Assembly: GCA_025766275.1 (NCBI GenBank)
Contig: JAFKAC010000010.1
Location: forward strand, 372,001-436,000
DNA from: Lactarius indigo
Lineage: Eukaryota > Basidiomycota > Agaricomycetes > Russulales > Russulaceae
Direction: 5' to 3'
DNA: 64,000 bases
Part shown: piece after piece, positions 1-64,000 of the stretch
Position numbering within the stretch: position 1 is the stretch's first letter
Layout of the letters: the number at the start of each line of letters is the position of its first letter
Translations under genes and position numbers: made by a program
The notes under the pieces: generated by a model
What the model saw: only the letters and a program-made list of their open reading frames with translations
The model's database searches: none
What the model was told of the DNA's origin: nothing

Positions 1-426
1 CGGGCGCTCAAAATTAATGCGCACGGAGGCGGGAGATTGGGGGTCCCCCCAGAGGTTGCGCAAGTGTTCACCCGTGAGAAAATCCAGATCACCGGGTGCG
101 AGGGCGAACACATGGTCGGTGCCGCCGTAGAAAATGTGAGGTCTCCAGGCGACGAAGCGGCAGTTGGCCCAATCCTTTGTGAAGAACGGGATCTCCGACT
201 GGACGACTGTAGCTTCTTTGTTCATGTGTATGCGACGGATGCCATGAGGTAGGCGGGGGGAGGCGACAAATGGACGAGGGAAGCTCAGTGTAGTCTCTGT
301 CTTAGTGTCGAATTCGCAGAGGACCGGCATGTCTCCTGTTATAAAGAGCAATTTGGGGTGGGGTGTCACGGTGGGGGTGAAGAAGTGAGAACTAGCAGTC
401 TCTCTATGATAGGGTATTTCTACGTT
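1..426 (-). CDS. Partial H-type lectin-domain gene, running off the left edge
   Basis: An open frame runs leftward from 426 to the window edge. Close to the edge it reads SPASVRINFERP, matching PASVHINFERPF at the start of the first domain of the lectin gene at 1930-2442, so an H-type lectin domain (the carbohydrate-binding family of snail agglutinin and discoidin) begins here and continues outside the window. Further upstream, LSFPRPFVASPRLP resembles the opening of another, diverged copy, so the protein may hold several domains. The frame is closed upstream by TGA at 427-429 and the first in-frame ATG is at 328-330; either that ATG is the start or this is an internal exon. No signal peptide is visible. 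The gene lies tail-ward of the complete lectin gene in the same orientation, suggesting a tandem family. The lectin link is seen; the gene boundaries are inferred. Confidence 0.6.
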
Positions 427-1327
427 TCAGGCGTGTCTATTAAGTTGCTCTGTCATCGACGCCATCCTTCCAAGGTTCCAACTGAGGTAAATGACATTTA
501 TTTTTTAAAATGTAAAAAAAGGTCTATCACCGCAACACGTATTTGTAACTATGAAACATTTCCATACAGACTCGGGCCTAGTATATAGTAAACGGTCATT
601 CTGCACCGGCGGTAAGAGGGAAATGAAGATTCTTCACCTTCCCATCATTGGGTAAAGGGTAGAACTAGCCACCGGGATCATCAGGGAGATAAAGTAAGAA
701 CGACGACTGCGTACTAGGCCACTAGGCGTCATATGATGATCAATTGATTAGGGGACAGCTCTAGGTCCCCTACTGGGACCCGTAGGAAGTCGAGAATCTT
801 GGCAGCATACAGTCGAGTGTGAAGACGTGTCCTTGACTTGGTCCTTGATAGCTTGATCAATTATTATTTTGTGTTTGAGTCGGACATTTGCACAGCGAGC
901 CCACCTTGCAGTAAGTACCCCGCGATTGTTCAGCGCAAGGTTTGCACCCGAAATGCAGCCAATTTTCAACGAACTTCGTTCATAAGTCGGTCTCGGCATC
1001 TGCCGGTCCGACTTGGACTCAGACGCCCCGTGGCCCATGGGGTTGTGCCACTTTCTATCGAGTTACATCACTAAACCTCAGGCCTCAGGCCTCATGCATC
1101 ATGTACTGTGATTGTCCGCTGGTATTTTTTCCTTTAATGTGGATCGCCTCTCAATGACCGGCATTGGTGCCTTTATCCAGGAGAGCATATGATGGTTCTC
1201 GGACTCGATAGCAACAACCCCGTGCATGCAGTATCCACCTATGTTATCATCGGTTCCAGGATGGAACATTTTATACTTAATTGTAGAGAATTGGTACTAG
1301 ACGTTTTTCTCGTCTGGAACGTTGACG

Positions 1328-1579
1328 TCATGGGTCAGTGCAAAAGGGTGCTATTCCAAGTGTTAGTAACACCCTTCTCCCAATCTCGTATACCATCGTT
1401 TCCCGTTGGCGGAGATCCACCCCAGAACTCCCGCTCACGGCTTCCACCGGCTCCGTGCCCACATTCTCCTGCACGAATTCGTGGCTACCCATAATAGAGC
1501 GAGTGCTAGTGCCGGCAATGCCGACGCCGTCTGGGAACCCGGCGGAGCCGGCGGCGTAGTGGATGGTGCAAGATTCCAG
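1328..1579 (-). CDS. Unrecognised open frame, possible exon
   Basis: A minus-strand frame of 83 codons plus a TGA stop (1328-1330), closed upstream by TAG (1580-1582). The translation is compositionally protein-like (IHYAAGSAGFPDGVGIAG near its start, VDLRQRETMVYEIGRRV near its end), but there is no ATG in its first 30 codons and I do not recognise a family. It could be the last exon of a small gene, an eroded copy, or chance. It lies between the two lectin genes in the same orientation. Confidence 0.2.
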   Translation of the reverse strand: MESCTIHYAAGSAGFPDGVGIAGTSTRSIMGSHEFVQENVGTEPVEAVSGSSGVDLRQRETMVYEIGRRVLLTLGIAPFCTDP

Positions 1580-1830
1580 CTATGTCCAGTCTCGTGTCGA
1601 CCCGAATGGATGGAAGGTCGAAGGGTGGAGCAACCACTTGCGCTTATACTATTGGTGTCTAATCTGTACTAGCCTACCAGGCCGATTCCAACCAACAGCT
1701 GCACTGGCATAAAATACACGTTCTATAGCACCACGTAGATAATCTGGGAATTCGAATTCATCACATGGAGACAACTGATGGAGGAAGGGTATTGGCTTGT
1801 GACACAAAAATAGAAACCGTCCGTACAGGT

Positions 1831-1843
1831 GGGGGGGGGGGGG
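1831..1843 (+). repeat. Run of 13 G
   Basis: Thirteen consecutive G residues in the lectin spacer. A homopolymer of this length is prone to length variation and sequencing error. Confidence 0.9.
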
Positions 1844-1929
1844 TACACTGACAAGCTAAACGAACGTGATAAGAATATCGTACTTGCAGAGCAGGAGACC
1901 GAGCGACTTACAGCTGATGACGCCATTTG

Positions 1930-2442
1930 TCAGTGAAATGCGATGATAGTAGCACCAGCAGAATAAACGACGGTGTCACCCCAGGAGTCAAGGTGCCAGA
2001 TCAAGCATGTCGTGGAGACGCCTTCGACACGAGCGTGGATGCAAAGATTGCTTTTGCAATCAATGTCGAGGGAGTTCAAGGCGACAAAGGTAGAGGGTGT
2101 CTTGAGGAATTCGACAGAATTAAATGAGATTTCCTTTATATTTTCGAGTTGCGGCCGGTCCACGGGACGAATATCCATCGTACTGACAGATGTGCTGAAT
2201 ATGTGCTCGCGATCCTCTGGATAAGCAATCCAGCCAACCCGTGCGGAATAGAGGATGGTGTCTGACCAAGTCCCGATATGGAGTGTGAATCCCTTCACAT
2301 CGACGTCACTAGCAGTGGTTTCGATGCGCCAGTTGTGGTTCTTGTTGAGATCGATGCAGTTCAAGAACACCACAACCTTCGGGGGAGTGACGAACGGGCG
2401 CTCAAAGTTGATGTGCACAGAGGCAGGGTCATCAAGATTCAT
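1930..2442 (-). CDS. H-type lectin, two tandem domains
   Basis: About 170 residues, with start ATG at 2440-2442 (reads MNLDDPASV) and stop TGA at 1930-1932. Domain 1 (about residues 6-75) has the H-type lectin pattern: NFERPFVTPPKVVVFL, then LNKNHNWRIE, then GFTLHIGTWSDTILYSARVGWIA. Domain 2 (about 100-168) is a weaker copy: ISFNSVEFLKTPSTFVALNS, then DSWGDTVVYSAGATIIAF. Family knowledge: H-type lectins fold as a beta sandwich, trimerise and bind N-acetylgalactosamine-like sugars. No signal peptide is seen, as is common for fungal defence lectins. The frame stays open for 17 more codons upstream without an ATG, so a short upstream exon is possible. A TATA-like sequence lies about 205 bases upstream. 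The sugar target and role are not shown by the sequence. Confidence 0.75.
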   Translation of the reverse strand: MNLDDPASVHINFERPFVTPPKVVVFLNCIDLNKNHNWRIETTASDVDVKGFTLHIGTWSDTILYSARVGWIAYPEDREHIFSTSVSTMDIRPVDRPQLENIKEISFNSVEFLKTPSTFVALNSLDIDCKSNLCIHARVEGVSTTCLIWHLDSWGDTVVYSAGATIIAFH

Positions 2443-2646
2443 CCAGAGGATCCATGAATATCCCAACAAGATGCCCAATAGAAAGAGAGCAAATCATGCA
2501 TACACCCAGAATTTCCCAAAAACCATGAGGGCCCAAGATCATGACAGGACCAGACCAGATGGTTGGTATTCCTTCTTATGAGTGATCACGTGATTGACTC
2601 AACTGGCAGCAGATCCATATCCCATGATCCAGAACCTTGAAGATGG

Positions 2647-2654
2647 TTATAAAA
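2647..2654 (-). promoter_or_regulatory. TATA-like box upstream of the lectin gene
   Basis: The minus strand reads TTTTATAA about 205 bases upstream of the lectin ATG. This is the only TATA-like sequence in the 246 bases between the gene and the hAT end. Assigned by position and sequence only. Confidence 0.35.
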
Positions 2655-2688
2655 TGGGCCTTGATGGTGGTGGGAGTGCCAGTGAAAG

Positions 2689-2707
2689 TAGGGATTGACA
2701 CGGGTCA
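2689..2707 (+). repeat. hAT left terminal inverted repeat
   Basis: Nineteen bases, pairing with 60946-60964 with a single G/A difference. It starts TAGGG, as hAT ends usually do. Confidence 0.85.
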
Positions 2708-2995
2708 GCAAAACCCATATGGGTCACAGGTATGGGTACGATGGGTATGGGTCAGGGTCAGCAATTCTGAACCCGTCCAAACCCGTACCCGTGCCACAGG
2801 TACCCGCGGGTACACACCTTTTTTTTTTTTGGCCATCCTGTCTCACTTGACACACTCCTTGAGTGCTTGCTACATCCATATTCCACCAGTTTCTGCCCTT
2901 TGTCTCAACTTTCAAGTGTGCCATTCCACATGCCGTTCCACAACTTGGGCTCAAGACCGACTTGCCCTTATTTTTTTGGATCCACCCTCTTTGCA
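2708..2995 (+). other. hAT left subterminal region
   Basis: Rich in short GGGTA, GGGTCA and CCCGTAC motifs (2708-2815), then a T run around 2819-2830 and unassigned sequence. The 14-mer CAGGTATGGGTACG here recurs inverted near the right end. In hAT elements such repeats bind transposase (family knowledge). No gene. Confidence 0.6.
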
Positions 2996-3000
2996 TTTAT

Positions 3001-3543
3001 TGTTGAGACATGACTGTTAAAGTCACATGTCTCGTGGGATATGATTGAGTCAGCCCACATACTATATATGGTATCTGTCCCTTATGGACTTATGGACACT
3101 CTGGACTCATACGGACTGCTTTTGTTTATCTATATTGTTAGATCCATATATGGTTCTTATTGTTCTTTCTATTATAAAGATACCAGTATTGTCTGCTTTA
3201 GGCAGCTATTGTTCTCTGCCATCCAATGGCATTTCTCCCTCTGGCACACAGACCACCTCTATTGTGTTTGGGTCACCAGTGTGCACAGACCATTATTATC
3301 TAAGCGTCCTGTATATAAGGACTGCTGTTTTCGCCTCTACACTTCAGAGTTCCCTTCACCTCTGAAGTGTAAGTTCCCTCTCTCTTTACTTCTCTTATTA
3401 CCTTTACTCATAGGCGTTGCTTCTCTACAGTAACTTGTCCTCATAGGTATGCAGTTGTAATAGAGTTCCCTTCACCTCTGAAGTTAACTTGTCCTCATAG
3501 CTGCTCAAGCTTATCTCTTGCTTGTTAGTTCTGCACTTCAACA
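3001..3543 (+). repeat. F left (5') LTR
   Basis: 543 bases, TG...CA ends. TATA box TATATAAG at 3312-3319. It is 116 bases longer than the right LTR: the segment reading AGTTCCCTTCACCTCTGAAG followed by TAACTTGTCCTCATAG is present twice, and the first copy is split by a GTAAGT...CTACAG insert (3369-3430). Confidence 0.95.
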
Positions 3544-3562
3544 GGTTATGGGCCCTGATGCC
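3544..3562 (+). other. F primer binding site (initiator tRNA-Met half)
   Basis: GGTTATGGGCCCTGATGCC directly follows the LTR. Its first 12 bases are the complement of GGGCCCATAACC, the anticodon arm of initiator tRNA-Met. Drosophila copia primes with such a tRNA half (family knowledge). Copia B has the same core. Confidence 0.8.
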
Positions 3563-4553
3563 TAATAACTAACTTGCTCTTATCAGATCTACTTGTGTCA
3601 CTTTGCTCTCTCAGCCGACCACATATCTTTTGTCGTCACCCACATCCTCAGTGAGCATCCTCTATCCTCTTTCGACACATCCCTTCTTTCTCGTCCACCA
3701 TGACTTTGGTCATGTGTCATTTTGGCTAGCCTCTTAAGGAGGTTCTCATGAGAGGTTTCATATAACCTCAAATTCCTCTGTGCGCACTACCATATCTTCT
3801 TTACCCGGTTTTCACCTGGAAGTGCTTTCATAGGCCAATAGGGGAAGACCCTTGCAGCTATAGGCCTCTCTAATGGTTGGGTGATACTTGGTTAATACCT
3901 GGGTCACTTTAAGGGGTGTGAAGGCCTGGTTAATAGTCAAACCCAGAAGTCCTTCCCTCTGATACAACTAGGAGACGCTACTTTAGTACTATACATAGTA
4001 GCTATGACTAGACCTCTGCTAGGAGAAGTATTCGCTCCCTTTGTGCAGGATTCACTGCATAGCATGTATCACTAATCTAGCTGCTTAGTACCAAGGCCCT
4101 TAATGGCCTGTTCTAGAGACTCCACAGACAGAAGATTCAGTTGTTATGGGAGTTGATCCCTATCACTGTCTCTTGAACTCGCTGTTGGCTCCTCTCTAGG
4201 GTACTACCCTTTACTATAGATCCTTAGTAGCCCCAGCATCAAGGCTGTAAGGCTGAGGGATACAGAGACCTAGTAGTCCTTCGCTGGACCAAAAGCTCCT
4301 ATTCCGTCGAAGCCAACAAAGCTGTTGCATGACTATTACCCATAGTAACATTTGGGCTTCGTGGATCTTAGTATAAGGCAGCCATCAGTACAAATGATTC
4401 CACTACATTACTATACCCAAGTCGCACACACTTGAGGCATGACACTATATGTGTTATGGAGTATAGCGCTCCTATGGCTGGACAATTACCTTCTCTACCA
4501 AGATCTGAGCTGGTTCTGACTGCTCCTCGGAACCAGATTTACAAACATCTCAA
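3563..4553 (+). other. F leader
   Basis: About 1 kb between primer site and gag start. Only short open frames are seen; no structured RNA or further gene recognised. Confidence 0.6.
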
Positions 4554-7500
4554 ATGTCTTTCCACCTTGTCTTCCCTCCTTCCGTCACCCTTGCCAAGTT
4601 GGATGGCACCAACTGACAGACCTGGTCTGCCACCTTCACGTCCCTCATGCTGATGAATGGGTGCAGCAGGCACCTCACACATGGTGCTCCTGCCAACGTG
4701 CCCCAACACCCGCCTGTCCCAGCAGGTGGTGCAGGACCAACCGGTCCTACAGATGAAGGACTTGCCATCCTTGCCCTTTGGGCAAAACAGGAGGAAGTCA
4801 TCACTGGCCTCCTATTTCTGTCGGTGACAACGGAGGTGCTATCTGGTATTCACTCCGCCCACATCTTCCCAACTGTCCATGACAAATTTGTGGAGTTGGA
4901 GAACCTCTATGGTCAAGTTGGCTCTATGGCCACCTTCAATATTTGGGTGGGCTTGGCAAATACCAAGCTTCAGGAAGGTAGCCCCTTCCTACCTGAGCTC
5001 CAAAAAATGCTGGACCTGAGGAACACCCTGGTGGAGCAGGGGATGCCCGTCTTGGACATGCAAATGTCCTTTATTCTACTAGATGCACTCCCCCCATCTT
5101 ACAGCACCATAGCTGGCACCATCCTGGCCTCTGGCCCCCTGTCTAATCTCCAACCTCAGGACCTTATCAACAGGTTCATTAATGAGGAATCCCATCTCGC
5201 TGGTCCCATGGCATCCTACAATAAGGTCGCCCCCATCAAGAAAACTTCGGCCCCTCACGCTCATGAGGCGCGGCCATCGGGCAGCTCTGTGTCTTCAGAC
5301 ATAATCTGCCATTACTGCAAAAAACCTGGCCATAAAAAGCCAGAATGTTACAAACTGAAACAGGACCAGGAGAATGCCAAGAAGGGGAAGGCAGGACAGC
5401 AGGTGAAGGCCACCCAGAATACCACAGTAGAGGTGCCGGACTCACTTCCGGCAAACAGGTTAAATAATATACCTGTATCAAAGAGCCAACTATTTACAAT
5501 AGTTAACGGCTCTGGCAAAATAGAGGAGGTACATGAAGTACCTCAGGTTTCCCTTTACACGATGGGTACACATAGTACCCAGATTGCATCAAAATGGATG
5601 ATGGACAGCAGGGCTTCAGCACACTTTACGCCTCATATAGAAGACTATGACACCTACACACCTCACAAAGGTGTTGAAGTTCTTCTAGGAGATAACTCCC
5701 TTCTAAGGAGTGTTGGTACTGGAACAGTAACAATCCACACCAACTTTGGGTATGACCTAAAAATCTCCAATGTGCTGCACCTGCCCAATACGCATTCGCA
5801 TATATTGTCCACTCCTGCCCTAACAGCCAAAGGGGCAATAGTAAGTTTTGATGCCACTACCTTTGCCATAAGGTATAATGGGAAAACCATAGCGGAAGGA
5901 CACAAGGCTTCAGGCCTATATTGGCTTGATGGGCACCATAAAGTAAATGCCCAAGCAACTGCATCTGCTAGCCTTGATGTCTGGCATCAGCACATGGGAC
6001 ATATGTCCAAAGAAGTGCTACAAAGATATGCTCCTAAGTCCGTAAAAGGACTTAACATAGATGAATCTCCTGAGGAAGAAGGTCCCTGTCATGGGTGTGA
6101 ACTTGGCAAGTCCACCCGCAAACCTTTTCCTCCCTCCCAGAAGCGTGCACAAGAATCCCTTGAAATTGTACACAGTGACCTTGTTGGCCCTCTACAGAGC
6201 AACTCTATCCAGGGCAACAAGTACTTTGCCACCTTCATAGATGACTTCTCAAAAGCAGCAGTTGTCATCCCTATGAAATCTAAGGACCAGTTTACGGGTG
6301 CCTTCCTACACTATAAAGCATGGGCTGAAAAACAACAAAATAAGCCCATAAAAACTCTACACTCGGACCATGGTGGCGAATATGTCAATAAAGTCCTTAA
6401 GGACATTCTTCTGGAGGATGGGATTGAGCATATGCTTACGATGCCTCATTCTCCACAACAGAATGGGAGAGCCGAGCGGTTCAACCGCACCATTATGGAA
6501 AAAGGCACCAGCATGCTTCATCATGCAGGACTCAGCCTTGGCTTTTGGGAACAAGCAGTTCAAACTGCAGTGCATATCTACAATTGCACCCCCACCCGTT
6601 CTAATGAGTGGAAAACTCCGCTGGAGCTCTGGGACGGTACAGTCCCAGATGTCTCTTACTTTAGAGTATTTGGCTGCAAAGCCTACTATCATGTACCAGA
6701 ACACAACCGGCGCAAATTAGACCCTAAATCAAAGGAAGCCGTGTTTGTGGGCTATGAACCCAACTCAAAGGGTTACAAACTCTGGGATAGACATAGCCGG
6801 TGCTTCGTCTCTTCACGAGATGTTACATTTGACAAAGCTACCTTCCCATCCCTGAGTGACCTGACTAGTCACTCCAACCAACCAGTCACTTCTCCTGTGT
6901 CCAGCGAACCTGCTAAAGGGGCTGCTGTTGCTGGTGAGATATTCTTTATAGTGCCTAGTCAGCCTATGCCAGCTGTTGCCCCTGTGGCACCTCAGACACC
7001 AGTCTTTGTCTTACCACCAGTTCAGGTGCCCGCAGCACCAGTACAACAGCCTAGCACACCTCCCAACACCTCTCCAAATGCTGCCGACCAGACTATTTAC
7101 CACACTCCCCCCTCTCAAGCCCCTGCTCCCACCACTCCAAGGCACCCTCGCACTCGCTTGCAAGGGAGACCGCCTGTAGTAACTGCCCCCATCCCTGCCC
7201 CTAACTTCAATAGGGACATCTCTCCTCCTAGGGAAACACCTAGATCTCCGAGGAATGGGCTAGTTGTCTCACCCCCTTGTCCGAGGCGTGGGACTAGGGT
7301 ACGATTCACGAATCCTCACTATTTCACAGAGGAAAACGATGAATTCGTGCCTGGAAGCAGTAGGCTGGGAATGATGGACTTGCTGAATGCTGCCAAGGTC
7401 CCTGGCTATAGGGACCCGCAGACTTTTAAGCAAGCCATGGAGTCTGACCAAGCTGCCGATTGGCTTGAAGCGTGCCAGTATGAACTGGACACTCTCGACA

Positions 7501-8081
7501 AGCTTGATGTCTGGAGGCTTGAACCCCTTCCTGAAGGAAGGAAGGTGGTTAAGTGTAAATGGGTGCTTAAGAAGAAAGCAGACGGTCGCTTTCATGCTAG
7601 GCTAGTGGCAAAAGGGTTCACCCAACTAGAGGGGGTGGACTTTGACGAAACCTTCTCCCCAGTTGCCTGCTTTGAGTCCCTGCGACTCCTTCTTGCGTTG
7701 GCTACGCTTGAAGACTGGCATATTCACCAGATGGATGTCAAGTTGGCATTTCTTCATGGGGAACTGGAGGAGGAAATTTATATGGAGCAACCAGTTGGTT
7801 TCATCACAGCTGGCTCCGAGCACCTAGTGTGCCAGTTACAAAAGGCCCTTTATGGCCTGAAACAGGCTTCCCGCGCATGGAACGTGCCATTCCATGGGGT
7901 CCTAGTTGACCTAGGCTTTACACAGACGTACTCTGATGCAGGAGTATATGTGTATCATCTTCAAGAGGGGGGTGATACACTTTTCGTGATCTTATATGTA
8001 GATGACATCACTATACTCGGAAATTCCTTATCAAAGATCAAAGATCTGAAGGCTTCTCTATCTAGTCGATATGAGATGACC
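4554..8081 (+). pseudogene. Copia F gag-pol, 5' part (gag, protease, integrase, reverse transcriptase)
   Basis: Start ATG 4554-4556; one frame through to 8081. Codon 21 is TGA (4614-4616) where the context LDGTN-QTWS suggests Trp, so the gene is broken early. Order: UBN2-type gag; zinc knuckle ICHYCKKPGHKKPEC (about 5307-5346); protease motif reading DSRAS instead of DSGAS (5604-5618), a damaged active site; GAG-pre-integrase with WHQHMGH; integrase with HSDL, HSDHGGEY and NGRAERFN supplying D, D and E; proline-rich linker; reverse transcriptase with RLVAKGFTQ, YGLKQASRAWN and YVDD (about 7995-8006). It stops in RYEMT where solo LTR S1 is inserted; the frame resumes at 8666. Family knowledge: Copia order places integrase before reverse transcriptase, as here. 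Two coding lesions plus the insertion make autonomous activity unlikely. Confidence 0.92.
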
Positions 8082-8665
8082 TGTTACGACTTTCTTCGGA
8101 CTCGTTCTTTCACATGTCACTATTCCTTTCCCAATACTATATGAGCCCTGTACGATTACGCGGACTTTACGATTACTCGGTTCCTATCGTGCGCCTTACT
8201 TATCGACATTCCCTTCTGATAAAGTTTGACATGTGCTAGTTTCCGACTTGTTCCCACTCATGTGCGACCCCACGTGATTCGCCTTTATCCTTGATATATC
8301 CATGCCTTGTTCCCTTTATGCCTCTTCCTTTATCCCCTAACCTAGCGATGGCGCCATCTATTTGTAGCAGCCATACAGCGTAACCTCTATTTAAACCTAG
8401 TCATATCTAGCTTGTACGGTAGACTAGACTTCTTGTGTAATACTACACTCATCTAAACGCGGATGCCTTCATGCTTTCCCTTGTCTCAAGAACCCCCTTA
8501 TCTCTACCAGGCCTTCAAGTCTTGGTCTTCCTCTACGATCCAAGTGACCAACGTCCTTGTGATCCTTGTGCATCATCCTGCTGAAGCCGAGCCCTTGAGC
8601 TTGCACTACTGTAACTCAACTGACTTGGTATAGGTCGTACCTTATGCCTCTGTAGTGGCGTAACA
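8082..8665 (+). mobile_element. Solo LTR S1 in copia F
   Basis: 584 bases, TGTTACGAC...GGCGTAACA. Flanked by TGACC (8077-8081) and TGACT (8666-8670), a 5-base duplication with one C/T change. It splits the reverse transcriptase in frame. The start and end resemble the LTR of D (TGTTATGATC...GGGCGTAACA), so it is probably a gypsy LTR left by LTR-LTR recombination. A TATA-like TTTAAACC lies near 8391. Confidence 0.88.
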
Positions 8666-9546
8666 TGACTGACCTGGGCGAAATCCAGTCATATCTTGGT
8701 GTTAACATCACCAGAGATCGTGCTAACTGCACCATGGAGATCAATCAGTCAGATTACATCCACGATGTAGTGGAACACTTTGGAATGTCTGATTCCAATC
8801 CAGTATATACCCCACTTCCCTCTGGCGCCGAGGCACACTTGATCAAGTACACAGATCAGGCCTCTACTTCTGAGATTAAGAAGTATCAACAGATAATTGG
8901 GTCTCTGCTATATGCACAGATTAGAAGCAGACCTGATATTTCCTTCGCTGTTGCGCACCTTAGCCAATTCGCTTCCAACCCCTCACCTCAGCATTTACAC
9001 CTAGCCAAGTATGTCCTAGCATATCTTAATAGCACCAAGGACTACTCATTACACTATGCTGGAGGGAATGGCAACGGTGGTGAAGGCCTTCATGGCTACT
9101 GCGACGCTTCCTGGGGAGATCAGGAAGAAAAGCACTCCACCTCTGGTTTTGTCTACCTGCTTGCAAATGGAGCCATTTCGTGGTGTACCAGAAAGCAAAA
9201 GACAATTGCGCAGTCTACCACTGAGGCAGAGTACATGAGCCTCTCAGACGCCTCTAACCAGGCTCAGTGGTATACTACTTTCCTTGGAGAACTGGGGTAC
9301 AAGGTCTCCTCCCCCATCCCTCTGCACTGTGACAATAAGGGTGCTGTGGACCTAGCTCTCAACCCTGTCACTGGGAGACGTTCCAAACACATCCTGATCA
9401 AGCACCATGTAGTCAGGGAGTACGTAGAAAACAAGGTCATACACCTGATATGCACACCCACAGGGGAAATGGTTGCAGATGGACTCACTAAGTCACTGCC
9501 CAGAGAACCCTTTGAAAGAATGGTTGCTGATCTAGGAATGGTGTAA
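8666..9546 (+). pseudogene. Copia F pol, 3' part (reverse transcriptase end and RNase H)
   Basis: Continues the F frame after S1: TDLGEIQSYLG follows RYEM directly once S1 and one target copy are ignored. It contains the connection region (SGAEAH, QIIGSLLYAQIRSRPDIS) and a Copia RNase H with GYCDASWG, STSGFVYLLANGAISW, TEAEYMSLSDASNQAQW, HCDNKGA and RSKHILIKHH. It ends with TAA at 9544-9546 after MVADLGMV. No lesion is seen in this half. Confidence 0.92.
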
Positions 9547-9896
9547 AGATGGGTTCTAGGACATTGAACTGTTGTGTATACTTGCAACAGACCTCCTAGT
9601 TTAATAAGCTAAGAAAAACCCTTCTTAGAGAACTGAAGAAGTTGGACCTGTTCCATCTTATCTCCCAGCTCATGGCTCTTCAAAAAGTAGTTCTTTAGAA
9701 CTACATTATCCTCATAGAGCAGTGCATGAAGACCTCCAAAAAGTTGTCCTTTATCAGGACTTCTGCGTACATAGATTCTTTCTAACCAGAGAATTGAAAC
9801 ATTTCTCATAGTACAGTAAAGCAACAAAGTGTCCTGTCAAGGCACTTTCATTCGATGCTTGCACCACTCTTGTGGACTGTCTCTATCATGGAGGGA
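9547..9896 (+). other. F 3' untranslated region and polypurine tract
   Basis: 350 bases between the pol stop and the right LTR, with no gene. The purine run ATGGAGGGA (9888-9896) next to the LTR fits a plus-strand primer site. Confidence 0.6.
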
Positions 9897-10323
9897 TGTT
9901 GAGATGTGACTGTTAAAGTCACATGTCTCGTGGGATATGATTGAGTCAGCCCACATACTATATACAGTATCTGTCCCTTATGGACTTATGGACACTCTGG
10001 ACTCATACGGACTGCTTTTGTTTATCTATATTGTTAGATCCATATATGGTTCTTATTGTTCTTTCTATTATAAAGATACCAGTATTGTCTGCTTTAGGCA
10101 GCTATTGTTCTCTGCCATCCAATGGCATTTCTCCCTCTGGCACACAGACCACCTCTATTGTGTTTGGGTCACCAGTGTGCACAGACCATTATTATCTAAG
10201 CGTCCTGTATATAAGGACTGCTGTTTTCGCCTCTACACTTCAGAGTTCCCTTCACCTCTGAAGTTAACTTGTCCTCATAGCTGCTCAAGCTTATCTCTTG
10301 CTTGTTAGTTCTGCGCTTCAACA
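9897..10323 (+). repeat. F right (3') LTR
   Basis: 427 bases, TG...CA. Same as the left LTR apart from transitions and the missing 116-base segment. TATA box near 10208-10215. Confidence 0.95.
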
Positions 10324-10328
10324 TTTAT

Positions 10329-10961
10329 GCCATTCCACAAGCCGCGCCACAGCCAATATTCCTTGCTGCCTCATAGCCTGTCTGTTGCCAACCACAGACC
10401 ACCCTCGTTCCTTGACCCTTGTCTCAAGTGTGCCTTGCCGCCATGCCGCAAGTTGTGCTGCAAGACTGGCTACTCAAACTGTCCCTCAATATTGCCACTC
10501 TGTGTCTATCCTCCATTTGGTGCGCACTATGTCCCTTTTTTCTGCCTTTTTTTTAACAGCTGAATAGGACTTGACTAGTCAGATTGGTCCTTTTGTCTTG
10601 CTTGATGCCTTTTGCATTTCATCTCTCATACACCATTCCTTTCCTAGTCTTACTCCTCCCTTTTACCATGGCAAAATGGCCGGCGTTGTCCACATTTTGA
10701 CTTTGCTGTTAGCTTGATGCCTTTCACGTTTCATCTCCAGCACACCATTCCTTTCCTAGTTTTACCCCTCCCTTTTACCATGGCAAAATGGCCGGCATTG
10801 TCCACATTTTGACTTCGCTGTTAGTTACCCTTTTTTTTTTACCCATTTACTGCAGACTCCAGTGGTCAATGGTTCATTCTGTAGGTTGACATAGTAGTAC
10901 TCTAGCTGTCGTACTTAAACCTCCTCGATTTACCCCATCAATACACCATTCTACGCCTCCC
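10329..10961 (+). other. hAT 5' segment
   Basis: Own sequence of the hAT between elements F and G. No gene. It holds a tandem pair of 112-base repeats (10600-10823), a T run near 10831-10840, and a promoter-like TACTTAAACC near 10912. Confidence 0.6.
10600..10823 (+). repeat. Tandem 112-base repeat in the hAT
   Basis: Two direct copies, 10600-10711 and 10712-10823, each holding CTTTTACCATGGCAAAATGG. The differences look mostly like transitions. Possibly transposase-binding or promoter sequence; role unknown. Confidence 0.85.
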
Positions 10962-11471
10962 TGTAACGTCATCACGATGTTAGCTCGACTTGAGCGCAAG
11001 ATGGCGATAACAACTTAGCGATAATCTTGGCTTGAAGACACGGAGGTCCAAGTCCTTGCCTCAGTGAATACACAAAGGTACACTGGCAAGCTTCTATTGT
11101 CTTAGTCACGAACGGAGTCGAATACTTAGAGATGAGATAACAAAGAGATAGGAGAGGAAACAAGTGACGATTCAAGAAGACCAAGATGGCGTATCTTGGT
11201 CTTTACAAGACAGTTTAAATACAAGTTGAGCAGGCTTTGAAGCGCTGCTATGAGTCACAGTAGGTATGCGTCCAACGTATCGCAGAAACACCGCACCACT
11301 AATACTACTAGTACCTGTACTAGTATTGAGTCATCAAGGTACCGCTCAGTCAGCTATCAGTCGTAATTGCCTATCGTACTGCCGTATCACCGTAGGTAAG
11401 TCTGCAACTAATATACCTTACCGCCGTAGTTGCAACCGGTACAGTAAGGGTCCATAGCCTCAATCGTGACA
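10962..11471 (-). repeat. G 3' LTR (left)
   Basis: 510 bases, begins TGTAACGTCATCACGATG and ends GTGACA on the plus strand. Next to it lies the purine-rich tract (11472-11484, minus strand) expected at a 3' LTR. Confidence 0.95.
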
Positions 11472-11511
11472 TCACCCCCTTTCCAGTGTGAGACTCCTGA
11501 CTCACCAAAAA

Positions 11512-14500
11512 TCTCTTGCCGGCCAGTCCTGTTGTTCGTCGGCAATGCGCTCTAGAGCCATAGCATGCTTCAGGCGGTAGATGGAGTCGCACCTATCATC
11601 CTGCGCACACTCGATCATGGCTCAGAGTTGGCTCACTCTGGCTCGAAGTAGGTCTAGCTCGTAGCTTGCCGTGCAGAAGCGCGTGACCTCAGCTGTGAGC
11701 GACTTGTCGTTGATGTGGTTGAGCGCGCGGTCAGTGACTCGATCCGCCTTGAAGATGATGAGGTCTTCGTGGGGGTACGTAGGGCGGAGTGCGGTGGATA
11801 TGTGGGGCTCAGCGTAGAAGGGCTTACCGTATATGTGTGGCGAGCCTGGTATTACCCCCAAAATTAGAGGGTCTGCCCCTCTGATGATCTGGACATGGGA
11901 CGTGTCCCTCTCTACTCCGTCGGGCCCGGTGATGGGGTATCGAATGTAATGGGGTCGTCGGTTCGCCCGGAACCCTTCAGGCGCAATGACATGTGCGGGA
12001 TCCTCGGCGGCAGTGAATGGACGGTGAACGGCGGTGCCAGGCACGCGCACACGTCCTCGATACATGGGGGAGCCGTCGGTGTAGACAAGCCATGGTGTGA
12101 TGCAGGAATTATCAGGGTCACGTTTCGTTCGAAGGAAGGGGTGTCTCACCGAGTAATAATCTTCATTGTCATGGCCAGCCTCAGCTGCCGCCATCGCTGC
12201 CATCGCTCGCGCATCTCCCTCAGTCGGGCCGCCGCTGAGCCGAGCTGCTCCTTCTGCCACACTGCCGCTACCCTCTTCCAACCCTCCAACTCGTACTCCA
12301 TCAGCGCTTGAACGCTGGTTGTTGCTCGGGAAAACTCCGCGAACGCCGATGAGGTCGTTGCTTGGGGGGATAGTGGCGATGGGTTCACACTCACCGCGAT
12401 TGTTTCGGAAGACGTGGGTGACTGCTCCCTCGTCGTCTGGGGTGGTTGTTGGATTGGGGAATCTTGTGACGACGTTGGCCCATTCTTGCGCGGTGATAGG
12501 CCCCTCTGCTGGCGCAAGAGATGCCCATGGGGTGAGCTGAGTGTTCGGGACTTCAGTGTCGTCATCCTCAGCCAGAAGGGCGTGGGCGTCTTGCATGAGG
12601 GAGTCGAGGAGCTGTGCTTGTGTGACATGTCGCAGTGGAGAGGTAGGCATATGAGTAATGGTAGCACGAAGGAAAAGGGGATGACTTTCTTCAGTTCTTG
12701 CGTTGCTCACTTTAACTGATCGTTCGTGGGCCTTCATTTCCTGATACAGGCGAAGTGCTTCCGGCACAAAGACGTCATTTTTGTCGACCCACTGATTTTC
12801 CGAGTCTGGGTACCCCTTCCATTTGATGAGGTACTGGAGGCGTTTCCCCCTTCTGAAATGCCGAGAGTCCCGAATGGCCTCGACCTCGTACTCCTCTTCC
12901 CCATCGACTAATTCTGGCGGCAGTCGTGTAAAATTTTCTCCATGAAAGGAAGTTTGCTTATAGGGTGTGAGAAGATCGATGTGAAACACTGGATGTATGC
13001 TCCACTGCGTGGGAAGTTCCAATCGATAATTGTAAGGCGACATCACCTGGATCACCCTAAAGGGTCCGTGGCGTCGCACCGCCAGTTTTGCCGTTGGCTG
13101 ATTGGTTCGCAGATGTTTCCCCTCGAGCCACACGAGGTCGTTGACGTGAAACTTGGGCATATCTTTGTTATGCACCCATGCTTCTTGTGCCTTCTTCATG
13201 AGGCGTTGGGCATTATCTCTGGCCTCCTTTAGCTGTGTCAGTCACGTGGTCACTTGGGGAATTGGGGAGGGCTTATCGGTCCAATCGGCTTGTGGGTCAT
13301 ATCCCATCAGAAGTTGGAACGGCGAGAGTTTGATGTGTTCATGAGGCCAATTGTTGTGTGCGAATTCGGCGATTGGCAGATAAGCGGTCCAGTTATCTTG
13401 CTGCTCATTCACCCAGAAGCGCAAGTACTGTTCCAGCCACTGATTAGTCCTTTCCGACTGACCATCGGTGCACGGATGATACGCCGTGGATATGTTTTGC
13501 TGAATTCCAAGGATGCGACATGCCTCTCGAGTGAATTTGGACGTGAAACGAGGATTGCGGTCGCTGATAACTTTACGTGGCAGTCTGTAACGTTTGAAGA
13601 CATGGTTGACGTACAGGACTGCCGTTTCTTCTGTGGTGATCTCCTCCTTGCATGGTATGAAGACCGAGGCTTTGCTGCAGTCGTGATCTGTGACTGTCAG
13701 TATGCTGTTGTATCCCTTCGATGCGGGCAATTTGGTAATAAAGTCCAATGCCACCGTTTGAAACGGAGTGGCTTCCAACATGGGTGTTATGGGGTGTAGT
13801 GCTGCTCGGATCGGCCTGGTATTGACCTTATTCCGTTGGCACTCCGCGCATCCTTGCACATATTCGTATACTTCTTTTCGCAGTCGTGGCCACCAGTAGT
13901 GTCGTTCCAAAATTCGTTGTGTCCTCGCGATACCTGGATGTCCATGCATGGGCAGGTCGTGGTGATCGTGTATTAGCGCACGTTGCGTAGACGTGGGTCC
14001 TGTGATCACGAACCTGCCGTCCTTATACCACTCTCCTTGTACCTTTTTCAGACCATGGGGATCCACCCACTGCTTGATGATCTCCACATCTTGCTGGTGT
14101 CGAGGTTGTAACAAATTCGGGTTGATAGTGAGTGTTCTTGCCACGTTGAGGGCCCTTACGAAGACTTCGGGTGGCAGGACAACAACTTCATTGTTATCCT
14201 CTACCCCTTGATCGTAGTCTGGCCTCCACGACAACGCATCAGCTCTTCCGTTGTTCTTCCCTTTGATGTGGTGAATCTCGAAGTCGTATTCAGAAAGTTC
14301 GAGTACTTCCCTGGCGACTCGTCGGCTAATTTTCTGTGGGGATTTCCAGTATTGCAGGTTGAGGTGGTCGGAATAGATTTTAATTTTGTGGGGGGCTCCC
14401 GCAAGTAACGGTCTCCAATTCCTGAGTGCCTTGACTATGGCTAGTAGCTCTAAGTCATAAATGTCGTAGTTTCGCTCTGCTTCTGAGAGCATTGCCGAAT

Positions 14501-16150
14501 AATATCCTATAGGGTGTCATTTTCCGTCAGACTTCTTCTGTAGTAGAACAGCTCCCACCGCGTATCCTGACACATCGACTTCTAGCTCAAACAGATCTTG
14601 AAGGACTGGGTGCGCTAGCACCGGTTCTTCCGTTACAAGGTGTTTCAAGGTTTTGAATGCCTTGTCTTCTTCATCCGTCCATCGCCATTCTTCATCTTTT
14701 CTTGTTAGTTTTGTAAGTGGTTTGGTGTGGTTTGTGAAGCCGTGAATGAAAAGTCTGTAAAAGTTACAGAAACCTAGGAAGGATCGGACGTCTTTGACCT
14801 TTGTTGGCGTTGGCCAGTCTTTGATTCCTTGAACTTTTACAGGGTCCATGCAAGTTACCCCCTTTTCAAGGATTACCCCCAGGTAATCCATGCGCGGTTG
14901 GTGGAAAAGGCATTTTTCCAACTTGAAGTACAGGTCGTGTTCCTCAGCGATGCACAAGACATCGCAAACCACGTCAATGTGGGCTGCCAAATTATGTTCA
15001 AAGTGAGTGGCGATACCGATGTCATCCATATAAACACGTATCGTTGTGCCCAAGTTGTTGTGTTTTGCAATTGTGTCCTGATAAATATGATTCATCATCA
15101 CTTGAAAGGTGGCAGGGGAGTTTGTGAGCCCGAAGAACATCACCGTCGGCTCGAAGAGGCCGAACTTGGTTTTGAAAGCGGCCTTTTCCTGATCGCCGTC
15201 ACAAATGCGGATGTTGTTATATCCCCAGCGGATGTCTAGCTTGGTGTAAATATGTGCATTGCTGAGGTCAAGGATGAGGTCTTGTATTAGTGGCAGCGGG
15301 TATTGATTTCGGACAGTATGAGAATTGATGACTCGGTAATCCTGTACTGGGCGTAGTTTTCCATCCTTCTTTTTGATAAAGAAGAAGGAGGATGCATACG
15401 GGGAGATAGAAGGGCGTAAGTATCCTTGTTTCAACTTCTCCTCCAAGAATTCCTTGAGTTCCCCTTCTTCTTTTTGCGTCATGGGGTATATCTTGCAGTC
15501 GATGGTGGCCAGCACGGATGGTTTGAACTCTATTGTGTGGTCCCATGGTCTTGCTAGAGGGAAATGATGTGAGGCTTGCTCATTGAAAAGCTTGTGGAAC
15601 ATTGCATATTCCGGGGGGAGCACGGCTGCGACCTGCTGTTGCTGTGCCTGTATCGCCAATTCTGTCGAGGTGGTGGCCCTAGCGAAAGTTTCTTCTTCAA
15701 ATTCTCACACGATGTCTTCCTTCTCGGCCACTATTAGGGCGTGAATGGTGGTGGCGGTGAGCAGTTCTTCGGTAGTCGCCAGTACTACTGGTTGCATTTC
15801 TGGGTGCATAGTGGCCATGGCCCAGCTAATCGTGGGTTCGAAGGCGCTCAGCCATGGATAGCCTAACACCATGTCTTTGCTCCCGAGATCGGTGACCAGG
15901 AACGTCATTTTTCTAACCTGTCCTCGTGTTTTCACTTCTAGGTTAACATAATGAGTGATTAACCCAGCTTTATTTTCCATATTGTCTATATTCCATATCT
16001 TGTGCGGTGTATCCAGCAGGTGTACCGGGATGCCTGCCCGGGCTGCCATGCTTGGTCGGATAAAGTTGTCGGTCGCTCTGGAGTCGACTAGTGCTTTTGT
16101 TTCAGTCGTTTGGTAATTCGTACGGACAGTTACTGGAATTCACAAAGATC
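11512..16150 (-). pseudogene. Chromovirus G pol
   Basis: Order on the minus strand: protease (about 16100-15705; active site DSRAT instead of DSGAT), reverse transcriptase (15659-14517; KLDIRWGYNN, YMDD), RNase H (about 14560-14250), integrase (HHCC finger HGHPGI...CAECQ; core DFITKLP, SDRNPRF, TDGQSERTNQWLEQYL), chromodomain (EEEYEVEAIRDS...LQYLIKWKGYP, about 12900-12735), then an unusual 370-residue C-terminal extension ending near 11512. In-frame stops at 15703-15705, 14517-14519, 13242-13244 and 11622-11624; the first three sit where relatives or context have CGA arginine. Two more TGA codons lie between gag and protease. Family knowledge: the chromodomain of such elements directs integration to particular chromatin. 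The order and frame make a once-functional polyprotein clear; it is not functional now. Confidence 0.92.
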
Positions 16151-16210
16151 AATAGCGCGTTGTCACAATTACAGAATTACATTGTAAAGCCCTCACCCAG
16201 ACTGACGGGT

Positions 16211-18299
16211 TCAGGTGTCCTGAAAACCCTCTTTTCCCCACAAATCTTGGAGTATGAGGTCTTTTACTTCGTCCGTGCTGTTGGCTACTTGTGTGAGCCA
16301 CTCCTTGGCCTGTTCTCCTGCCATTTTTGTTTGTGCCGCATTTATTTGTGGCATCGGCGTTACACTGGGCGCCGGTGACATATACCCTGGCAACAATGGT
16401 TCATATTGTGATACGGGCCTGTGAGGGTATCCCGTAGTTTTGGTCATTTGGCTGCTTGAAGGCGCGTTCTGCCATAGCCTCTGTGTGCGGGGATGGGGAC
16501 AATTTCGTGAGAGATGCCCCGGAGCGTTGCAATTGTAACACAATACATTCCTGAGGTCCCGTCTGCTTCCTCCCCTTCCTCTTCCCCATGCTCCTGGTCC
16601 TCCCCTAGGTGGGAAGGGTGGCTGCGATGATTGTGGCCATGTGTACGGTGGTTTGCCGTAGTCAATCTCTTCGGATCCTGCGAGCTGCACTTTTGCATGG
16701 TCCGCCGACGTGTCCATTGCCCATGGGTTGGTCTGTGGCAGGTTTTGCGGAAGCGTCCACCCCGTGTTACCACTCTGCTTCTTCGGCTGTGTCATCGTGT
16801 TTTTGTACTCGTTAAGCCTCGCCTTGAGGTGTATGTAGTTCTTTTGTCGTTTGAGGACTGCCCTCTTCCAGTCGTCGAACGTTATTGGGTTGTTGAACTG
16901 GAACGCGTTCTTAAACAGTTCCCTCGGCAATCCCGATGTGAAGAGGTCGATCGTTTGTGGTTCATTGAGGCGGTAGTGAGCTTTTTGTGCGAGCTGCTCA
17001 AAGTCGTTGACGTACTTATCAATATCCTCTCCCGTCATCTTGAACCCTTTTCTCAGTATTGCTTGGGCCTGTTCCCGCTCTAGTGTGTTCTCGAACCGCT
17101 GGCTAAAGCCGTCTGCTACCGCTTCCCATAACTCTCTTGTGTAGGGGCTGATTCCCCGTTGTATTTGCCTATTGAGCCAGTTGAGGAATGACAGCACCCA
17201 TTTGCTCACTGCTCCTCCCTTGATGTAGGAGAGGAACAGGAGGCATCTTCTGTAGTCGTTTCGCATAATTGGGGCGTCCAAATTCATCCCCCAGTAAATG
17301 TGCCACTGCGTCAGAAATTGATCCACTTTGAGTCTGTCTCCATCAAAAATAGAGGGTGGCTCGCCGGTTAGTTTCTCATTGTGATGTCCTCCTCCTCCGG
17401 CATCTCCTCCACCTCCTCCTCCACCTCCGCCTCCTCCACCTCCAGGTGGTCCTGCAGGTGGTCCTCGTGGTGGTTCAGTTCTTCGTATGTCGAAAGGGAC
17501 CCCTCCCCTGTTGGGTGGTGGTGGTGGGTCTCCACTAGGCCCTCCAATGCCAGGCGGCAGTTCCAGTGCGATGGGCCTCCCCGATGGCGGGTCTCCCCTG
17601 TCGGATCCTATTGCTCAAAATATTGCGGCATCGTCAGCCGTCATTTGTCTTCCGGTTTCTGGATTGATTGGCATGAGTATTTCTCTCGCCTCTGCTTGTA
17701 TTGCGCGTGACTCTTCAAGCGCGACCTCTTCCATTGCTTGTGTTATAGTTGCCATGATGGCTGGCAATTGGATGTGAATAGGCTCTGGCTCTGTAATGTG
17801 TGCGGACTCAGCTCGTTCGATAAGGAGATCTTGTATTGCTCCTCCGCTGCTCTCTGTTTGGTTCAGCTGTCATCCTTCGCTTTCTTCTTCGTCTCCTTCT
17901 TGGCTTTGATCAGTTTCTTCAGATACAGCTTCTCCGGTGGTATGCTCTTGTAACTGTCTGTCGATAGGGCCCCAATCTGCCCTACTATTGAGTTCTCGTG
18001 CGTCGATGTCGCAATGATATCTTGGTCCAGCTGGTCTGACGACGTCCCAGTGCGCGTCTATAGGGTTCCACGTAACTTCCATCCAACACAAGTGGTCGAA
18101 GTTGAACTCAACTGGTTGGAACCTGCTAGGTCCATTAAACTCCACGAAATATCCTGTCTCTTCCTGTCTGTCTCTCCAACTTGCCGCTCCTAGGAAGTGT
18201 GTCAGGATGTTACGATCTCCTCTTCTAGGGAGCGAATAGGGACGGAAGCTCGTCCACTGGTCTCTTGTTGTTACGGCCACGATGGTATCTTGGTCTTAA
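16211..18299 (-). pseudogene. Chromovirus G gag
   Basis: The frame opens right at the 5' LTR border with no ATG; GTG at 18278-18280 in the context ATCGTGGC is the likely start (see findings). N-terminal domain WTSFRPYSLPRRGD...THFLGAASWR...PVEFNFDHLCW. Then an acidic and glycine/proline-rich stretch, the capsid-like core (16800-17326; MDQFLTQWHIYWGMNLD), and a zinc knuckle CYNCNAPGHLSRNC near 16520. It ends GKEGFQDT-stop at 16211. A stop at 17870 and a TGA in AIF-AIGSD (CGA in relative I) interrupt it. The slip site GGGTTTT (16223-16229) precedes the stop and pol continues one base back. Confidence 0.88.
18287..18299 (-). other. G self-primer site
   Basis: The minus strand reads TTAAGACCAAGAT immediately inside the 5' LTR. 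AAGACCAAGAT is a perfect 11-base complement of ATCTTGGTCTT, which lies 35 bases past the TATA box in the same LTR (18515-18525). It is not complementary to the iMet anticodon arm. Confidence 0.8.
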
Positions 18300-18809
18300 T
18301 GTAACGTCGTCACGACGTTAGCTCGACTTGAGTGCAAGATGGTGATAACAACTTAGCGATAATCTTGGCTTGAAGACGTGGAGGTCCAAGTCCTTGCCTC
18401 AGTGAATACGCGAAGGTACACCGGCAAGCTTCTATTGTCTTAGTCACGAACGGAGTCGAATACTTAGAGATGAGATAACGAAGAGATAGGAGAGGAAACA
18501 AGTGACGATTCAAGAAGACCAAGATGGCGTATCTTGGTCTTTACAAGACAGTTTAAATACAAGTTGAGCAGGCTTTGAAGCGCTGCTATGAGTCACAGTA
18601 GGTATGCGTCCAATGTATCGCAGAAACACCGCACCACTAATACTACTAGTACCTGTACTAGTATTGAGTCATCAAGGTACCGCTCAGTCAGCTATCAGTC
18701 GTAATTGCCTATCGTACTGCCGTATCACCGTAGGTAAGTCCACAACTAATATACCTTACCGCCGTAGTTGCAACCGGTACAGTAAGGGTCCATAGCCTCA
18801 ATCGTGACA
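18300..18809 (-). repeat. G 5' LTR (right)
   Basis: 510 bases. Minus-strand TATA box GTATTTAAAC (18551-18560); predicted mRNA start ATCTTGGTCTTC (18514-18525), preceded by an inverted copy of itself with a 5-base gap. Confidence 0.95.
18514..18560 (-). promoter_or_regulatory. G LTR TATA box and predicted transcription start
   Basis: GTATTTAAAC (18551-18560) and ATCTTGGTCTTC (18514-18525) on the minus strand. Confidence 0.7.
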
Positions 18810-18814
18810 CTCCC

Positions 18815-19506
18815 TGTCCTTGTGTGTACACTCTACTTGTGTTACGGACTGGACTTGTTTTGACTTTACTTTAGTTTCTTACTTACACTTGTGTTCGCAG
18901 GAAAGTCTTTCCTTTCTTGGCTTTCCCTTTCTTGGACTTGCTGTGCACTAGGAGCCTTAAGATTCTCTCCTAGTGCAAAGTGAGACAATGAGACACTCAT
19001 TGTCCTTATAAGTCTTTATTACTACTATACTTGGGCTAAATGCACCCTGTTATGGCAGGTGTCTCACTTTTGTTAAAACTGAGACATGTCTCACTTGCCT
19101 TTTATATCCTTGTTTCTTCTCACACTTACTGCAGATAGCTGTGCACACTTTCTTCTTTTTCCCATGCCTGCTGCGGATTGCACCATTTGTTTGTTCTGCA
19201 CAAACAAACCTTTTTCTATATAAGTCGTGGCCCTAAGTAGCTTGTATCCTTAGACTCGACTTCTTTACCATCACAGTATACATTGTTTTCCCATTCCCTT
19301 GGGGTAACTCTCTCTGCTGAACTGCCGAACCTCTTGAACCCCCTTGAACTCCACTTGCATCCTGAGTATTGTGTCATACTCTGAGATCCTTGTTAACCAC
19401 TTAAACCTTGCCATTACCAGCTAAACCCTCACTCATTGACATAGAAAGACCAGACTTGCTCATGCTGAGCTGAACATTCCTACTGTAATGTTACAACTTG
19501 CCAACA
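18815..19506 (+). other. hAT leader and probable promoter
   Basis: About 690 bases between G and the transposase ATG. No gene. A TATA box CTATATAAGTCG lies near 19219. The segment has some LTR-like traits (TATA box, end CCAACA) but no target duplication was found, so I treat it as hAT sequence. Confidence 0.5.
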
Positions 19507-20118
19507 ATGTCTTCCAACTTCACCAAAAGTACGTGCAAGCGAAAGCCCACCAAATGTGTCATAGAAAATGGTGATCCCCTTCTCAAAAAACAAAAGAAGG
19601 CTACATCGACGACAACGACTACCACTGCTACTTCACCCACTGCAGATCCTAGCCCCCTCCCTGTGCCCAACCCCCCGTCGATGAAGGAGACAAGTCAGAT
19701 GACAACAACGCTGCATCGCAGAAGAAGACCAAGCCTGATGCGATTGACATATCAGATGATGACTCTGTGGAAGTGATTGAGGATGATGATGCTGAGCTTG
19801 GTAGTGTCGTGTTTGCTTTCGGGGTTCTGCTGCAAAGTACTGATTAGTTCACAGAATGGCTATCCAAAGAGTGGGACACACCAATTTACGTGTTCTTCAA
19901 GCCCACTCCAGCGATTGAGTATGTCAATCGCCAGAAGGCCCATGTATTTGAGTGTGCCGCTCGGAGTTGCCATTCCCGATTCATTCAGCGGTTCCTTGAC
20001 AAGGGGGATGCAAAGTCAACAAGTAATCTGTGCCGACATGCTAAAGCTTGCTGGGGCAAAGAGGCAGTGGCCGCCGCTGATGAGACAGGTGATGTGAAGA
20101 CTGCTCGTAAGGCCCTAG
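19507..20118 (+). pseudogene. hAT transposase, block 1 (N-terminus and BED finger)
   Basis: ATG at 19507-19509 opens a basic, Ser/Thr-rich N-terminus (KRKPTKC, KKQKKATS). A shift in the C-rich run near 19671 moves the frame: the continuing frame is acidic (DISDDDSVEVIEDDDAEL). A TAG near 19845 stands where glutamine is likely, just before FTEWLSKEWDTPIYVFFKP. Then a BED-type zinc finger with cysteines in FECAARSCHS and C/H ligands in NLCRHAKACWG. It breaks off in KAL at 20118 where solo LTR S2 is inserted and resumes at 20637 in frame. Family knowledge: the BED finger binds the element's ends. The two lesions mean the gene is dead. Confidence 0.88.
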
Positions 20119-20631
20119 TGTAACGCCGTCACGACGTTAGCTCGACTTGAGCTTGGTAGAGGCGGTAACAACTTAGCGGTAGCTTGAAGACGCGAAGGTC
20201 CAGGCGTAGACGGTAGTGAACACTCGAAGATGCACTTAACGAGTTGCGGTCTTGTACTGTTGATAGGAACGGGCTCCTTTCAGCCACTGGAGAGGAGAAG
20301 CGAAAGATAGAGAGAGAGGGAGATAGGAGAAACAAGTGACGATTCAAGAAGACCAAGATGGCGTATCTTGGTCTCCATACGACAGCTTAAATACAAGTTA
20401 AGCAGGCTTTCAAGCGCTGCTATGAGTCACAGTAAAGTAGCGTCCAACGTATCGCGTAAGTAACTCGAATCCTAATACTACTACTACTAGTATTAGTGGC
20501 ACAGTCCTCAGTCAGCAATCAACGCGCAATCTCCTATCGTACTCGCAATCGCCTATCGTAAGTCCGCAACTAATCTACCTTACCGCCGTAGTTGCAACCG
20601 GTACAGTAAGGGTCCGACTCAAAACGTAACA
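20119..20631 (-). mobile_element. Solo LTR S2 (A/G family) in the hAT gene
   Basis: 513 bases, TGTAACGCCGTCACGACG...AAACGTAACA. Target duplication CCTAG at 20114-20118 and 20632-20636. Same LTR family as A and G. TATA (20386-20393) and start core (20348-20359) are on the minus strand, 34 bases apart. Remnant of LTR-LTR recombination. Confidence 0.93.
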
Positions 20632-20636
20632 CCTAG

Positions 20637-21886
20637 GAAGAGATCAAAGCTTTAATGGGTCAATTACCTCGGCTTTTCAACATGTGGCCAAAGGAATTGT
20701 CACTTACAGTCACTGCCAACATACCAAGGTGGAGGCTCGGTATATCTTCTTTCCGGGCTTGGGGATGGGTGGATGAACTAAAGTGATATTAGCATTGAGT
20801 TCGTCCATTGGATTGCAGAGAGTAAGCGGCCATTCACGATTGTAAATGATCGCGGATTCCGTGCCCTCATGAAGACAGGGAGACCAGAATACTATATTCC
20901 ATCAGATAGGACCCTGTCGCACGATGTAAAAAATGCCTTCGTGCATGTTCGTGGGCAGATTGCTAACATGTTACAAGTAAGCAGAACTTACCAAGTGCAG
21001 ATTGTGTACTCACCTAAGACACCAGGAATACAATGGCAAACTCAGCTTTGCCACTGATGCATGGACCTCACCGAATCATATGGCATTTGTCGCCATTACC
21101 ATCCACTTTGAGCGTGATGGGAAGCCAGTGGCAATGCTCCTGGACATTGTCAATGTGCCGAAATCGCATACGGGTGTCAACCTTGCGCGCGCATTTGCCA
21201 AGGTTCTGAACAACTTCGGGATCAGTGACAAGGTCAGTACTTTTATTTAGAACAGTAAAATGTTATACTCATCTTATCAGGCAGATACTGAGCGTTACTG
21301 CAGACAACGCATCCAACAATGACACTATGATTGATCATCTTGGAGTACTCCTTGATGGCTTTCCTGGCTCTGCGAATCAAACAAGATGCTTCCTTCATAT
21401 ACTCAACATCACAGCAAAGTCTATCATCAAGCAATTTGACTTACTGAAAGCCACAAACAGCGAGGTGATGGACAAGGCAGCACAAGCACTTGCTGACCTA
21501 GCAGACGGGCTTGAGGAGGAGGACCAAGAGGAATACAATGCCCAAGAAGAGGGAGAAGATGATAATCCATCACTAGACAGGTGGACCAATATTCACGATG
21601 GTTTGTCAGAGGAGCAAAGGAATGAGATCAACTTGGGCGTGCAGCCAGTGTGGTCAATGTTGACTAAGGTAGTCACATGACCTTTTCCTGCTATTGTTTA
21701 CTCTACTAACTCAGAACGTAGCTCCACTGGTTTGCATATGCAGTGAAGAATTCAACAACCAAACTCCTCCCGCAGTGGTACACAACCCTGGCCTCTTGTC
21801 ATCTCCCTCATCGTATGATGCCTCGAGATGTCTCGACTTGGTGGAACTCGACATTTGATATGCTCAAGTTTGCACTTGATTTTCAC
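20637..21886 (+). pseudogene. hAT transposase, block 2 (first part of catalytic domain)
   Basis: Four spliceosomal introns can be placed because the protein becomes continuous when they are removed: 20740-20792, 20977-21025, 21233-21284 and 21669-21721 (53, 49, 52 and 53 bases, all GT...AG). Motifs: IEFVHWIAESKRPF, LMKTGRPEYYIPS, then LSFATDAWTSPNH with the first catalytic Asp, VTADNASNNDTM with the second, CFLHILNI (the C-X-H region), an acidic insert EEEDQEEYNAQEEGEDD, and WYTTLASCHLP. It breaks off in STFDMLKFALDFH at 21886 where chromovirus A is inserted. Family knowledge: hAT transposases use a DDE RNase-H-like core with an alpha-helical insertion. Confidence 0.92.
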
Positions 21887-22406
21887 TGTAACGTCATTAC
21901 GACGTTAGCTCGACTTGAGCTTTGGATTGGCGATAACAACTTAGTGAATAGTCACGACAACACGAAGGTCCTCGCTCTTGCCTCGGTGAACACTCAGAGG
22001 TGCACGGGCAAGTCCTTGTCTATAATCCTTTTGAAGGCGAGAAGCGGAAAAGACGTGAGAGAGGGAGAAAGAGAGAGAACACAAGTGACAATTCAAGAAG
22101 ACCAAGATGGCATATCTTGGTCTTCACGGGTCATCTTAAATACAAGTTGAGCAGGCTTTCAAGTGCTGCTATGAGTCACAGTAATGTAGCGTCCAACGTA
22201 TCACAGAAGTAGCTCAAACCCTAATACTACTAGTACCAGTACTAGTGGTGCGGTCATCAGTCAGCTATTGTACCCAATCTCCTATCGCCCTACTGTATCA
22301 CCAATCATAAAGGCCTAAGGCCACGAGTCTGTGACTAATTTACCTTACAGCTGTAGTCACCACCGGTACCATAAGGGTTCAGCATATCACAAGTTGAAAC
22401 GTAACA
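21887..22406 (-). repeat. A 3' LTR (left)
   Basis: 520 bases, TGTAACGTCATTACGACG...GAAACGTAACA. A pyrimidine-rich tract follows (22407-22420), which is the purine tract on the element strand. Confidence 0.95.
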
Positions 22407-22436
22407 TCACCCTCCTTTTAAGTGTGAGACCCTGAC

Positions 22437-25400
22437 TCACCAAAAGTTCCACGGTGCCCAGTTGTGTTGCTCGTCCACAATGCGTTCCAGCACTGTGGCG
22501 TGCTCAAGTCGATAAATGGAGTCACACTTGTCGTCCTGCGTGCACTCGATCATTGCGCAGAGTTGGGCTACCCTGGCACGAAGTCGATCCAGCTCGTAGC
22601 TGGCGGCACAGTAGCGCGTGAACTCTGCAGTGAGGGATTCATCGTTGATGTGATTGAGGGCGCGGTCCATTATCTTGTCGGCCACGAAGACGACAAGGTC
22701 CTCGTGCAGGTACGTGGGGCGGAGGGTGGCCGACACATGCGGCTCGGCATAGAACAGCTTACTGTAGACGTGTGGTGAGCCCAGTATAACTCCCAAGATT
22801 AAGGGGTCAGCTCCCCCAATGATCTGGACATGCAATGCATCCCTCTCTACTCCATCGGGCCTGGTGATGGGGTATCGAATGTGATGGGGTCGTCGGTTCG
22901 CCTGGAACCCTTCAGGCGCAATGACATGCGCAGGATCCTTGGCAGTGGTGAATGGATGGTGATCGGCAGCGCCAGGCACGCGCACACGTCCTCGATACAT
23001 GGGGGACCCATCGGTGTAGACGAGCCAGGGAGTGATGTGGGGATTATCACTGTCGCGTTTCATTCATAAGAAGGGATGTCTCGCTGGGTAATAATCTTCG
23101 TTGTCATGGCCAGCCTCAGCTGCTGCCATTGCTACCGTCGCTCTCGCATCTCCCTCAGTTGGGCCGCTGCTGAGTCCAGTTGCTCCTTCTGCCACTCCAC
23201 CACTACCCTCTTCCAACCCTCCAACTTGTACTCCATCAGCACTTGAACGCTGGTCATTGCGCGGGAAAATTCCGCGAACACCGATGAGGTCATCGCTTGG
23301 GGGGATAGCGGCGATGGGCTCTTGTTTGCCACTATCGCTTCAGAAGACGTGGACAACAGCTTGTTCGTTGTCGGGGTGTTGCGTGGGGTCTGGGAACCAG
23401 GTGACGATGGTGGCCCACTCTTGCACAGTGATAGGCCCCTCTGTTGACCCAAGAGGTGTCCATGGGGTAAGCTGAGTGTTTGGGACTTCGGTGTCATCAT
23501 CCTCTGCCAGAAGGGCACGGGCGTCTTGTGCGAGGGAGTCGAGGAGTGCCGCTTGTGTGACATGTCGCAGTGGGGAAGTAGGCATGTGAGCAGTGATAGA
23601 ACGAAGGAAGAGGGGATGACTCTCCCTGTTTATGGTCTCTTCCCTTTTAACCTGTCGGCCGTGTGTCCGTGTTTCTTGATACAGTCGAAGTGCCTCCAGC
23701 ATGAAGACGTCATCCTTGTTGACCCACTGATTCTCCAAGTCTGGGTATCCCTTCCATTTGATGAGATATTGGAGGCGTTTTCCCCTGCCGAAATGCTGGG
23801 TATCTAGAATCGCCTTGACCTCGTATTCCTCTTTGCCATTTATCAGCTCAGGGGGTGGTCATGTGAAGTTTTCCCCATGAAAGGGAGTTTGTTTGTATGG
23901 CGTGAGTAAATTGATGTGGAACACTGGGTGGATGCTCCACTGCATGGGGAGTTCCAATTGATAATTGTAAGGGGACATCACCTGTATCACCCAGAAGGGT
24001 CCATGGCGTCGCACCACTAGCTTCGCTGTAGGCTGATTGGTTCGGAGGTGTTTGCCCTCCAACCACACAAGGTCGCCGTTTTTGAATTTGGGCGTATCTT
24101 TGTTGTGTACCCATGCTTCTTGTGCCTTTTTCATAAGGTGTTGGGCTGTTTCCCTAGCTTCTTTAAGCATGGTCAGCCTCACAGTGACCTGTGGTAGAGG
24201 GGATGGCTTATCGGTCCAATCGGAGTGTGGGTTGTAACCCATCAGGAGCTGGAACGGTGACTGTTTGGTGTGCTCATGAGGCCAGTTGTTATGCGCGAAT
24301 TCTGCTATGGGTAGATAAGTGGTCCAGTCATCTTGCCATTCATTTACCCAAAAGCACAGGTATTGTTCCAGCCATTGATTTGTCCTTTCCGATTGTCCGT
24401 CAGTGCGGGGGTGGTACGCGGTTGATATGTTCTGTTGAACCCCCAAGACTCGGCATACTTCTCGTGTGAACTTCAAGGTAAACCGCAGGTCTCAGTCGCT
24501 GATGATTTTGCGTGGTAATCCGAACCGTTTAAAGATGTGATTTATGTACAAGGTCGCTGTCTCTTCAGCTGTGATTTCCTCCTTGCACGGTATAAATATT
24601 GAGGCTTTACTGCAGTCGTGGTCGGTGATTGTAAGGATGCTGTTGTACCCTCGCAATGTCGGCAGCTTAGTAATGAAGTCCACCGCTACAGTCTGGAATG
24701 GGGTCACCTCCAGGGTGGGCGTGATTGGGTGTAGCGCTGCTCAAATGGGGCACGTGTTGACTTTGTTTCGTTGGCATTCGGCACATCCTTGAACGCATTT
24801 GTACACATCCTTTTGCAATCACGGCCACCAGTAGTGTTGTTCTATGATTCGTTGCATCCTCGCGATTCCTGGATGTCCGTGGATCGGCAAGTCGTGGTGA
24901 TCATGTATCAGCACCCTTTGCGTAGAGGTGGGCCCTGTGATTACGAACCTGCCATCTTTGTACCATTCTCCCTCGATTTTCTTCAGTTGGTGAGGGTCTA
25001 CCCATTGTCTAATAATCTTTTTGCCTTGTCGGTGTTGGGGTTGTTGGAGGTTTGGATTGATGGTAAGGGTTTTTGTGGTATTGAGTGTCCTTACGAAGAC
25101 TTCTGGTGGTAGCACAACAACTCGTTTGTTGTCCGTGGTTCCCTGATCATAGTCAGGTCGCCTCGATAGTGCGTCGGCTCAGCCGTTGTTTTTCCCTTTG
25201 ATGTGGTGAATCTCGAAGTCATACTCTGACAACTCTAATACTTCCCTTGCTACGTGTCTGCTGATTTTCTGCAGCGTCTTCCAGTATTGCAGATTGAGGT
25301 GGTCGGAGTAAATTTTGATTTTATGAGGGGCTCCTGCCAGCAGTGGTCTCCAATTACGCAGGGCCTTGACTGTCACAAGTAACTCCAAATCATAGATGTC

Positions 25401-26604
25401 GTAGTTCCTTTCGGCTTCGGAGAGTGTGGTGGAGTAATAGCCTATGGGATGCCGCTTTCCGTCAGCCTTTTTCTGTAGCAATACGGCTCCCACCGCATAT
25501 CCTGAGGCATCGACTTCTAGCTCGAACGGGTCTTGAAGTACCGGGTGTGCCAACACCGGCTCCTCTGTCACCAGGTGTTTCAAAGTATTGAACGCCTTGT
25601 CTTCTTCTTCTGTCCACCTCCATTCTTCATCCTTCCGTGTCAACTTGTTGAGTGGTTTGGCGTGGGTTGCGAAGCTGCGAATAAAAAGTCTGTAAAAGTT
25701 ACAGAAGCCCAAAAAGGATCGGACATCTTTGACTTTCGTTGGCGTTGGCCAATCTTTGATGCCTTGAACTTTTACAGGGTCCATGTGAGTTGCCCCCCTT
25801 TCAAGGATTACCCCCAGGTAATCCATTCGCGGTTGATGGAACAGGCATTTCTCCAGCTTGAAGTAGAGGTCGTGTTCCTGGGCTACACGTAATACATCCT
25901 TGACGGTGGCAGTATGGGTGACTAGATTGTGATTGAAGTGAGTGGCAATTCCGATGTCATCCATGTAAACATGTATCGTGGTCCCCAGTCGTTCATGTTT
26001 TGCGATGGTGTCGCGGTAGATGTGATTCATCATTGCCTGGAAGGTCGCTGGGGGATTCGTGAGTCCAAAGAACATAACCGTAGGCTCAAAAAGGCCGAAT
26101 TTTGTTTTGAAGGCCACTTTCTCCTGATCGCCATCTCAGATCTGTATATTGTTATACCCCCAGCGAATATCCAGCTTCGTGTAAATATGGGCATTGCTGA
26201 GGTCGAGGATTAAGTCCTGGATGAGGGGTAATGGGTATTGGTTGCAAATGGTGTGAGAGTTGATGACCCGGTAGTCCTGTACCGGGCGTAGTTTTCTGTC
26301 CTTCTTTTTAATGAAGAAAAAGGACGATGCATATGGGGATATAGATGGACGTAGGTATCCTTGCCGTAGTTTTTCCTCTAGGAATTCTTTTAGTTCGCCT
26401 TCCTCCTTCTGAGTCATGGGGTAGATTTTGCAATCAATTGCGGTAGGTGCAGATGGCTTGAAGTCGATCGTGTGGTCCCAGGGTCTTGCCGGGGGAAATT
26501 GGTGAGAGGCCTGCTCGTTGAATAGTTGGGAGAACTTGTTGTAGTCCGCTGGAAGCATGGCGGCAGTTTGTTGCTGCTTTGCTTGTATTGCTAGTTCTGT
26601 GGAA
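22437..26604 (-). pseudogene. Chromovirus A pol (reverse transcriptase to C-terminal extension)
   Basis: Order on the minus strand: reverse transcriptase (26768-25700; KLDIRWGYNN, YMDD), RNase H (about 25600-25300), integrase (HGHPGIA...CAECQ; core DFITKLPTLRGYN, ISD, TDGQSERTNQWLEQYL), chromodomain (about 23850-23680; LQYLIKWKGYP) and the long extension ending in RVAQLCAMIEC...WAPWNFW (stop 22437-22439). At least eight in-frame TGA codons stand where G or J has CGA arginine, among them 26136, 25179, 24819, 24492, 23859 and 23340. Solo LTR S3 interrupts the protease-to-reverse-transcriptase linker at 26605. The gene is dead but all domains remain. Sequence and stops are seen; the CGA origin is inferred from aligned relatives. 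Confidence 0.92.
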
Positions 26605-26609
26605 GTTGT

Positions 26610-27044
26610 TGTCACGCCACTGCCGGGGCGTGCGTTTGTTCTGTAACTGATCCTGCCTGAGGCAAAGGACTCAGAGTTGGACCCCCACTGAGTGGCTGGG
26701 CTCCTAAGTTCTGATACAATTGCCGCTGTCAACTGGACAGTGACAAAGGTCCTCTTGTTCAAGCACAAGAGCTAGGCTATAGAGAAGAGGGCTGTGATAG
26801 AGAAGAGAGGATTGTACTGAGGGACAAGACAGTAGATTGACGAAGCCAAAGCTAAGGAAATACAGGGTACACTATAGGGTTTATATAGCTAGCGTCCAGG
26901 GATGCCAGCGAAGCAAAGCGAACGCCAGCGAAACAAATGCCAGCGGAGCAAACGCCAGCAAGTGCCAGCAAGGCAAATGCCAGCAAAGTGGAGAAGCGCG
27001 AGAAGAGAGAAAAGAAGGAAAGAAGAATAGGGGTGTTCATGACA
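26610..27044 (-). mobile_element. Solo LTR S3 (E family) in A
   Basis: 435 bases, minus orientation, TGTCACGCCACTGCC...GTTCATGACA. Target duplication GTTGT at 26605-26609 and 27045-27049. Related to the LTR of E: same TATA box (26880-26887), same start core TTAGCTTTGGCTT (26843-26855) 32 bases on, and the same GCCAGC-rich tandem repeat (26898-26993). Confidence 0.93.
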
Positions 27045-27049
27045 GTTGT

Positions 27050-27585
27050 GGCATGCGCGAAGGTTTCTTCTTGTAGCTCCTGGAAAATCTCTTCTTCCTT
27101 GGCCGTGATCAAGGCTTGAGCAGCGGTTGTTGAAAGTAATGCTTCTTCGGTGGCCAGCACTACCGGCTGCATGTCGGGGTGTATTGTAGTGGTTGCCCAA
27201 TTGATGGTAGGCTCGAATGCGCTTAACCATGGGTAACCCAGCACCATGTCTTCGCTTCCAAGGTCGGTGACCAGGAAGGTCATCTTCTTCACCTGTTGGC
27301 GTGTTTTTACTTCTAGGTTAATGTAATGAGTGATTAACCCAGCTTTATTCTCGGTATTATCAATGTTCCATATTTTGCGTGGCGTGTCTAGTGGTTGCAC
27401 TGGGATTCCAGCCCTGGCTGCCATACTTGGTCGGATAAAATTGTTGGTTGCTCCGGAGTCTACCAGAGCGTTGGTTTCAGTCGTTTTGCAATTCGTACAA
27501 ACAGTCACTGGAATTCATAGGGATCGATAGTGAGTTGTGACGATTACAGAATTACATTTTAAAGCCCTCACCCAGACTGACGGGT
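27050..27585 (-). pseudogene. Chromovirus A protease region
   Basis: Continues the A pol frame beyond S3. The protease has an intact DSGAT active site (TETNALVDSGATNNFIRPS, near 27450) followed by LVTDLGSEDMVLGYPWL, the flap-to-end region of retroviral-type aspartic proteases. Upstream toward gag, a TGA in the context SL-stop-IPVTV occurs at the same place as in G, so it was inherited or is older than both copies. The protease releases mature gag and pol proteins in this family. Confidence 0.85.
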
Positions 27586-29286
27586 TCAGGTGTCCCGAAA
27601 ACCCTCTTTTCCCCATAGATCTTGAAGGATGAGGTCTTTTACCTCATCCATGCTGTTGGCCACCTGCGCTAGCCACTCCTTCGCTTGTTCTCCAGCCGTC
27701 TTCACAGTGGCCACATTTATTTGCGGCATAGGTGTCATGCTCGGAGCCAGCAACATATATCCCGGCAACAAAGGTTCGTACTGGGATACTGGTCCTTGCG
27801 CGTATCCAGTGGTTTCGGTCATTCGACTGCTTGATGGGGCGTTCGCCTACCACAATCTCTGCGTACGGGGGTTGGGACAGTTTCGTGAGAGGTGTCCTGG
27901 AGCGTTGCAATTATAGCAAAGTACGTTCCTTAGGTCCCTTCGGGATCCCCCTCTGCCTTGTCCCCTTGCGCCTGGTCCTCCTCTTGGCGGGAATGGTGGT
28001 TGCGGCCATGTGTAAGGTGGCTTGCTGTAGTCGATTTCTTCGGATCCTGCGAGTCGTACTCAGGTGCGGTCAGCGGAGGTATCCATTGCCCATGGATTCG
28101 CCTGTGGCAGGTTCTGTGGAAGGGTCCACCCTGCATTTCCACTCTGCTTCTTCGGCTGCACTTGCATATTCTTGTGCTCATTGAGCCTCGCCTTGAGGTG
28201 TATATAATTCTTCTGTCTCTTGAGAACTGCTCTCTTCCAGTCGTCAAACGTAACTGGGTCGTCAAATTGGAAGGCATTCTTGAACAATTCCTTCGGTAGA
28301 CCCAATGTGAAGAGGTCGATTGTTTGTGGTTCGTTGAGGCGGTAATGAGCTTTCCATGCAAGTTGTTCGAAGTCGTTGACGTACTTGTTGATGTCCTCTC
28401 CCACCATCCAATATCCTTTCCGGAGTATTGCTTGGGCTTGTTCTCACTTGAGCGTATTCTCAAAGCGTTGACTGAAACCGTCAGCTACGGTGTCCCATAG
28501 TTCCTTCGTGTAGGGACTAATCCCTCATTGTATTTGTCTGTTGAGCCAATTAAGGAATGACAGAACCCATTCGCTTACTGCTCCTCCTTTAATGTAAGAG
28601 AGGAACAGGAGGCTTCGTCAGTAGTTGTTTCGCATGATAGGGGCGTCCAGGTTCATGCCCCAGTAGACATGCCACTGTGTTAGGAACTGGTCTACTTTGA
28701 GTCTGTCGCCATCAAAAATGGAGGGGGGCTCGCTGGTTAATTTCTCATTATGTCCTCCGCCTCTGCCCCCTCCTGCTCCGCCACCTCCACCTCCTCTGCC
28801 TCCTCCGCCTTCCGGTGGTCCTGCAGGTGGTGGTTGAGGAGGTCCAGTTTGTCGTATATCAAATGGGATTCCTCCTCCTGGCGGTGGCAGTGGGTCTCCT
28901 CCTGGTCCTCCCACTCCTGGTGGTATTTCTAGTGTTAGTGGTCTTCCTGATGGGGGATCTCCTCAATCGGATCCTATTGCCCTAAATATTGCAGTGTCAT
29001 TAGCTGTCATTCGAATGCCGGTTTCAGGGTTGATTGGCATAAGGATTTCCCTCACTTCCTGTTATATTGCGCGTGACTCTTCTAGCGCGACTTCTTCCAT
29101 TGCTCGTGTTATGGTAGCCATGATAGCTGGCGATTGTATGTGAATTGGTTCAGGCTCTGTGATGTGTGCGGACTCAGCTCGTTCAATAAGGAGTTCCTGT
29201 ATGGCTCCTCCACTGCTTTCTGTCTGTTCGGGCTGTCTTCCTTTGTCTCCTTCGCTTTGTCCAGTTTCGTCGGTGACTGCTTCTCC
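27586..29286 (-). pseudogene. Chromovirus A gag, main part
   Basis: From the 5' side: acidic linker with AESAHITEPEPIHIQ, MTADD region, Pro/Gly-rich stretch (28914-28720), capsid-like core (VDQFLTQWHVYWGMNLDAP to about 28060), zinc knuckle CYNCNAPGHLSRNC (near 27900) and C-terminus LWGKEGFRDT with stop at 27586. Five in-frame TGA codons (about 28963, 28618, 28528, 28446, 28060) lie at CGA positions of relatives. The slip site GGGTTTT (27598-27604, minus) precedes the stop, as in G. Solo LTR S4 and copia B separate this part from the N-terminus. Confidence 0.88.
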
Positions 29287-29291
29287 AGTTG

Positions 29292-30026
29292 TGTCACGCC
29301 TCTGCGGGGGCGTGCGTTGTTCTGTAACAGATCCTGCCTAAGGCAAAGGACTCTGAGTCGGATCCCCACTGAGTGGAAGGACTCCTAAGGTCTTCTGTAA
29401 CAGCCCCTGTATTAAGGTAGCTGAGTCTGCGACAATCCCCCTGTGCTAAGGTGGGAAAGGTCCGTCTGTAACAGCCCCCTTGTATTAAGGTGACTGAGTC
29501 TGTGGCAATGGACGAGCTCGGTGGCCTAAGTCCAAAGGTCATGTGTCACTGGGCTGACCAGTAAGACAGGAAGAGGGTAAGAGCGAAGTCAAGAGGAAGC
29601 CTGCACAGAGGCTGAGAGGGGAATGACCCAAAAGGGATGTGGGTCAAGGGTCAGAGGTTCTGGGTCAAGGGCTTGAGTGCTGAAGGGACTGAGGCACTCA
29701 AGGAAGCAGTGGAGATACAATGCAGATAGTTGATTAAGCCAAAGCTAAGGAGCTAAGGTGCACTACAGGGTTCCTTATATAGTACAGGATTGCGCCTGAG
29801 CGCATAGTGCTACTGGTTGCTATAGATAGAGTAATGTGCTGGCAAGATGGTATCAACATCGTGCAAGATGGTGTCATGCCAGCAAGGCAGGAGAGGGATA
29901 ACCAAGAATAGCACAGAAGGTGCTAGAATAATCAGATAAGGGGGAAGCATAGGTCTAGATGGGCCAAGAAGGGGAATAGATCAGATAAGGGCAGAAGAAG
30001 AGAAGGTAGTAGGGGAGTTTGTAACA
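29292..30026 (-). mobile_element. Solo LTR S4 in A gag
   Basis: 735 bases, minus orientation, TGTCACGCC...GTTTGTAACA. Target duplication AGTTG at 29287-29291 and 30027-30031. TATA (29774-29781) and start core (29736-29748) match those of E and S3, 33 bases apart. A partly duplicated block (CTGTAACAGCCCC...TTAAGGT...GAGTCTG) occurs near 29395 and again near 29465. Confidence 0.9.
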
Positions 30027-30031
30027 AGTTG

Positions 30032-30100
30032 TATGTTCTTGTAGTTGGCCGTTGATAGGGCCCCAGTCTGCTCTGCTGTTGAGCTCTCTTGCGTCAATAT
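30032..30100 (-). pseudogene. Chromovirus A gag fragment between S4 and B
   Basis: Reads IDARELNSRADWGPINGQLQ on the minus strand, equal to residues of G gag just after the conserved N-terminal domain. It is cut off from the N-terminus by copia B; the remainder lies at 58721-58997. Confidence 0.88.
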
Positions 30101-30519
30101 TGATGAACAGCAAGATGGAACCTATACTCACAGTGGGACAAAGTACTGTGGTGAGATAGAGGTAGCAACTGGTAAGCAGCAGAGGGGAAGTCTTGCAAGT
30201 GAAGCAGAAGTAAAGTCTGGCACACAACAATGAGGGAACTGATTATACAATTGAGAGGAAGAGACATACCTGGCACACAACAGTGAGGGAACTGATGTGG
30301 ACCAGGAGCGTACAAGCACTACTACTTATACTATACAGGAGGGTGACACAACTACAAGGTAGGTAACAGAGTGTCACAGAATACAAGGGACGCATTGTTC
30401 TACAACAGGACAAAGGAGTGTGTGTAAAGGGAACAAGGCGTGCAAGAACAAGGAAAGTCCAGACAAGGATGATATCATAATGACATCATAATAAAGATAA
30501 GAACTAAAGGAGAACAAAG
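30101..30519 (-). repeat. B 3' LTR, first piece
   Basis: First 419 bases of the left LTR, TGATGAACAGCAAGATGG... up to the CAAAG where C is inserted. Continues at 38542. Confidence 0.95.
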
Positions 30520-31295
30520 TGTAGCGGTATGACTTATCGCGTACAACTAGACCAAGGTGAAGGTAAGTGAACTGAACTGGTATACACCCAAGCCTAGCGC
30601 GGAGACAAGTCACGCGCCGAACGTACAGTCACAACGGAGAGTAGACACACGTGAGGACTTTATGCAAGTCCAAAGGTCTGGTGATCACGCTGTGGCACGC
30701 TGAGTGGAGAACCAAGAGGACAAGTTAACATTGGAGAAGAGTAAGGGAAGTACAATGGAATACGCACCTGAGTGGAGAACCAAGAGGACAAGTTGGTTCC
30801 ACTCAGGACGTTACATGAGGGTTTATATACACTGCTGCGGCTGAGTTCGAATTACTACTGAACCTTGTTACTAAAGGTATGTGTAATAGTAATGAGTCAG
30901 ACGCTGACGCGTCGTCTCTAATAATAGCGTTATCTATTGTGCTGACTGATGCACAGTCATTAACGCTGACAGAACAATGACGTGTCCTTATCTATGAGTC
31001 ACAACCCTATGACAACGTAGTCTAGAACTATCTAGAATGTTCCCTGCTTATCGTCCAATGAGAAACTGTTGTACTAATGAGGAAAGTGACCTAAAGAGGT
31101 AACTCCTAATAAGGAAGTTACTGTCCCAGGGTCACGTGCTTGTGGGTGCACATGTTGGCATCACGTGACTAACCATCTTATCATATCTAATGATAAGGAC
31201 TTGGATGTTTTGACACAACGTTGGAGACTCGTATCTCTACCAAATAAATCTGTAAAAATACAGAAAAATAAGGCAAAAATAGAGCGTCCGTGACA
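30520..31295 (-). repeat. C 3' LTR (left)
   Basis: 776 bases, TGTAGCGGTATGAC...CGTCCGTGACA. The adjacent purine tract on the minus strand (31296-31309) marks the plus-strand primer. Confidence 0.96.
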
Positions 31296-31307
31296 TCACC
31301 CCCCTCC

Positions 31308-34300
31308 TTAAGGGTCGACGTCCGCGTTGGCCGTTGTATCCACATGATGAGCTTGCCAAGGCAAGGACGCGTAAATAAGAGCTGCTATTTTTCTAGGCGC
31401 GCCCGGGTTTGAGGAATGGAATTCCTTAACCGCGTCAGGGGCATGCGCTAGATTCTTAGCTGGTTCCCAAGTGTCCTCGCCTTCACCGTATCCTTTCCAA
31501 CGGACGAGGTACTTAAGAGTACGACCAAAGAGTTTAGAGTCTCTTATATGGTCGACTTCGTACTCTTCTTCTCCCTCGACCGTTACTGGATCGGGTGGTG
31601 GAGGCGTGAGCCCATTGACTTCGTTTCCTTTGTAAGGAGAGAGGCGGTCTACATGAAATACATCATGGATCCATAATGCAGGGGGGAGTGCAAGCTTGTA
31701 GTCGACGTCACTTATAACTTTAGTGACTTCAAATGGGCCTAGTTGCTTAGGTCCCAATTTGGACGACTGCTGATGTATCTTTATTTGCTTAGCTTGCAAC
31801 CAGACTTTATCCCCGACGTTAAAGGAGTATGGCTTAGTCCTTTGTTCAACGTCTGTCTGCATTCGCCTTTTACTTAGGCGTAGAGCCACTTCTGCATCCT
31901 TACGAGCGGAAACTAAGTGCTGAAGGCGCTTGTCGAGCAGTGGAATACCCGTAGGTCTACCAGCAGGAATAGTGAAGTCAGGCGTAAAGCCGTATAGTAG
32001 TTCAAAGGGTGTATGACCCGTAGCTGAGTTGAGTCTACTATTGACTACAAATTCTGCTGTAGGAAGCAGGTCTGCCCAGTCATCTTGTCTCTTGCTAATG
32101 AACATGCGTAAATATATTTCAACTTCTTGATTTTTACGCTCGACCTGTCCATTAGCTTGAGGGTGATAGGCTGTAGTTAGTCCTGCGTCTATTCCAAGTC
32201 GCTTATAGAGAGCCCGCATGCTTCGCGCTGCAAATTGGGGTCCCCTGTCGCTTATAACTTTGCGAGGGATCCCATGCAGAGGGAAGATTTGCTCAAAGTA
32301 GATGGATGCCACCCCATCAGCCGTAATCTGAGAAGTCACTGGGAACAGATGAATCTGTTTGGTATAATGATCTACAATGTTTAAGATCATATCCTTCCCA
32401 TGTGACATAGGCAGTGGACCGATTAGATCGATCCCAACTATCTGCCACGGTCCCTCAGGTACTTCTTGCGGCTGAATGGTTGCTTTGGGGTGCAGATCTT
32501 TGCGATAACGTTGGCATCGATCGCATCCTTCTACATATGAGGCAATAAAGCCTGACATGCGTGGCCACCAATAATAGCGACTAACTAGCTCTATAGTTCC
32601 ATTTTTTCCAGGGTGTCCGGTGGTGATCGAGTCGTGGCATGACTTTACCACATCCTTCCGAAGGGCACGATCATTTGGGACATATAATTTACCCCGGTGG
32701 TAAATGAAACCGTCTTCTTCTTCCCACATTAAGACGCCATCGGTGAGAGCCTTAGGAGCGGTCTTAGATATACTTTTAAGACCCTCTATAACTTCGGCTT
32801 CTCTAATAGATGCGAGCTTAATGCGACTCCCTAGGGAATCTATTTCGGGGACGAAGTGCGCTTTAGCGGCAGCTAGGAAATACTCAGGTTTTAACACCTG
32901 AACCTGGCGGTTGTCTTCAGAGTCTCGGACTTGGTCTCGTGAGAAACGGCTTAATGCATCGGCTTGCATGGATTCTCCTTTCTTATAAGTGATTTTGAAG
33001 GCAAACCGACTTAAGAATAAGGCCCATCTAGCTTGGCGCCTGTTTAAGTCCTTTATAGTTGCCCACCATTCCATATTCTTATGGTCGGTGATCACTTCAA
33101 AGGAGATGCCTTCGAGGAAATGTCTCCAATCCTCTAAGGCGCGGATTAAGCCGAGCATTTCTCTGTCGTATATCTCGTAATTGCGTTCTTCTTTGCTCAT
33201 GGACTGTGAGCGATACGCAATGGGGTGCCAGAGACCGTCCAGGTATTTCTGAGTTAGAATACCGCCAGTAGCAAATCCTGAAGCATCCACTTCGACTCTA
33301 GTTGGGAGGTTCGGATCGTAAACCTTAAGAATAGGTTCTTGTACGAAACGTTCCTTCAATAAGTCGAAAGCTTTCTGCTGCTCAGACTGCCATATCCAAG
33401 GAGTGTCTTTCTTAGTAAGGTCATGAAGGGGTCGGGCAATAGCCGCGAAGTCCTTAATAAACCTTCTATAGAAATTGGCGAACCCGATGAATGCTCTGAC
33501 TTCTTTGAGCGTAGTCGGGGTAGGCCACTCCTTTACTGCAGAGACCTTGCCAGGGTCCATCTGCACTTCTCCGGGACGGATAATCATCCCAAGATACTCC
33601 ATTTCTTGCTTCTCGAAATCGCACTTCTCGGGTTTGAGATAGAGGTCGTATTGCTCTAACCGTGTTAACACCTCGCGTACTATCTTGCGATGGTGTTTAA
33701 GGTTATTACTATAGATGAGAATATCATCCATGTATACGGCGACCTCTCCTTGTGCGATAAGATCAGCAAAGACGGCGTTCATTAAGGCTTGGAAAGTGGC
33801 GGGGCTATTAGTCATGCCGAAGTACATGACTTTGGGTTCGTATAGGCCCCTATTGGTGACAATAGCACCTTTCCATTCGTCGCCTTCCTTGATGCGGATA
33901 TTGTGATATCCCCATCGAACGTCGAACTTAGTGAAGTATTGAGCTCCCTTAAGCCTATTGATAATATCAGCAGCGAGTGGAAGTGGATATCGGTTCTTAA
34001 TGGTGATTTTGTTAAGACGCCGATAGTCCTGGACCAGACGGAGTTTGCCGTCCTTTTTCTTGATAAAAAATACAGGGGATGCCATAGGTGACTTAGATGG
34101 CACTAAATATCCTTTCCCTATATGTTCATCCAAGAATTTGTCCAATTCTACTTGCTCGCTAGGTGACATGGGGTACGTCTTGACCTTCCAATGTTTAACT
34201 GCATCTGGTTCTAGGTCTATGGCGTGGTCCCATGGCTGATGCTCAGGGAGTCTCTGGGATTCTTCCTCAGAGAAGACTTTTGCGAAGTCACGATAGTGCT

Positions 34301-34979
34301 CAGGGACCATTTCTTCGAAGGTTTTCTTAGGTTTGGAGGTTATCGCTTTCTCGGCAATCTGCTGAGAGTACGTAAAACCGGCCAAACAGAAAACTTCGTC
34401 AGAGACTGTGTCCAACACTTTCTCCGCAAGGAGACGGCGGCGTTCCATACGGTTTGCCATAATGCGCGTCACCTCTATCTCTATCTCCGGTGCAGCTATT
34501 TCAGCGCTGGAGTTGAGACGCATTGTGCCTTCCTGCCAATCTATGTGCGGGTTCCGATGTCTTAGCCAGGGCAGTCCCAATATTACTCGTTCTGGACCTA
34601 GTGAAGTGACCATGAAGTCGAACTTCTCTGCACTAGGACCGACTTTGAGAACGAGTGTTACTTTGTGGGTAATACTGCCGGCTTCGTTGAGCGTCCCATC
34701 TATATTATAGAGGGTAATGGGATGCTCCAGTGGAACTTGCAACATTTTATGGCGGTCAGCGTACTTTTTGTCCAGGAACAACGAAGTTGCCCCAGAGTCT
34801 ACCATGGCTGCTACTTTTACAGTACAATGACGTCCTTGTAATTCAACAGAAATATGAAAATGAGATCTGCTATCTTTTGTTTCGGGAATAATACATGAAG
34901 AAAGCGCTGCATCAGAAATCATCACTTGCGGCGCTGCTACAAATGGTGGAGCAATCGGAACACTAATACTATTGTTCAT
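31308..34979 (-). CDS. Chromovirus C pol polyprotein
   Basis: 1,223 codons from the first ATG (34979); the frame is open further back to the gag overlap at 35195, adding about 72 residues that would be made only by frameshift from gag. Order: aspartic protease (VAAMVDSGATSLFLDKK, then VILGLPWL), reverse transcriptase (KFDVRWGYHNIRI, VYMDDILIYSN), RNase H (EVDASGFATGG...DREMLGLIRALEDWRHFL), integrase (HHCC finger HPGKNGTIEL...CDRCQRY; core VGIDLIGPLP, ISDRGPQFA, HPQANGQVERKN) and a chromodomain (EEEYEVDHIRDSKL...LKYLVRWKGYGEGEDTWEP). It ends soon after the chromodomain, unlike A, G and D. All catalytic motifs are intact. It acts in cytoplasmic virus-like particles, with nuclear integration (family knowledge). 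Confidence 0.95.
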   Translation of the reverse strand: MNNSISVPIAPPFVAAPQVMISDAALSSCIIPETKDSRSHFHISVELQGRHCTVKVAAMVDSGATSLFLDKKYADRHKMLQVPLEHPITLYNIDGTLNEAGSITHKVTLVLKVGPSAEKFDFMVTSLGPERVILGLPWLRHRNPHIDWQEGTMRLNSSAEIAAPEIEIEVTRIMANRMERRRLLAEKVLDTVSDEVFCLAGFTYSQQIAEKAITSKPKKTFEEMVPEHYRDFAKVFSEEESQRLPEHQPWDHAIDLEPDAVKHWKVKTYPMSPSEQVELDKFLDEHIGKGYLVPSKSPMASPVFFIKKKDGKLRLVQDYRRLNKITIKNRYPLPLAADIINRLKGAQYFTKFDVRWGYHNIRIKEGDEWKGAIVTNRGLYEPKVMYFGMTNSPATFQALMNAVFADLIAQGEVAVYMDDILIYSNNLKHHRKIVREVLTRLEQYDLYLKPEKCDFEKQEMEYLGMIIRPGEVQMDPGKVSAVKEWPTPTTLKEVRAFIGFANFYRRFIKDFAAIARPLHDLTKKDTPWIWQSEQQKAFDLLKERFVQEPILKVYDPNLPTRVEVDASGFATGGILTQKYLDGLWHPIAYRSQSMSKEERNYEIYDREMLGLIRALEDWRHFLEGISFEVITDHKNMEWWATIKDLNRRQARWALFLSRFAFKITYKKGESMQADALSRFSRDQVRDSEDNRQVQVLKPEYFLAAAKAHFVPEIDSLGSRIKLASIREAEVIEGLKSISKTAPKALTDGVLMWEEEDGFIYHRGKLYVPNDRALRKDVVKSCHDSITTGHPGKNGTIELVSRYYWWPRMSGFIASYVEGCDRCQRYRKDLHPKATIQPQEVPEGPWQIVGIDLIGPLPMSHGKDMILNIVDHYTKQIHLFPVTSQITADGVASIYFEQIFPLHGIPRKVISDRGPQFAARSMRALYKRLGIDAGLTTAYHPQANGQVERKNQEVEIYLRMFISKRQDDWADLLPTAEFVVNSRLNSATGHTPFELLYGFTPDFTIPAGRPTGIPLLDKRLQHLVSARKDAEVALRLSKRRMQTDVEQRTKPYSFNVGDKVWLQAKQIKIHQQSSKLGPKQLGPFEVTKVISDVDYKLALPPALWIHDVFHVDRLSPYKGNEVNGLTPPPPDPVTVEGEEEYEVDHIRDSKLFGRTLKYLVRWKGYGEGEDTWEPAKNLAHAPDAVKEFHSSNPGAPRKIAALIYASLPWQAHHVDTTANADVDP

Positions 34980-35191
34980 CTCCGAGGCAGATGTAGATGT
35001 AGAATCAGAACAGGAAGCCGAGACATCACTACTATCAACATGACAGGCAGAAACAAAGTGGTACGTAGGAATTACAGATTGGTCTGAGTCCGAAACGAGG
35101 CGAGATCGTAGGCATATCTTACAACTACATGAAGCCGAGTCAACCGTATCTGTTTTACAGGGGGAGTCCGCAGCTATGACTACCCCTGGAT

Positions 35192-35200
35192 CTAAAAAGC
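35192..35200 (-). promoter_or_regulatory. C gag-pol slip site
   Basis: GCTTTTTAG on the minus strand. In the gag frame it reads GCT TTT TAG; one base back it reads TTT TTA and enters the open pol frame. Candidate -1 frameshift at the stop codon. Confidence 0.6.
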
Positions 35201-36418
35201 CGCTTTAAGAGCGTTGATTTGCTCTTGTTGGGCTGTGAGCGCCGCCAATAACTTTGCCACGTCTGCCTGGGACGTATTGGCTTTGGGCGGTGCGGAATTA
35301 CTTGATTGGGCGGTGGAAGCCGCCGACTGACTGGAAGAAGGTTGGGAGGGGGTCTCCTCACTACTGGCCGCAGCTTTCGCTTTGGCGGGTTTCCCCATGA
35401 ATTTGAGCATACAGACGGGTGCCCTATGTCCGACCTTTTGACAATGGTGGCACACGTCGCGTTCGTGGTTTCCATCCTTCTTTGAGTGGTCCTTAGAACC
35501 ACACCCGTAACACTTGCCTTGCATGTGTTTCTGATAGTCTTGCCGGGTCTTTCCGCCGGGTGCGGGCTTGCTCGTGCCGGATCCCTGCTGACGTGATGCG
35601 TCAACTTGCATCGCGTCTGGATCGGACGGCTTGCCTGCAGGCAAGATCGACTGGCTGGACGAACCGCCCTTCTTTTCCGAGTCCCTCTGTCTCAGTCGCT
35701 GATCTAGCGATTGTGAGACCTGCTTGAGGTCGTCGAAATCGACGTGGGCCTTGTCCGTCAAGGCTAAGGCATCTTTTACGCGGTCCGAGAGACCATCGTA
35801 AAAGCGGGTGCGGAGGTCTGCTTTTGACCATCCAGTCTGTCCAGAGTACTGTTCGAACACGGATCGGTACTCTGCAACCGATCCGCGGCCCTGTTTTGTC
35901 TTCTTCAGCTGCTCCCTCGCTGTCTCTGTCGTGTCGAGGGGCGAGAACCGTCGGTTAAACTCTTTGACGAATTCGTCCCAAGAGCTACCGAACGGAATAT
36001 TGTTGGACTGAAGTTGTTCGAGGTAAGGGAGAGCCCATGACTTGGCTTCCCCTTCCATGAGGTTAAGAACCGCCATTATCCAGCGGTCTTCTGCCCGGAA
36101 GTACATGCCCTGGGCCGGGTCCCAGGTGTTCATAGCGTCCTGCTGTGAGCCTGCCCAATTATGGAAGGCTGCAAGGAAGTGACGGGCATCTGTGGAGTTG
36201 CCTTTCCCATCCCAGGCTTTGGGGCGGGCCACTACTTCCTTGTGCTTGGTGCTGGGCTTGGCCGCGGTTGCTGAAACCTGTGCGGTCAAGTCCGTGACTT
36301 TTTGCGTAAGTATACCGACTACTTGGCCTAAGTCGCTTATTAGGCGCAAGCAGTCGTTGAGAGTTGGGGGCGGAGCAGGAGCTGTAGATGTGGGGGGAGC
36401 GGCGGCGGCGGCAGACAT
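35192..36418 (-). CDS. Chromovirus C gag
   Basis: 408 codons from ATG 36416-36418, stop TAG 35192-35194. Low-complexity Ala/Pro start, a short coiled-coil-like stretch (LISDLGQVVGILTQKVTDLTAQV), capsid-like core (WDGKGNSTDARHFLAAFHNW to about residue 240), zinc knuckle CYGCGSKDHSKKDGNHERDVCHHC region (two Cys pairs; the spacing departs from CX2CX4HX4C), and a Ser/Gln-rich tail. The same frame is open upstream to 36681 without an ATG and its translation (SKEEKEWTRNFDNWDD, EDRRESIKKYEERKRQ) looks genuine, so translation may begin earlier by another route. The stop lies in GCTTTTTAG, and pol is one base back. Confidence 0.9.
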   Translation of the reverse strand: MSAAAAAPPTSTAPAPPPTLNDCLRLISDLGQVVGILTQKVTDLTAQVSATAAKPSTKHKEVVARPKAWDGKGNSTDARHFLAAFHNWAGSQQDAMNTWDPAQGMYFRAEDRWIMAVLNLMEGEAKSWALPYLEQLQSNNIPFGSSWDEFVKEFNRRFSPLDTTETAREQLKKTKQGRGSVAEYRSVFEQYSGQTGWSKADLRTRFYDGLSDRVKDALALTDKAHVDFDDLKQVSQSLDQRLRQRDSEKKGGSSSQSILPAGKPSDPDAMQVDASRQQGSGTSKPAPGGKTRQDYQKHMQGKCYGCGSKDHSKKDGNHERDVCHHCQKVGHRAPVCMLKFMGKPAKAKAAASSEETPSQPSSSQSAASTAQSSNSAPPKANTSQADVAKLLAALTAQQEQINALKAAF

Positions 36419-36554
36419 CTTATCTAGTTCGTCTTGTCTTTTTCTTTCCTCGTACTTTTTTATCGACTCCCGTCTGTCTTCGATGAGGCGAAGCTGTTCG
36501 TCTTCGTCGAAGTCGTCCCAGTTGTCGAAGTTCCTGGTCCACTCTTTTTCTTCT

Positions 36555-37244
36555 TTAGAGAGGATCGTTCTGTACTTGGACGTTACTCCTGTGGGATATT
36601 GAGCTTGGGCTTGTGCTGCTCTCTGTTTCCCTTTGGGAGCTATCGTGGGATTGGACGGATGGGGGAGGAGAAAGTTCGGGGACTAGTGCTGCCGCAAATG
36701 CGATCAGCTGAGGGACGGTGAAAGGGGTGCCTGCAACAAGGCCAAATGCTCCGTGAAGTTCTAGAAGGGCGAAGCGAAATTCTCTGTTGTAATAGATGGC
36801 GCGGACGTATGCTTCTGCGTCGTTCTGTGGTTCGCCTTCTAGAGAAAACCTGTAGTGAACTTCTTCACCAGCAAAGATTTCTTGCTGATAAACTACAGGG
36901 GGTGCTTGGGGGTCGTCAACGAGTGTCTCGTTGGAGGAGGAGTGCGCCGATCGGTAGGAGTGCTCCGAAACTTCTGTCGGAGTTGGAGATGCAAATCGGG
37001 GTGAAGGGATCGGGTCAGAGGACGATTGACCTGCTCCCTGAACGTGTAGCGATGCCGAAGCAGAGGCTAGATTTGGAGTGAAATATGAACGTGGGGGTGA
37101 CGGGGGCGCTGGGACAGGAAGAACTGTTTCCTGTCTCCTCCGGAAGATACGTCGAAGACGCTGACGAACGTTCGCAAATATGCGAGGCAGTTTGGAAATG
37201 GAAGGTGGTATAGTGTGACGACGTGTTACGACGACCGCGAAGCA
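36555..37244 (-). CDS. Unrecognised ATG-less frame upstream of C gag
   Basis: 230 codons including TAA (36555-36557), opened by TAG at 37245-37247. It has no ATG, GTG or TTG codon in frame. The translation is clearly protein-like: a basic stretch RQRLRRIFRRRQE, a Ser/Pro-rich middle, then a folded-looking part (QQEIFAGEEVHYRFSLEG, AYVRAIYYNREFRFALLEL, HGAFGLVAGTPFTVPQLIAF). It overlaps the ATG-less upstream extension of gag (36419-36681) in the next frame. It may be the true N-terminal gag region joined by splicing or frameshift, or a separate protein. I recognise no family. Confidence 0.5.
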   Translation of the reverse strand, partial: CFAVVVTRRHTIPPSISKLPRIFANVRQRLRRIFRRRQETVLPVPAPPSPPRSYFTPNLASASASLHVQGAGQSSSDPIPSPRFASPTPTEVSEHSYRSAHSSSNETLVDDPQAPPVVYQQEIFAGEEVHYRFSLEGEPQNDAEAYVRAIYYNREFRFALLELHGAFGLVAGTPFTVPQLIAFAAALVPELSPPPSVQSHDSSQRETESSTSPSSISHRSNVQVQNDPL

Positions 37245-37247
37245 CTA

Positions 37248-37760
37248 AGTCGAAGGTGATTGGAGAGTCCGATCAAGCAAGACCGATACACAGTGGTGTT
37301 TCACACTGCGCGAGGCTGCGGCGATAACGGAACACTCAGGAATAGGGTAATGGAATGTGTAGAGCCACAAGGCTGTCTGCCTCAGTCTTCTCGACCTGTT
37401 GGCTGCCTCTCACGCCGAAGCGCTCTCAAACTTTTCTGTTTACTTCGCGTACAGCTGTCGCAGGCTAGGCCTGGCAGGCTTCTCTTCCACTTGCAGCTTA
37501 TCTGGCGTGGTGACCAGTTCTGCAAGCAGTACCCAGGAACTTTACTGATGACCAGATAAAGTCCTATAGGCAAGCACAATCTATGCCGATTTTACGGACA
37601 CTAGAGTTGTACCAAGATAGCGCAGATTCTGCGTACGAAGGTCCACAGGCAAAGAGTGAGGTGGATAACACAAGGGACTTGTGGTCGTCAACCACCTAAA
37701 AGGGAAAGTAGAAAACGCCGGTAAGATAGAAGGGGCGTGTGAAGGAAGAACTTGTCCTAA
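37248..37760 (-). other. C leader
   Basis: About 510 bases between the 5' LTR and the first coding-like frame. No gene recognised. The self-primer site is at its LTR end. Confidence 0.6.
37749..37758 (-). other. C self-primer site
   Basis: AGGACAAGTT on the minus strand, two bases inside the 5' LTR border. Perfect complement of AACTTGTCCT, which lies 35 bases past the TATA box in the LTR (38026-38035). Confidence 0.78.
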
Positions 37761-38536
37761 TGTAGCGGTATGACTTATCGCGTACAACTAGACCAAGGTG
37801 AAGGTAAGTGAACTGAACTGGTATACACCCAAGCCTAGCGCGGAGACAAGTCACGCGCCGAACGTACAGTCACAACGGAGAGTAGACACACGTGAGGACT
37901 TTATGCAAGTCCAAAGGTCTGGTGATCACGCTGTGGCACGCTGAGTGGAGAACCAAGAGGACAAGTTAACATTGGAGAAGAGTAAGGGAAGTACAATGGA
38001 ATACGCACCTGAGTGGAGAACCAAGAGGACAAGTTGGTTCCACTCAGGACGTTACATGAGGGTTTATATACACTGCTGCGGCTGAGTTCGAATTACTACT
38101 GAACCTTGTTACTAAAGGTATGTGTAATAGTAATGAGTCAGACGCTGACGCGTCGTCTCTAATAATAGCGTTATCTATTGTGCTGACTGATGCACAGTCA
38201 TTAACGCTGACAGAACAATGACGTGTCCTTATCTATGAGTCACAACCCTATGACAACGTAGTCTAGAACTATCTAGAATGTTCCCTGCTTATCGTCCAAT
38301 GAGAAACTGTTGTACTAATGAGGAAAGTGACCTAAAGAGGTAACTCCTAATAAGGAAGTTACTGTCCCAGGGTCACGTGCTTGTGGGTGCACATGTTGGC
38401 ATCACGTGACTAACCATCTTATCATATCTAATGATAAGGACTTGGATGTTTTGACACAACGTTGGAGACTCGTATCTCTACCAAATAAATCTGTAAAAAT
38501 ACAGAAAAATAAGGCAAAAATAGAGCGTCCGTGACA
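37761..38536 (-). repeat. C 5' LTR (right)
   Basis: 776 bases, identical by eye to the left copy. TATA box TATATAAA (38063-38070, minus); predicted mRNA start AACTTGTCCTCTTGG from 38035. Confidence 0.96.
38026..38070 (-). promoter_or_regulatory. C LTR TATA box and predicted transcription start
   Basis: TATATAAA (38063-38070) and AACTTGTCCT (38026-38035) on the minus strand. Confidence 0.7.
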
Positions 38537-38541
38537 CAAAG

Positions 38542-38739
38542 TACTGAGTACAATGAAGTGTCCGGAGTGTTCTACATGATGTCATAGTACATGATGTCAT
38601 ACATGACGCAATGATTAGTGCTAGATTGTACAGATCAAATGTAAGTAATCTACAGGTCCAATCAATCTAATCTAAAGCAGTCCATGCTGCAAGTCCAGTC
38701 TGTACGAGCCGCTAAGTTTGCAAGGGTCACTTATCAACA
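38542..38739 (-). repeat. B 3' LTR, second piece
   Basis: Last 198 bases of the left B LTR after the C insertion, ending TTATCAACA. The purine tract of B follows (38740-38749 on the minus strand). Confidence 0.95.
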
Positions 38740-38758
38740 TCTCCCCGTGATCTACAAT

Positions 38759-41700
38759 CTAAGTACACACAAGTCCCATGTCATCGTTGTGCTTCTGCAG
38801 CAGGACACGCGGTAGTGACTTTGTAAAGCCGTCCGCAACCATATCCACAGTAGGAGTTCTAATGAGGGTGATGGTCCCCTTTTCGATGTACTCCCTAATG
38901 ACATGATGCCGTATGGCAATGTGCTTAGACCGTCTCCCAGTGACAGGGTTCAAGGCCAAGTCAATGGCACCCTTATTGTCACCATGAAGTGGGATGGGGT
39001 CGTCGACCTCGTACCCGAGTTCCGTGAGGAAGCTCTGATACCACGCGGCCTGGTTAGCCGCGTCGGTCATGGCCATGTATTCCGCTTCCGTTGTGTTTTG
39101 GGCAACAGTCTTTTGCTTGCGCGAAGACCAGCTTATTGCACCGTTAGCTAGTAGGAACACATAACCAGAGGTGGAGTGGTGGTCGTCAGTCTGATCAGCC
39201 AGACTGGAATCAGTGTAGCCGTGAAGGCCATCGCCATTGGCACCATCATAGACAATACGCATATCCATAGTTCCCACCAAGTAGGACAGGACATACTGCG
39301 CAAGTCGCAGATGTTGTGGTGAAGGGTTTGCTGCGTACTGCACCAAACGTGACACAGCGAAGGAGATATCTGGCCTAGTGCCAATCTGCACATAAAGCAG
39401 ACTCCCAATAAGAGATTGGTAGTGGGAGATATCTGAGGCAGTTGCCTGCGACGTATATTTAACCAGGTGCTCGTCAGCACCAGCAGGCAAGGGTGTGTTG
39501 TGTGGTGTGGCATCAGACATGCCAAAGCATTCAAGGACATCCTTGATGTAGCCAGACTGATCTATTTCAATGCGTCTAAGGGAGCGGTCACACACAATGC
39601 GCATACCAAGATAAGACTCTATCTCCCCGAGATCTGTCATCTCATAGCGTTCAGACAAGTCTGACTTCAAGCGCTTGATACCACTCAGCGAGGGACCCAG
39701 TATAGTGATGTCGTCAACGTAGACAATAACGAAGAGTGGATCATACCCCTCCCGTTGAGGCATCACATATATGCCTGCATCAGCAAACGTCCGCTTAAAG
39801 CCGAGTGCAGTGAGCACTCCATGGAATTGCAAGTTCCATGCACGGGAGGCCTGTTTGAGACCATAGATCGCCTTAACTAGGCGACACACCTTCGTCTCAG
39901 AGCCAGTGACAGTGAAACCTTGTGGCTGCTCCATGTATATCTCCTCATCAAGCACGCCATTGAGAAAAGCAGACTTAACATCCATCTGATGGATGTGCCA
40001 GTCCTCCAGCGCGGCCAACGCCAGAAGTAAACGTAGCGACTCAAATTGTGTGACAGGAGAGAAGGTTTCATCAAAATCTACGCCAGGGATCTGCGTGAAT
40101 CCCTTAGCCACCAAGCAAGCTCTGTAGCGGCCATCCGCTTTGAGCTTAAAGACCCATTTGGATTTTACTGCCTTACGATTAGGCGGGAGATCCACTAACT
40201 CCCAAGTCCCATTCTTAGCTAGGGCGTCCATTTCATACTGACACGCCTTAGTCCACTCATCTGCAGCTGCAGACCGCATGGCCTCTGCATAGGTTGCAGG
40301 GTCTCGGCCCACAAAGGCAGCAGCCAATAACTCCGCATACCCCAGACGCCTGCCGCGCCATGCCGCATTGTCTGCATTGAAGTAACATGGGTTAGGCACA
40401 GGGACACGAGCAGTGCACCTTGGTGCATTGTCCATCTCGCGCAACAGCTGACTACGCTGTGCACGATCCTCAAATCCCCCAGGCATTTCTGGTGAGGGAG
40501 GAGGGACATGGCGCATAATGCACGTTGCACTAGGACGTGGCGGGGGTGAAGTGGGAGTGGTCTGCTCACATTTAGGTGTGGTGGGCAGAGCTGGCAGAGC
40601 AGGTGGCGGTGTGGTAGAGCGTGGTTGGACTTGTGGGGGGTCTAAAAGGTTTTCTACATCCTCCTCCTCACTACTGCTGGAGTGTGCAGGGGAGGGGGCT
40701 CGCATTGGTGGTAACGCCGGCGGGTGAGGCATGGCAGTCACTGTTGTGCTAGGCACGACTGGTGGTGAAGGTGTGGGGTGTGTCTCAACACCCTGTAGGG
40801 ACGGGAAGCTACTCTCGTCGAATGTCACATCCCTGGACACTCGGATGGAGCGGGTTGAGCGGTCCCAGAGCTTATAGCCCTTAGATTCGGGCTCAAACCT
40901 GATAAGCGTGACCTCAATGGCCTTCGCATCCAATTTGCGACGCTTATCAGCGGGTACGTGCATGTACCCCTTGCATCCAAAGACGTGGAGATGTGAGACA
41001 TCGGGCACTTTGCCAGAGTGCCAGAGCTCATAAGGAGTGCGCCACTTAAGCCCACGTACTGGAGAGCGGTTATAGATGTGCACAGCTGCGCACACTGCAT
41101 GCTCCCAGAAGCCTTTGGACATGCCAGCTGTGTGGAGCATGGACATTGCCTTATCCATAATGGTGCAGTTAAACCGCTCAGCTTTTCCGTTGGACTGTGG
41201 TGAACCCGGCATCGTGAGGTGATGCTCTATCCCTTTCTGCTTAAGAATGTCCTGCGTGACACTTGACATGTATTCGCCACCGCGGTCAGAGTGCAGAGTG
41301 CGCAGTTTATGGCCAGACTGGGTTTCACCCCAGGCCAAATACATTTGCAGCGACTTAGCAAACTGATCCTTCGACTTAAGGAAGTGGACCACAGTGAACT
41401 TAGTGTGGTCGTCTATGAAGGTGGCAGTGTAGGTCGAGCCTTGCAAGGACTGAGTCTGCATAGGACTGGCGAGGTCACTGTGTACAATCTCAAATTGACA
41501 AGTTGTCCTCTTGTTGGAGGACGCAGAAAAGGGTTGGCAAGTGGATTTCCCCATCTCGCACCCACGGCAGACTGTGTGGGCCGTGGTGGAGCTATCTATG
41601 TCCATGCCAGTAGTGGCAGAGGGACCATGCGCCTTTAGCGCTGCAGAGGAGATGTGTCCCATGCGTTGATGCCAGATATCAAGTGTGGCAGCACTTGATT

Positions 41701-42085
41701 TTGTGTGGGTGTTGAGGCCAACGCTGGCTGCGTCCAACCAGTAAAGGTTGTCCTCAAGGTAGCCTTTAGCCACACACTTTTGGTTGACAGATATTTTAAA
41801 TGAGCCACTGTCAAAGGCAATCTCAGCACCCTTTTGTGCTAGGGCACGCGTCGATAAGAAGCGCGTCTTCACCTGTGGTAGGTGTAGCACATTACTGAGG
41901 GTGATAGAGATACCCTGGCTCGTTGTGAAGACGACAGACCCGACACCCACTTGGTCTATAGTGGACTTATCACCCAGGCGTACAGTGCCTTTAGTTGGGG
42001 TGTAGTCCTTGAAGTCAGACCGATGTGGGGTAATGTGGTGTGTAGCACCACTGTCCATCATCCAACGCACACGCGAGGCAGCATA
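38759..42085 (-). CDS. Copia B pol (protease, integrase, reverse transcriptase, RNase H)
   Basis: An unbroken frame ending at 38759. Protease WMMDSGATHHITPH (intact DSGA), GAG-pre-integrase WHQRMGHISS, integrase with HSDL, HSDRGGEY and SNGKAERFN, Pro/Ser-rich linker, reverse transcriptase (CLVAKGFTQIPGVDFDETFSP is split here only by my 20-letter limit; YGLKQASRAWN, YVDDITILG) and RNase H (STSGYVFLLANGAISW, TEAEYMAMTDAANQ, HGDNKGA, RSKHIAIRHH). The 5' end is cut by D at the target site GCATA; the gag part (56337-57320) joins it in frame (LYA then ASRVRW). No lesions are seen, so B looks to have been competent until D landed in it. RNase H and integrase motifs closely match those of F. Confidence 0.93.
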   Translation of the reverse strand, partial: YAASRVRWMMDSGATHHITPHRSDFKDYTPTKGTVRLGDKSTIDQVGVGSVVFTTSQGISITLSNVLHLPQVKTRFLSTRALAQKGAEIAFDSGSFKISVNQKCVAKGYLEDNLYWLDAASVGLNTHTKSSAATLDIWHQRMGHISSAALKAHGPSATTGMDIDSSTTAHTVCRGCEMGKSTCQPFSASSNKRTTCQFEIVHSDLASPMQTQSLQGSTYTATFIDDHTKFTVVHFLKSKDQFAKSLQMYLAWGETQSGHKLRTLHSDRGGEYMSSVTQDILKQKGIEHHLTMPGSPQSNGKAERFNCTIMDKAMSMLHTAGMSKGFWEHAVCAAVHIYNRSPVRGLKWRTPYELWHSGKVPDVSHLHVFGCKGYMHVPADKRRKLDAKAIEVTLIRFEPESKGYKLWDRSTRSIRVSRDVTFDESSFPSLQGVETHPTPSPPVVPSTTVTAMPHPPALPPMRAPSPAHSSSSEEEDVENLLDPPQVQPRSTTPPPALPALPTTPKCEQTTPTSPPPRPSATCIMRHVPPPSPEMPGGFEDRAQRSQLLREMDNAPRCTARVPVPNPCYFNADNAAWRGRRLGYAELLAAAFVGRDPATYAEAMRSAAADEWTKACQYEMDALAKNGTWELVDLPPNRKAVKSKWVFKLKADGRYRACLVAKGFTQIPGVDFDETFSPVTQFESLRLLLALAALEDWHIHQMDVKSAFLNGVLDEEIYMEQPQGFTVTGSETKVCRLVKAIYGLKQASRAWNLQFHGVLTALGFKRTFADAGIYVMPQREGYDPLFVIVYVDDITILGPSLSGIKRLKSDLSERYEMTDLGEIESYLGMRIVCDRSLRRIEIDQSGYIKDVLECFGMSDATPHNTPLPAGADEHLVKYTSQATASDISHYQSLIGSLLYVQIGTRPDISFAVSRLVQYAANPSPQHLRLAQYVLSYLVGTMDMRIVYDGANGDGLHGYTDSSLADQTDDHHSTSGYVFLLANGAISWSSRKQKTVAQNTTEAEYMAMTDAANQAAWYQSFLTELGYEVDDPIPLHGDNKGAIDLALNPVTGRRSKHIAIRHHVIREYIEKGTITLIRTPTVDMVADGFTKSLPRVLLQKHNDDMGLVCT

Positions 42086-42650
42086 TGTTATGATCTGACG
42101 CTTCGGACCTAAGTCACAGTATGTCTCCACCCTGCCTTCCCCCTTCCGTACTATACCTTGTTACCAAAGGAGCTACTGTTACTAGTGGCGCTGTTTCTTT
42201 GATCCGAACTTCTGTTTACTCCGTTTAGTCTCTTTGATACTGTGTGGACTTGTGTTCATGTTGTTTGGAACCCTGTCCTATATAAACCTGTACCATAGAC
42301 CGTAGGAAGCCAGACTTGGCTTCGTTTGCAATCTAGCAACCTTGCCTCCATACTTTGGTGTGACCTCGCCTTATCCCTCTCTTCTTGTGCATCCCCTACC
42401 TCAGTCCTTAACCAGGACACTTCAAAGTCTTTGCAGTTGAACTATATCAACGTGTTACACCTGTTATACTCTGTGCACTAGCAAGATCAAGTGTAGAGAA
42501 GTGTTAGACACTTCAGATGAGGAGTCCTACATTACAGAGTAGTGCTGCACCTTGTGCCGCACTTTTATCACTCGTATTTCATAGCAATAAGACAACAGAG
42601 GTCTTCGCTTGATACTTGTGTGATTCAGAACCTTTAGAACCCACGCCCCT
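42086..42650 (+). repeat. D 5' LTR, first piece
   Basis: 565 bases, TGTTATGATCTGACGC... TATA box TATATAAA at 42279-42286; predicted mRNA start AGACTTGGCTTCG at 42312, 33 bases on. E is inserted 14 bases before the LTR end. Confidence 0.95.
42279..42322 (+). promoter_or_regulatory. D LTR TATA box and predicted transcription start
   Basis: TATATAAA (42279-42286) and AGACTTGGCTT (42312-42322). The start is inferred from the usual TATA distance and from complementarity to the primer site. Confidence 0.7.
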
Positions 42651-42708
42651 TGTCATGAATGCCCCATATTTCTCCTCTTCTTTCCCATTCTTTCCTTCGC
42701 TTCTTTGT

Positions 42709-42806
42709 CTTGCTGGCATCTGCTTTGCTGGCATTTGCTTTGCTGGCATCTGCTTTGCTGGCAGGTGCCCCGCTGGCATTGTAATTGCCTCGCTGGCATC
42801 CCTGGA
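42709..42806 (+). repeat. GCTGGCAT tandem repeats in the E LTR
   Basis: Several imperfect 15-base units, GCTTTGCTGGCATCT and variants, upstream of the TATA box. Repeated in the right LTR (about 48585-48682) and, inverted, in solo LTR S3. Possibly binding sites in U3. Confidence 0.7.
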
Positions 42807-42813
42807 CGCTAGC

Positions 42814-42858
42814 TATATAAACCCTGTAGTACACCCTGTATATCCTTAGCTTTGGCTT
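42814..42858 (+). promoter_or_regulatory. E LTR TATA box and predicted transcription start
   Basis: TATATAAA (42814-42821) and TTAGCTTTGGCTT (42846-42858), 32 bases between their starts. Confidence 0.7.
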
Positions 42859-43067
42859 CGTCAATATACTGTCTAGTCCCCTCAGTATCTTCCTTTCATC
42901 TCTATCACAGTCCTCTTCTCTGAAGCCTTGTTGCCTTGAGCTATATCAAGGAACATCCACAGACTTAGGTGCCGTTCTGCTCAGCAGCGGACCAACTCAG
43001 TATCCATCGCCTTAGGCAGGACCTGTTACAGACCAACCCGACGCACGCCCCGACAGTGGCGTGACAT

Positions 43068-43080
43068 AAGCCAAAGCTAA
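43068..43080 (+). other. E self-primer site
   Basis: AAGCCAAAGCTAA, one base inside the 5' LTR border; a perfect 13-base complement of TTAGCTTTGGCTT at 42846-42858. Confidence 0.82.
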
Positions 43081-43104
43081 CAAACTCCCTGATCACTTGC
43101 CATC

Positions 43105-44820
43105 GTGGCTAGTGTTGAACTCGACCTTCTCCCTGACGATCAGTGGACGGAAGTTTTCCGCCGCTGGAACGACGATCTCCCGACACACGTACTCGGGTGT
43201 GCTTTCTGGAATACAACCCACGTTGACCGACGCAGAGGCTATCGAGCTCTCCTACAAGGACGCATCTTTCACCTCGAATTCATAAACCACCGGTGGCACG
43301 TCCTCGAGAAACGCGGAACCGAATTCTTCACTAGGACATCCCTAGTTATCCCCCGAAACAACGACGTCGGTCTTGGCTGGTGGAACCCAGAAGACGACGA
43401 GAACCCTGAGTGGTATCATCTCGACCATCCCGAAACCTTTCCTGAACCAACTGCACCAGTTCGCGTAAACACCCCTGTTGAGGAGGACCATCCCATCGAA
43501 AACAACGACACCCCTGCTGAAACATCAGCACCAGTTGAAAACGAGCTCGCCGCAGCCCTAGAAAACGTACCCATCGACGCCCCAGACTTTTGGCACCAGA
43601 TTGCAGCTGCCTCAACACCCGTCTCACCCGTATTCCCACCTCTTCTCACCGTCACAGCACCACCCGTTATCACCCCATCAGCACCCGCCATGTCCTCGGG
43701 ATCCGCAGCCAACACCTCGTCGGGAGGGAAGCTCAGCGGTAATACCCCAGCCATATTCGATGGCTCCCGCGATAAGTCGAAGAAGTTCCTTCGAGAATTC
43801 GACCTGTATCGCGGTATGAACGAAGATTCATCGGTCATCCGATCACCCTACCAGCGCGTATTCCTGGCATTATCCTTCATCCGCGGGCCGAACGTAGACA
43901 ACTGGGTCGACACCCAGTTGGAAGGACTACGCACAAAAGTCAACGGCACTGCCACAGCAGCAGCCATCCCGAAAACCGATGAGTCGTTATGGAACGATTT
44001 CGTCACCAGCTTTAAATCAGCATACACCAATGTTACGGAAAAGCAGGACGCTTACCAGCTGTTAAAAGCACTCCAGATGAAGGGATCCGACCTTGACACG
44101 TATACCGCCACGTTCCAGAATCTTGCCGCGAAGGCAGGATACGCTCTCGACGCCGCAGCCACAGTCGACCTCTATTCGGGAGGATTGCTGCGTGGCCTCT
44201 TATCGGCCATCTTGAAACGCGACACCGTACCTGAAACATTCGTCCAGTGGGTCGAATCAGCCCAAAAAGAACAACGGAAGTACGCGATGCTTCGCGCTCG
44301 TGTAGGCCTCAACGACGGGGGCAAAAAGATTGGCGGAAAGACTAAGCAGGAATGGTTTCAGCTGCTCAATTCGAGTGGCAATCACGGAGGAGGACGACGT
44401 ACCAACAACCAATCCAATCCGCAGACCACGACTCCGATCCGCGATCCCGATGCAATGGATGTCGATCGTGCTCGTATCGCGTTAACCGACGAAGAAATGC
44501 AGCGTTGCCATTCAGAAGGCCGTTGCTTCCGTTGCTTCGGGAAAGGCCACCTTTCACGTGACTGCCCGAAGCGATCGACTAGCCAGAATAGCGGTGGGAC
44601 AACAACGATTTGCCAAAACGACAACCGTCGCAGAAATACGACTTCCGCACGTATTGCCGAGGTCGAACCGACCCCGGCACCAGTAACGACCGTTCCCAGC
44701 CCCGCTGCACCAACTCCACAGAAAAAGAACGGCGACAGCTTTGTTGCCCAGGTCCGTGCCATGAAAAACGACGAAAAAGAGGCCATCCTCGACGCGCTCT
44801 TCACCGACGAGGATTTTTAG
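43105..44820 (+). CDS. Chromovirus E gag
   Basis: 571 codons counted from GTG 43105 (context ATCGTGGCT); no ATG precedes in frame and the frame is closed by TGA about 15 bases upstream. N-terminal domain WTEVFRRWNDDLPTHVLG...FHLEFINHRW resembles those of D and G. Pro/Thr-rich linker, then the capsid-like core (PAIFDGSRDKSKKFLREFDLYRGMN to about residue 400), NPDAMDVDRARIAL-type stretch, zinc knuckle CFRCFGKGHLSRDC (about 44525-44565), and an acidic end DEEDF-like tail with stop TAG 44818-44820. The stop sits in GGATTTTTAG; pol follows one base back. No lesions seen. Confidence 0.9.
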   Translation: MASVELDLLPDDQWTEVFRRWNDDLPTHVLGCAFWNTTHVDRRRGYRALLQGRIFHLEFINHRWHVLEKRGTEFFTRTSLVIPRNNDVGLGWWNPEDDENPEWYHLDHPETFPEPTAPVRVNTPVEEDHPIENNDTPAETSAPVENELAAALENVPIDAPDFWHQIAAASTPVSPVFPPLLTVTAPPVITPSAPAMSSGSAANTSSGGKLSGNTPAIFDGSRDKSKKFLREFDLYRGMNEDSSVIRSPYQRVFLALSFIRGPNVDNWVDTQLEGLRTKVNGTATAAAIPKTDESLWNDFVTSFKSAYTNVTEKQDAYQLLKALQMKGSDLDTYTATFQNLAAKAGYALDAAATVDLYSGGLLRGLLSAILKRDTVPETFVQWVESAQKEQRKYAMLRARVGLNDGGKKIGGKTKQEWFQLLNSSGNHGGGRRTNNQSNPQTTTPIRDPDAMDVDRARIALTDEEMQRCHSEGRCFRCFGKGHLSRDCPKRSTSQNSGGTTTICQNDNRRRNTTSARIAEVEPTPAPVTTVPSPAAPTPQKKNGDSFVAQVRAMKNDEKEAILDALFTDEDF

Positions 44821-47800
44821 CCAGCTCGGATCCCACGGCCTGGGTTCGAGCCTTCAAAGTAGACAGCATGTACGTATGCCGACGAAATAGCCTGCAAATA
44901 TCAGTCATTTTCCAATCTACTTGCGAAACGGCCGAAATCGCGCTTGTTGACAGTGGTGCAACCGAAAATTTCATCCATTCCCGAGTCGCTCAACGACTAA
45001 AGCTCCCTACACGATGACTTACCACGCCTCGAACGATTCGGAACGTCGATGGCACCGAGAATCGAGCAGGACGAATCGACAAATATATCGCATTGAAAGT
45101 ACAGCTCGGAAATCAACACGCGACTCAGCGTTTCTATATTACCGACCTAGGGAACGATGACATCCTGTTAGGGTATCCATGGCTTCAGCAATTCGAACCA
45201 GTAATCGACTGGAAGCAAGGAATACTCACCCCGGAACCCCTCCATCTCTCTACCCTCCTCGTACCCATAACGCGTCGATCCACCACGATCCAAGTCGAAG
45301 CCCCCGACGGGGGAGACGCATTCGTGGTCCAGGACGACCCCTGCAGCCCAGAAACAAATCCGATCGACGATCAGACGACGAACTCTACAGCAAGAGAGAG
45401 TCACCACCAGACGCTATCCCCCTACCTGGTCGTAAGGGCGGCCGCTTTTAACGAGTGGCGGTCGCTTGTAGACGCCATCGACCCCTGGGAAGCTGGAGAC
45501 GAGTTACACATCAGAATGCCAGAAGAGGAAGCGATCCGAGGAACGAATATAGCCCAACAATGGGCTATAGAGGCGAATAAAGACAAGGCCAAGTTAACTG
45601 AAGATTCGATCCCCGCCGAATACCGCCGCCACATCAAGGTATTTTCCGAAGCGGAATCTCAACGCTTCCCACCATCACGTGACTGGGACCATGCAATCGA
45701 ACTCGCCCCAGATGCACCTGCCACCCTCGACTGTAAAGTGTATCCTCTAACTAAGGATGAATGGGGGGCACTACAAAAGTTCCTAGATGAACATTTGGCA
45801 AAGCAATACATTCGCCCATCACACTCCCCTTATGCCAGTCCCTTTTTCTTTATTAAGAAAAAGGACGGGAAACTGCGACCTGTTCAAGACTATCGGCGCT
45901 TGAACCAACATACCATTCGCAACACGTACCCCCTTCCTCTCATTAAAACCCTCACTGAAGGCCTTAGAGGCAGTCGCCTCTACACCAAATTTGACATCAG
46001 ATGGGGGTATAATAACGTGCGAATTAAGGAAGGCGACGAATGGAAAGCGGCCTTTAAGACGGAGGAAGGACTGTTTGAACCACGCGTTATGTTTTTCGGA
46101 CTAACCAACTCACCCTCTACCTTCCAAGCCATGATGGACACCATTCTACGCACCCAGCTGAAGGCGGAGAGCCGCCGCTATGTCTTTGATTACATGGACG
46201 ACATTCTTATCGCCACCCCGGATGACCTCCCTCTCCATCGCGCTATTGTCCATGAGGTACTTGACATCTTAGAACGTGAGAGCCTCTTCCTCAAACCAGA
46301 AAAATGTACCTTTGAAGCACGACGAGTGGAGTACCTGGGACTCATCCTTGAAGGCGACAAAATTGAAGCTGACCCTACTAAACTTGCCGGACTCAGAGAC
46401 TGGCCCCGCACCCTTAAAACAGTTAAACAAGTACGCAGCACCTTGGGCGTCTTCGGGTACCAATGACCTTTCATCCCAGGCTTTGCCAACATTGCTCGAC
46501 CACTCACTAATCTACTGAAGAAGGACTGCCCCTTTATCTGGACTCCTGAGTGCACGGCGGCTATCGATAAACTTGTCACCATTCTTACCAGCTCTCCGGT
46601 TCTTTGGCAACCTGACCTGAGTGCCCCTTTTGAAGTTGAAGTCAACGCGTCCGCCTTTGCCACTGGAGGCATCTTATACCAGCGTGACGCTAACAACAAA
46701 CTCCGACCAGTCGCATACCACTCTAAGACATTTAATGAGGCAGAGCGTAACTACGACATTCACGACCGAGAACTGCTTGCTGTCATCACTGCTCTTAAGG
46801 AATGGCGACACTTCCTCCTTGGCTCCCCACACCCTGTCACCATCTATACCGACCACGCAAACCTCCAGTACTATAAACAACCCCACAAGATCAACCGGCG
46901 CGTTGCCCACTACATCCCCTTACTAGGGGAATACAACCTTCAGCTCGTCCACAAACCTGGTGCCACTAACCGTGCTGACGCCCTCTCTCGTCGACCTGAC
47001 CATGACGATGGTTCAACTGACAACCAGGACATCACCGTCCTCCCTGCACAACTCTTCACCCGCTCCGCTCAGCTTCCCTCGCTTACGCAGACTGCCCATG
47101 CCCTCCAGCAGTCACACCTTTCCACTATTCTACGTTGGAAGGACCCTTATGGACTCTCCTTATCTGATGGTTCCTGGTGGCATGACACCCGCCTTGTGGT
47201 CGTGGAAGACCCCAATCTTAGGAGGGGGGTAATTTCCCTCTATCACGACTCCCCTAGCGCCGGCCACCCAGGAATCGCCAACACACACGCCCTGGTTTCA
47301 CGCGACTACTGGTGGCCAGGAATGCGAAACACCATTATAGCCTATGTTAAAGGCTGTGCTGCTTGTCAGGCAAACAAATCCATCTCCCATCGACCGCGAC
47401 CCCCACCTTTTCCGATTACCACCAACCCCTCAGCACGACCATTTGAAACAGTAACCATGGACTTCATCACCAAACTCCCCCTTTCTCACGGGTTTGACTC
47501 CATACTGACAATCACGGACCACGATTGCACCAAGGGGACGCTGTTTATCCCTTGTAAAGAGTCAATCGATGGCCCTGGAGTAGCAGCACTCTATCACCGA
47601 CACGTTTACCCCCACTTTGGACTACCCACCCGCATTATCACTGACCGAGATCCCCGCTTTGCCTCTGCCTTCTCTCGGCAACTGTGCAAATCCCTGGGAA
47701 TCACACAGAACATTTTGACCGCTTATCACCCACAGACAGACGGGCAATCGGAGCGATCCAATCAGTGGCTGGAACAATACCTGCGCTTCTTCTGCAACGG

Positions 47801-48515
47801 ACGACAGACAGATTGGGTAGACTGGCTCCCCTCTGCCCAGTTTGCGCACAATAGCTGGCCAAATGCCACCACGCGCCGCACCCCATTTGAACTCCTCATG
47901 GGACACACCCCCCGCACCCCTGGTACTCATCTAACCAACCAGGTTGTCCCATCTGTCAATGAGCGCCTCACAGCAGTTTCAGACTTGCGTGCGCTGGCAC
48001 AGCAGGGCATCAAGGCAGCTCAGGAAATGACTACCAAAATCCCTGCTTCCTTTGTCCCCTACAAGGAAGGCGACCTCGTTTGGCTGGAAGCGAAGAACCT
48101 TACCACATCACATCCCACCGCTAAACTGGCACCCAAATGCTATGGTCCATTCCCCATCATTAAGGTCATCTCCCACGTTGTCTATCAGCTGGCACTTCCG
48201 ACAACATGGAAAATCCATAATGTCTTCCATGCGTCCCTTCTACTCCCCTACCATGAAACTGCCGAGCATGGCCCGAACTTCTCGCGCCCAGCTCCTGATC
48301 TTATCGATGGGGAGGAAGAGTACGAGGTTGAAGAAATTCGTGACTCGCGACGGCGACACCGCCAACTCCAGTACCTTGTTAAGTGGAGAGGTTACCCAGA
48401 CGCAGACAACACTTGGGAGCCCCACAGCAATGTCCACGCCCCTGACCTTATTCAGGCATTCCATGACATGCATCCAGATGCCATTCGACTTGGTGACGTG
48501 GAAGTCACTCCTTAG
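44803..48515 (+). pseudogene. Chromovirus E pol
   Basis: Frame entered from gag by the slip site at 44811-44820. Protease ALVDSGATENFIHS (intact), reverse transcriptase (KFDIRWGYNNVRI, DYMDDILIATP), RNase H (VNASAFATGG...DRELLAVITALKEWRHFLLG), integrase (HPGIANTHALVSRDYWW...CAACQANK; core MDFITKLPLSHG, TDRDPRFASAF, TDGQSERSNQWLEQYL) and chromodomain (EEEYEVEEIRDSRRR...LQYLVKWRGYPDADNTWEP), ending DVEVTP at 48515. Two in-frame TGA codons: 45015-45017 (after LPTR) and 46464-46466 (after FGYQ, where D has CGA). All motifs are otherwise intact, and the long middle stretch 46467-47195 is open though it lacks an ATG. Confidence 0.92.
44811..44820 (+). promoter_or_regulatory. E gag-pol slip site
   Basis: GGATTTTTAG: GAT TTT TAG in the gag frame, TTT TTA in the pol frame one base back. 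Same design as in D (50837-50845). Confidence 0.6.
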
Positions 48516-48526
48516 AACGGGGGTAA

Positions 48527-48942
48527 TGTCATGAATGCCCCATATTTCTCCTCTTCTTTCCCATTCTTTCCTTCGCTTCTTTGTCTTGCTGGCATCTACT
48601 TTGCTGGCATTTGCTTTGCTGGCATCTGCTTTGCTGGCAGGTGCCCCGCTGGCATTGTAATTGCCTCGCTGGCATCCCTGGACGCTAGCTATATAAACCC
48701 TGTAGTACACCCTGTATATCCTTAGCTTTGGCTTCGTCAATATACTGTCTAGTCCCCTCAGTATCTTCCTTTCATCTCTATCACAGTCCTCTTCTCTGAA
48801 GCCTTGTTGCCTTGAGCTATATCAAGGAACATCCACAGACTTAGGTGCCGTTCTGCTCAGCAGCGGACCAACTCAGTATCCATCGCCTTAGGCAGGACCT
48901 GTTACAGACCAACCCGACGCACGCCCCGACAGTGGCGTGACA
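48527..48942 (+). repeat. E 3' LTR
   Basis: 416 bases, one G/A difference from the left copy. Preceded by the purine tract ACGGGGGTAA (48517-48526). Confidence 0.96.
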
Positions 48943-48947
48943 CCCCT

Positions 48948-48961
48948 GCTAGGGCGTAACA
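48948..48961 (+). repeat. D 5' LTR, second piece
   Basis: GCTAGGGCGTAACA, the last 14 bases of the D LTR after the E insertion. Confidence 0.93.
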
Positions 48962-48962
48962 T

Positions 48963-48973
48963 AAGCCAAGTCT
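48963..48973 (+). other. D self-primer site
   Basis: AAGCCAAGTCT, one base inside the 5' LTR border; a perfect 11-base complement of AGACTTGGCTT at the predicted mRNA start (42312-42322; also 55979-55989). Confidence 0.82.
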
Positions 48974-49169
48974 ACAACTCCCAACACACCCAAGACACTA
49001 CTGCCACACAGCAGAGTGGGCGACGATCCAAGAGGACGCATCAGCCAACAACCAGACACTCCACAGAACCCAGAAACGACGGCATAGCCGGGCGACGGAT
49101 CCTCCTTGACACAAGAGGCCGCTTCAGCCATCCCCTTACACAAATCAGCACCCAAGACAGACCACAATT

Positions 49170-50861
49170 GTGGCTAGCATCAGTGTCACCTTTGAATCAG
49201 ACAACGATTGGACCCCAGTCACAACCAGAACACAAGACGACCTCCCACACCACGTTAAAAGCAGTCAACTAGGAAAAGGAGCTCGCTGGGCCACAACATC
49301 AGGCAGACCACCTTGTTACAAGTGCCTCATCAAAGGCGAACTCAGACCAGTGGAATTCATCAACAACAACTGGTACATCCTCCGATACTTTCAGAATACA
49401 TACCACACCAGGGCCATAAACATCACACCACACAGATTTGCTGAAGGACTAGGCTGGTGGAACGAAGAAGACAAACAGAACCCAGAAACGCCCACACAAC
49501 AATCATCCTCAGCACCAAGAAACACTAGGGGAACATATGGACTACAACAAGACTCATCAGAAGAAGAACCCAGCTCAGACGAAGCAGAATCACACTCAGA
49601 ACTATCCCACCCCTCAGAACACTGCCTAGACATCACAGTACCCACACAAGCTTCGTCACAAGCCAGCCCCACTATCCCTATCTGGATAGAACCATCCCCA
49701 GCGGAAGAAGGATTCCCAGCCCCACTACCACCAATCAGATTGCCCTCCCCAGTCGAACCACCCCAGATCCCCATCACACCACAGCCAACACTTATCATGT
49801 CAGCCATAAACGCCACAGGCACTGGCACAGGTACCGGCTCAAGCACCGGAACAGGAGGAACACCAACAACGAGCTCAGGAGGACTCAAAGGAGCACCCCC
49901 TACTCCGTTCACCGGACATAGAACAGAGAGTGGTCAGTTCAAAAGAGAACTACTACGATACATCAAGTTAAATAGTGAGAATTAACTCATCAAAGAACCT
50001 TATGCACGGGTACTATTCGCCCTTACAATGTTCAAAGGACCCGGTGTACAGCTGTGGGTCAACCAAACCGAAGATGACATGGAAGCGGCACTAGCAGACC
50101 CCACCAAAGCCCTCACCAAAAACAGCAAAGATCTTTGGGACGGTTTCCTCGACACCTTTGACAGAGACTGGACCGACACTCTAAACAAAGAAAGAGCCTA
50201 TCAGAAGCTCATCAGTTTGACGATGCAGGGTGGAGCATTGGACAGTTACATCCTCGACTTCGAACACATTGCAGGGATAGCAGGATGGGCAAGAGATGCC
50301 CCTGGAACGGTGGAATTCTTCAAAAGAGGACTACCCACAGGACTGTATCGTGCTTGCCTTATGCGAACCACCATCCCAAACACCATGGACGAGTGGCAAA
50401 CCGCTGCCAGAGCAGAACACCAACGCTGGAAGCTACTAAAAGCCAGACCAGGGAATAGAAACCCAGGGCCAACCCAGAATGTCCACCAAGGACGACCAAA
50501 GCGAGACCCAAATGCGATGGATGTAGATGCCACCACCTCCACCCCCTTTAAGAAGCTTACTGAAGAAGAAAAGAAAGCCCTCATGAAAGAAGGACGCTGC
50601 TTCAAATGCAGACAGCAAGGACACATGGCTAGGAACTGTCAACGACAAAACACCACCAACCAAACCAAAGCCAGAGCCACAGACACCCAAGAAGCGGACA
50701 CTGCACCCCCATACACCCCAGAAGCAAGCACCTCATCAGTAGCTGCTACCACAACCGAAGATAAAGTCCGACAAGCCCATGCACTCGTCCAAGGCATGAC
50801 TGAAGAAGAAAAGAGGCGCTACTATGCCTTAGATCAGGATTTTTGCGATGCCAACCTGTGA
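49170..50861 (+). pseudogene. Chromovirus D gag
   Basis: Frame counted from GTG 49170 (context ATTGTGGCT), with no ATG nearby in frame. N-terminal domain WTPVTTRTQDDLPHHV...PVEFINNNWY, acidic Ser/Pro-rich linker (to about residue 210), capsid-like core, NAMDVDATTS-like stretch and zinc knuckle CFKCRQQGHMARNC (about 50600-50640). A TAA at 49983-49985 (after NSEN, before LIKEPYARVLF) splits it; CAA glutamine is the likely ancestor. It ends DQDFCDANL at 50861; the pol frame overlaps and starts one base back at GGATTTTTG (50837-50845). Confidence 0.9.
50837..50845 (+). promoter_or_regulatory. D gag-pol slip site
   Basis: GGATTTTTG: GAT TTT TGC in gag, TTT TTG one base back in pol. Located 17-24 bases before the gag stop. 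Confidence 0.6.
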
Positions 50862-53800
50862 GAGCTGACAGGGAGGCCAATTCAATGTATAGTGTTCGCG
50901 ATAGTGCTATGACAATCAAAGTCCTCGTTCGCCTTTACTACAAAGAAGCTCGCATAAATGTGCTGCTGGACAGCGGTGCAACAGACAACCTAATCGACCG
51001 AAACCTAATCCAAAAACTTGGACTAGGAACCACTCCTCTGAAACCACCCAGATTGGTCCGAAATGTAGATGGATCGCTAAACAAAGATGGCACCATGACA
51101 GAAACATGCCAGTTATGGATAAAAAGAGGAGAAGAAGAAACTCCTTTCCAGTTTTTCGTAACCAGCCTAGGGGAAGACAGAATGATCTTTGGATACCCCT
51201 GGTTCGAACACGAAAACCCAGACATAGACTGGAAGAAACAAGAGCTGAAAGGAGAAGCCGTCACCATCCTGACAGGAGGGTACCGCTTCCGAAGAAAGCG
51301 ACACCAAGAAGCGAAAGCGGCAGCAACCAAAACAATCTTTGACCCAGTAAAAGAAACTGCAATCCCAGAAGAATACCAGCGCCACAACAAAGTATTCTCA
51401 GATGAAGAAGCACAGCGCTTTCCCCCAGAACGAGAAGAAGACCATCCCATCACATTGCGACCAGATGCACCCAACAAGATCAACTGCAAAATCTACCCTT
51501 TGACTCCAGAAGAAGACAAGGAGTTGAAGGCATATCTTGACGAAAACATAGCAAAAGGATACATCTATGAAGGAAGCTCCCCCTACGCTTCCTCCTTCTT
51601 CTTCAGAAAGAAAACAGATGGAGGGTTGTGCCCTATCCTGGACTACAGACCCCTAAACACCTGGACAATAAAAGACACTTACCCACTACCTCTCATCTCC
51701 GACATCCTGACCAACTTAAATGGGAAAACACTGTTCTCAAAGTTCGATATCAGATGGGGGTACCATAACATCCGCATAAAAGAGGAAGACCAGTGGAAGG
51801 CAGCCTTCAAGACACCAAGGGGGCTGTTCATCCCTCGAGTCATGACCTTCGGTCTCACAAATGCACCAGCCACCTTTGCAAGAACCATGAGCAGAATACT
51901 TCGACCACTTATGGACAAATACCCAAGAGAGCTATTTGTGTACATGGACAATGTCCTGATAGCCACAGAAGAAGATACAGAATGCCACAGACAAATTGTA
52001 CACGAGTTCTTGGAAATCTGTGAAAAGGAATCTTATTTCCTTAAAGCGTCGAAATGCGTGTTCGAACAAAGAAAGATCCACTACCTAGGCATTGTCATCG
52101 ATGGGTCTCAAATCAAAATCGACCCAAAGAAGGTAGAGGGACTAAAAGACTGGCCAAGAGACATCAAGTCAGTCAAACAAGCAAGAAGCGTGTTGGGAAC
52201 ACTAAGTTATCAGCGACCCTTCATCCCCAACTTCGCTCACTTAGCAAGACCCATCACAGACACAATAAAGACGTCAGAAGGACCCTTCAGATGGACAAAG
52301 GAAGCAGCAGAAGCCTTAGAAGCTCTCATCACGCTTGTGTGCTAAGACCCCATCTTATGCCAACCAGATATGGACAAACCTTTCGAACTAGAAGTAGATG
52401 CCTCCGCTTTCGCCACAGGGGCAATCTTAACACAAAGAGACAGCCGAAACAAACCACAAGCTGTGGGATACTTCTCCAAATCATTTTCAGAAGCGGAGCG
52501 CAACTATGACATCCATGACAGGGAACTCCTGGCAGTAATCAGAGGACTGGAACACTGGAGACACCTTCTTTTAGGGTCCCCCCACGAAATCACAGTGTTT
52601 ACAGACCACAAAAACCTAGAATATTATCGCCACCCTCGACAAATCAATAGGAGAGTGGTGCGCTACATCCCCAGACTTGCAGACTATCACATCAAACTTC
52701 ACCACAAACCCAGACCCCAAAACCATGCTGATGCCCTGTCAAGACGCCCTGACCACGACACCGGAGCAGAGGATAACACTGATGTAGTGGTCCTGACCCC
52801 AACCATCTTCGCAAACTCCACTCTCTCCATAAGGATAGATGACCGGGTCATGGCACACCAATTAGACCACCAAGACACTCTGGATGAGTGGGCCGCCCCC
52901 TTTCACCTAGTAAAACAAGGCAAACACTGGTGGAGAGGTGACAAACTGGTGGTTGTGGACAACACACCGCTAAAGAGGGGGGTAATTTCCCTGTTTCACG
53001 ATACAAAAACAGCTGGACACCCCGGAATAACAAAGACCTTGTGGTTAGTGTCACAAGACTTTTGGTGGCCAAACATGAAAGACGACATATCCGCATATGT
53101 AAAGGGCTGTGCCACATGCCAATCAAACAAGAACTTCCCTGGGAACCCGAAACCACCGATATTCCCCATCAAGACTAACCCAGAAGCACTCCCTTTTGAA
53201 ACCATCGCTCTAGACTTTATCACAAAGCTACCCCAATCAGAAGACAATGACACAATTCTCACCATCACGGATCACGACTGTTCCAAAGCAGCCTTCTTTA
53301 TCCCATGCAGCGAAACAATAGACGCAGAAGGAGTGGCAAAACTCTATGCCAAAACTGTCCTGCCACACTATGGACTACCAAGAAGGGTCATCTCCGACAG
53401 AGACCCCAGATTCACAGCGAAGTTCATCAAAGAACTGTGCAGAGTGCTTGACATAGAACAAAACATCAGCACAGCATACCACCCACAAACAGATGGACAA
53501 TCAGAGCGAACAAACCAGTGGTTAGAACAGTACCTCCGAATGTTCATTAACCATCAACAAGACAATTGGACGGAGCTACTACCACTGGCACAGTACACCC
53601 ACAACTCCTGGCCAAGCGCAACCACTAAAAAGGCACCCTACGAATTAATCCTTGGGTACATCCCAAGAGTACACCAACCAGAAAGAACGACCACAGTACC
53701 AGGAACACAAGAGAGATTGGAGCAAATCCAGGAAGCCAGAAGGACCGCCCAAGCAGCAATTACCCATGCACAGTCACTCTACAAAGGATCCTCTCGCTTC

Positions 53801-55726
53801 GAACAACACACAGAAGGAGATAGTGTGTGGCTGGATGCCAGGAACTTGAAAACAATGCACCCTAGTTTCAAGTTAGCCCCAAAAAGATATGGACCCTTCA
53901 GGGTCACAAAGAAGATCTCCGCCACCACATATGCCCTGAAACTTCCCCATCAGTGGCAGATCCACCCAGTATTCCATGCGTCACTCCTGATGCCATACAA
54001 AGAAACCTCCATACATGGAAAGAACTTTACGGAACCACCCCCAGATCTAGTAGATGGAGAACAGGAGTGGGAAGTCGAGAAAATACTAGAAACAAGACGC
54101 CACAGGAACCAGTTACAGTTCCTAATCAAGTGGAAGGGATACTCTGATGCACACAACAGTTGGGAACCAGAAAAGAACCTCAACGCCCCAGAACTTATTC
54201 AGGAACACTTTGAAAGCAACCCCAGAAGCGAAGGAGCAAAGCAATGGTTAAAACGAAAGGAAGTAACAGTACGAACAGCAACCACCTTCCCCACTAGCTT
54301 CCTCACCATGCCCTCTCGCTCCTCCTCTGTAGAACGTCTTGTTGCTCGTGCCATGGAAAGAGGCTCCTTTGACGAAACACCCTCTGTCACACCCTCCTCT
54401 GGCTATTCTCCCTTCCCAGCACGACCCCCTTCCTTGCCTTCACTCATCCAGGAACCACAACCCATCGATCCCACCATGCCCAGCATCATAGAAACAGAAG
54501 GAGGAGGAATAGCCCTTCGCGTTCCCCCTCCTGGACACACAGCTCCCCCTACTCCCGAGATACACCGACCTACCACCTCCCCCCCTGATCCTAGAGTGAC
54601 CATGGCTCGTCTCAGCGAAATAACCAACGACCCAATCATGGACGCACTCCCCATTAACTATGAAAGGATGCACATCACTGCTGAAGAAGACGACGACCCT
54701 GGCTACCCCTTCTTCTTGAATGACCCCTGGAGCAGCCGCTATGTCCACTTCCTCATCCCTGACGACGCTGACCCAACCTCGTACATCCGGAAGGATGCCA
54801 AATGGATCAAGATCAGTGAAAACAAAGAAGATGTCATCGGCACCATGGGCAAGAACCTCCCTCACTATGGCCTCCCCCTTTTCCTCCTTCCCAGAGACGA
54901 CGACCCCCACAATCCAGCTCCCCCCATTACCCCAGCTCAGATGCAGAACTTGGACGAAGCTTCCCCCACAGCCAGACAAGTCGATGAAGTCCTAGAAGAC
55001 CTGAAAGATGACCGCCTCACAGCAGAAATCTCCAGGACTCGCTGACTCTTGTGAAACCAGAAGGCCCTCCGAAAGGAGATTGAAGGCCTGTACAAGACGA
55101 TGGAGCCCCTCAAAAGGCACCTCCTCAACATGGACATGCAACTAACCAGCACCCGAAGAAGGCTGCAAGAACACAAGGCCTATGTCCAGATTGCAGACCG
55201 ATGGCTCACACTACACCCCCCTCCTCCGGAAGAAGAAACTCACCCCTTTGAAGTCCACCACATTCCTGCCCCTGCTCCACCTCGCTACCACTCCATGCCA
55301 AGACTCCACGACGAACCAGAAGGACCTAGCCCCTCTGCAGAAAGGAAGAAGAGACGCAAGCGCAGAGCCAACAAGAAGGAGACTGGCACCATTCGACTTT
55401 GTTACAGGTGTCAGTCTGAAGACCACCTCTCCTTCGCCTGCCCTCAAAAACAGAAGTTTTGCTGGAGGTGTTCTAGCACTGACCACTTCCCCTATCAGTG
55501 CCTCTGGCCAGCCCCAGAAGAACGCACTCAGTGGTGTGGCAAGTGTTTTACCAGCAACAGCCACGAAGAAATCAAGTGCCCCAAGTATGAAAATTGTCGC
55601 AAGTGTGGGGCCCATGGTCCCTTCAACTTCCTTCGCCAACATCGCTGCCCCCTCCCTCGCGAAAGCACCCCCTCTAACGATGTAGACAATGATGTCTATG
55701 ACCTGATGGACTTCAAAGCACTCTAG
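50843..55726 (+). pseudogene. Chromovirus D pol with C-terminal finger extension
   Basis: About 1,630 codons in one frame, with three stops: TAA 52343-52345 (after LITLVC), TGA 55043-55045 and TGA 55052-55054 (in TR-stop-LL-stop-NQ). Order: protease VLLDSGATDNLIDRN, reverse transcriptase (KFDIRWGYHNIRI; VYMDNVLIA, so the YMDD-type motif reads YMDN), RNase H (EVDASAFATGA...DRELLAVIRGLEHW), integrase (HPGITKTLWLVSQDFWW...CATCQSNK; core LDFITKLP, SDRDPRF, TDGQSERTNQWLEQYL), chromodomain (LQFLIKWKGYSDAHNSWEP, ending near 54200). After that come about 490 extra residues: a Pro-rich linker, a globular-looking part, a helical part (LRKEIEGLYKTMEPLKRHLL) and Cys-rich fingers (55403-55665). Most chromovirus pol proteins end soon after the chromodomain. 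Confidence 0.92.
55403..55665 (+). other. Cys-rich finger array in the D pol extension
   Basis: Two classic CX2CX4HX4C knuckles in a row (CYRCQSEDHLSFAC and CWRCSSTDHFPYQC), then a looser array (WCGKCFTSNSHEEIKC, CRKCGAHGPFNFLRQHRC). Separate from the gag knuckle near 50600. Nucleic-acid binding is likely from the family; its use here is unknown. Confidence 0.85.
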
Positions 55727-55752
55727 GGAGAGTTGACTTAGAGAGGGGCTCA

Positions 55753-56331
55753 TGTTATGATCCGACGCTTCGGACCTAAGTCACAGTATGTCTCCACCCT
55801 GCCTTCCCCCTTCCGTACTATACCTTGTTACCAAAGGAGCTACTGTTACTAGTGGCGCTGTTTCTTTGATCCGAACTTCTGTTTACTCCGTTTAGTCTCT
55901 TTGATACTGTGTGGACTTGTGTTCATGTTGTTTGGAACCCTGTCCTATATAAACCTGTACCATAGACCGTAGGAAGCCAGACTTGGCTTCGTTTGCAATC
56001 TAGCAACCTTGCCTCCGTACTTTGGTGTGACCTCGCCTTATCCCTCTCTTCTTGTGCATCCCCTACCTCAGTCCTTAACCAGGACACTTCAAAGTCTTTG
56101 CAGTTGAACTATATCAACGTGTTACACCTGTTATACTCTGTGCACTAGCAAGATCAAGTGTAGAGAAGTGTTAGACACTTCAGATGAGGAGTCCTACATT
56201 ACAGAGTAGTGCTGCACCTTGTGCCGCACTTTTATCACTCGTATTTCATAGCAATAAGACAACAGAGGTCTTCGCTTGATACTTGTGTGATTCAGAACCT
56301 TTAGAACCCACGCCCCTGCTAGGGCGTAACA
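55753..56331 (+). repeat. D 3' LTR
   Basis: 579 bases, preceded by the purine-rich AGAGAGGGGCTCA (55740-55752). TATA 55946-55953; start core 55979-55989. Two transitions from the left copy. Confidence 0.95.
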
Positions 56332-56336
56332 GCATA

Positions 56337-57320
56337 CAAGGCAACACCGATTGATTCAGAGGCCCAATCTATCTTGGGCTCTACGACCTCTGTAATGGAG
56401 GCGGTGGTAGGTACTAGGACATGACTATTGGCAGCCTTGTTGCCTGCTTTCTCCTTCTCCTTTGTGTCAGCCTCATCCTTCTTCCTCTTCCTGCAATCAG
56501 GCTTGATATGGCCCTTTTTGTTGCAGTAGTGGCAAGTTAGACTGGAGTGGTCCTTCTTGCCCTGTTTGCCTGTCGGCTTGACGGGGGCCACCTTGTTGAG
56601 GGAGGAGCCAGAGGGCCCAGCGCGGCGAGCTTCTTCCGACACTATGCGCGCTATGATCTCAGCGTGTTTAAGTCCAGAAGGGGCCCCACTGGCGAGGATG
56701 GTAGAGGCCAACACCTCATAAGAGGGTGGCAGTGCGTGGAGGAGGATGAGACAGAATTGAGTGTCAGTGACACCCATCTGTGCGTTGGAAAGGGCAACCC
56801 GCAGCTCATTGAGCTTGGCCAACTGAGAGGCCATGGGTGCGGAGTCGTCAAGGCGGGCTTGCGTCAGCTGGATCCACAAGTTGAAGATAGTGGTGCTGCC
56901 CGAAGCACCAGCATATACATCTCTGAGCTTGTCCCACTTGGCTTTGAAGGTGGGATAGGCGGCATTGTCGGCAACAAGGGAGTAGATGTCGGGTTTGAGG
57001 TAGAGGCGGAGGTACGCCTTCGCCCGACGTTGTACTGACTCCCATTCGTCTTGAGCGACGTCAACTGGTCCATGGTGGAGGGTGAACACATCCTCTGCTT
57101 CGTGCAGCGTGAGGATGGCTTCAATTGTCCCAGACCACTCATTCCAGTGAGTGCCATCGAACTGTTCAAGGCGAATGCCAGAGGGCATGCCGAATGTTGC
57201 GCCATAGGCGGCAGAGATACGTGTAGAGGGTGTGGACCCAGTGGGGGGAAGCGTGGAGCCCCCCGCAGTAGCAGTAGCACCGGCAGCAGCGCCAGTGGGA
57301 GATGGTGCGCGAGAAGACAT
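56337..57320 (-). CDS. Copia B gag (5' part of gag-pol)
   Basis: ATG 57318-57320 reads MSSRAPSPTGAAAG. A low-complexity start is followed by a UBN2-type gag (GIRLEQFDGTHWNEWSGTIEA, LWIQLTQARLDDSA, LLHALPPSYEVLASTILAS) and a zinc knuckle CHYCNKKGHIKPDC (about 56500-56545), then a basic linker and a short stretch to LYA where D is inserted. It is one frame with 42085-38759; the join across one copy of GCATA keeps the frame. No lesion. Gag packages the RNA in virus-like particles (family knowledge). Confidence 0.92.
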
Positions 57321-58078
57321 TGGGATGATTTATCTATCGCCGAGGAGCAGTCAGCGACAGTGCTTCATAGTTTGCAAGACAAAGATAGATGGGGGATACC
57401 ACTCCTGTCTGTGATTCTGTAAGGCCAGAACGCTAACACGTCCTGCCTCCTGATAGTATGCCAGTGATACAAGGGCTAGGCCCAGGTTGGGAGAGTCCCT
57501 TTGCCATACCATGAGCTAGCTGCCAGCCAGGACGTGTCTAAGACACAGCTCAAATGGTTTGCGTCAGGGGGAAGGTGAAGGGAAAGCTTTCAGAGCCCAA
57601 GGCTGTCTACCTCAGCCTTCTCAGCCTGTTGGTTGCCTCATCGCCACAAGTGGCTTTACTGAATCCTTTCCCATTGCCGCTACAAGGCAGGTATCTGGTT
57701 GCAGAACACCATAAGGTGAACACCCCCCAGAGTCTGAACCAGGTTTTACACTCCCATGGTGAGGAGATCCTGCGCCCAGTGTGGAGCACCAGAGACAGCT
57801 GGCGCTAAGCTCCACAATACACAGCCCAGTGGGCCATGCACACCTGGATATTGATTGAAGGGCTACCAGACCCAGTCTCCTTGTGCATAGTGCAGGGGCT
57901 AGGAAAACAGTAGGGGTGAAAGTAGGACTACTGGGCAGTACATACACAGGAGGTTCCTCAGCAGAGACAAGTGGCGCCCCACTGCTCTCTGCCTTGGGCA
58001 AGGCTGGTAAGGCCCCAGACAGACCTTAGCCTGGTGTGTCCTCCTAGGAAGACAGTGACCAGCCAAGTGGAGTGGCTA
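57321..58078 (-). other. B leader
   Basis: About 760 bases between the primer site and gag ATG. No coding frame of note recognised. Confidence 0.6.
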
Positions 58079-58079
58079 G

Positions 58080-58098
58080 GGCACCAGGGCCCATAACC
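58080..58098 (-). other. B primer binding site (initiator tRNA-Met half)
   Basis: The minus strand reads GGTTATGGGCCCTGGTGCC next to the 5' LTR, almost the same as in F. It complements the initiator tRNA-Met anticodon arm. Confidence 0.8.
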
Positions 58099-58715
58099 TG
58101 ATGAACAGCAAGATGGAACCTATACTCACAGTGGGACAAAGTACTGTGGTGAGATAGAGGTAGCAACTGGTAAGCAGCAGAGGGGAAGTCTTGCAAGTGA
58201 AGCAGAAGTAAAGTCTGGCACACAACAGTGAGGGAACTGATTATACAATTGAGAGGAAAAGACATACCTGGCACACAACAGTGAGGGAACTGATGTGGAC
58301 CAGGAGCGTACAAGCACTACTACTTATACTATACAGGAGGGTGACACAACTACAAGGTAGGTAACAGAGTGTCACAGAATACAAGGGACGCATTGTTCTA
58401 CAACAGGACAAAGGAGTGTGTGTAAAGGGAACAAGGCGTGCAAGAACAAGGAAAGTCCAGACAAGGATGATATCATAATGACATCATAATAAAGATAAGA
58501 ACTAAAGGAGAACAAAGTACTGAGTACAATGAAGTGTCTGGAGTGTTCTACATGATGTCATAGTACATGATGTCATACATGACGCAATGATTAGCGCTAG
58601 ATTGTACAGATCAAATGTAAGTAATCTACAGGTCCAATCAATCTAATCTAAAGCAGGCCATGCTGCAAGTCCGGTCCGTACAAGCCGCTAAGTTCGCAAG
58701 GGTCACTTATCAACA
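58099..58715 (-). repeat. B 5' LTR (right)
   Basis: 617 bases, uninterrupted, TGATGAACAG...TTATCAACA. Nine differences from the split left copy. Confidence 0.95.
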
Positions 58716-58720
58716 AATAT

Positions 58721-59010
58721 CACAGTGATATCTCGGTCCAGCTGGTCATACTACGTCCCAGTGGGAATCTATCGGGTTCCACATAACCTCTGTCCAACAT
58801 AAGTGGTCGAAGTTGAACTCAACTGGTCGGAACCGTGTAGGTCTGTTAAACTCCACAAAATATCCGGTTTCTTCTTGTCTCTCTCTCCAACTGGCTGCCC
58901 CTAGGAAGTGTGTGGGCACATTGCGATCCCCTCTTTGGGTTAGCATATAGGGACGGAAACTTGTCCACCGGTCTCTTGTTGTTACAGCCACAATGTGATC
59001 TTGGTCCTAA
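58721..59010 (-). pseudogene. Chromovirus A gag N-terminus
   Basis: Frame opens at the LTR border (TAG then GACCAAGAT...). The likely start is GTG 58989-58991 in the context ATTGTGGCT. It reads AVTTRDRWTSFRPY...FLGAASWR...PVEFNFDHLCWTEV and runs to HWDVV, where copia B is inserted; the rest is at 30100 and below. It is about 90 percent like the same domain in G by eye. The domain is shared with D and E, so it is a conserved part of gag in these elements; its fold is unknown to me. Confidence 0.88.
58998..59010 (-). other. A self-primer site
   Basis: TTAGGACCAAGAT on the minus strand. AGGACCAAGAT pairs with ATCTTGGTCTT (59222-59232) with one G-U pair. Confidence 0.75.
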
Positions 59011-59530
59011 TGTAATGTCGTCACAACATTAGCTCGACTTGAGCTTTGGATTGGCGATAACAACTTAGCAAATAGTCACGACGACATGAAGGTCCTCGCT
59101 CTTGCCTCGGTGAACACTCAGAGGTGCATGGGCAAGTCCTTGTCTATAATCCTTTTGAAGGCGAGAAGCGGAAAAGACGTGAGAGAGGGAGAAAGAGAGA
59201 GAACACAAGTGACGATTCAAGAAGACCAAGATGGCGTATCTTGGTCTTCGCGGGTCATCTTAAATACAAGTTGAGCAGGCTTTCAAGCACTGCTATGAGT
59301 CACAGTAATGTAGCATCCAATGTATCACAGAAGTAGCTCAAACCCTAATACTACTAGTACCAGTACTAGTGGCGCGGTCATCAGTCAGCTATTGTACCCA
59401 ATCTCCTATCGCCCTACTGTATCACCAATCGTAAAGGCCTAAGGCCACGAGTCTGTGACTAATTTACCTTACAGCTGTAGTCACCACTGGTACCATAAGG
59501 GTTCAGCGTATCATGAGTTGAAACGTAACA
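59011..59530 (-). repeat. A 5' LTR (right)
   Basis: 520 bases. Minus-strand TATA 59259-59266 and predicted mRNA start core 59221-59232, 34 bases apart. Confidence 0.95.
59221..59266 (-). promoter_or_regulatory. A LTR TATA box and predicted transcription start
   Basis: TATTTAAG (59259-59266) and ATCTTGGTCTTC (59221-59232) on the minus strand. Confidence 0.7.
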
Positions 59531-59535
59531 TTCAC

Positions 59536-60664
59536 CCTGCAATTGATGCAATGACTGCAGTGCGCAACCTCTGGAAATATGAGTTATCCCCTGTGGAGTG
59601 GGGTATTGCAGAAGAACTCAAGGTTGTTTTGAAGGTATATCCTCACATTTTTATTCCTTTTCATTGCTAAATCACTTTCTCAAAGATATTTAAGGACGCG
59701 ACACTTTTCTTCTCTCGGGGAACCCCAAATCTTGCCACAGTTATTCCCACAATGGACCACATTGACAAAGTCCTCTCCACTGCATCTGATTCCCAACAGT
59801 ATTCTCTTCCTATCCGTGCTTCTCTGGTTGTTGGGAAGAATGCAATCAACCAGTATTACAACAAGACGGACCAGTCCGAAGTTTACCGCATTGCCATGAG
59901 TAAGTCTTTGTATATTTTGTTTCAATTGTTCCTAATGTATGTTACTGGACAGTCCTTCACCTGCAACACAAGCTCGCTTACTTCAAGGCGCAAGACTGGG
60001 AAGAGCCTTGGATTGAGATGGCCTACACCCTTGTTCGTGAGGAGTATGACCACTCATATGATGCTCCTGCAGGTGTAGATGGCAACGACACTGAAACTGA
60101 CAATGTCAATTCGTGTTCTGTTGATTCGGTATGTGTCTCTTGATACTTCTTCCTTTTGTTCTGACTTAGCCTTCTCTACAGCCATTTTCTTCGTCAAACA
60201 ACATATTTGACCACTTACTGGACCTAGCCCCGACTTCATCAGATCTCCGTGATGAGCTCGATTGCTACCTCGCCACCGACACAGAGGATGTCAAGGATGG
60301 CCTTGAATGGTGGTACAAGAGACACTCCACCTTCCCATGTTTATCCTGCATGGCTCGGGTTTATCTTTCGATTCCAGGTATGTCATCCTCTCATCATTTG
60401 TGAGCTTTGCTTACACTTGTTCTCATTTTAGCGACTTCAGTCGACGTCGAACGTGTCTTCAGTCAAGGACGACTTCTTCTCTCTCACGTGCGCAGCCGCC
60501 TTTCTGCTCAATCAACACGTGCTCTCTTGTGCCTCGGCGAATGGAGCATCCTTGACCTTGTCAAGGACAGTGACATCAAGGCATCCATTGGTCCAGACAG
60601 TGTCCATGACAAGGAGGAGGAAGAGCTTGCTGAGGACTGGGACACCATTCCAACCTTTAACTAA
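59536..60664 (+). pseudogene. hAT transposase, block 3 (end of catalytic domain and dimerisation region)
   Basis: Continues FALDFH directly as PAIDAMTAVRNLWKYEL. Four introns restore the frame: 59635-59685, 59900-59952, 60129-60181 and 60378-60431 (51-54 bases, GT...AG), bringing visible introns in the gene to eight. Motifs: DATLFFSRGTPNLATVIPTM, HKLAYFKAQDWEEPWIE, and the C-terminal hAT dimerisation region with WWYKRH and SVDVERVFSQGRLLLSHVRS holding the catalytic Glu region. Stop TAA at 60662-60664. No lesion is seen in this block. It belongs to the family as shown by the order of motifs across the three blocks. Confidence 0.92.
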
Positions 60665-60945
60665 CTAATTAGACTCACAGCTGTCCACCACGTTACTGTT
60701 GCCACTGCACCTTGTGCAGGTTGAATCGCAAATCATTTGTCTGCTTTAGCTTGTGTGAACCCCATCTCTGTGAGCCAACACGTGAAGCTGTCAAACCTGT
60801 GTGAACCCACCAAACCTGTGTGAACCCACCAAACCCGTGACCCATGACCGTACCCATACCTGTATGCACGGGTTACCTGTACCTGCAACCACAGGTACAG
60901 GTTGAGGCGGGTACGGGTACAGGTTGAGTTGGATCGACACACGGG
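60665..60945 (+). other. hAT 3' untranslated and subterminal region
   Basis: Short; holds tandem AAACCTGTGTGAACCCACC units near 60797-60835 and CCTGTACC/GGGTAC motifs mirrored at the left end. Confidence 0.65.
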
Positions 60946-60964
60946 TGACCTGTGTCAATCCCTA
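60946..60964 (+). repeat. hAT right terminal inverted repeat
   Basis: TGACCTGTGTCAATCCCTA, the inverse of 2689-2707 with one mismatch. Confidence 0.85.
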
Positions 60965-62020
60965 AATAGGAGGCATCTCCTGTAGTTGTTTTGCATGATA
61001 GGGGCATCCAGGTTCATGCCCCAGTAAATGTGCCACTGCATCAAAAATTGGTCTACTTTGAGTCTGTCTCCGTCGAAGATGGAAGGAGGCTCACCCGTTA
61101 ATTTTTCATTGTGGTGGCCGCCACCTCTGACGTCTCCTGCACCACCTCCTCCGCCACCTCCTCCAGGTGGTCCAGCAGGCAGTCCTCCTCCTGGCGGTCC
61201 TCACGGGGGTTCAGTTCATCGTATGTCAAAGGGGATTCCTCCTCCTGGTGGCAGTGGTGGGTCTCCACTGGGCCCTCCTGTACCGGGCGGTAGTTCTAGC
61301 GTGGGTCATCTTCCCAACAGAGGGTCTCCTCAGTCGGATCCTATCGCTCTGAATATTGCGGCGTCGTCGGCAGTCATTCGTACGCCTGTTTCTGGATTGA
61401 TGGGCATGAGTATTGCCCTTGCTTCTTCTCGTATTGCACGCAATTCTTCTAGTGCCACTTCTTCCATTGCTTGCATGATAGTTGCCATTAGTGCTGGCAA
61501 GTGTACGTGAATTGGTTCGGGTTCGGTAATATGAGCAGACTCAGCTTGTTCTACAAGGAGCTCTTGTGTTGCTCCTGTGCTGCTCTCTGTACGTTCTGGC
61601 TGTCGTCTGCTGTCTTGTTCTTCGCTTTGAGAGGTTTCGTCAGAAACAGCTTCTCCGGTGGTGTGTTCCCTCACTTGTCCATCAATGGGACCCCAATCTG
61701 CGTGGCTATTGAGTTCTCACGCGTCGATATCGCAGTGGTACCTTGGTCCGGCTGGTCGCACTACATCCCAGCGAGAGTCTATTGGGTTCCACGTAACCTC
61801 TGTCCAGCACAGATGGTCAAAGTTGAACTCAACTGGTCAGAACCGTGTAGGTCTGTTGAACTCCACAAAGTATCCTGTTTCTTCTTGTCTTTCTCTCCAA
61901 CTTGCCACTCCCAGAAAGCGTGTTGGTACATTGCGATCCCCTCTTCGGGTTAGCATATAAGGACGGAAGCTCGTCCACTGGTCTCTTGTTGTTACGGCCA
62001 CAATGATATCTTGGTCTTAA
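60965..62020 (-). pseudogene. Gypsy I gag fragment
   Basis: Frame opens at the LTR border; start context ATTGTGGCC. N-terminal domain (VAVTTRDQWTSFRPY), then REHTTGEAVSDETSQ and AESAHITEPEPIHVH through MTADDAAIFRAIGSD (stop at 61330), then a Pro/Gly-rich region and FLTQW-like capsid start in eroded frames, up to 60965. The arginine in FRAIGSD is CGA here, where G has TGA. Truncated at the hAT end. Confidence 0.85.
62008..62020 (-). other. I self-primer site
   Basis: TTAAGACCAAGAT on the minus strand; 11-base perfect complement of the start core ATCTTGGTCTT in the adjacent LTR (62250-62260). Confidence 0.8.
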
Positions 62021-62178
62021 TGTAACGTCATCACGACGTTAGCTCAACTTGAGCTCGGCAGAGGTGATAACAACTTAGCAAATAGTCACGATGACTCGAA
62101 GGTCCGTGCTCTTGCCTTAGTGAACACTCGAAGGTGCACCGGCAAGTCTTACTTCTGATTCTTGAAGGCGATAAGTTG

Positions 62179-62218
<40 letters not shown>

Positions 62219-62574
62219 ATAGAGAAGGAGAAACAAGTGACGATTCAAGAAGACCAAGATGGCATATCTTGGTCTTCACCAACTATCTTAAATACAAGTC
62301 AAGCGGGCTTACAAGTGCTGCTATGAGTCACAGTAAACTAGCGTCCAACGTATTGCAGAAACTGAGCAAACCCTAATACAACTACTAGGTGTACTAGGGT
62401 TGAGTCATACCATAACGCCGCTACCTCCTATCTGTAATCGCTGTCCATCGTAAAGGCCTAAGGCCGTGAGTCCGTGACTAATCTACCTTACTGCCGTAGT
62501 CACAACCGGTATAGTAAGGGTCCATACTCGTTCCACTTCTCATACAAGTAACTGTCAATGTGCAAAACGTGACA
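62021..62574 (-). repeat. I 5' LTR
   Basis: 554 bases, TGTAACGTCATCACGACG...AAACGTGACA. TATA 62287-62294, start core 62249-62260 (minus). It is longer than in A and G and includes an AG dinucleotide run. Confidence 0.92.
62184..62214 (+). repeat. AG dinucleotide run in the I LTR
   Basis: About 31 bases of alternating A and G. Confidence 0.9.
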
Positions 62575-63498
62575 CATATCCCCATACGCATTGTCCTTTT
62601 TCTTCATTAAAAAGAAGGATGGAAAACTATGCCTGGTGCAGGACTACCGTGTCATCAACTCCCACACAATCCGCAACCAGTACCTGTTACCCCTTATCCA
62701 GGACCTCATCCTCAACCTTAGCAACGCCTACATTTATACAAAGCTCAACATCCAATGGGGGTATAACAACATACATATCCGAGACAGGGACCAGGAGAAG
62801 GCGGCCTTCAAGACAAAATTTGGTCTTTTCGAGCCCACGGTCATGTTCTTTGGCCTCATGAATTTCCCAGCGACATTCCAGGCAATGATGAACCACATCT
62901 ATTGCAACACCATCACAAAACACGAGCATTTGGGCACCACGATACGTGTCTACATGGATGACATTGGGATTGCCACTCACTTTGATCATGATCTAGCTGC
63001 TCATACGGCCGCCGTCAAAGATGTATTGCGTGTCGCTCAGGAACACAACCTCTACTTCAAGCTGGAGAAGTGTTTGTTCCATCAACCGCGAATGGATTAC
63101 CTGGGGGTAATCCTTGAAAGGGGGGTAACACACATGGACCCTGTAAAAGTTCAGGGAATCAAGGACTGGCCGACACCGACCAAGGTCAAAGACGTACGAT
63201 CCTTTTTGGGCTTCTGCAACTTTTACCAGCTTTTCATTCGCGGTTTTGCAATGCACGCCAAACCCCTTAACAAACTAACGTGCAAAGACTTGGAGTGGAG
63301 ATGGACAGACGAAGAAGACAAGGCATTTAACATGTTAAAGCAGCTGGTGACAGAAGAACTGGTATTGGCTCACCCAGTACTTCAAGATCCATTTGAATTG
63401 GAGGTCAACACCTCTGGCTATGTGGTGGGAGCGGTGTTATTACAACGAAAAGCTGATGGAAAAAGGCACCCAATAGGTTACTATTCCGCCACACTATC
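62575..63498 (+). pseudogene. Gypsy J pol fragment (reverse transcriptase, RNase H start)
   Basis: Plus-strand fragment of an A/G-family pol: FFFIKKKDGK, IQWGYNNIHI, VYMDDIGIA, YLGVILERGV, DWPTPTKVKDVRSFLGFCNFY, then FELEVNTSGYVVGAVLL and GYYSATLS. It begins mid-reverse-transcriptase where I is inserted and ends at 63498 where K is inserted. No stop within the fragment. Several substitutions at conserved places (KLNIQWGY for KLDIRWGY, removing the catalytic Asp) suggest an old copy. Confidence 0.9.
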
Positions 63499-64000
63499 TG
63501 TTATGGAACGGACTTGGTGACTCATTACACACAACTCATGACTGGTTATGACTACGGTCCGGTATTGATATTAGTCATGGACTCTTACATCGTATCAGTC
63601 AGCATAGCAGTTCGCATGTGATTGTGACTCATGTATGACTTATTCCTAGGATAGCTGTACTAGGGTTTGAGCTAGTTACGCTATTGGCTTTGTACTGTTC
63701 TAGCAGCACTTTAAAGCCCGCACGTATCTGTATAAGTAGTCATTCTGGAAGACCAAGAGTCCCCATCTTGGTCTTCTTCAATCCACCTCTTTGACTCGTC
63801 TCCTGTTCGCCTTAGTCTCTGACTAAGTGTGCTTCCGCTCCTGTCCAAACAAGGGATAGTACTTCTCCATCTTTGCTGCAGTGTGTGCCAGTGTGCCCCT
63901 GTTCAGCTTGTGTTGGGTTGACATGTGATCCCCATTCGCCTTATCCCCGCTAAGTCAACTACGCCTATTCTAAGTCCAAGTCGGACTAACGCCAGTGGAG
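63499..64000 (+). mobile_element. LTR of element K (partial, runs off the right edge)
   Basis: Begins TGTTATGGAACGG exactly where J breaks off in GYYSATLS. TATA box TATAAGTA 63731-63738, then ATCTTGGTCTTC at 63765-63776, 34 bases on, preceded by an inverted copy. So it is a plus-oriented LTR of the self-primed type. End, target duplication and internal region are outside the window. Confidence 0.75.

Follow-up and report, generated by a model that had tools for sequence, protein, structure and literature searches.

In the fission yeast element Tf1, the first 11 bases of the RNA are complementary to a primer-binding site (PBS) adjacent to the LTR, as described in several reports (PMC7175516, PMC4600332, PMC10085805). 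Self-priming is regarded as a common feature of the Tf1/sushi group (PMC10085805), and one spikemoss Tcn1 element is reported to carry neither primer type (PMC2864245). Here, we analyzed a window of Lactarius indigo DNA (the whole stretch of 64,000 bases), in which all Gypsy elements with a readable primer site are labeled A, G, I, C, D and E.

Primer pairing and TATA spacing in the window

All six elements showed pairing of the PBS with their own LTR over 10-13 bases (five exact and one with a single G-U), as an earlier, sequence-only reading of this DNA had claimed. The pairing lengths it gave (11, 11, 11, 10, 11 and 13) also held, whereas the single G-U, which it had assigned to A, belongs to the element labeled G here. 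That reading placed the start of the primer 32-36 bases past the TATA box; measured from the first T, the distance was 33-35 (34 in A, I and G, 35 in C, 33 in D and 33 in E, the latter counted from the second base of its 13). The spacing was also said to be shared by solo LTRs S2, S3 and S4 and LTR K; solo or partial LTRs at 20349, 26843, 29736 and near 63765 had distances of 33-34. The features are as follows.

18300-18809, minus strand: element A 5' LTR; PBS AAGACCAAGAT, 11 exact
18515-18525, minus: element A self-primer ATCTTGGTCTT, TATA+34
18531-18541, minus: element A upstream inverted copy AAGACCAAGAT (U3 arm), between TATA and primer
18287-18297, minus: element A PBS AAGACCAAGAT
62021-62526, minus: element I 5' LTR; PBS AAGACCAAGAT, 11 exact
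62250-62260, minus: element I self-primer ATCTTGGTCTT, TATA+34
62008-62018, minus: element I PBS AAGACCAAGAT
59011-59538, minus: element G 5' LTR; PBS AGGACCAAGAT, 11 with one G-U
59222-59232, minus: element G self-primer ATCTTGGTCTT, TATA+34
58998-59008, minus: element G PBS AGGACCAAGAT, one G-U against its own primer
30520-38536, minus: element C, Gypsy type with chromodomain, LTRs of 776 bases; 5' LTR 37761-38536
38026-38035, minus: element C self-primer AACTTGTCCT, TATA+35; 10 exact with PBS
37958-37967, minus: element C second primer copy, without TATA
37749-37758, minus: element C PBS AGGACAAGTT
42086-56317, plus: element D (outer), chromodomain Gypsy; 5' LTR 42086-42650 plus 48948-48961
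42312-42322, plus: element D self-primer AGACTTGGCTT in 5' LTR, TATA+33; 11 exact
48963-48973, plus: element D PBS AAGCCAAGTCT
42651-48942, plus: element E, Gypsy type with chromodomain, LTRs of 416 bases
42846-42858, plus: element E self-primer TTAGCTTTGGCTT, located in the 5' LTR with its second base at TATA+33; 13 exact
43068-43080, plus: element E PBS AAGCCAAAGCTAA, one base past LTR
20349-20359, minus: solo A-type LTR (no partner), primer sequence, TATA+34
26843-26854, minus: solo E-type LTR, primer sequence, TATA+33
29736-29747, minus: diverged E-type LTR, primer sequence, TATA+34
63765-63775, plus: diverged A-like LTR, primer ATCTTGGTCTT, 34 bases past TATAAG (hand-counted); U3 arm GAAGACCAAGA

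Element E (42651) interrupts the 5' LTR of element D 14 bases short of the LTR end and is flanked by a 5-base duplication (CCCCT). Because of this insertion, the PBS of element D is separated from its own primer, and its primer site is therefore at 48963, which corrects the anatomy of this element.

A match of at least equal length anywhere in the LTR was rare in 2000 first-order shuffles (2 for A, 4 for I, 10 for C, 2 for D, tested on its 3' LTR, and 0 for E). The exact-match statistic could not be used for element G because of the G-U in its pairing (4 bases, reached in 1999 of 2000 shuffles). We also ran a pair finder on both strands of the window together with 20 10-kb loci. When a TATA-like box was required at the proper distance, it gave 50 overlapping hits (one a slicing artefact, and 24 owed to TACTTAA, which was added to the box list once class F was known) versus 0.67 for each shuffled set; when no box was required, there were 213 hits versus 125 in shuffled sequence. 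Each PBS matched LTRs of other Gypsy classes over 4-9 bases, compared with 10-13 for its own class (the PBS of G excepted). The two Copia elements of the window (one at 3001) showed no self-pairing; with a longest LTR match of 4-5 bases, we rejected them as self-primed.

Copies across the genome and the tRNA alternative

Two further classes, F and H, were located in the genome outside the window, which makes six classes (A, C, D, E, F and H). Of 131 five-prime copies, retrieved by similarity to LTR plus leader and thus biased towards conserved copies, 127 paired exactly, one had a single G-U and three had 1-2 mismatches. This set leaves out L011, L013 and L020 (class F, LTRs without PBS) as well as L024 and L028 (class C, incomplete piece or LTR without PBS), and the four class D copies in it, which hardly differ from each other, do not count as independent. 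Exact pairing extended over 10 bases in class C, 11 in A, D, E and H, and 12 in F. The mismatched copies were 3 of the 20 usable ones in class F; their changes were uncompensated and mostly at a CpG, and we read them as decay after insertion.

The distance from box to primer was 34 in 52/52 class A sites, 35 in 16/16 of C, 33 in 8/8 of D, 33 in 31/34 of E (the rest 31, 34 and 34), 35 in 29/29 of F and 33-36 in 5 of H, counting sites with the TATA-like box of the class no more than 50 bases upstream (3' and solo LTRs included, one overlapping locus dropped). The primer letters also occurred without a box (A 100, C 37, D 4, E 23, F 19 and H 5 times); such occurrences would be expected, with the PBS, the second copy in class C and the U3 arm as their likely sources.

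Primer and PBS changed little. In class A, 1 of 924 cells was changed, whereas the rate in the surrounding stretch would predict 156; the corresponding values were 4/616 versus 56 in E, 5/440 versus 22 in F and 0/240 versus 12 in C (with the dropped rows kept in, 17/495 versus 27 in F and 3/268 versus 14 in C). All four changes in class E formed two compensated pairs: two diverged copies had an altered primer and an exactly complementary alteration in the PBS. In pattern searches, both altered primers recurred once more on the same contig and strand (C219:412486-419147 and C11:31966-62357); on C11 the two places are 30 kb apart. The joint variation of primer and PBS that had been noted between classes extends to further copies in the genome, as do pairing and position. 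Such natural compensatory changes are new here, and six self-primer/PBS pairs in one genome, together with these variants, allow self-priming to be tested by covariation in the sequence itself.

Other Gypsy elements are primed by tRNAs, and the two Copia elements of the window carry the site GGTTATGGGCCC, which we take to resemble a half tRNA-iMet site. The PBS might likewise bind a tRNA or a tRNA fragment, the LTR match being secondary. In 40 tRNA genes (of 63 listed; called by ARAGORN with introns left in), the longest PBS match anywhere was 8 bases (6-8 by class), and the best match to a tRNA 3' end was 7 of 12. A PBS starting with TGG, as complementarity to a tRNA 3' end requires, was found in 0/6 classes, with Met, Asp, His and Pro absent from the 40 genes and some isotype calls odd. 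Introns in the tRNA genes, like tubulin hits broken up by short gaps, fit a fungal origin of the DNA. A better match by tRNA 3' ends, which the sequence-only reading had named as evidence against itself, was not observed among the 40 genes (6-8 bases versus 10-13 in the LTR). Nor would a tRNA primer explain the constant TATA spacing and the compensated copies. With these short matches in the 40 genes compared and no TGG-type site, we rejected tRNA priming as highly improbable.

Probable self-priming and the inverted repeat across the predicted start

The best reading of these data is that the elements add new members to the established Tf1/sushi-type self-priming, and we put the probability that these Gypsy (Ty3-like) elements, like Tf1, use the 5' end of their own mRNA as the primer for reverse transcription at about 0.92. 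Transcription, its start predicted from TATA alone, would begin at the sequence 33-36 bases past TATA or a few bases upstream of it. The resulting RNA end of 10-13 bases would fold back onto the PBS, which lies 0-2 bases past the 5' LTR. The RNase H of the element would then cut behind this duplex, and the 3' end released by the cut would prime minus-strand DNA. Plus-strand synthesis could then copy the still-attached primer. The pairs thus suggest how primer and PBS may drift together: in each cycle, the daughter PBS could be a new copy made from the primer.

Pairing alone is silent on its use, and some classes have additional hairpins at the same place. The two sequences might pair for packaging, translation or a dimer hairpin in the leader, with priming by other means. 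However, in all six classes one partner occupies the obligatory PBS position, no more than 0-2 bases away from the LTR, and the other coincides with the end predicted for the RNA, which makes this extremely improbable. In unconstrained predicted folding of leaders, the primer:PBS duplex spanned 205-277 bases, with mean pair probabilities of 0.96 (A), 0.75 (I), 0.81 (C), 0.95 (E) and 0.82 (F), and only 0.195 in class H, because the PBS of the latter can pair with the stretch directly behind it. The low value in H and the mismatched copies of F count against self-priming. In class A, single-sequence folding favored the PBS, whereas in RNAalifold the primer preferentially paired ~40 bases behind the PBS, at apparent coding sequence. 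The class E leader had a CGTC:GACG helix near the duplex with some covariation (one pair broken in 8/25 rows), which had no clear counterpart in class A.

An inverted repeat encloses the primer in class A (11 bases) and class C (10, up to 15 with a bulge). In class A the U3 arm is an exact copy of the PBS, and this upstream arm was unchanged in 42/42 copies. The repeat was not above chance in class E (76/500 shuffles as good) or F (358/500) and was borderline in D (19/500) and H (28 and 33 of 500); a looser test with only 30 upstream bases gave 0.028 for F, 0.008 for H, 0.22 for D, 0.98 for C and 0.99 for E. It is thus not a general rule. The repeat across the predicted start in A and C is new here, and a masking role is speculative. 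A self-primed RNA would hold the primer twice, at the 5' end and in the 3' LTR, and the 3' copy could capture the PBS uselessly; how an element keeps it away is a question we did not meet in the portions of the literature searched. It is possible, though rather unlikely, that in A and C (perhaps also D and H) the U3 arm, absent from the RNA 5' end, hides the second primer copy in the 3' LTR. If so, the start site would decide which copy stays free to prime.

In a variant of self-priming that is compatible with the best reading, the RNA of A and C might start at TATA+20 to +24, and a 5'-end hairpin might present or hold the primer. The enclosing repeats and the constant upstream arm of class A would fit. 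However, 20-24 bases from TATA is short for a transcription start, and E and F have the same TATA-primer distance without an above-chance repeat; we consider this variant quite doubtful.

Comparison with known elements

Ty3 is primed by a tRNA, whereas the present classes have no TGG-type site, although, among solved structures, the class C Pol matched Ty3 best. In a domain scan, classes C and E had RT, RNase H, integrase, SH3_Tf2-1 and a chromodomain, and class D had RNase H through chromodomain in the single frame scanned, SH3_Tf2-1 included. The chromodomain scan covered C, D and E; F and H had been detected by way of SH3_Tf2-1. On a Pol tree with unnamed proteins, the six classes occupied at least five places. 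For the several independent pairings suggested earlier, drift apart in old lineages reads better than several inventions: self-priming was most likely already present in the common ancestor of the classes.

With respect to the Tf1/sushi features, a PBS of ~10-13 bases complementary to the LTR adjoins the 5' LTR, the C-terminal integrase chromodomain is present in C, D and E, and the primer at the RNA 5' end is represented only by its near-constant distance of 33-36 bases to a TATA-like box. Tf1/Tf2 of Schizosaccharomyces pombe, Tj1, Tosmo1-3 and Tcry1 are likewise chromodomain Gypsy elements, with an LTR-adjacent PBS complementary to their own RNA (PMC7175516, PMC4600332, PMC10085805), and the group also includes Cryptococcus Tcn1 and elements of the Tcn1 clade from mosses (PMC7175516, PMC6317226). 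The present pairs agree with the definition in the latter source, i.e., 10 bases beginning 0-5 bases past the LTR (PMC6317226). Fungal GalEa Copia elements also have a conserved hairpin at the expected priming start; that hairpin substitutes for the PBS behind the LTR, whereas here the repeat is part of the LTR, spans the predicted start of the RNA and coexists with a PBS (PMC5445492). Tf1 has a known transcript start, cleavage and a three-duplex 'pretzel' RNA; in the present elements the start and the primer:PBS duplex are predicted and the cleavage is proposed, and classes A and C differ from Tf1 by an additional inverted repeat that spans the predicted start.

Gypsy elements of the window and their primer sites

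The window, which belongs to an assembly of 90.3 Mb in 291 contigs, is made up of LTR retrotransposons nested in one another. Two of these are Copia elements (RVT_2 domain). Among the Gypsy elements, a domain scan placed reverse transcriptase, RNase H, integrase, SH3_Tf2-1 and a chromodomain in the frames of elements C and E; the one scanned frame of element D ran from RNase H through the chromodomain, and the scanned frame of element A contained RNase H and integrase only. Tubulin matches came as near-equal-score pairs on separate contigs (C1/C98 and C220/C247); judged from these match scores, the assembly may hold two haplotypes, with copy counts inflated.

Elements and primer sites in window coordinates
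10962-18809, element A (A-type)
59011-59538 with 21887-22413, element G (A-type)
62021-62526, element I (A-type)
30520-38536, element C
42086-56317, element D
42651-48942, element E
3544-3555 and 58087-58098 (-), primer site GGTTATGGGCCC, common to two Copia elements with different LTRs

Element E interrupts the 5' LTR of element D 14 bases short of the LTR end, with a 5-base duplication (CCCCT), and because of this insertion the D primer site is at 48963. The D leader (48943-49300) has at least 40 occurrences in the genome, with 99-100% identity across 358 bases, and the D family probably went through a very recent burst. In the LTR of element C, a 27-base segment starting with the primer recurs 68 bases downstream with no TATA box ahead (37958-37967 and 30717-30726 (-)).

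In the six Gypsy elements with a readable junction, the LTR end CA is followed by 1-2 bases and then by a primer binding site (PBS) that can pair, over 10-13 bases, with a stretch of the same element's LTR, the pairing that the sequence-only reading had claimed. The complementary LTR stretch, here called the primer, starts 33-35 bases past the first T of TATA, within the 32-36 bases proposed in that reading. Five of the six pairs are exact; the single G-U pair, which had also been noticed, was found in the element labelled G here.

A finder was run over both strands of the window and of 20 loci, each 10 kb long; a match needed a CA, a spacer of 0-3 bases, complementarity over 10 bases no more than 1 kb away and an appropriately placed TATA-like box. 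It yielded 50 overlapping matches, one of them a slicing artefact, versus 0.67 in first-order shuffles. Class F contributed 24 of the 50, and TACTTAA had joined the accepted boxes only once this class had been seen. Two classes came to light that the finder did not detect in the window, class F (primer TAAGTCGAGCTT, box TACTTAAG) and class H (primer TAAGAGTAGAC). One H copy, L019, has a single open frame of 2127 amino acids, apparently Gag and Pol in one.

Comparison with tRNAs, Copia sites and other classes

A better match of tRNA 3' ends to these sites had been named as evidence against self-priming. The 40 tRNA genes compared (of 63 listed; Met, Asp, His and Pro are absent from their ARAGORN assignments, some of which are odd) gave longest matches of 6-8 bases anywhere and no more than 7 of 12 bases at the 3' end, versus 10-13 bases in the LTR. 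In all classes checked, no PBS started with TGG. The Copia site, which we take to resemble half of a tRNA-iMet site, had a longest match of just 4-5 bases with the LTRs of its own element in both cases, and the PBS of each Gypsy class matched LTRs from the remaining Gypsy classes over 4-9 bases.

Aligned Pol parts were 35-56% identical between classes. A Pol tree was built with 70 relatives out of 120 listed from the database; C and F are on long branches in it, and some of the relatives are possibly from the same species. On this tree the classes require five label changes, every one of them dictated by branches with good support.

Conservation of pairing and compensated copies

A DNA similarity search with LTR plus leader provided diverged copies of classes A, C, E, F and H (the best 40 of 101-2279 candidates were scored and part of those 40 used), and four near-identical copies of D were taken from the genome. 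Among copies with both arms, pairing was exact in 127 of 131 across the six classes: 41 of 42 in A (the other with a G-U), 17 of 20 in F (three with 1-2 mismatches), 12/12 in C, 5/5 in D and 24/24 in H (four 10 kb loci included), while the 28 E copies comprised 26 with the usual pair and 2 with a changed yet exact one. The pieces compared had a mean pairwise identity of 0.81-0.91. Changed cells in primer plus PBS numbered 1 of 924 in class A versus 156 expected from the remaining TATA-to-PBS stretch, 4 of 616 in E (56 expected), 5 of 440 in F (22 expected) and 0 of 240 in C (12 expected). Where a box was present, its distance to the primer was nearly constant within and between classes. In the F copies L026, L088 and L092, the changes are mostly at a CpG of the primer or PBS, with the partner unchanged; they look like decay after insertion and were still counted as pairing failures.

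In class E, copy L031 has TTTGACTT in place of TTTGGCTT in the primer and AAGTCAAAG in place of AAGCCAAAG in the PBS, and copy L043 has a changed primer, TTCGGCTT, and a changed PBS, AAGCCGAAG. Complementary changes in both partners bear out the proposal that primer and PBS change together. Across the 28 E copies read, every change within the 11-base core was matched in the partner. By our own arithmetic, the probability of two exact matches arising by chance is roughly 1 in 1000, even if changes occur at the background rate. The E-type primer pattern occurs at 117 places in the genome and the reversed pattern at none. Of the 57 E-type places with printed letters, 55 show the usual core; the L031 core stands at the other 2, which share one strand of contig C11. 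The L043 core occurs at 3 places in the genome, all on C219, two of them on the same strand and 6.6 kb apart. Since the changed primers recur on the same contig and strand, the change probably sits in both LTRs and the PBS. Selection for pairing is an alternative explanation of the compensated pairs; more simply than by separate mutations, they could have arisen by a single event that entered the LTRs and was then copied into the PBS.

Structures around the predicted start and known self-primed elements

In class A, the sequence AAGACCAAGAT, identical to the PBS, precedes the primer, with a 5-base loop between. This upstream arm was unchanged in 42/42 copies, compared with 27 versions of the preceding 10 bases and 3 of the loop; a diverged LTR at 63765 retains the arm GAAGACCAAGA. 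In class C, the primer lies inside an inverted repeat with 10 exact bases, extending to as many as 15 if a bulge is allowed. The A and C repeats were each matched by 0 of 500 shuffles, those of D and H were borderline against shuffles, and in E and F the same test detected no start-straddling repeat above chance. If transcription begins at TATA+29 to +35, as predicted, the RNA lacks the upstream arm at its 5' end and carries it in its 3' LTR. Our guess is that the arm shields the 3' primer copy.

Unconstrained folding from the primer onward yielded the primer:PBS duplex in five leaders, with mean pair probabilities of 0.96 for A, 0.75 for I, 0.81 for C, 0.95 for E and 0.82 for F. The class H leader did not form it in the same folding (probability 0.195), because CTACTCT, located a few bases after the PBS, can pair with AGAGTAG inside it. 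Of the 24 H copies (L158-L197, L018, L019, L023, L025), 21 have CTACTCT at this place, separated from the PBS by a short variable stretch, the exceptions being TACTCT in L166 and L186 and CTACTGT in L182. The H PBS and CTACTCT would be able to form a local hairpin.

The Tf1 primer is reportedly not removed, as the title of one paper has it. In the excerpts of the literature considered here, the first 11 bases of Tf1 RNA are complementary to the PBS and the cut is between bases 11 and 12 (PMC7175516), a three-duplex structure is described for the Tf1 leader, and self-priming is termed a common feature of Tf1/sushi elements (PMC10085805). These sources also propose self-priming for Tcn1 of Cryptococcus (PMC7175516), predict it for moss Tcn1-clade elements (PMC6317226) and describe one spikemoss Tcn1 element with neither kind of primer (PMC2864245). 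Our search of open-access full texts, in the portions it returned, found no report of natural compensatory primer/PBS pairs or of a start-straddling repeat in such elements. By the sequence criteria tested, the elements described here would work like Tf1.
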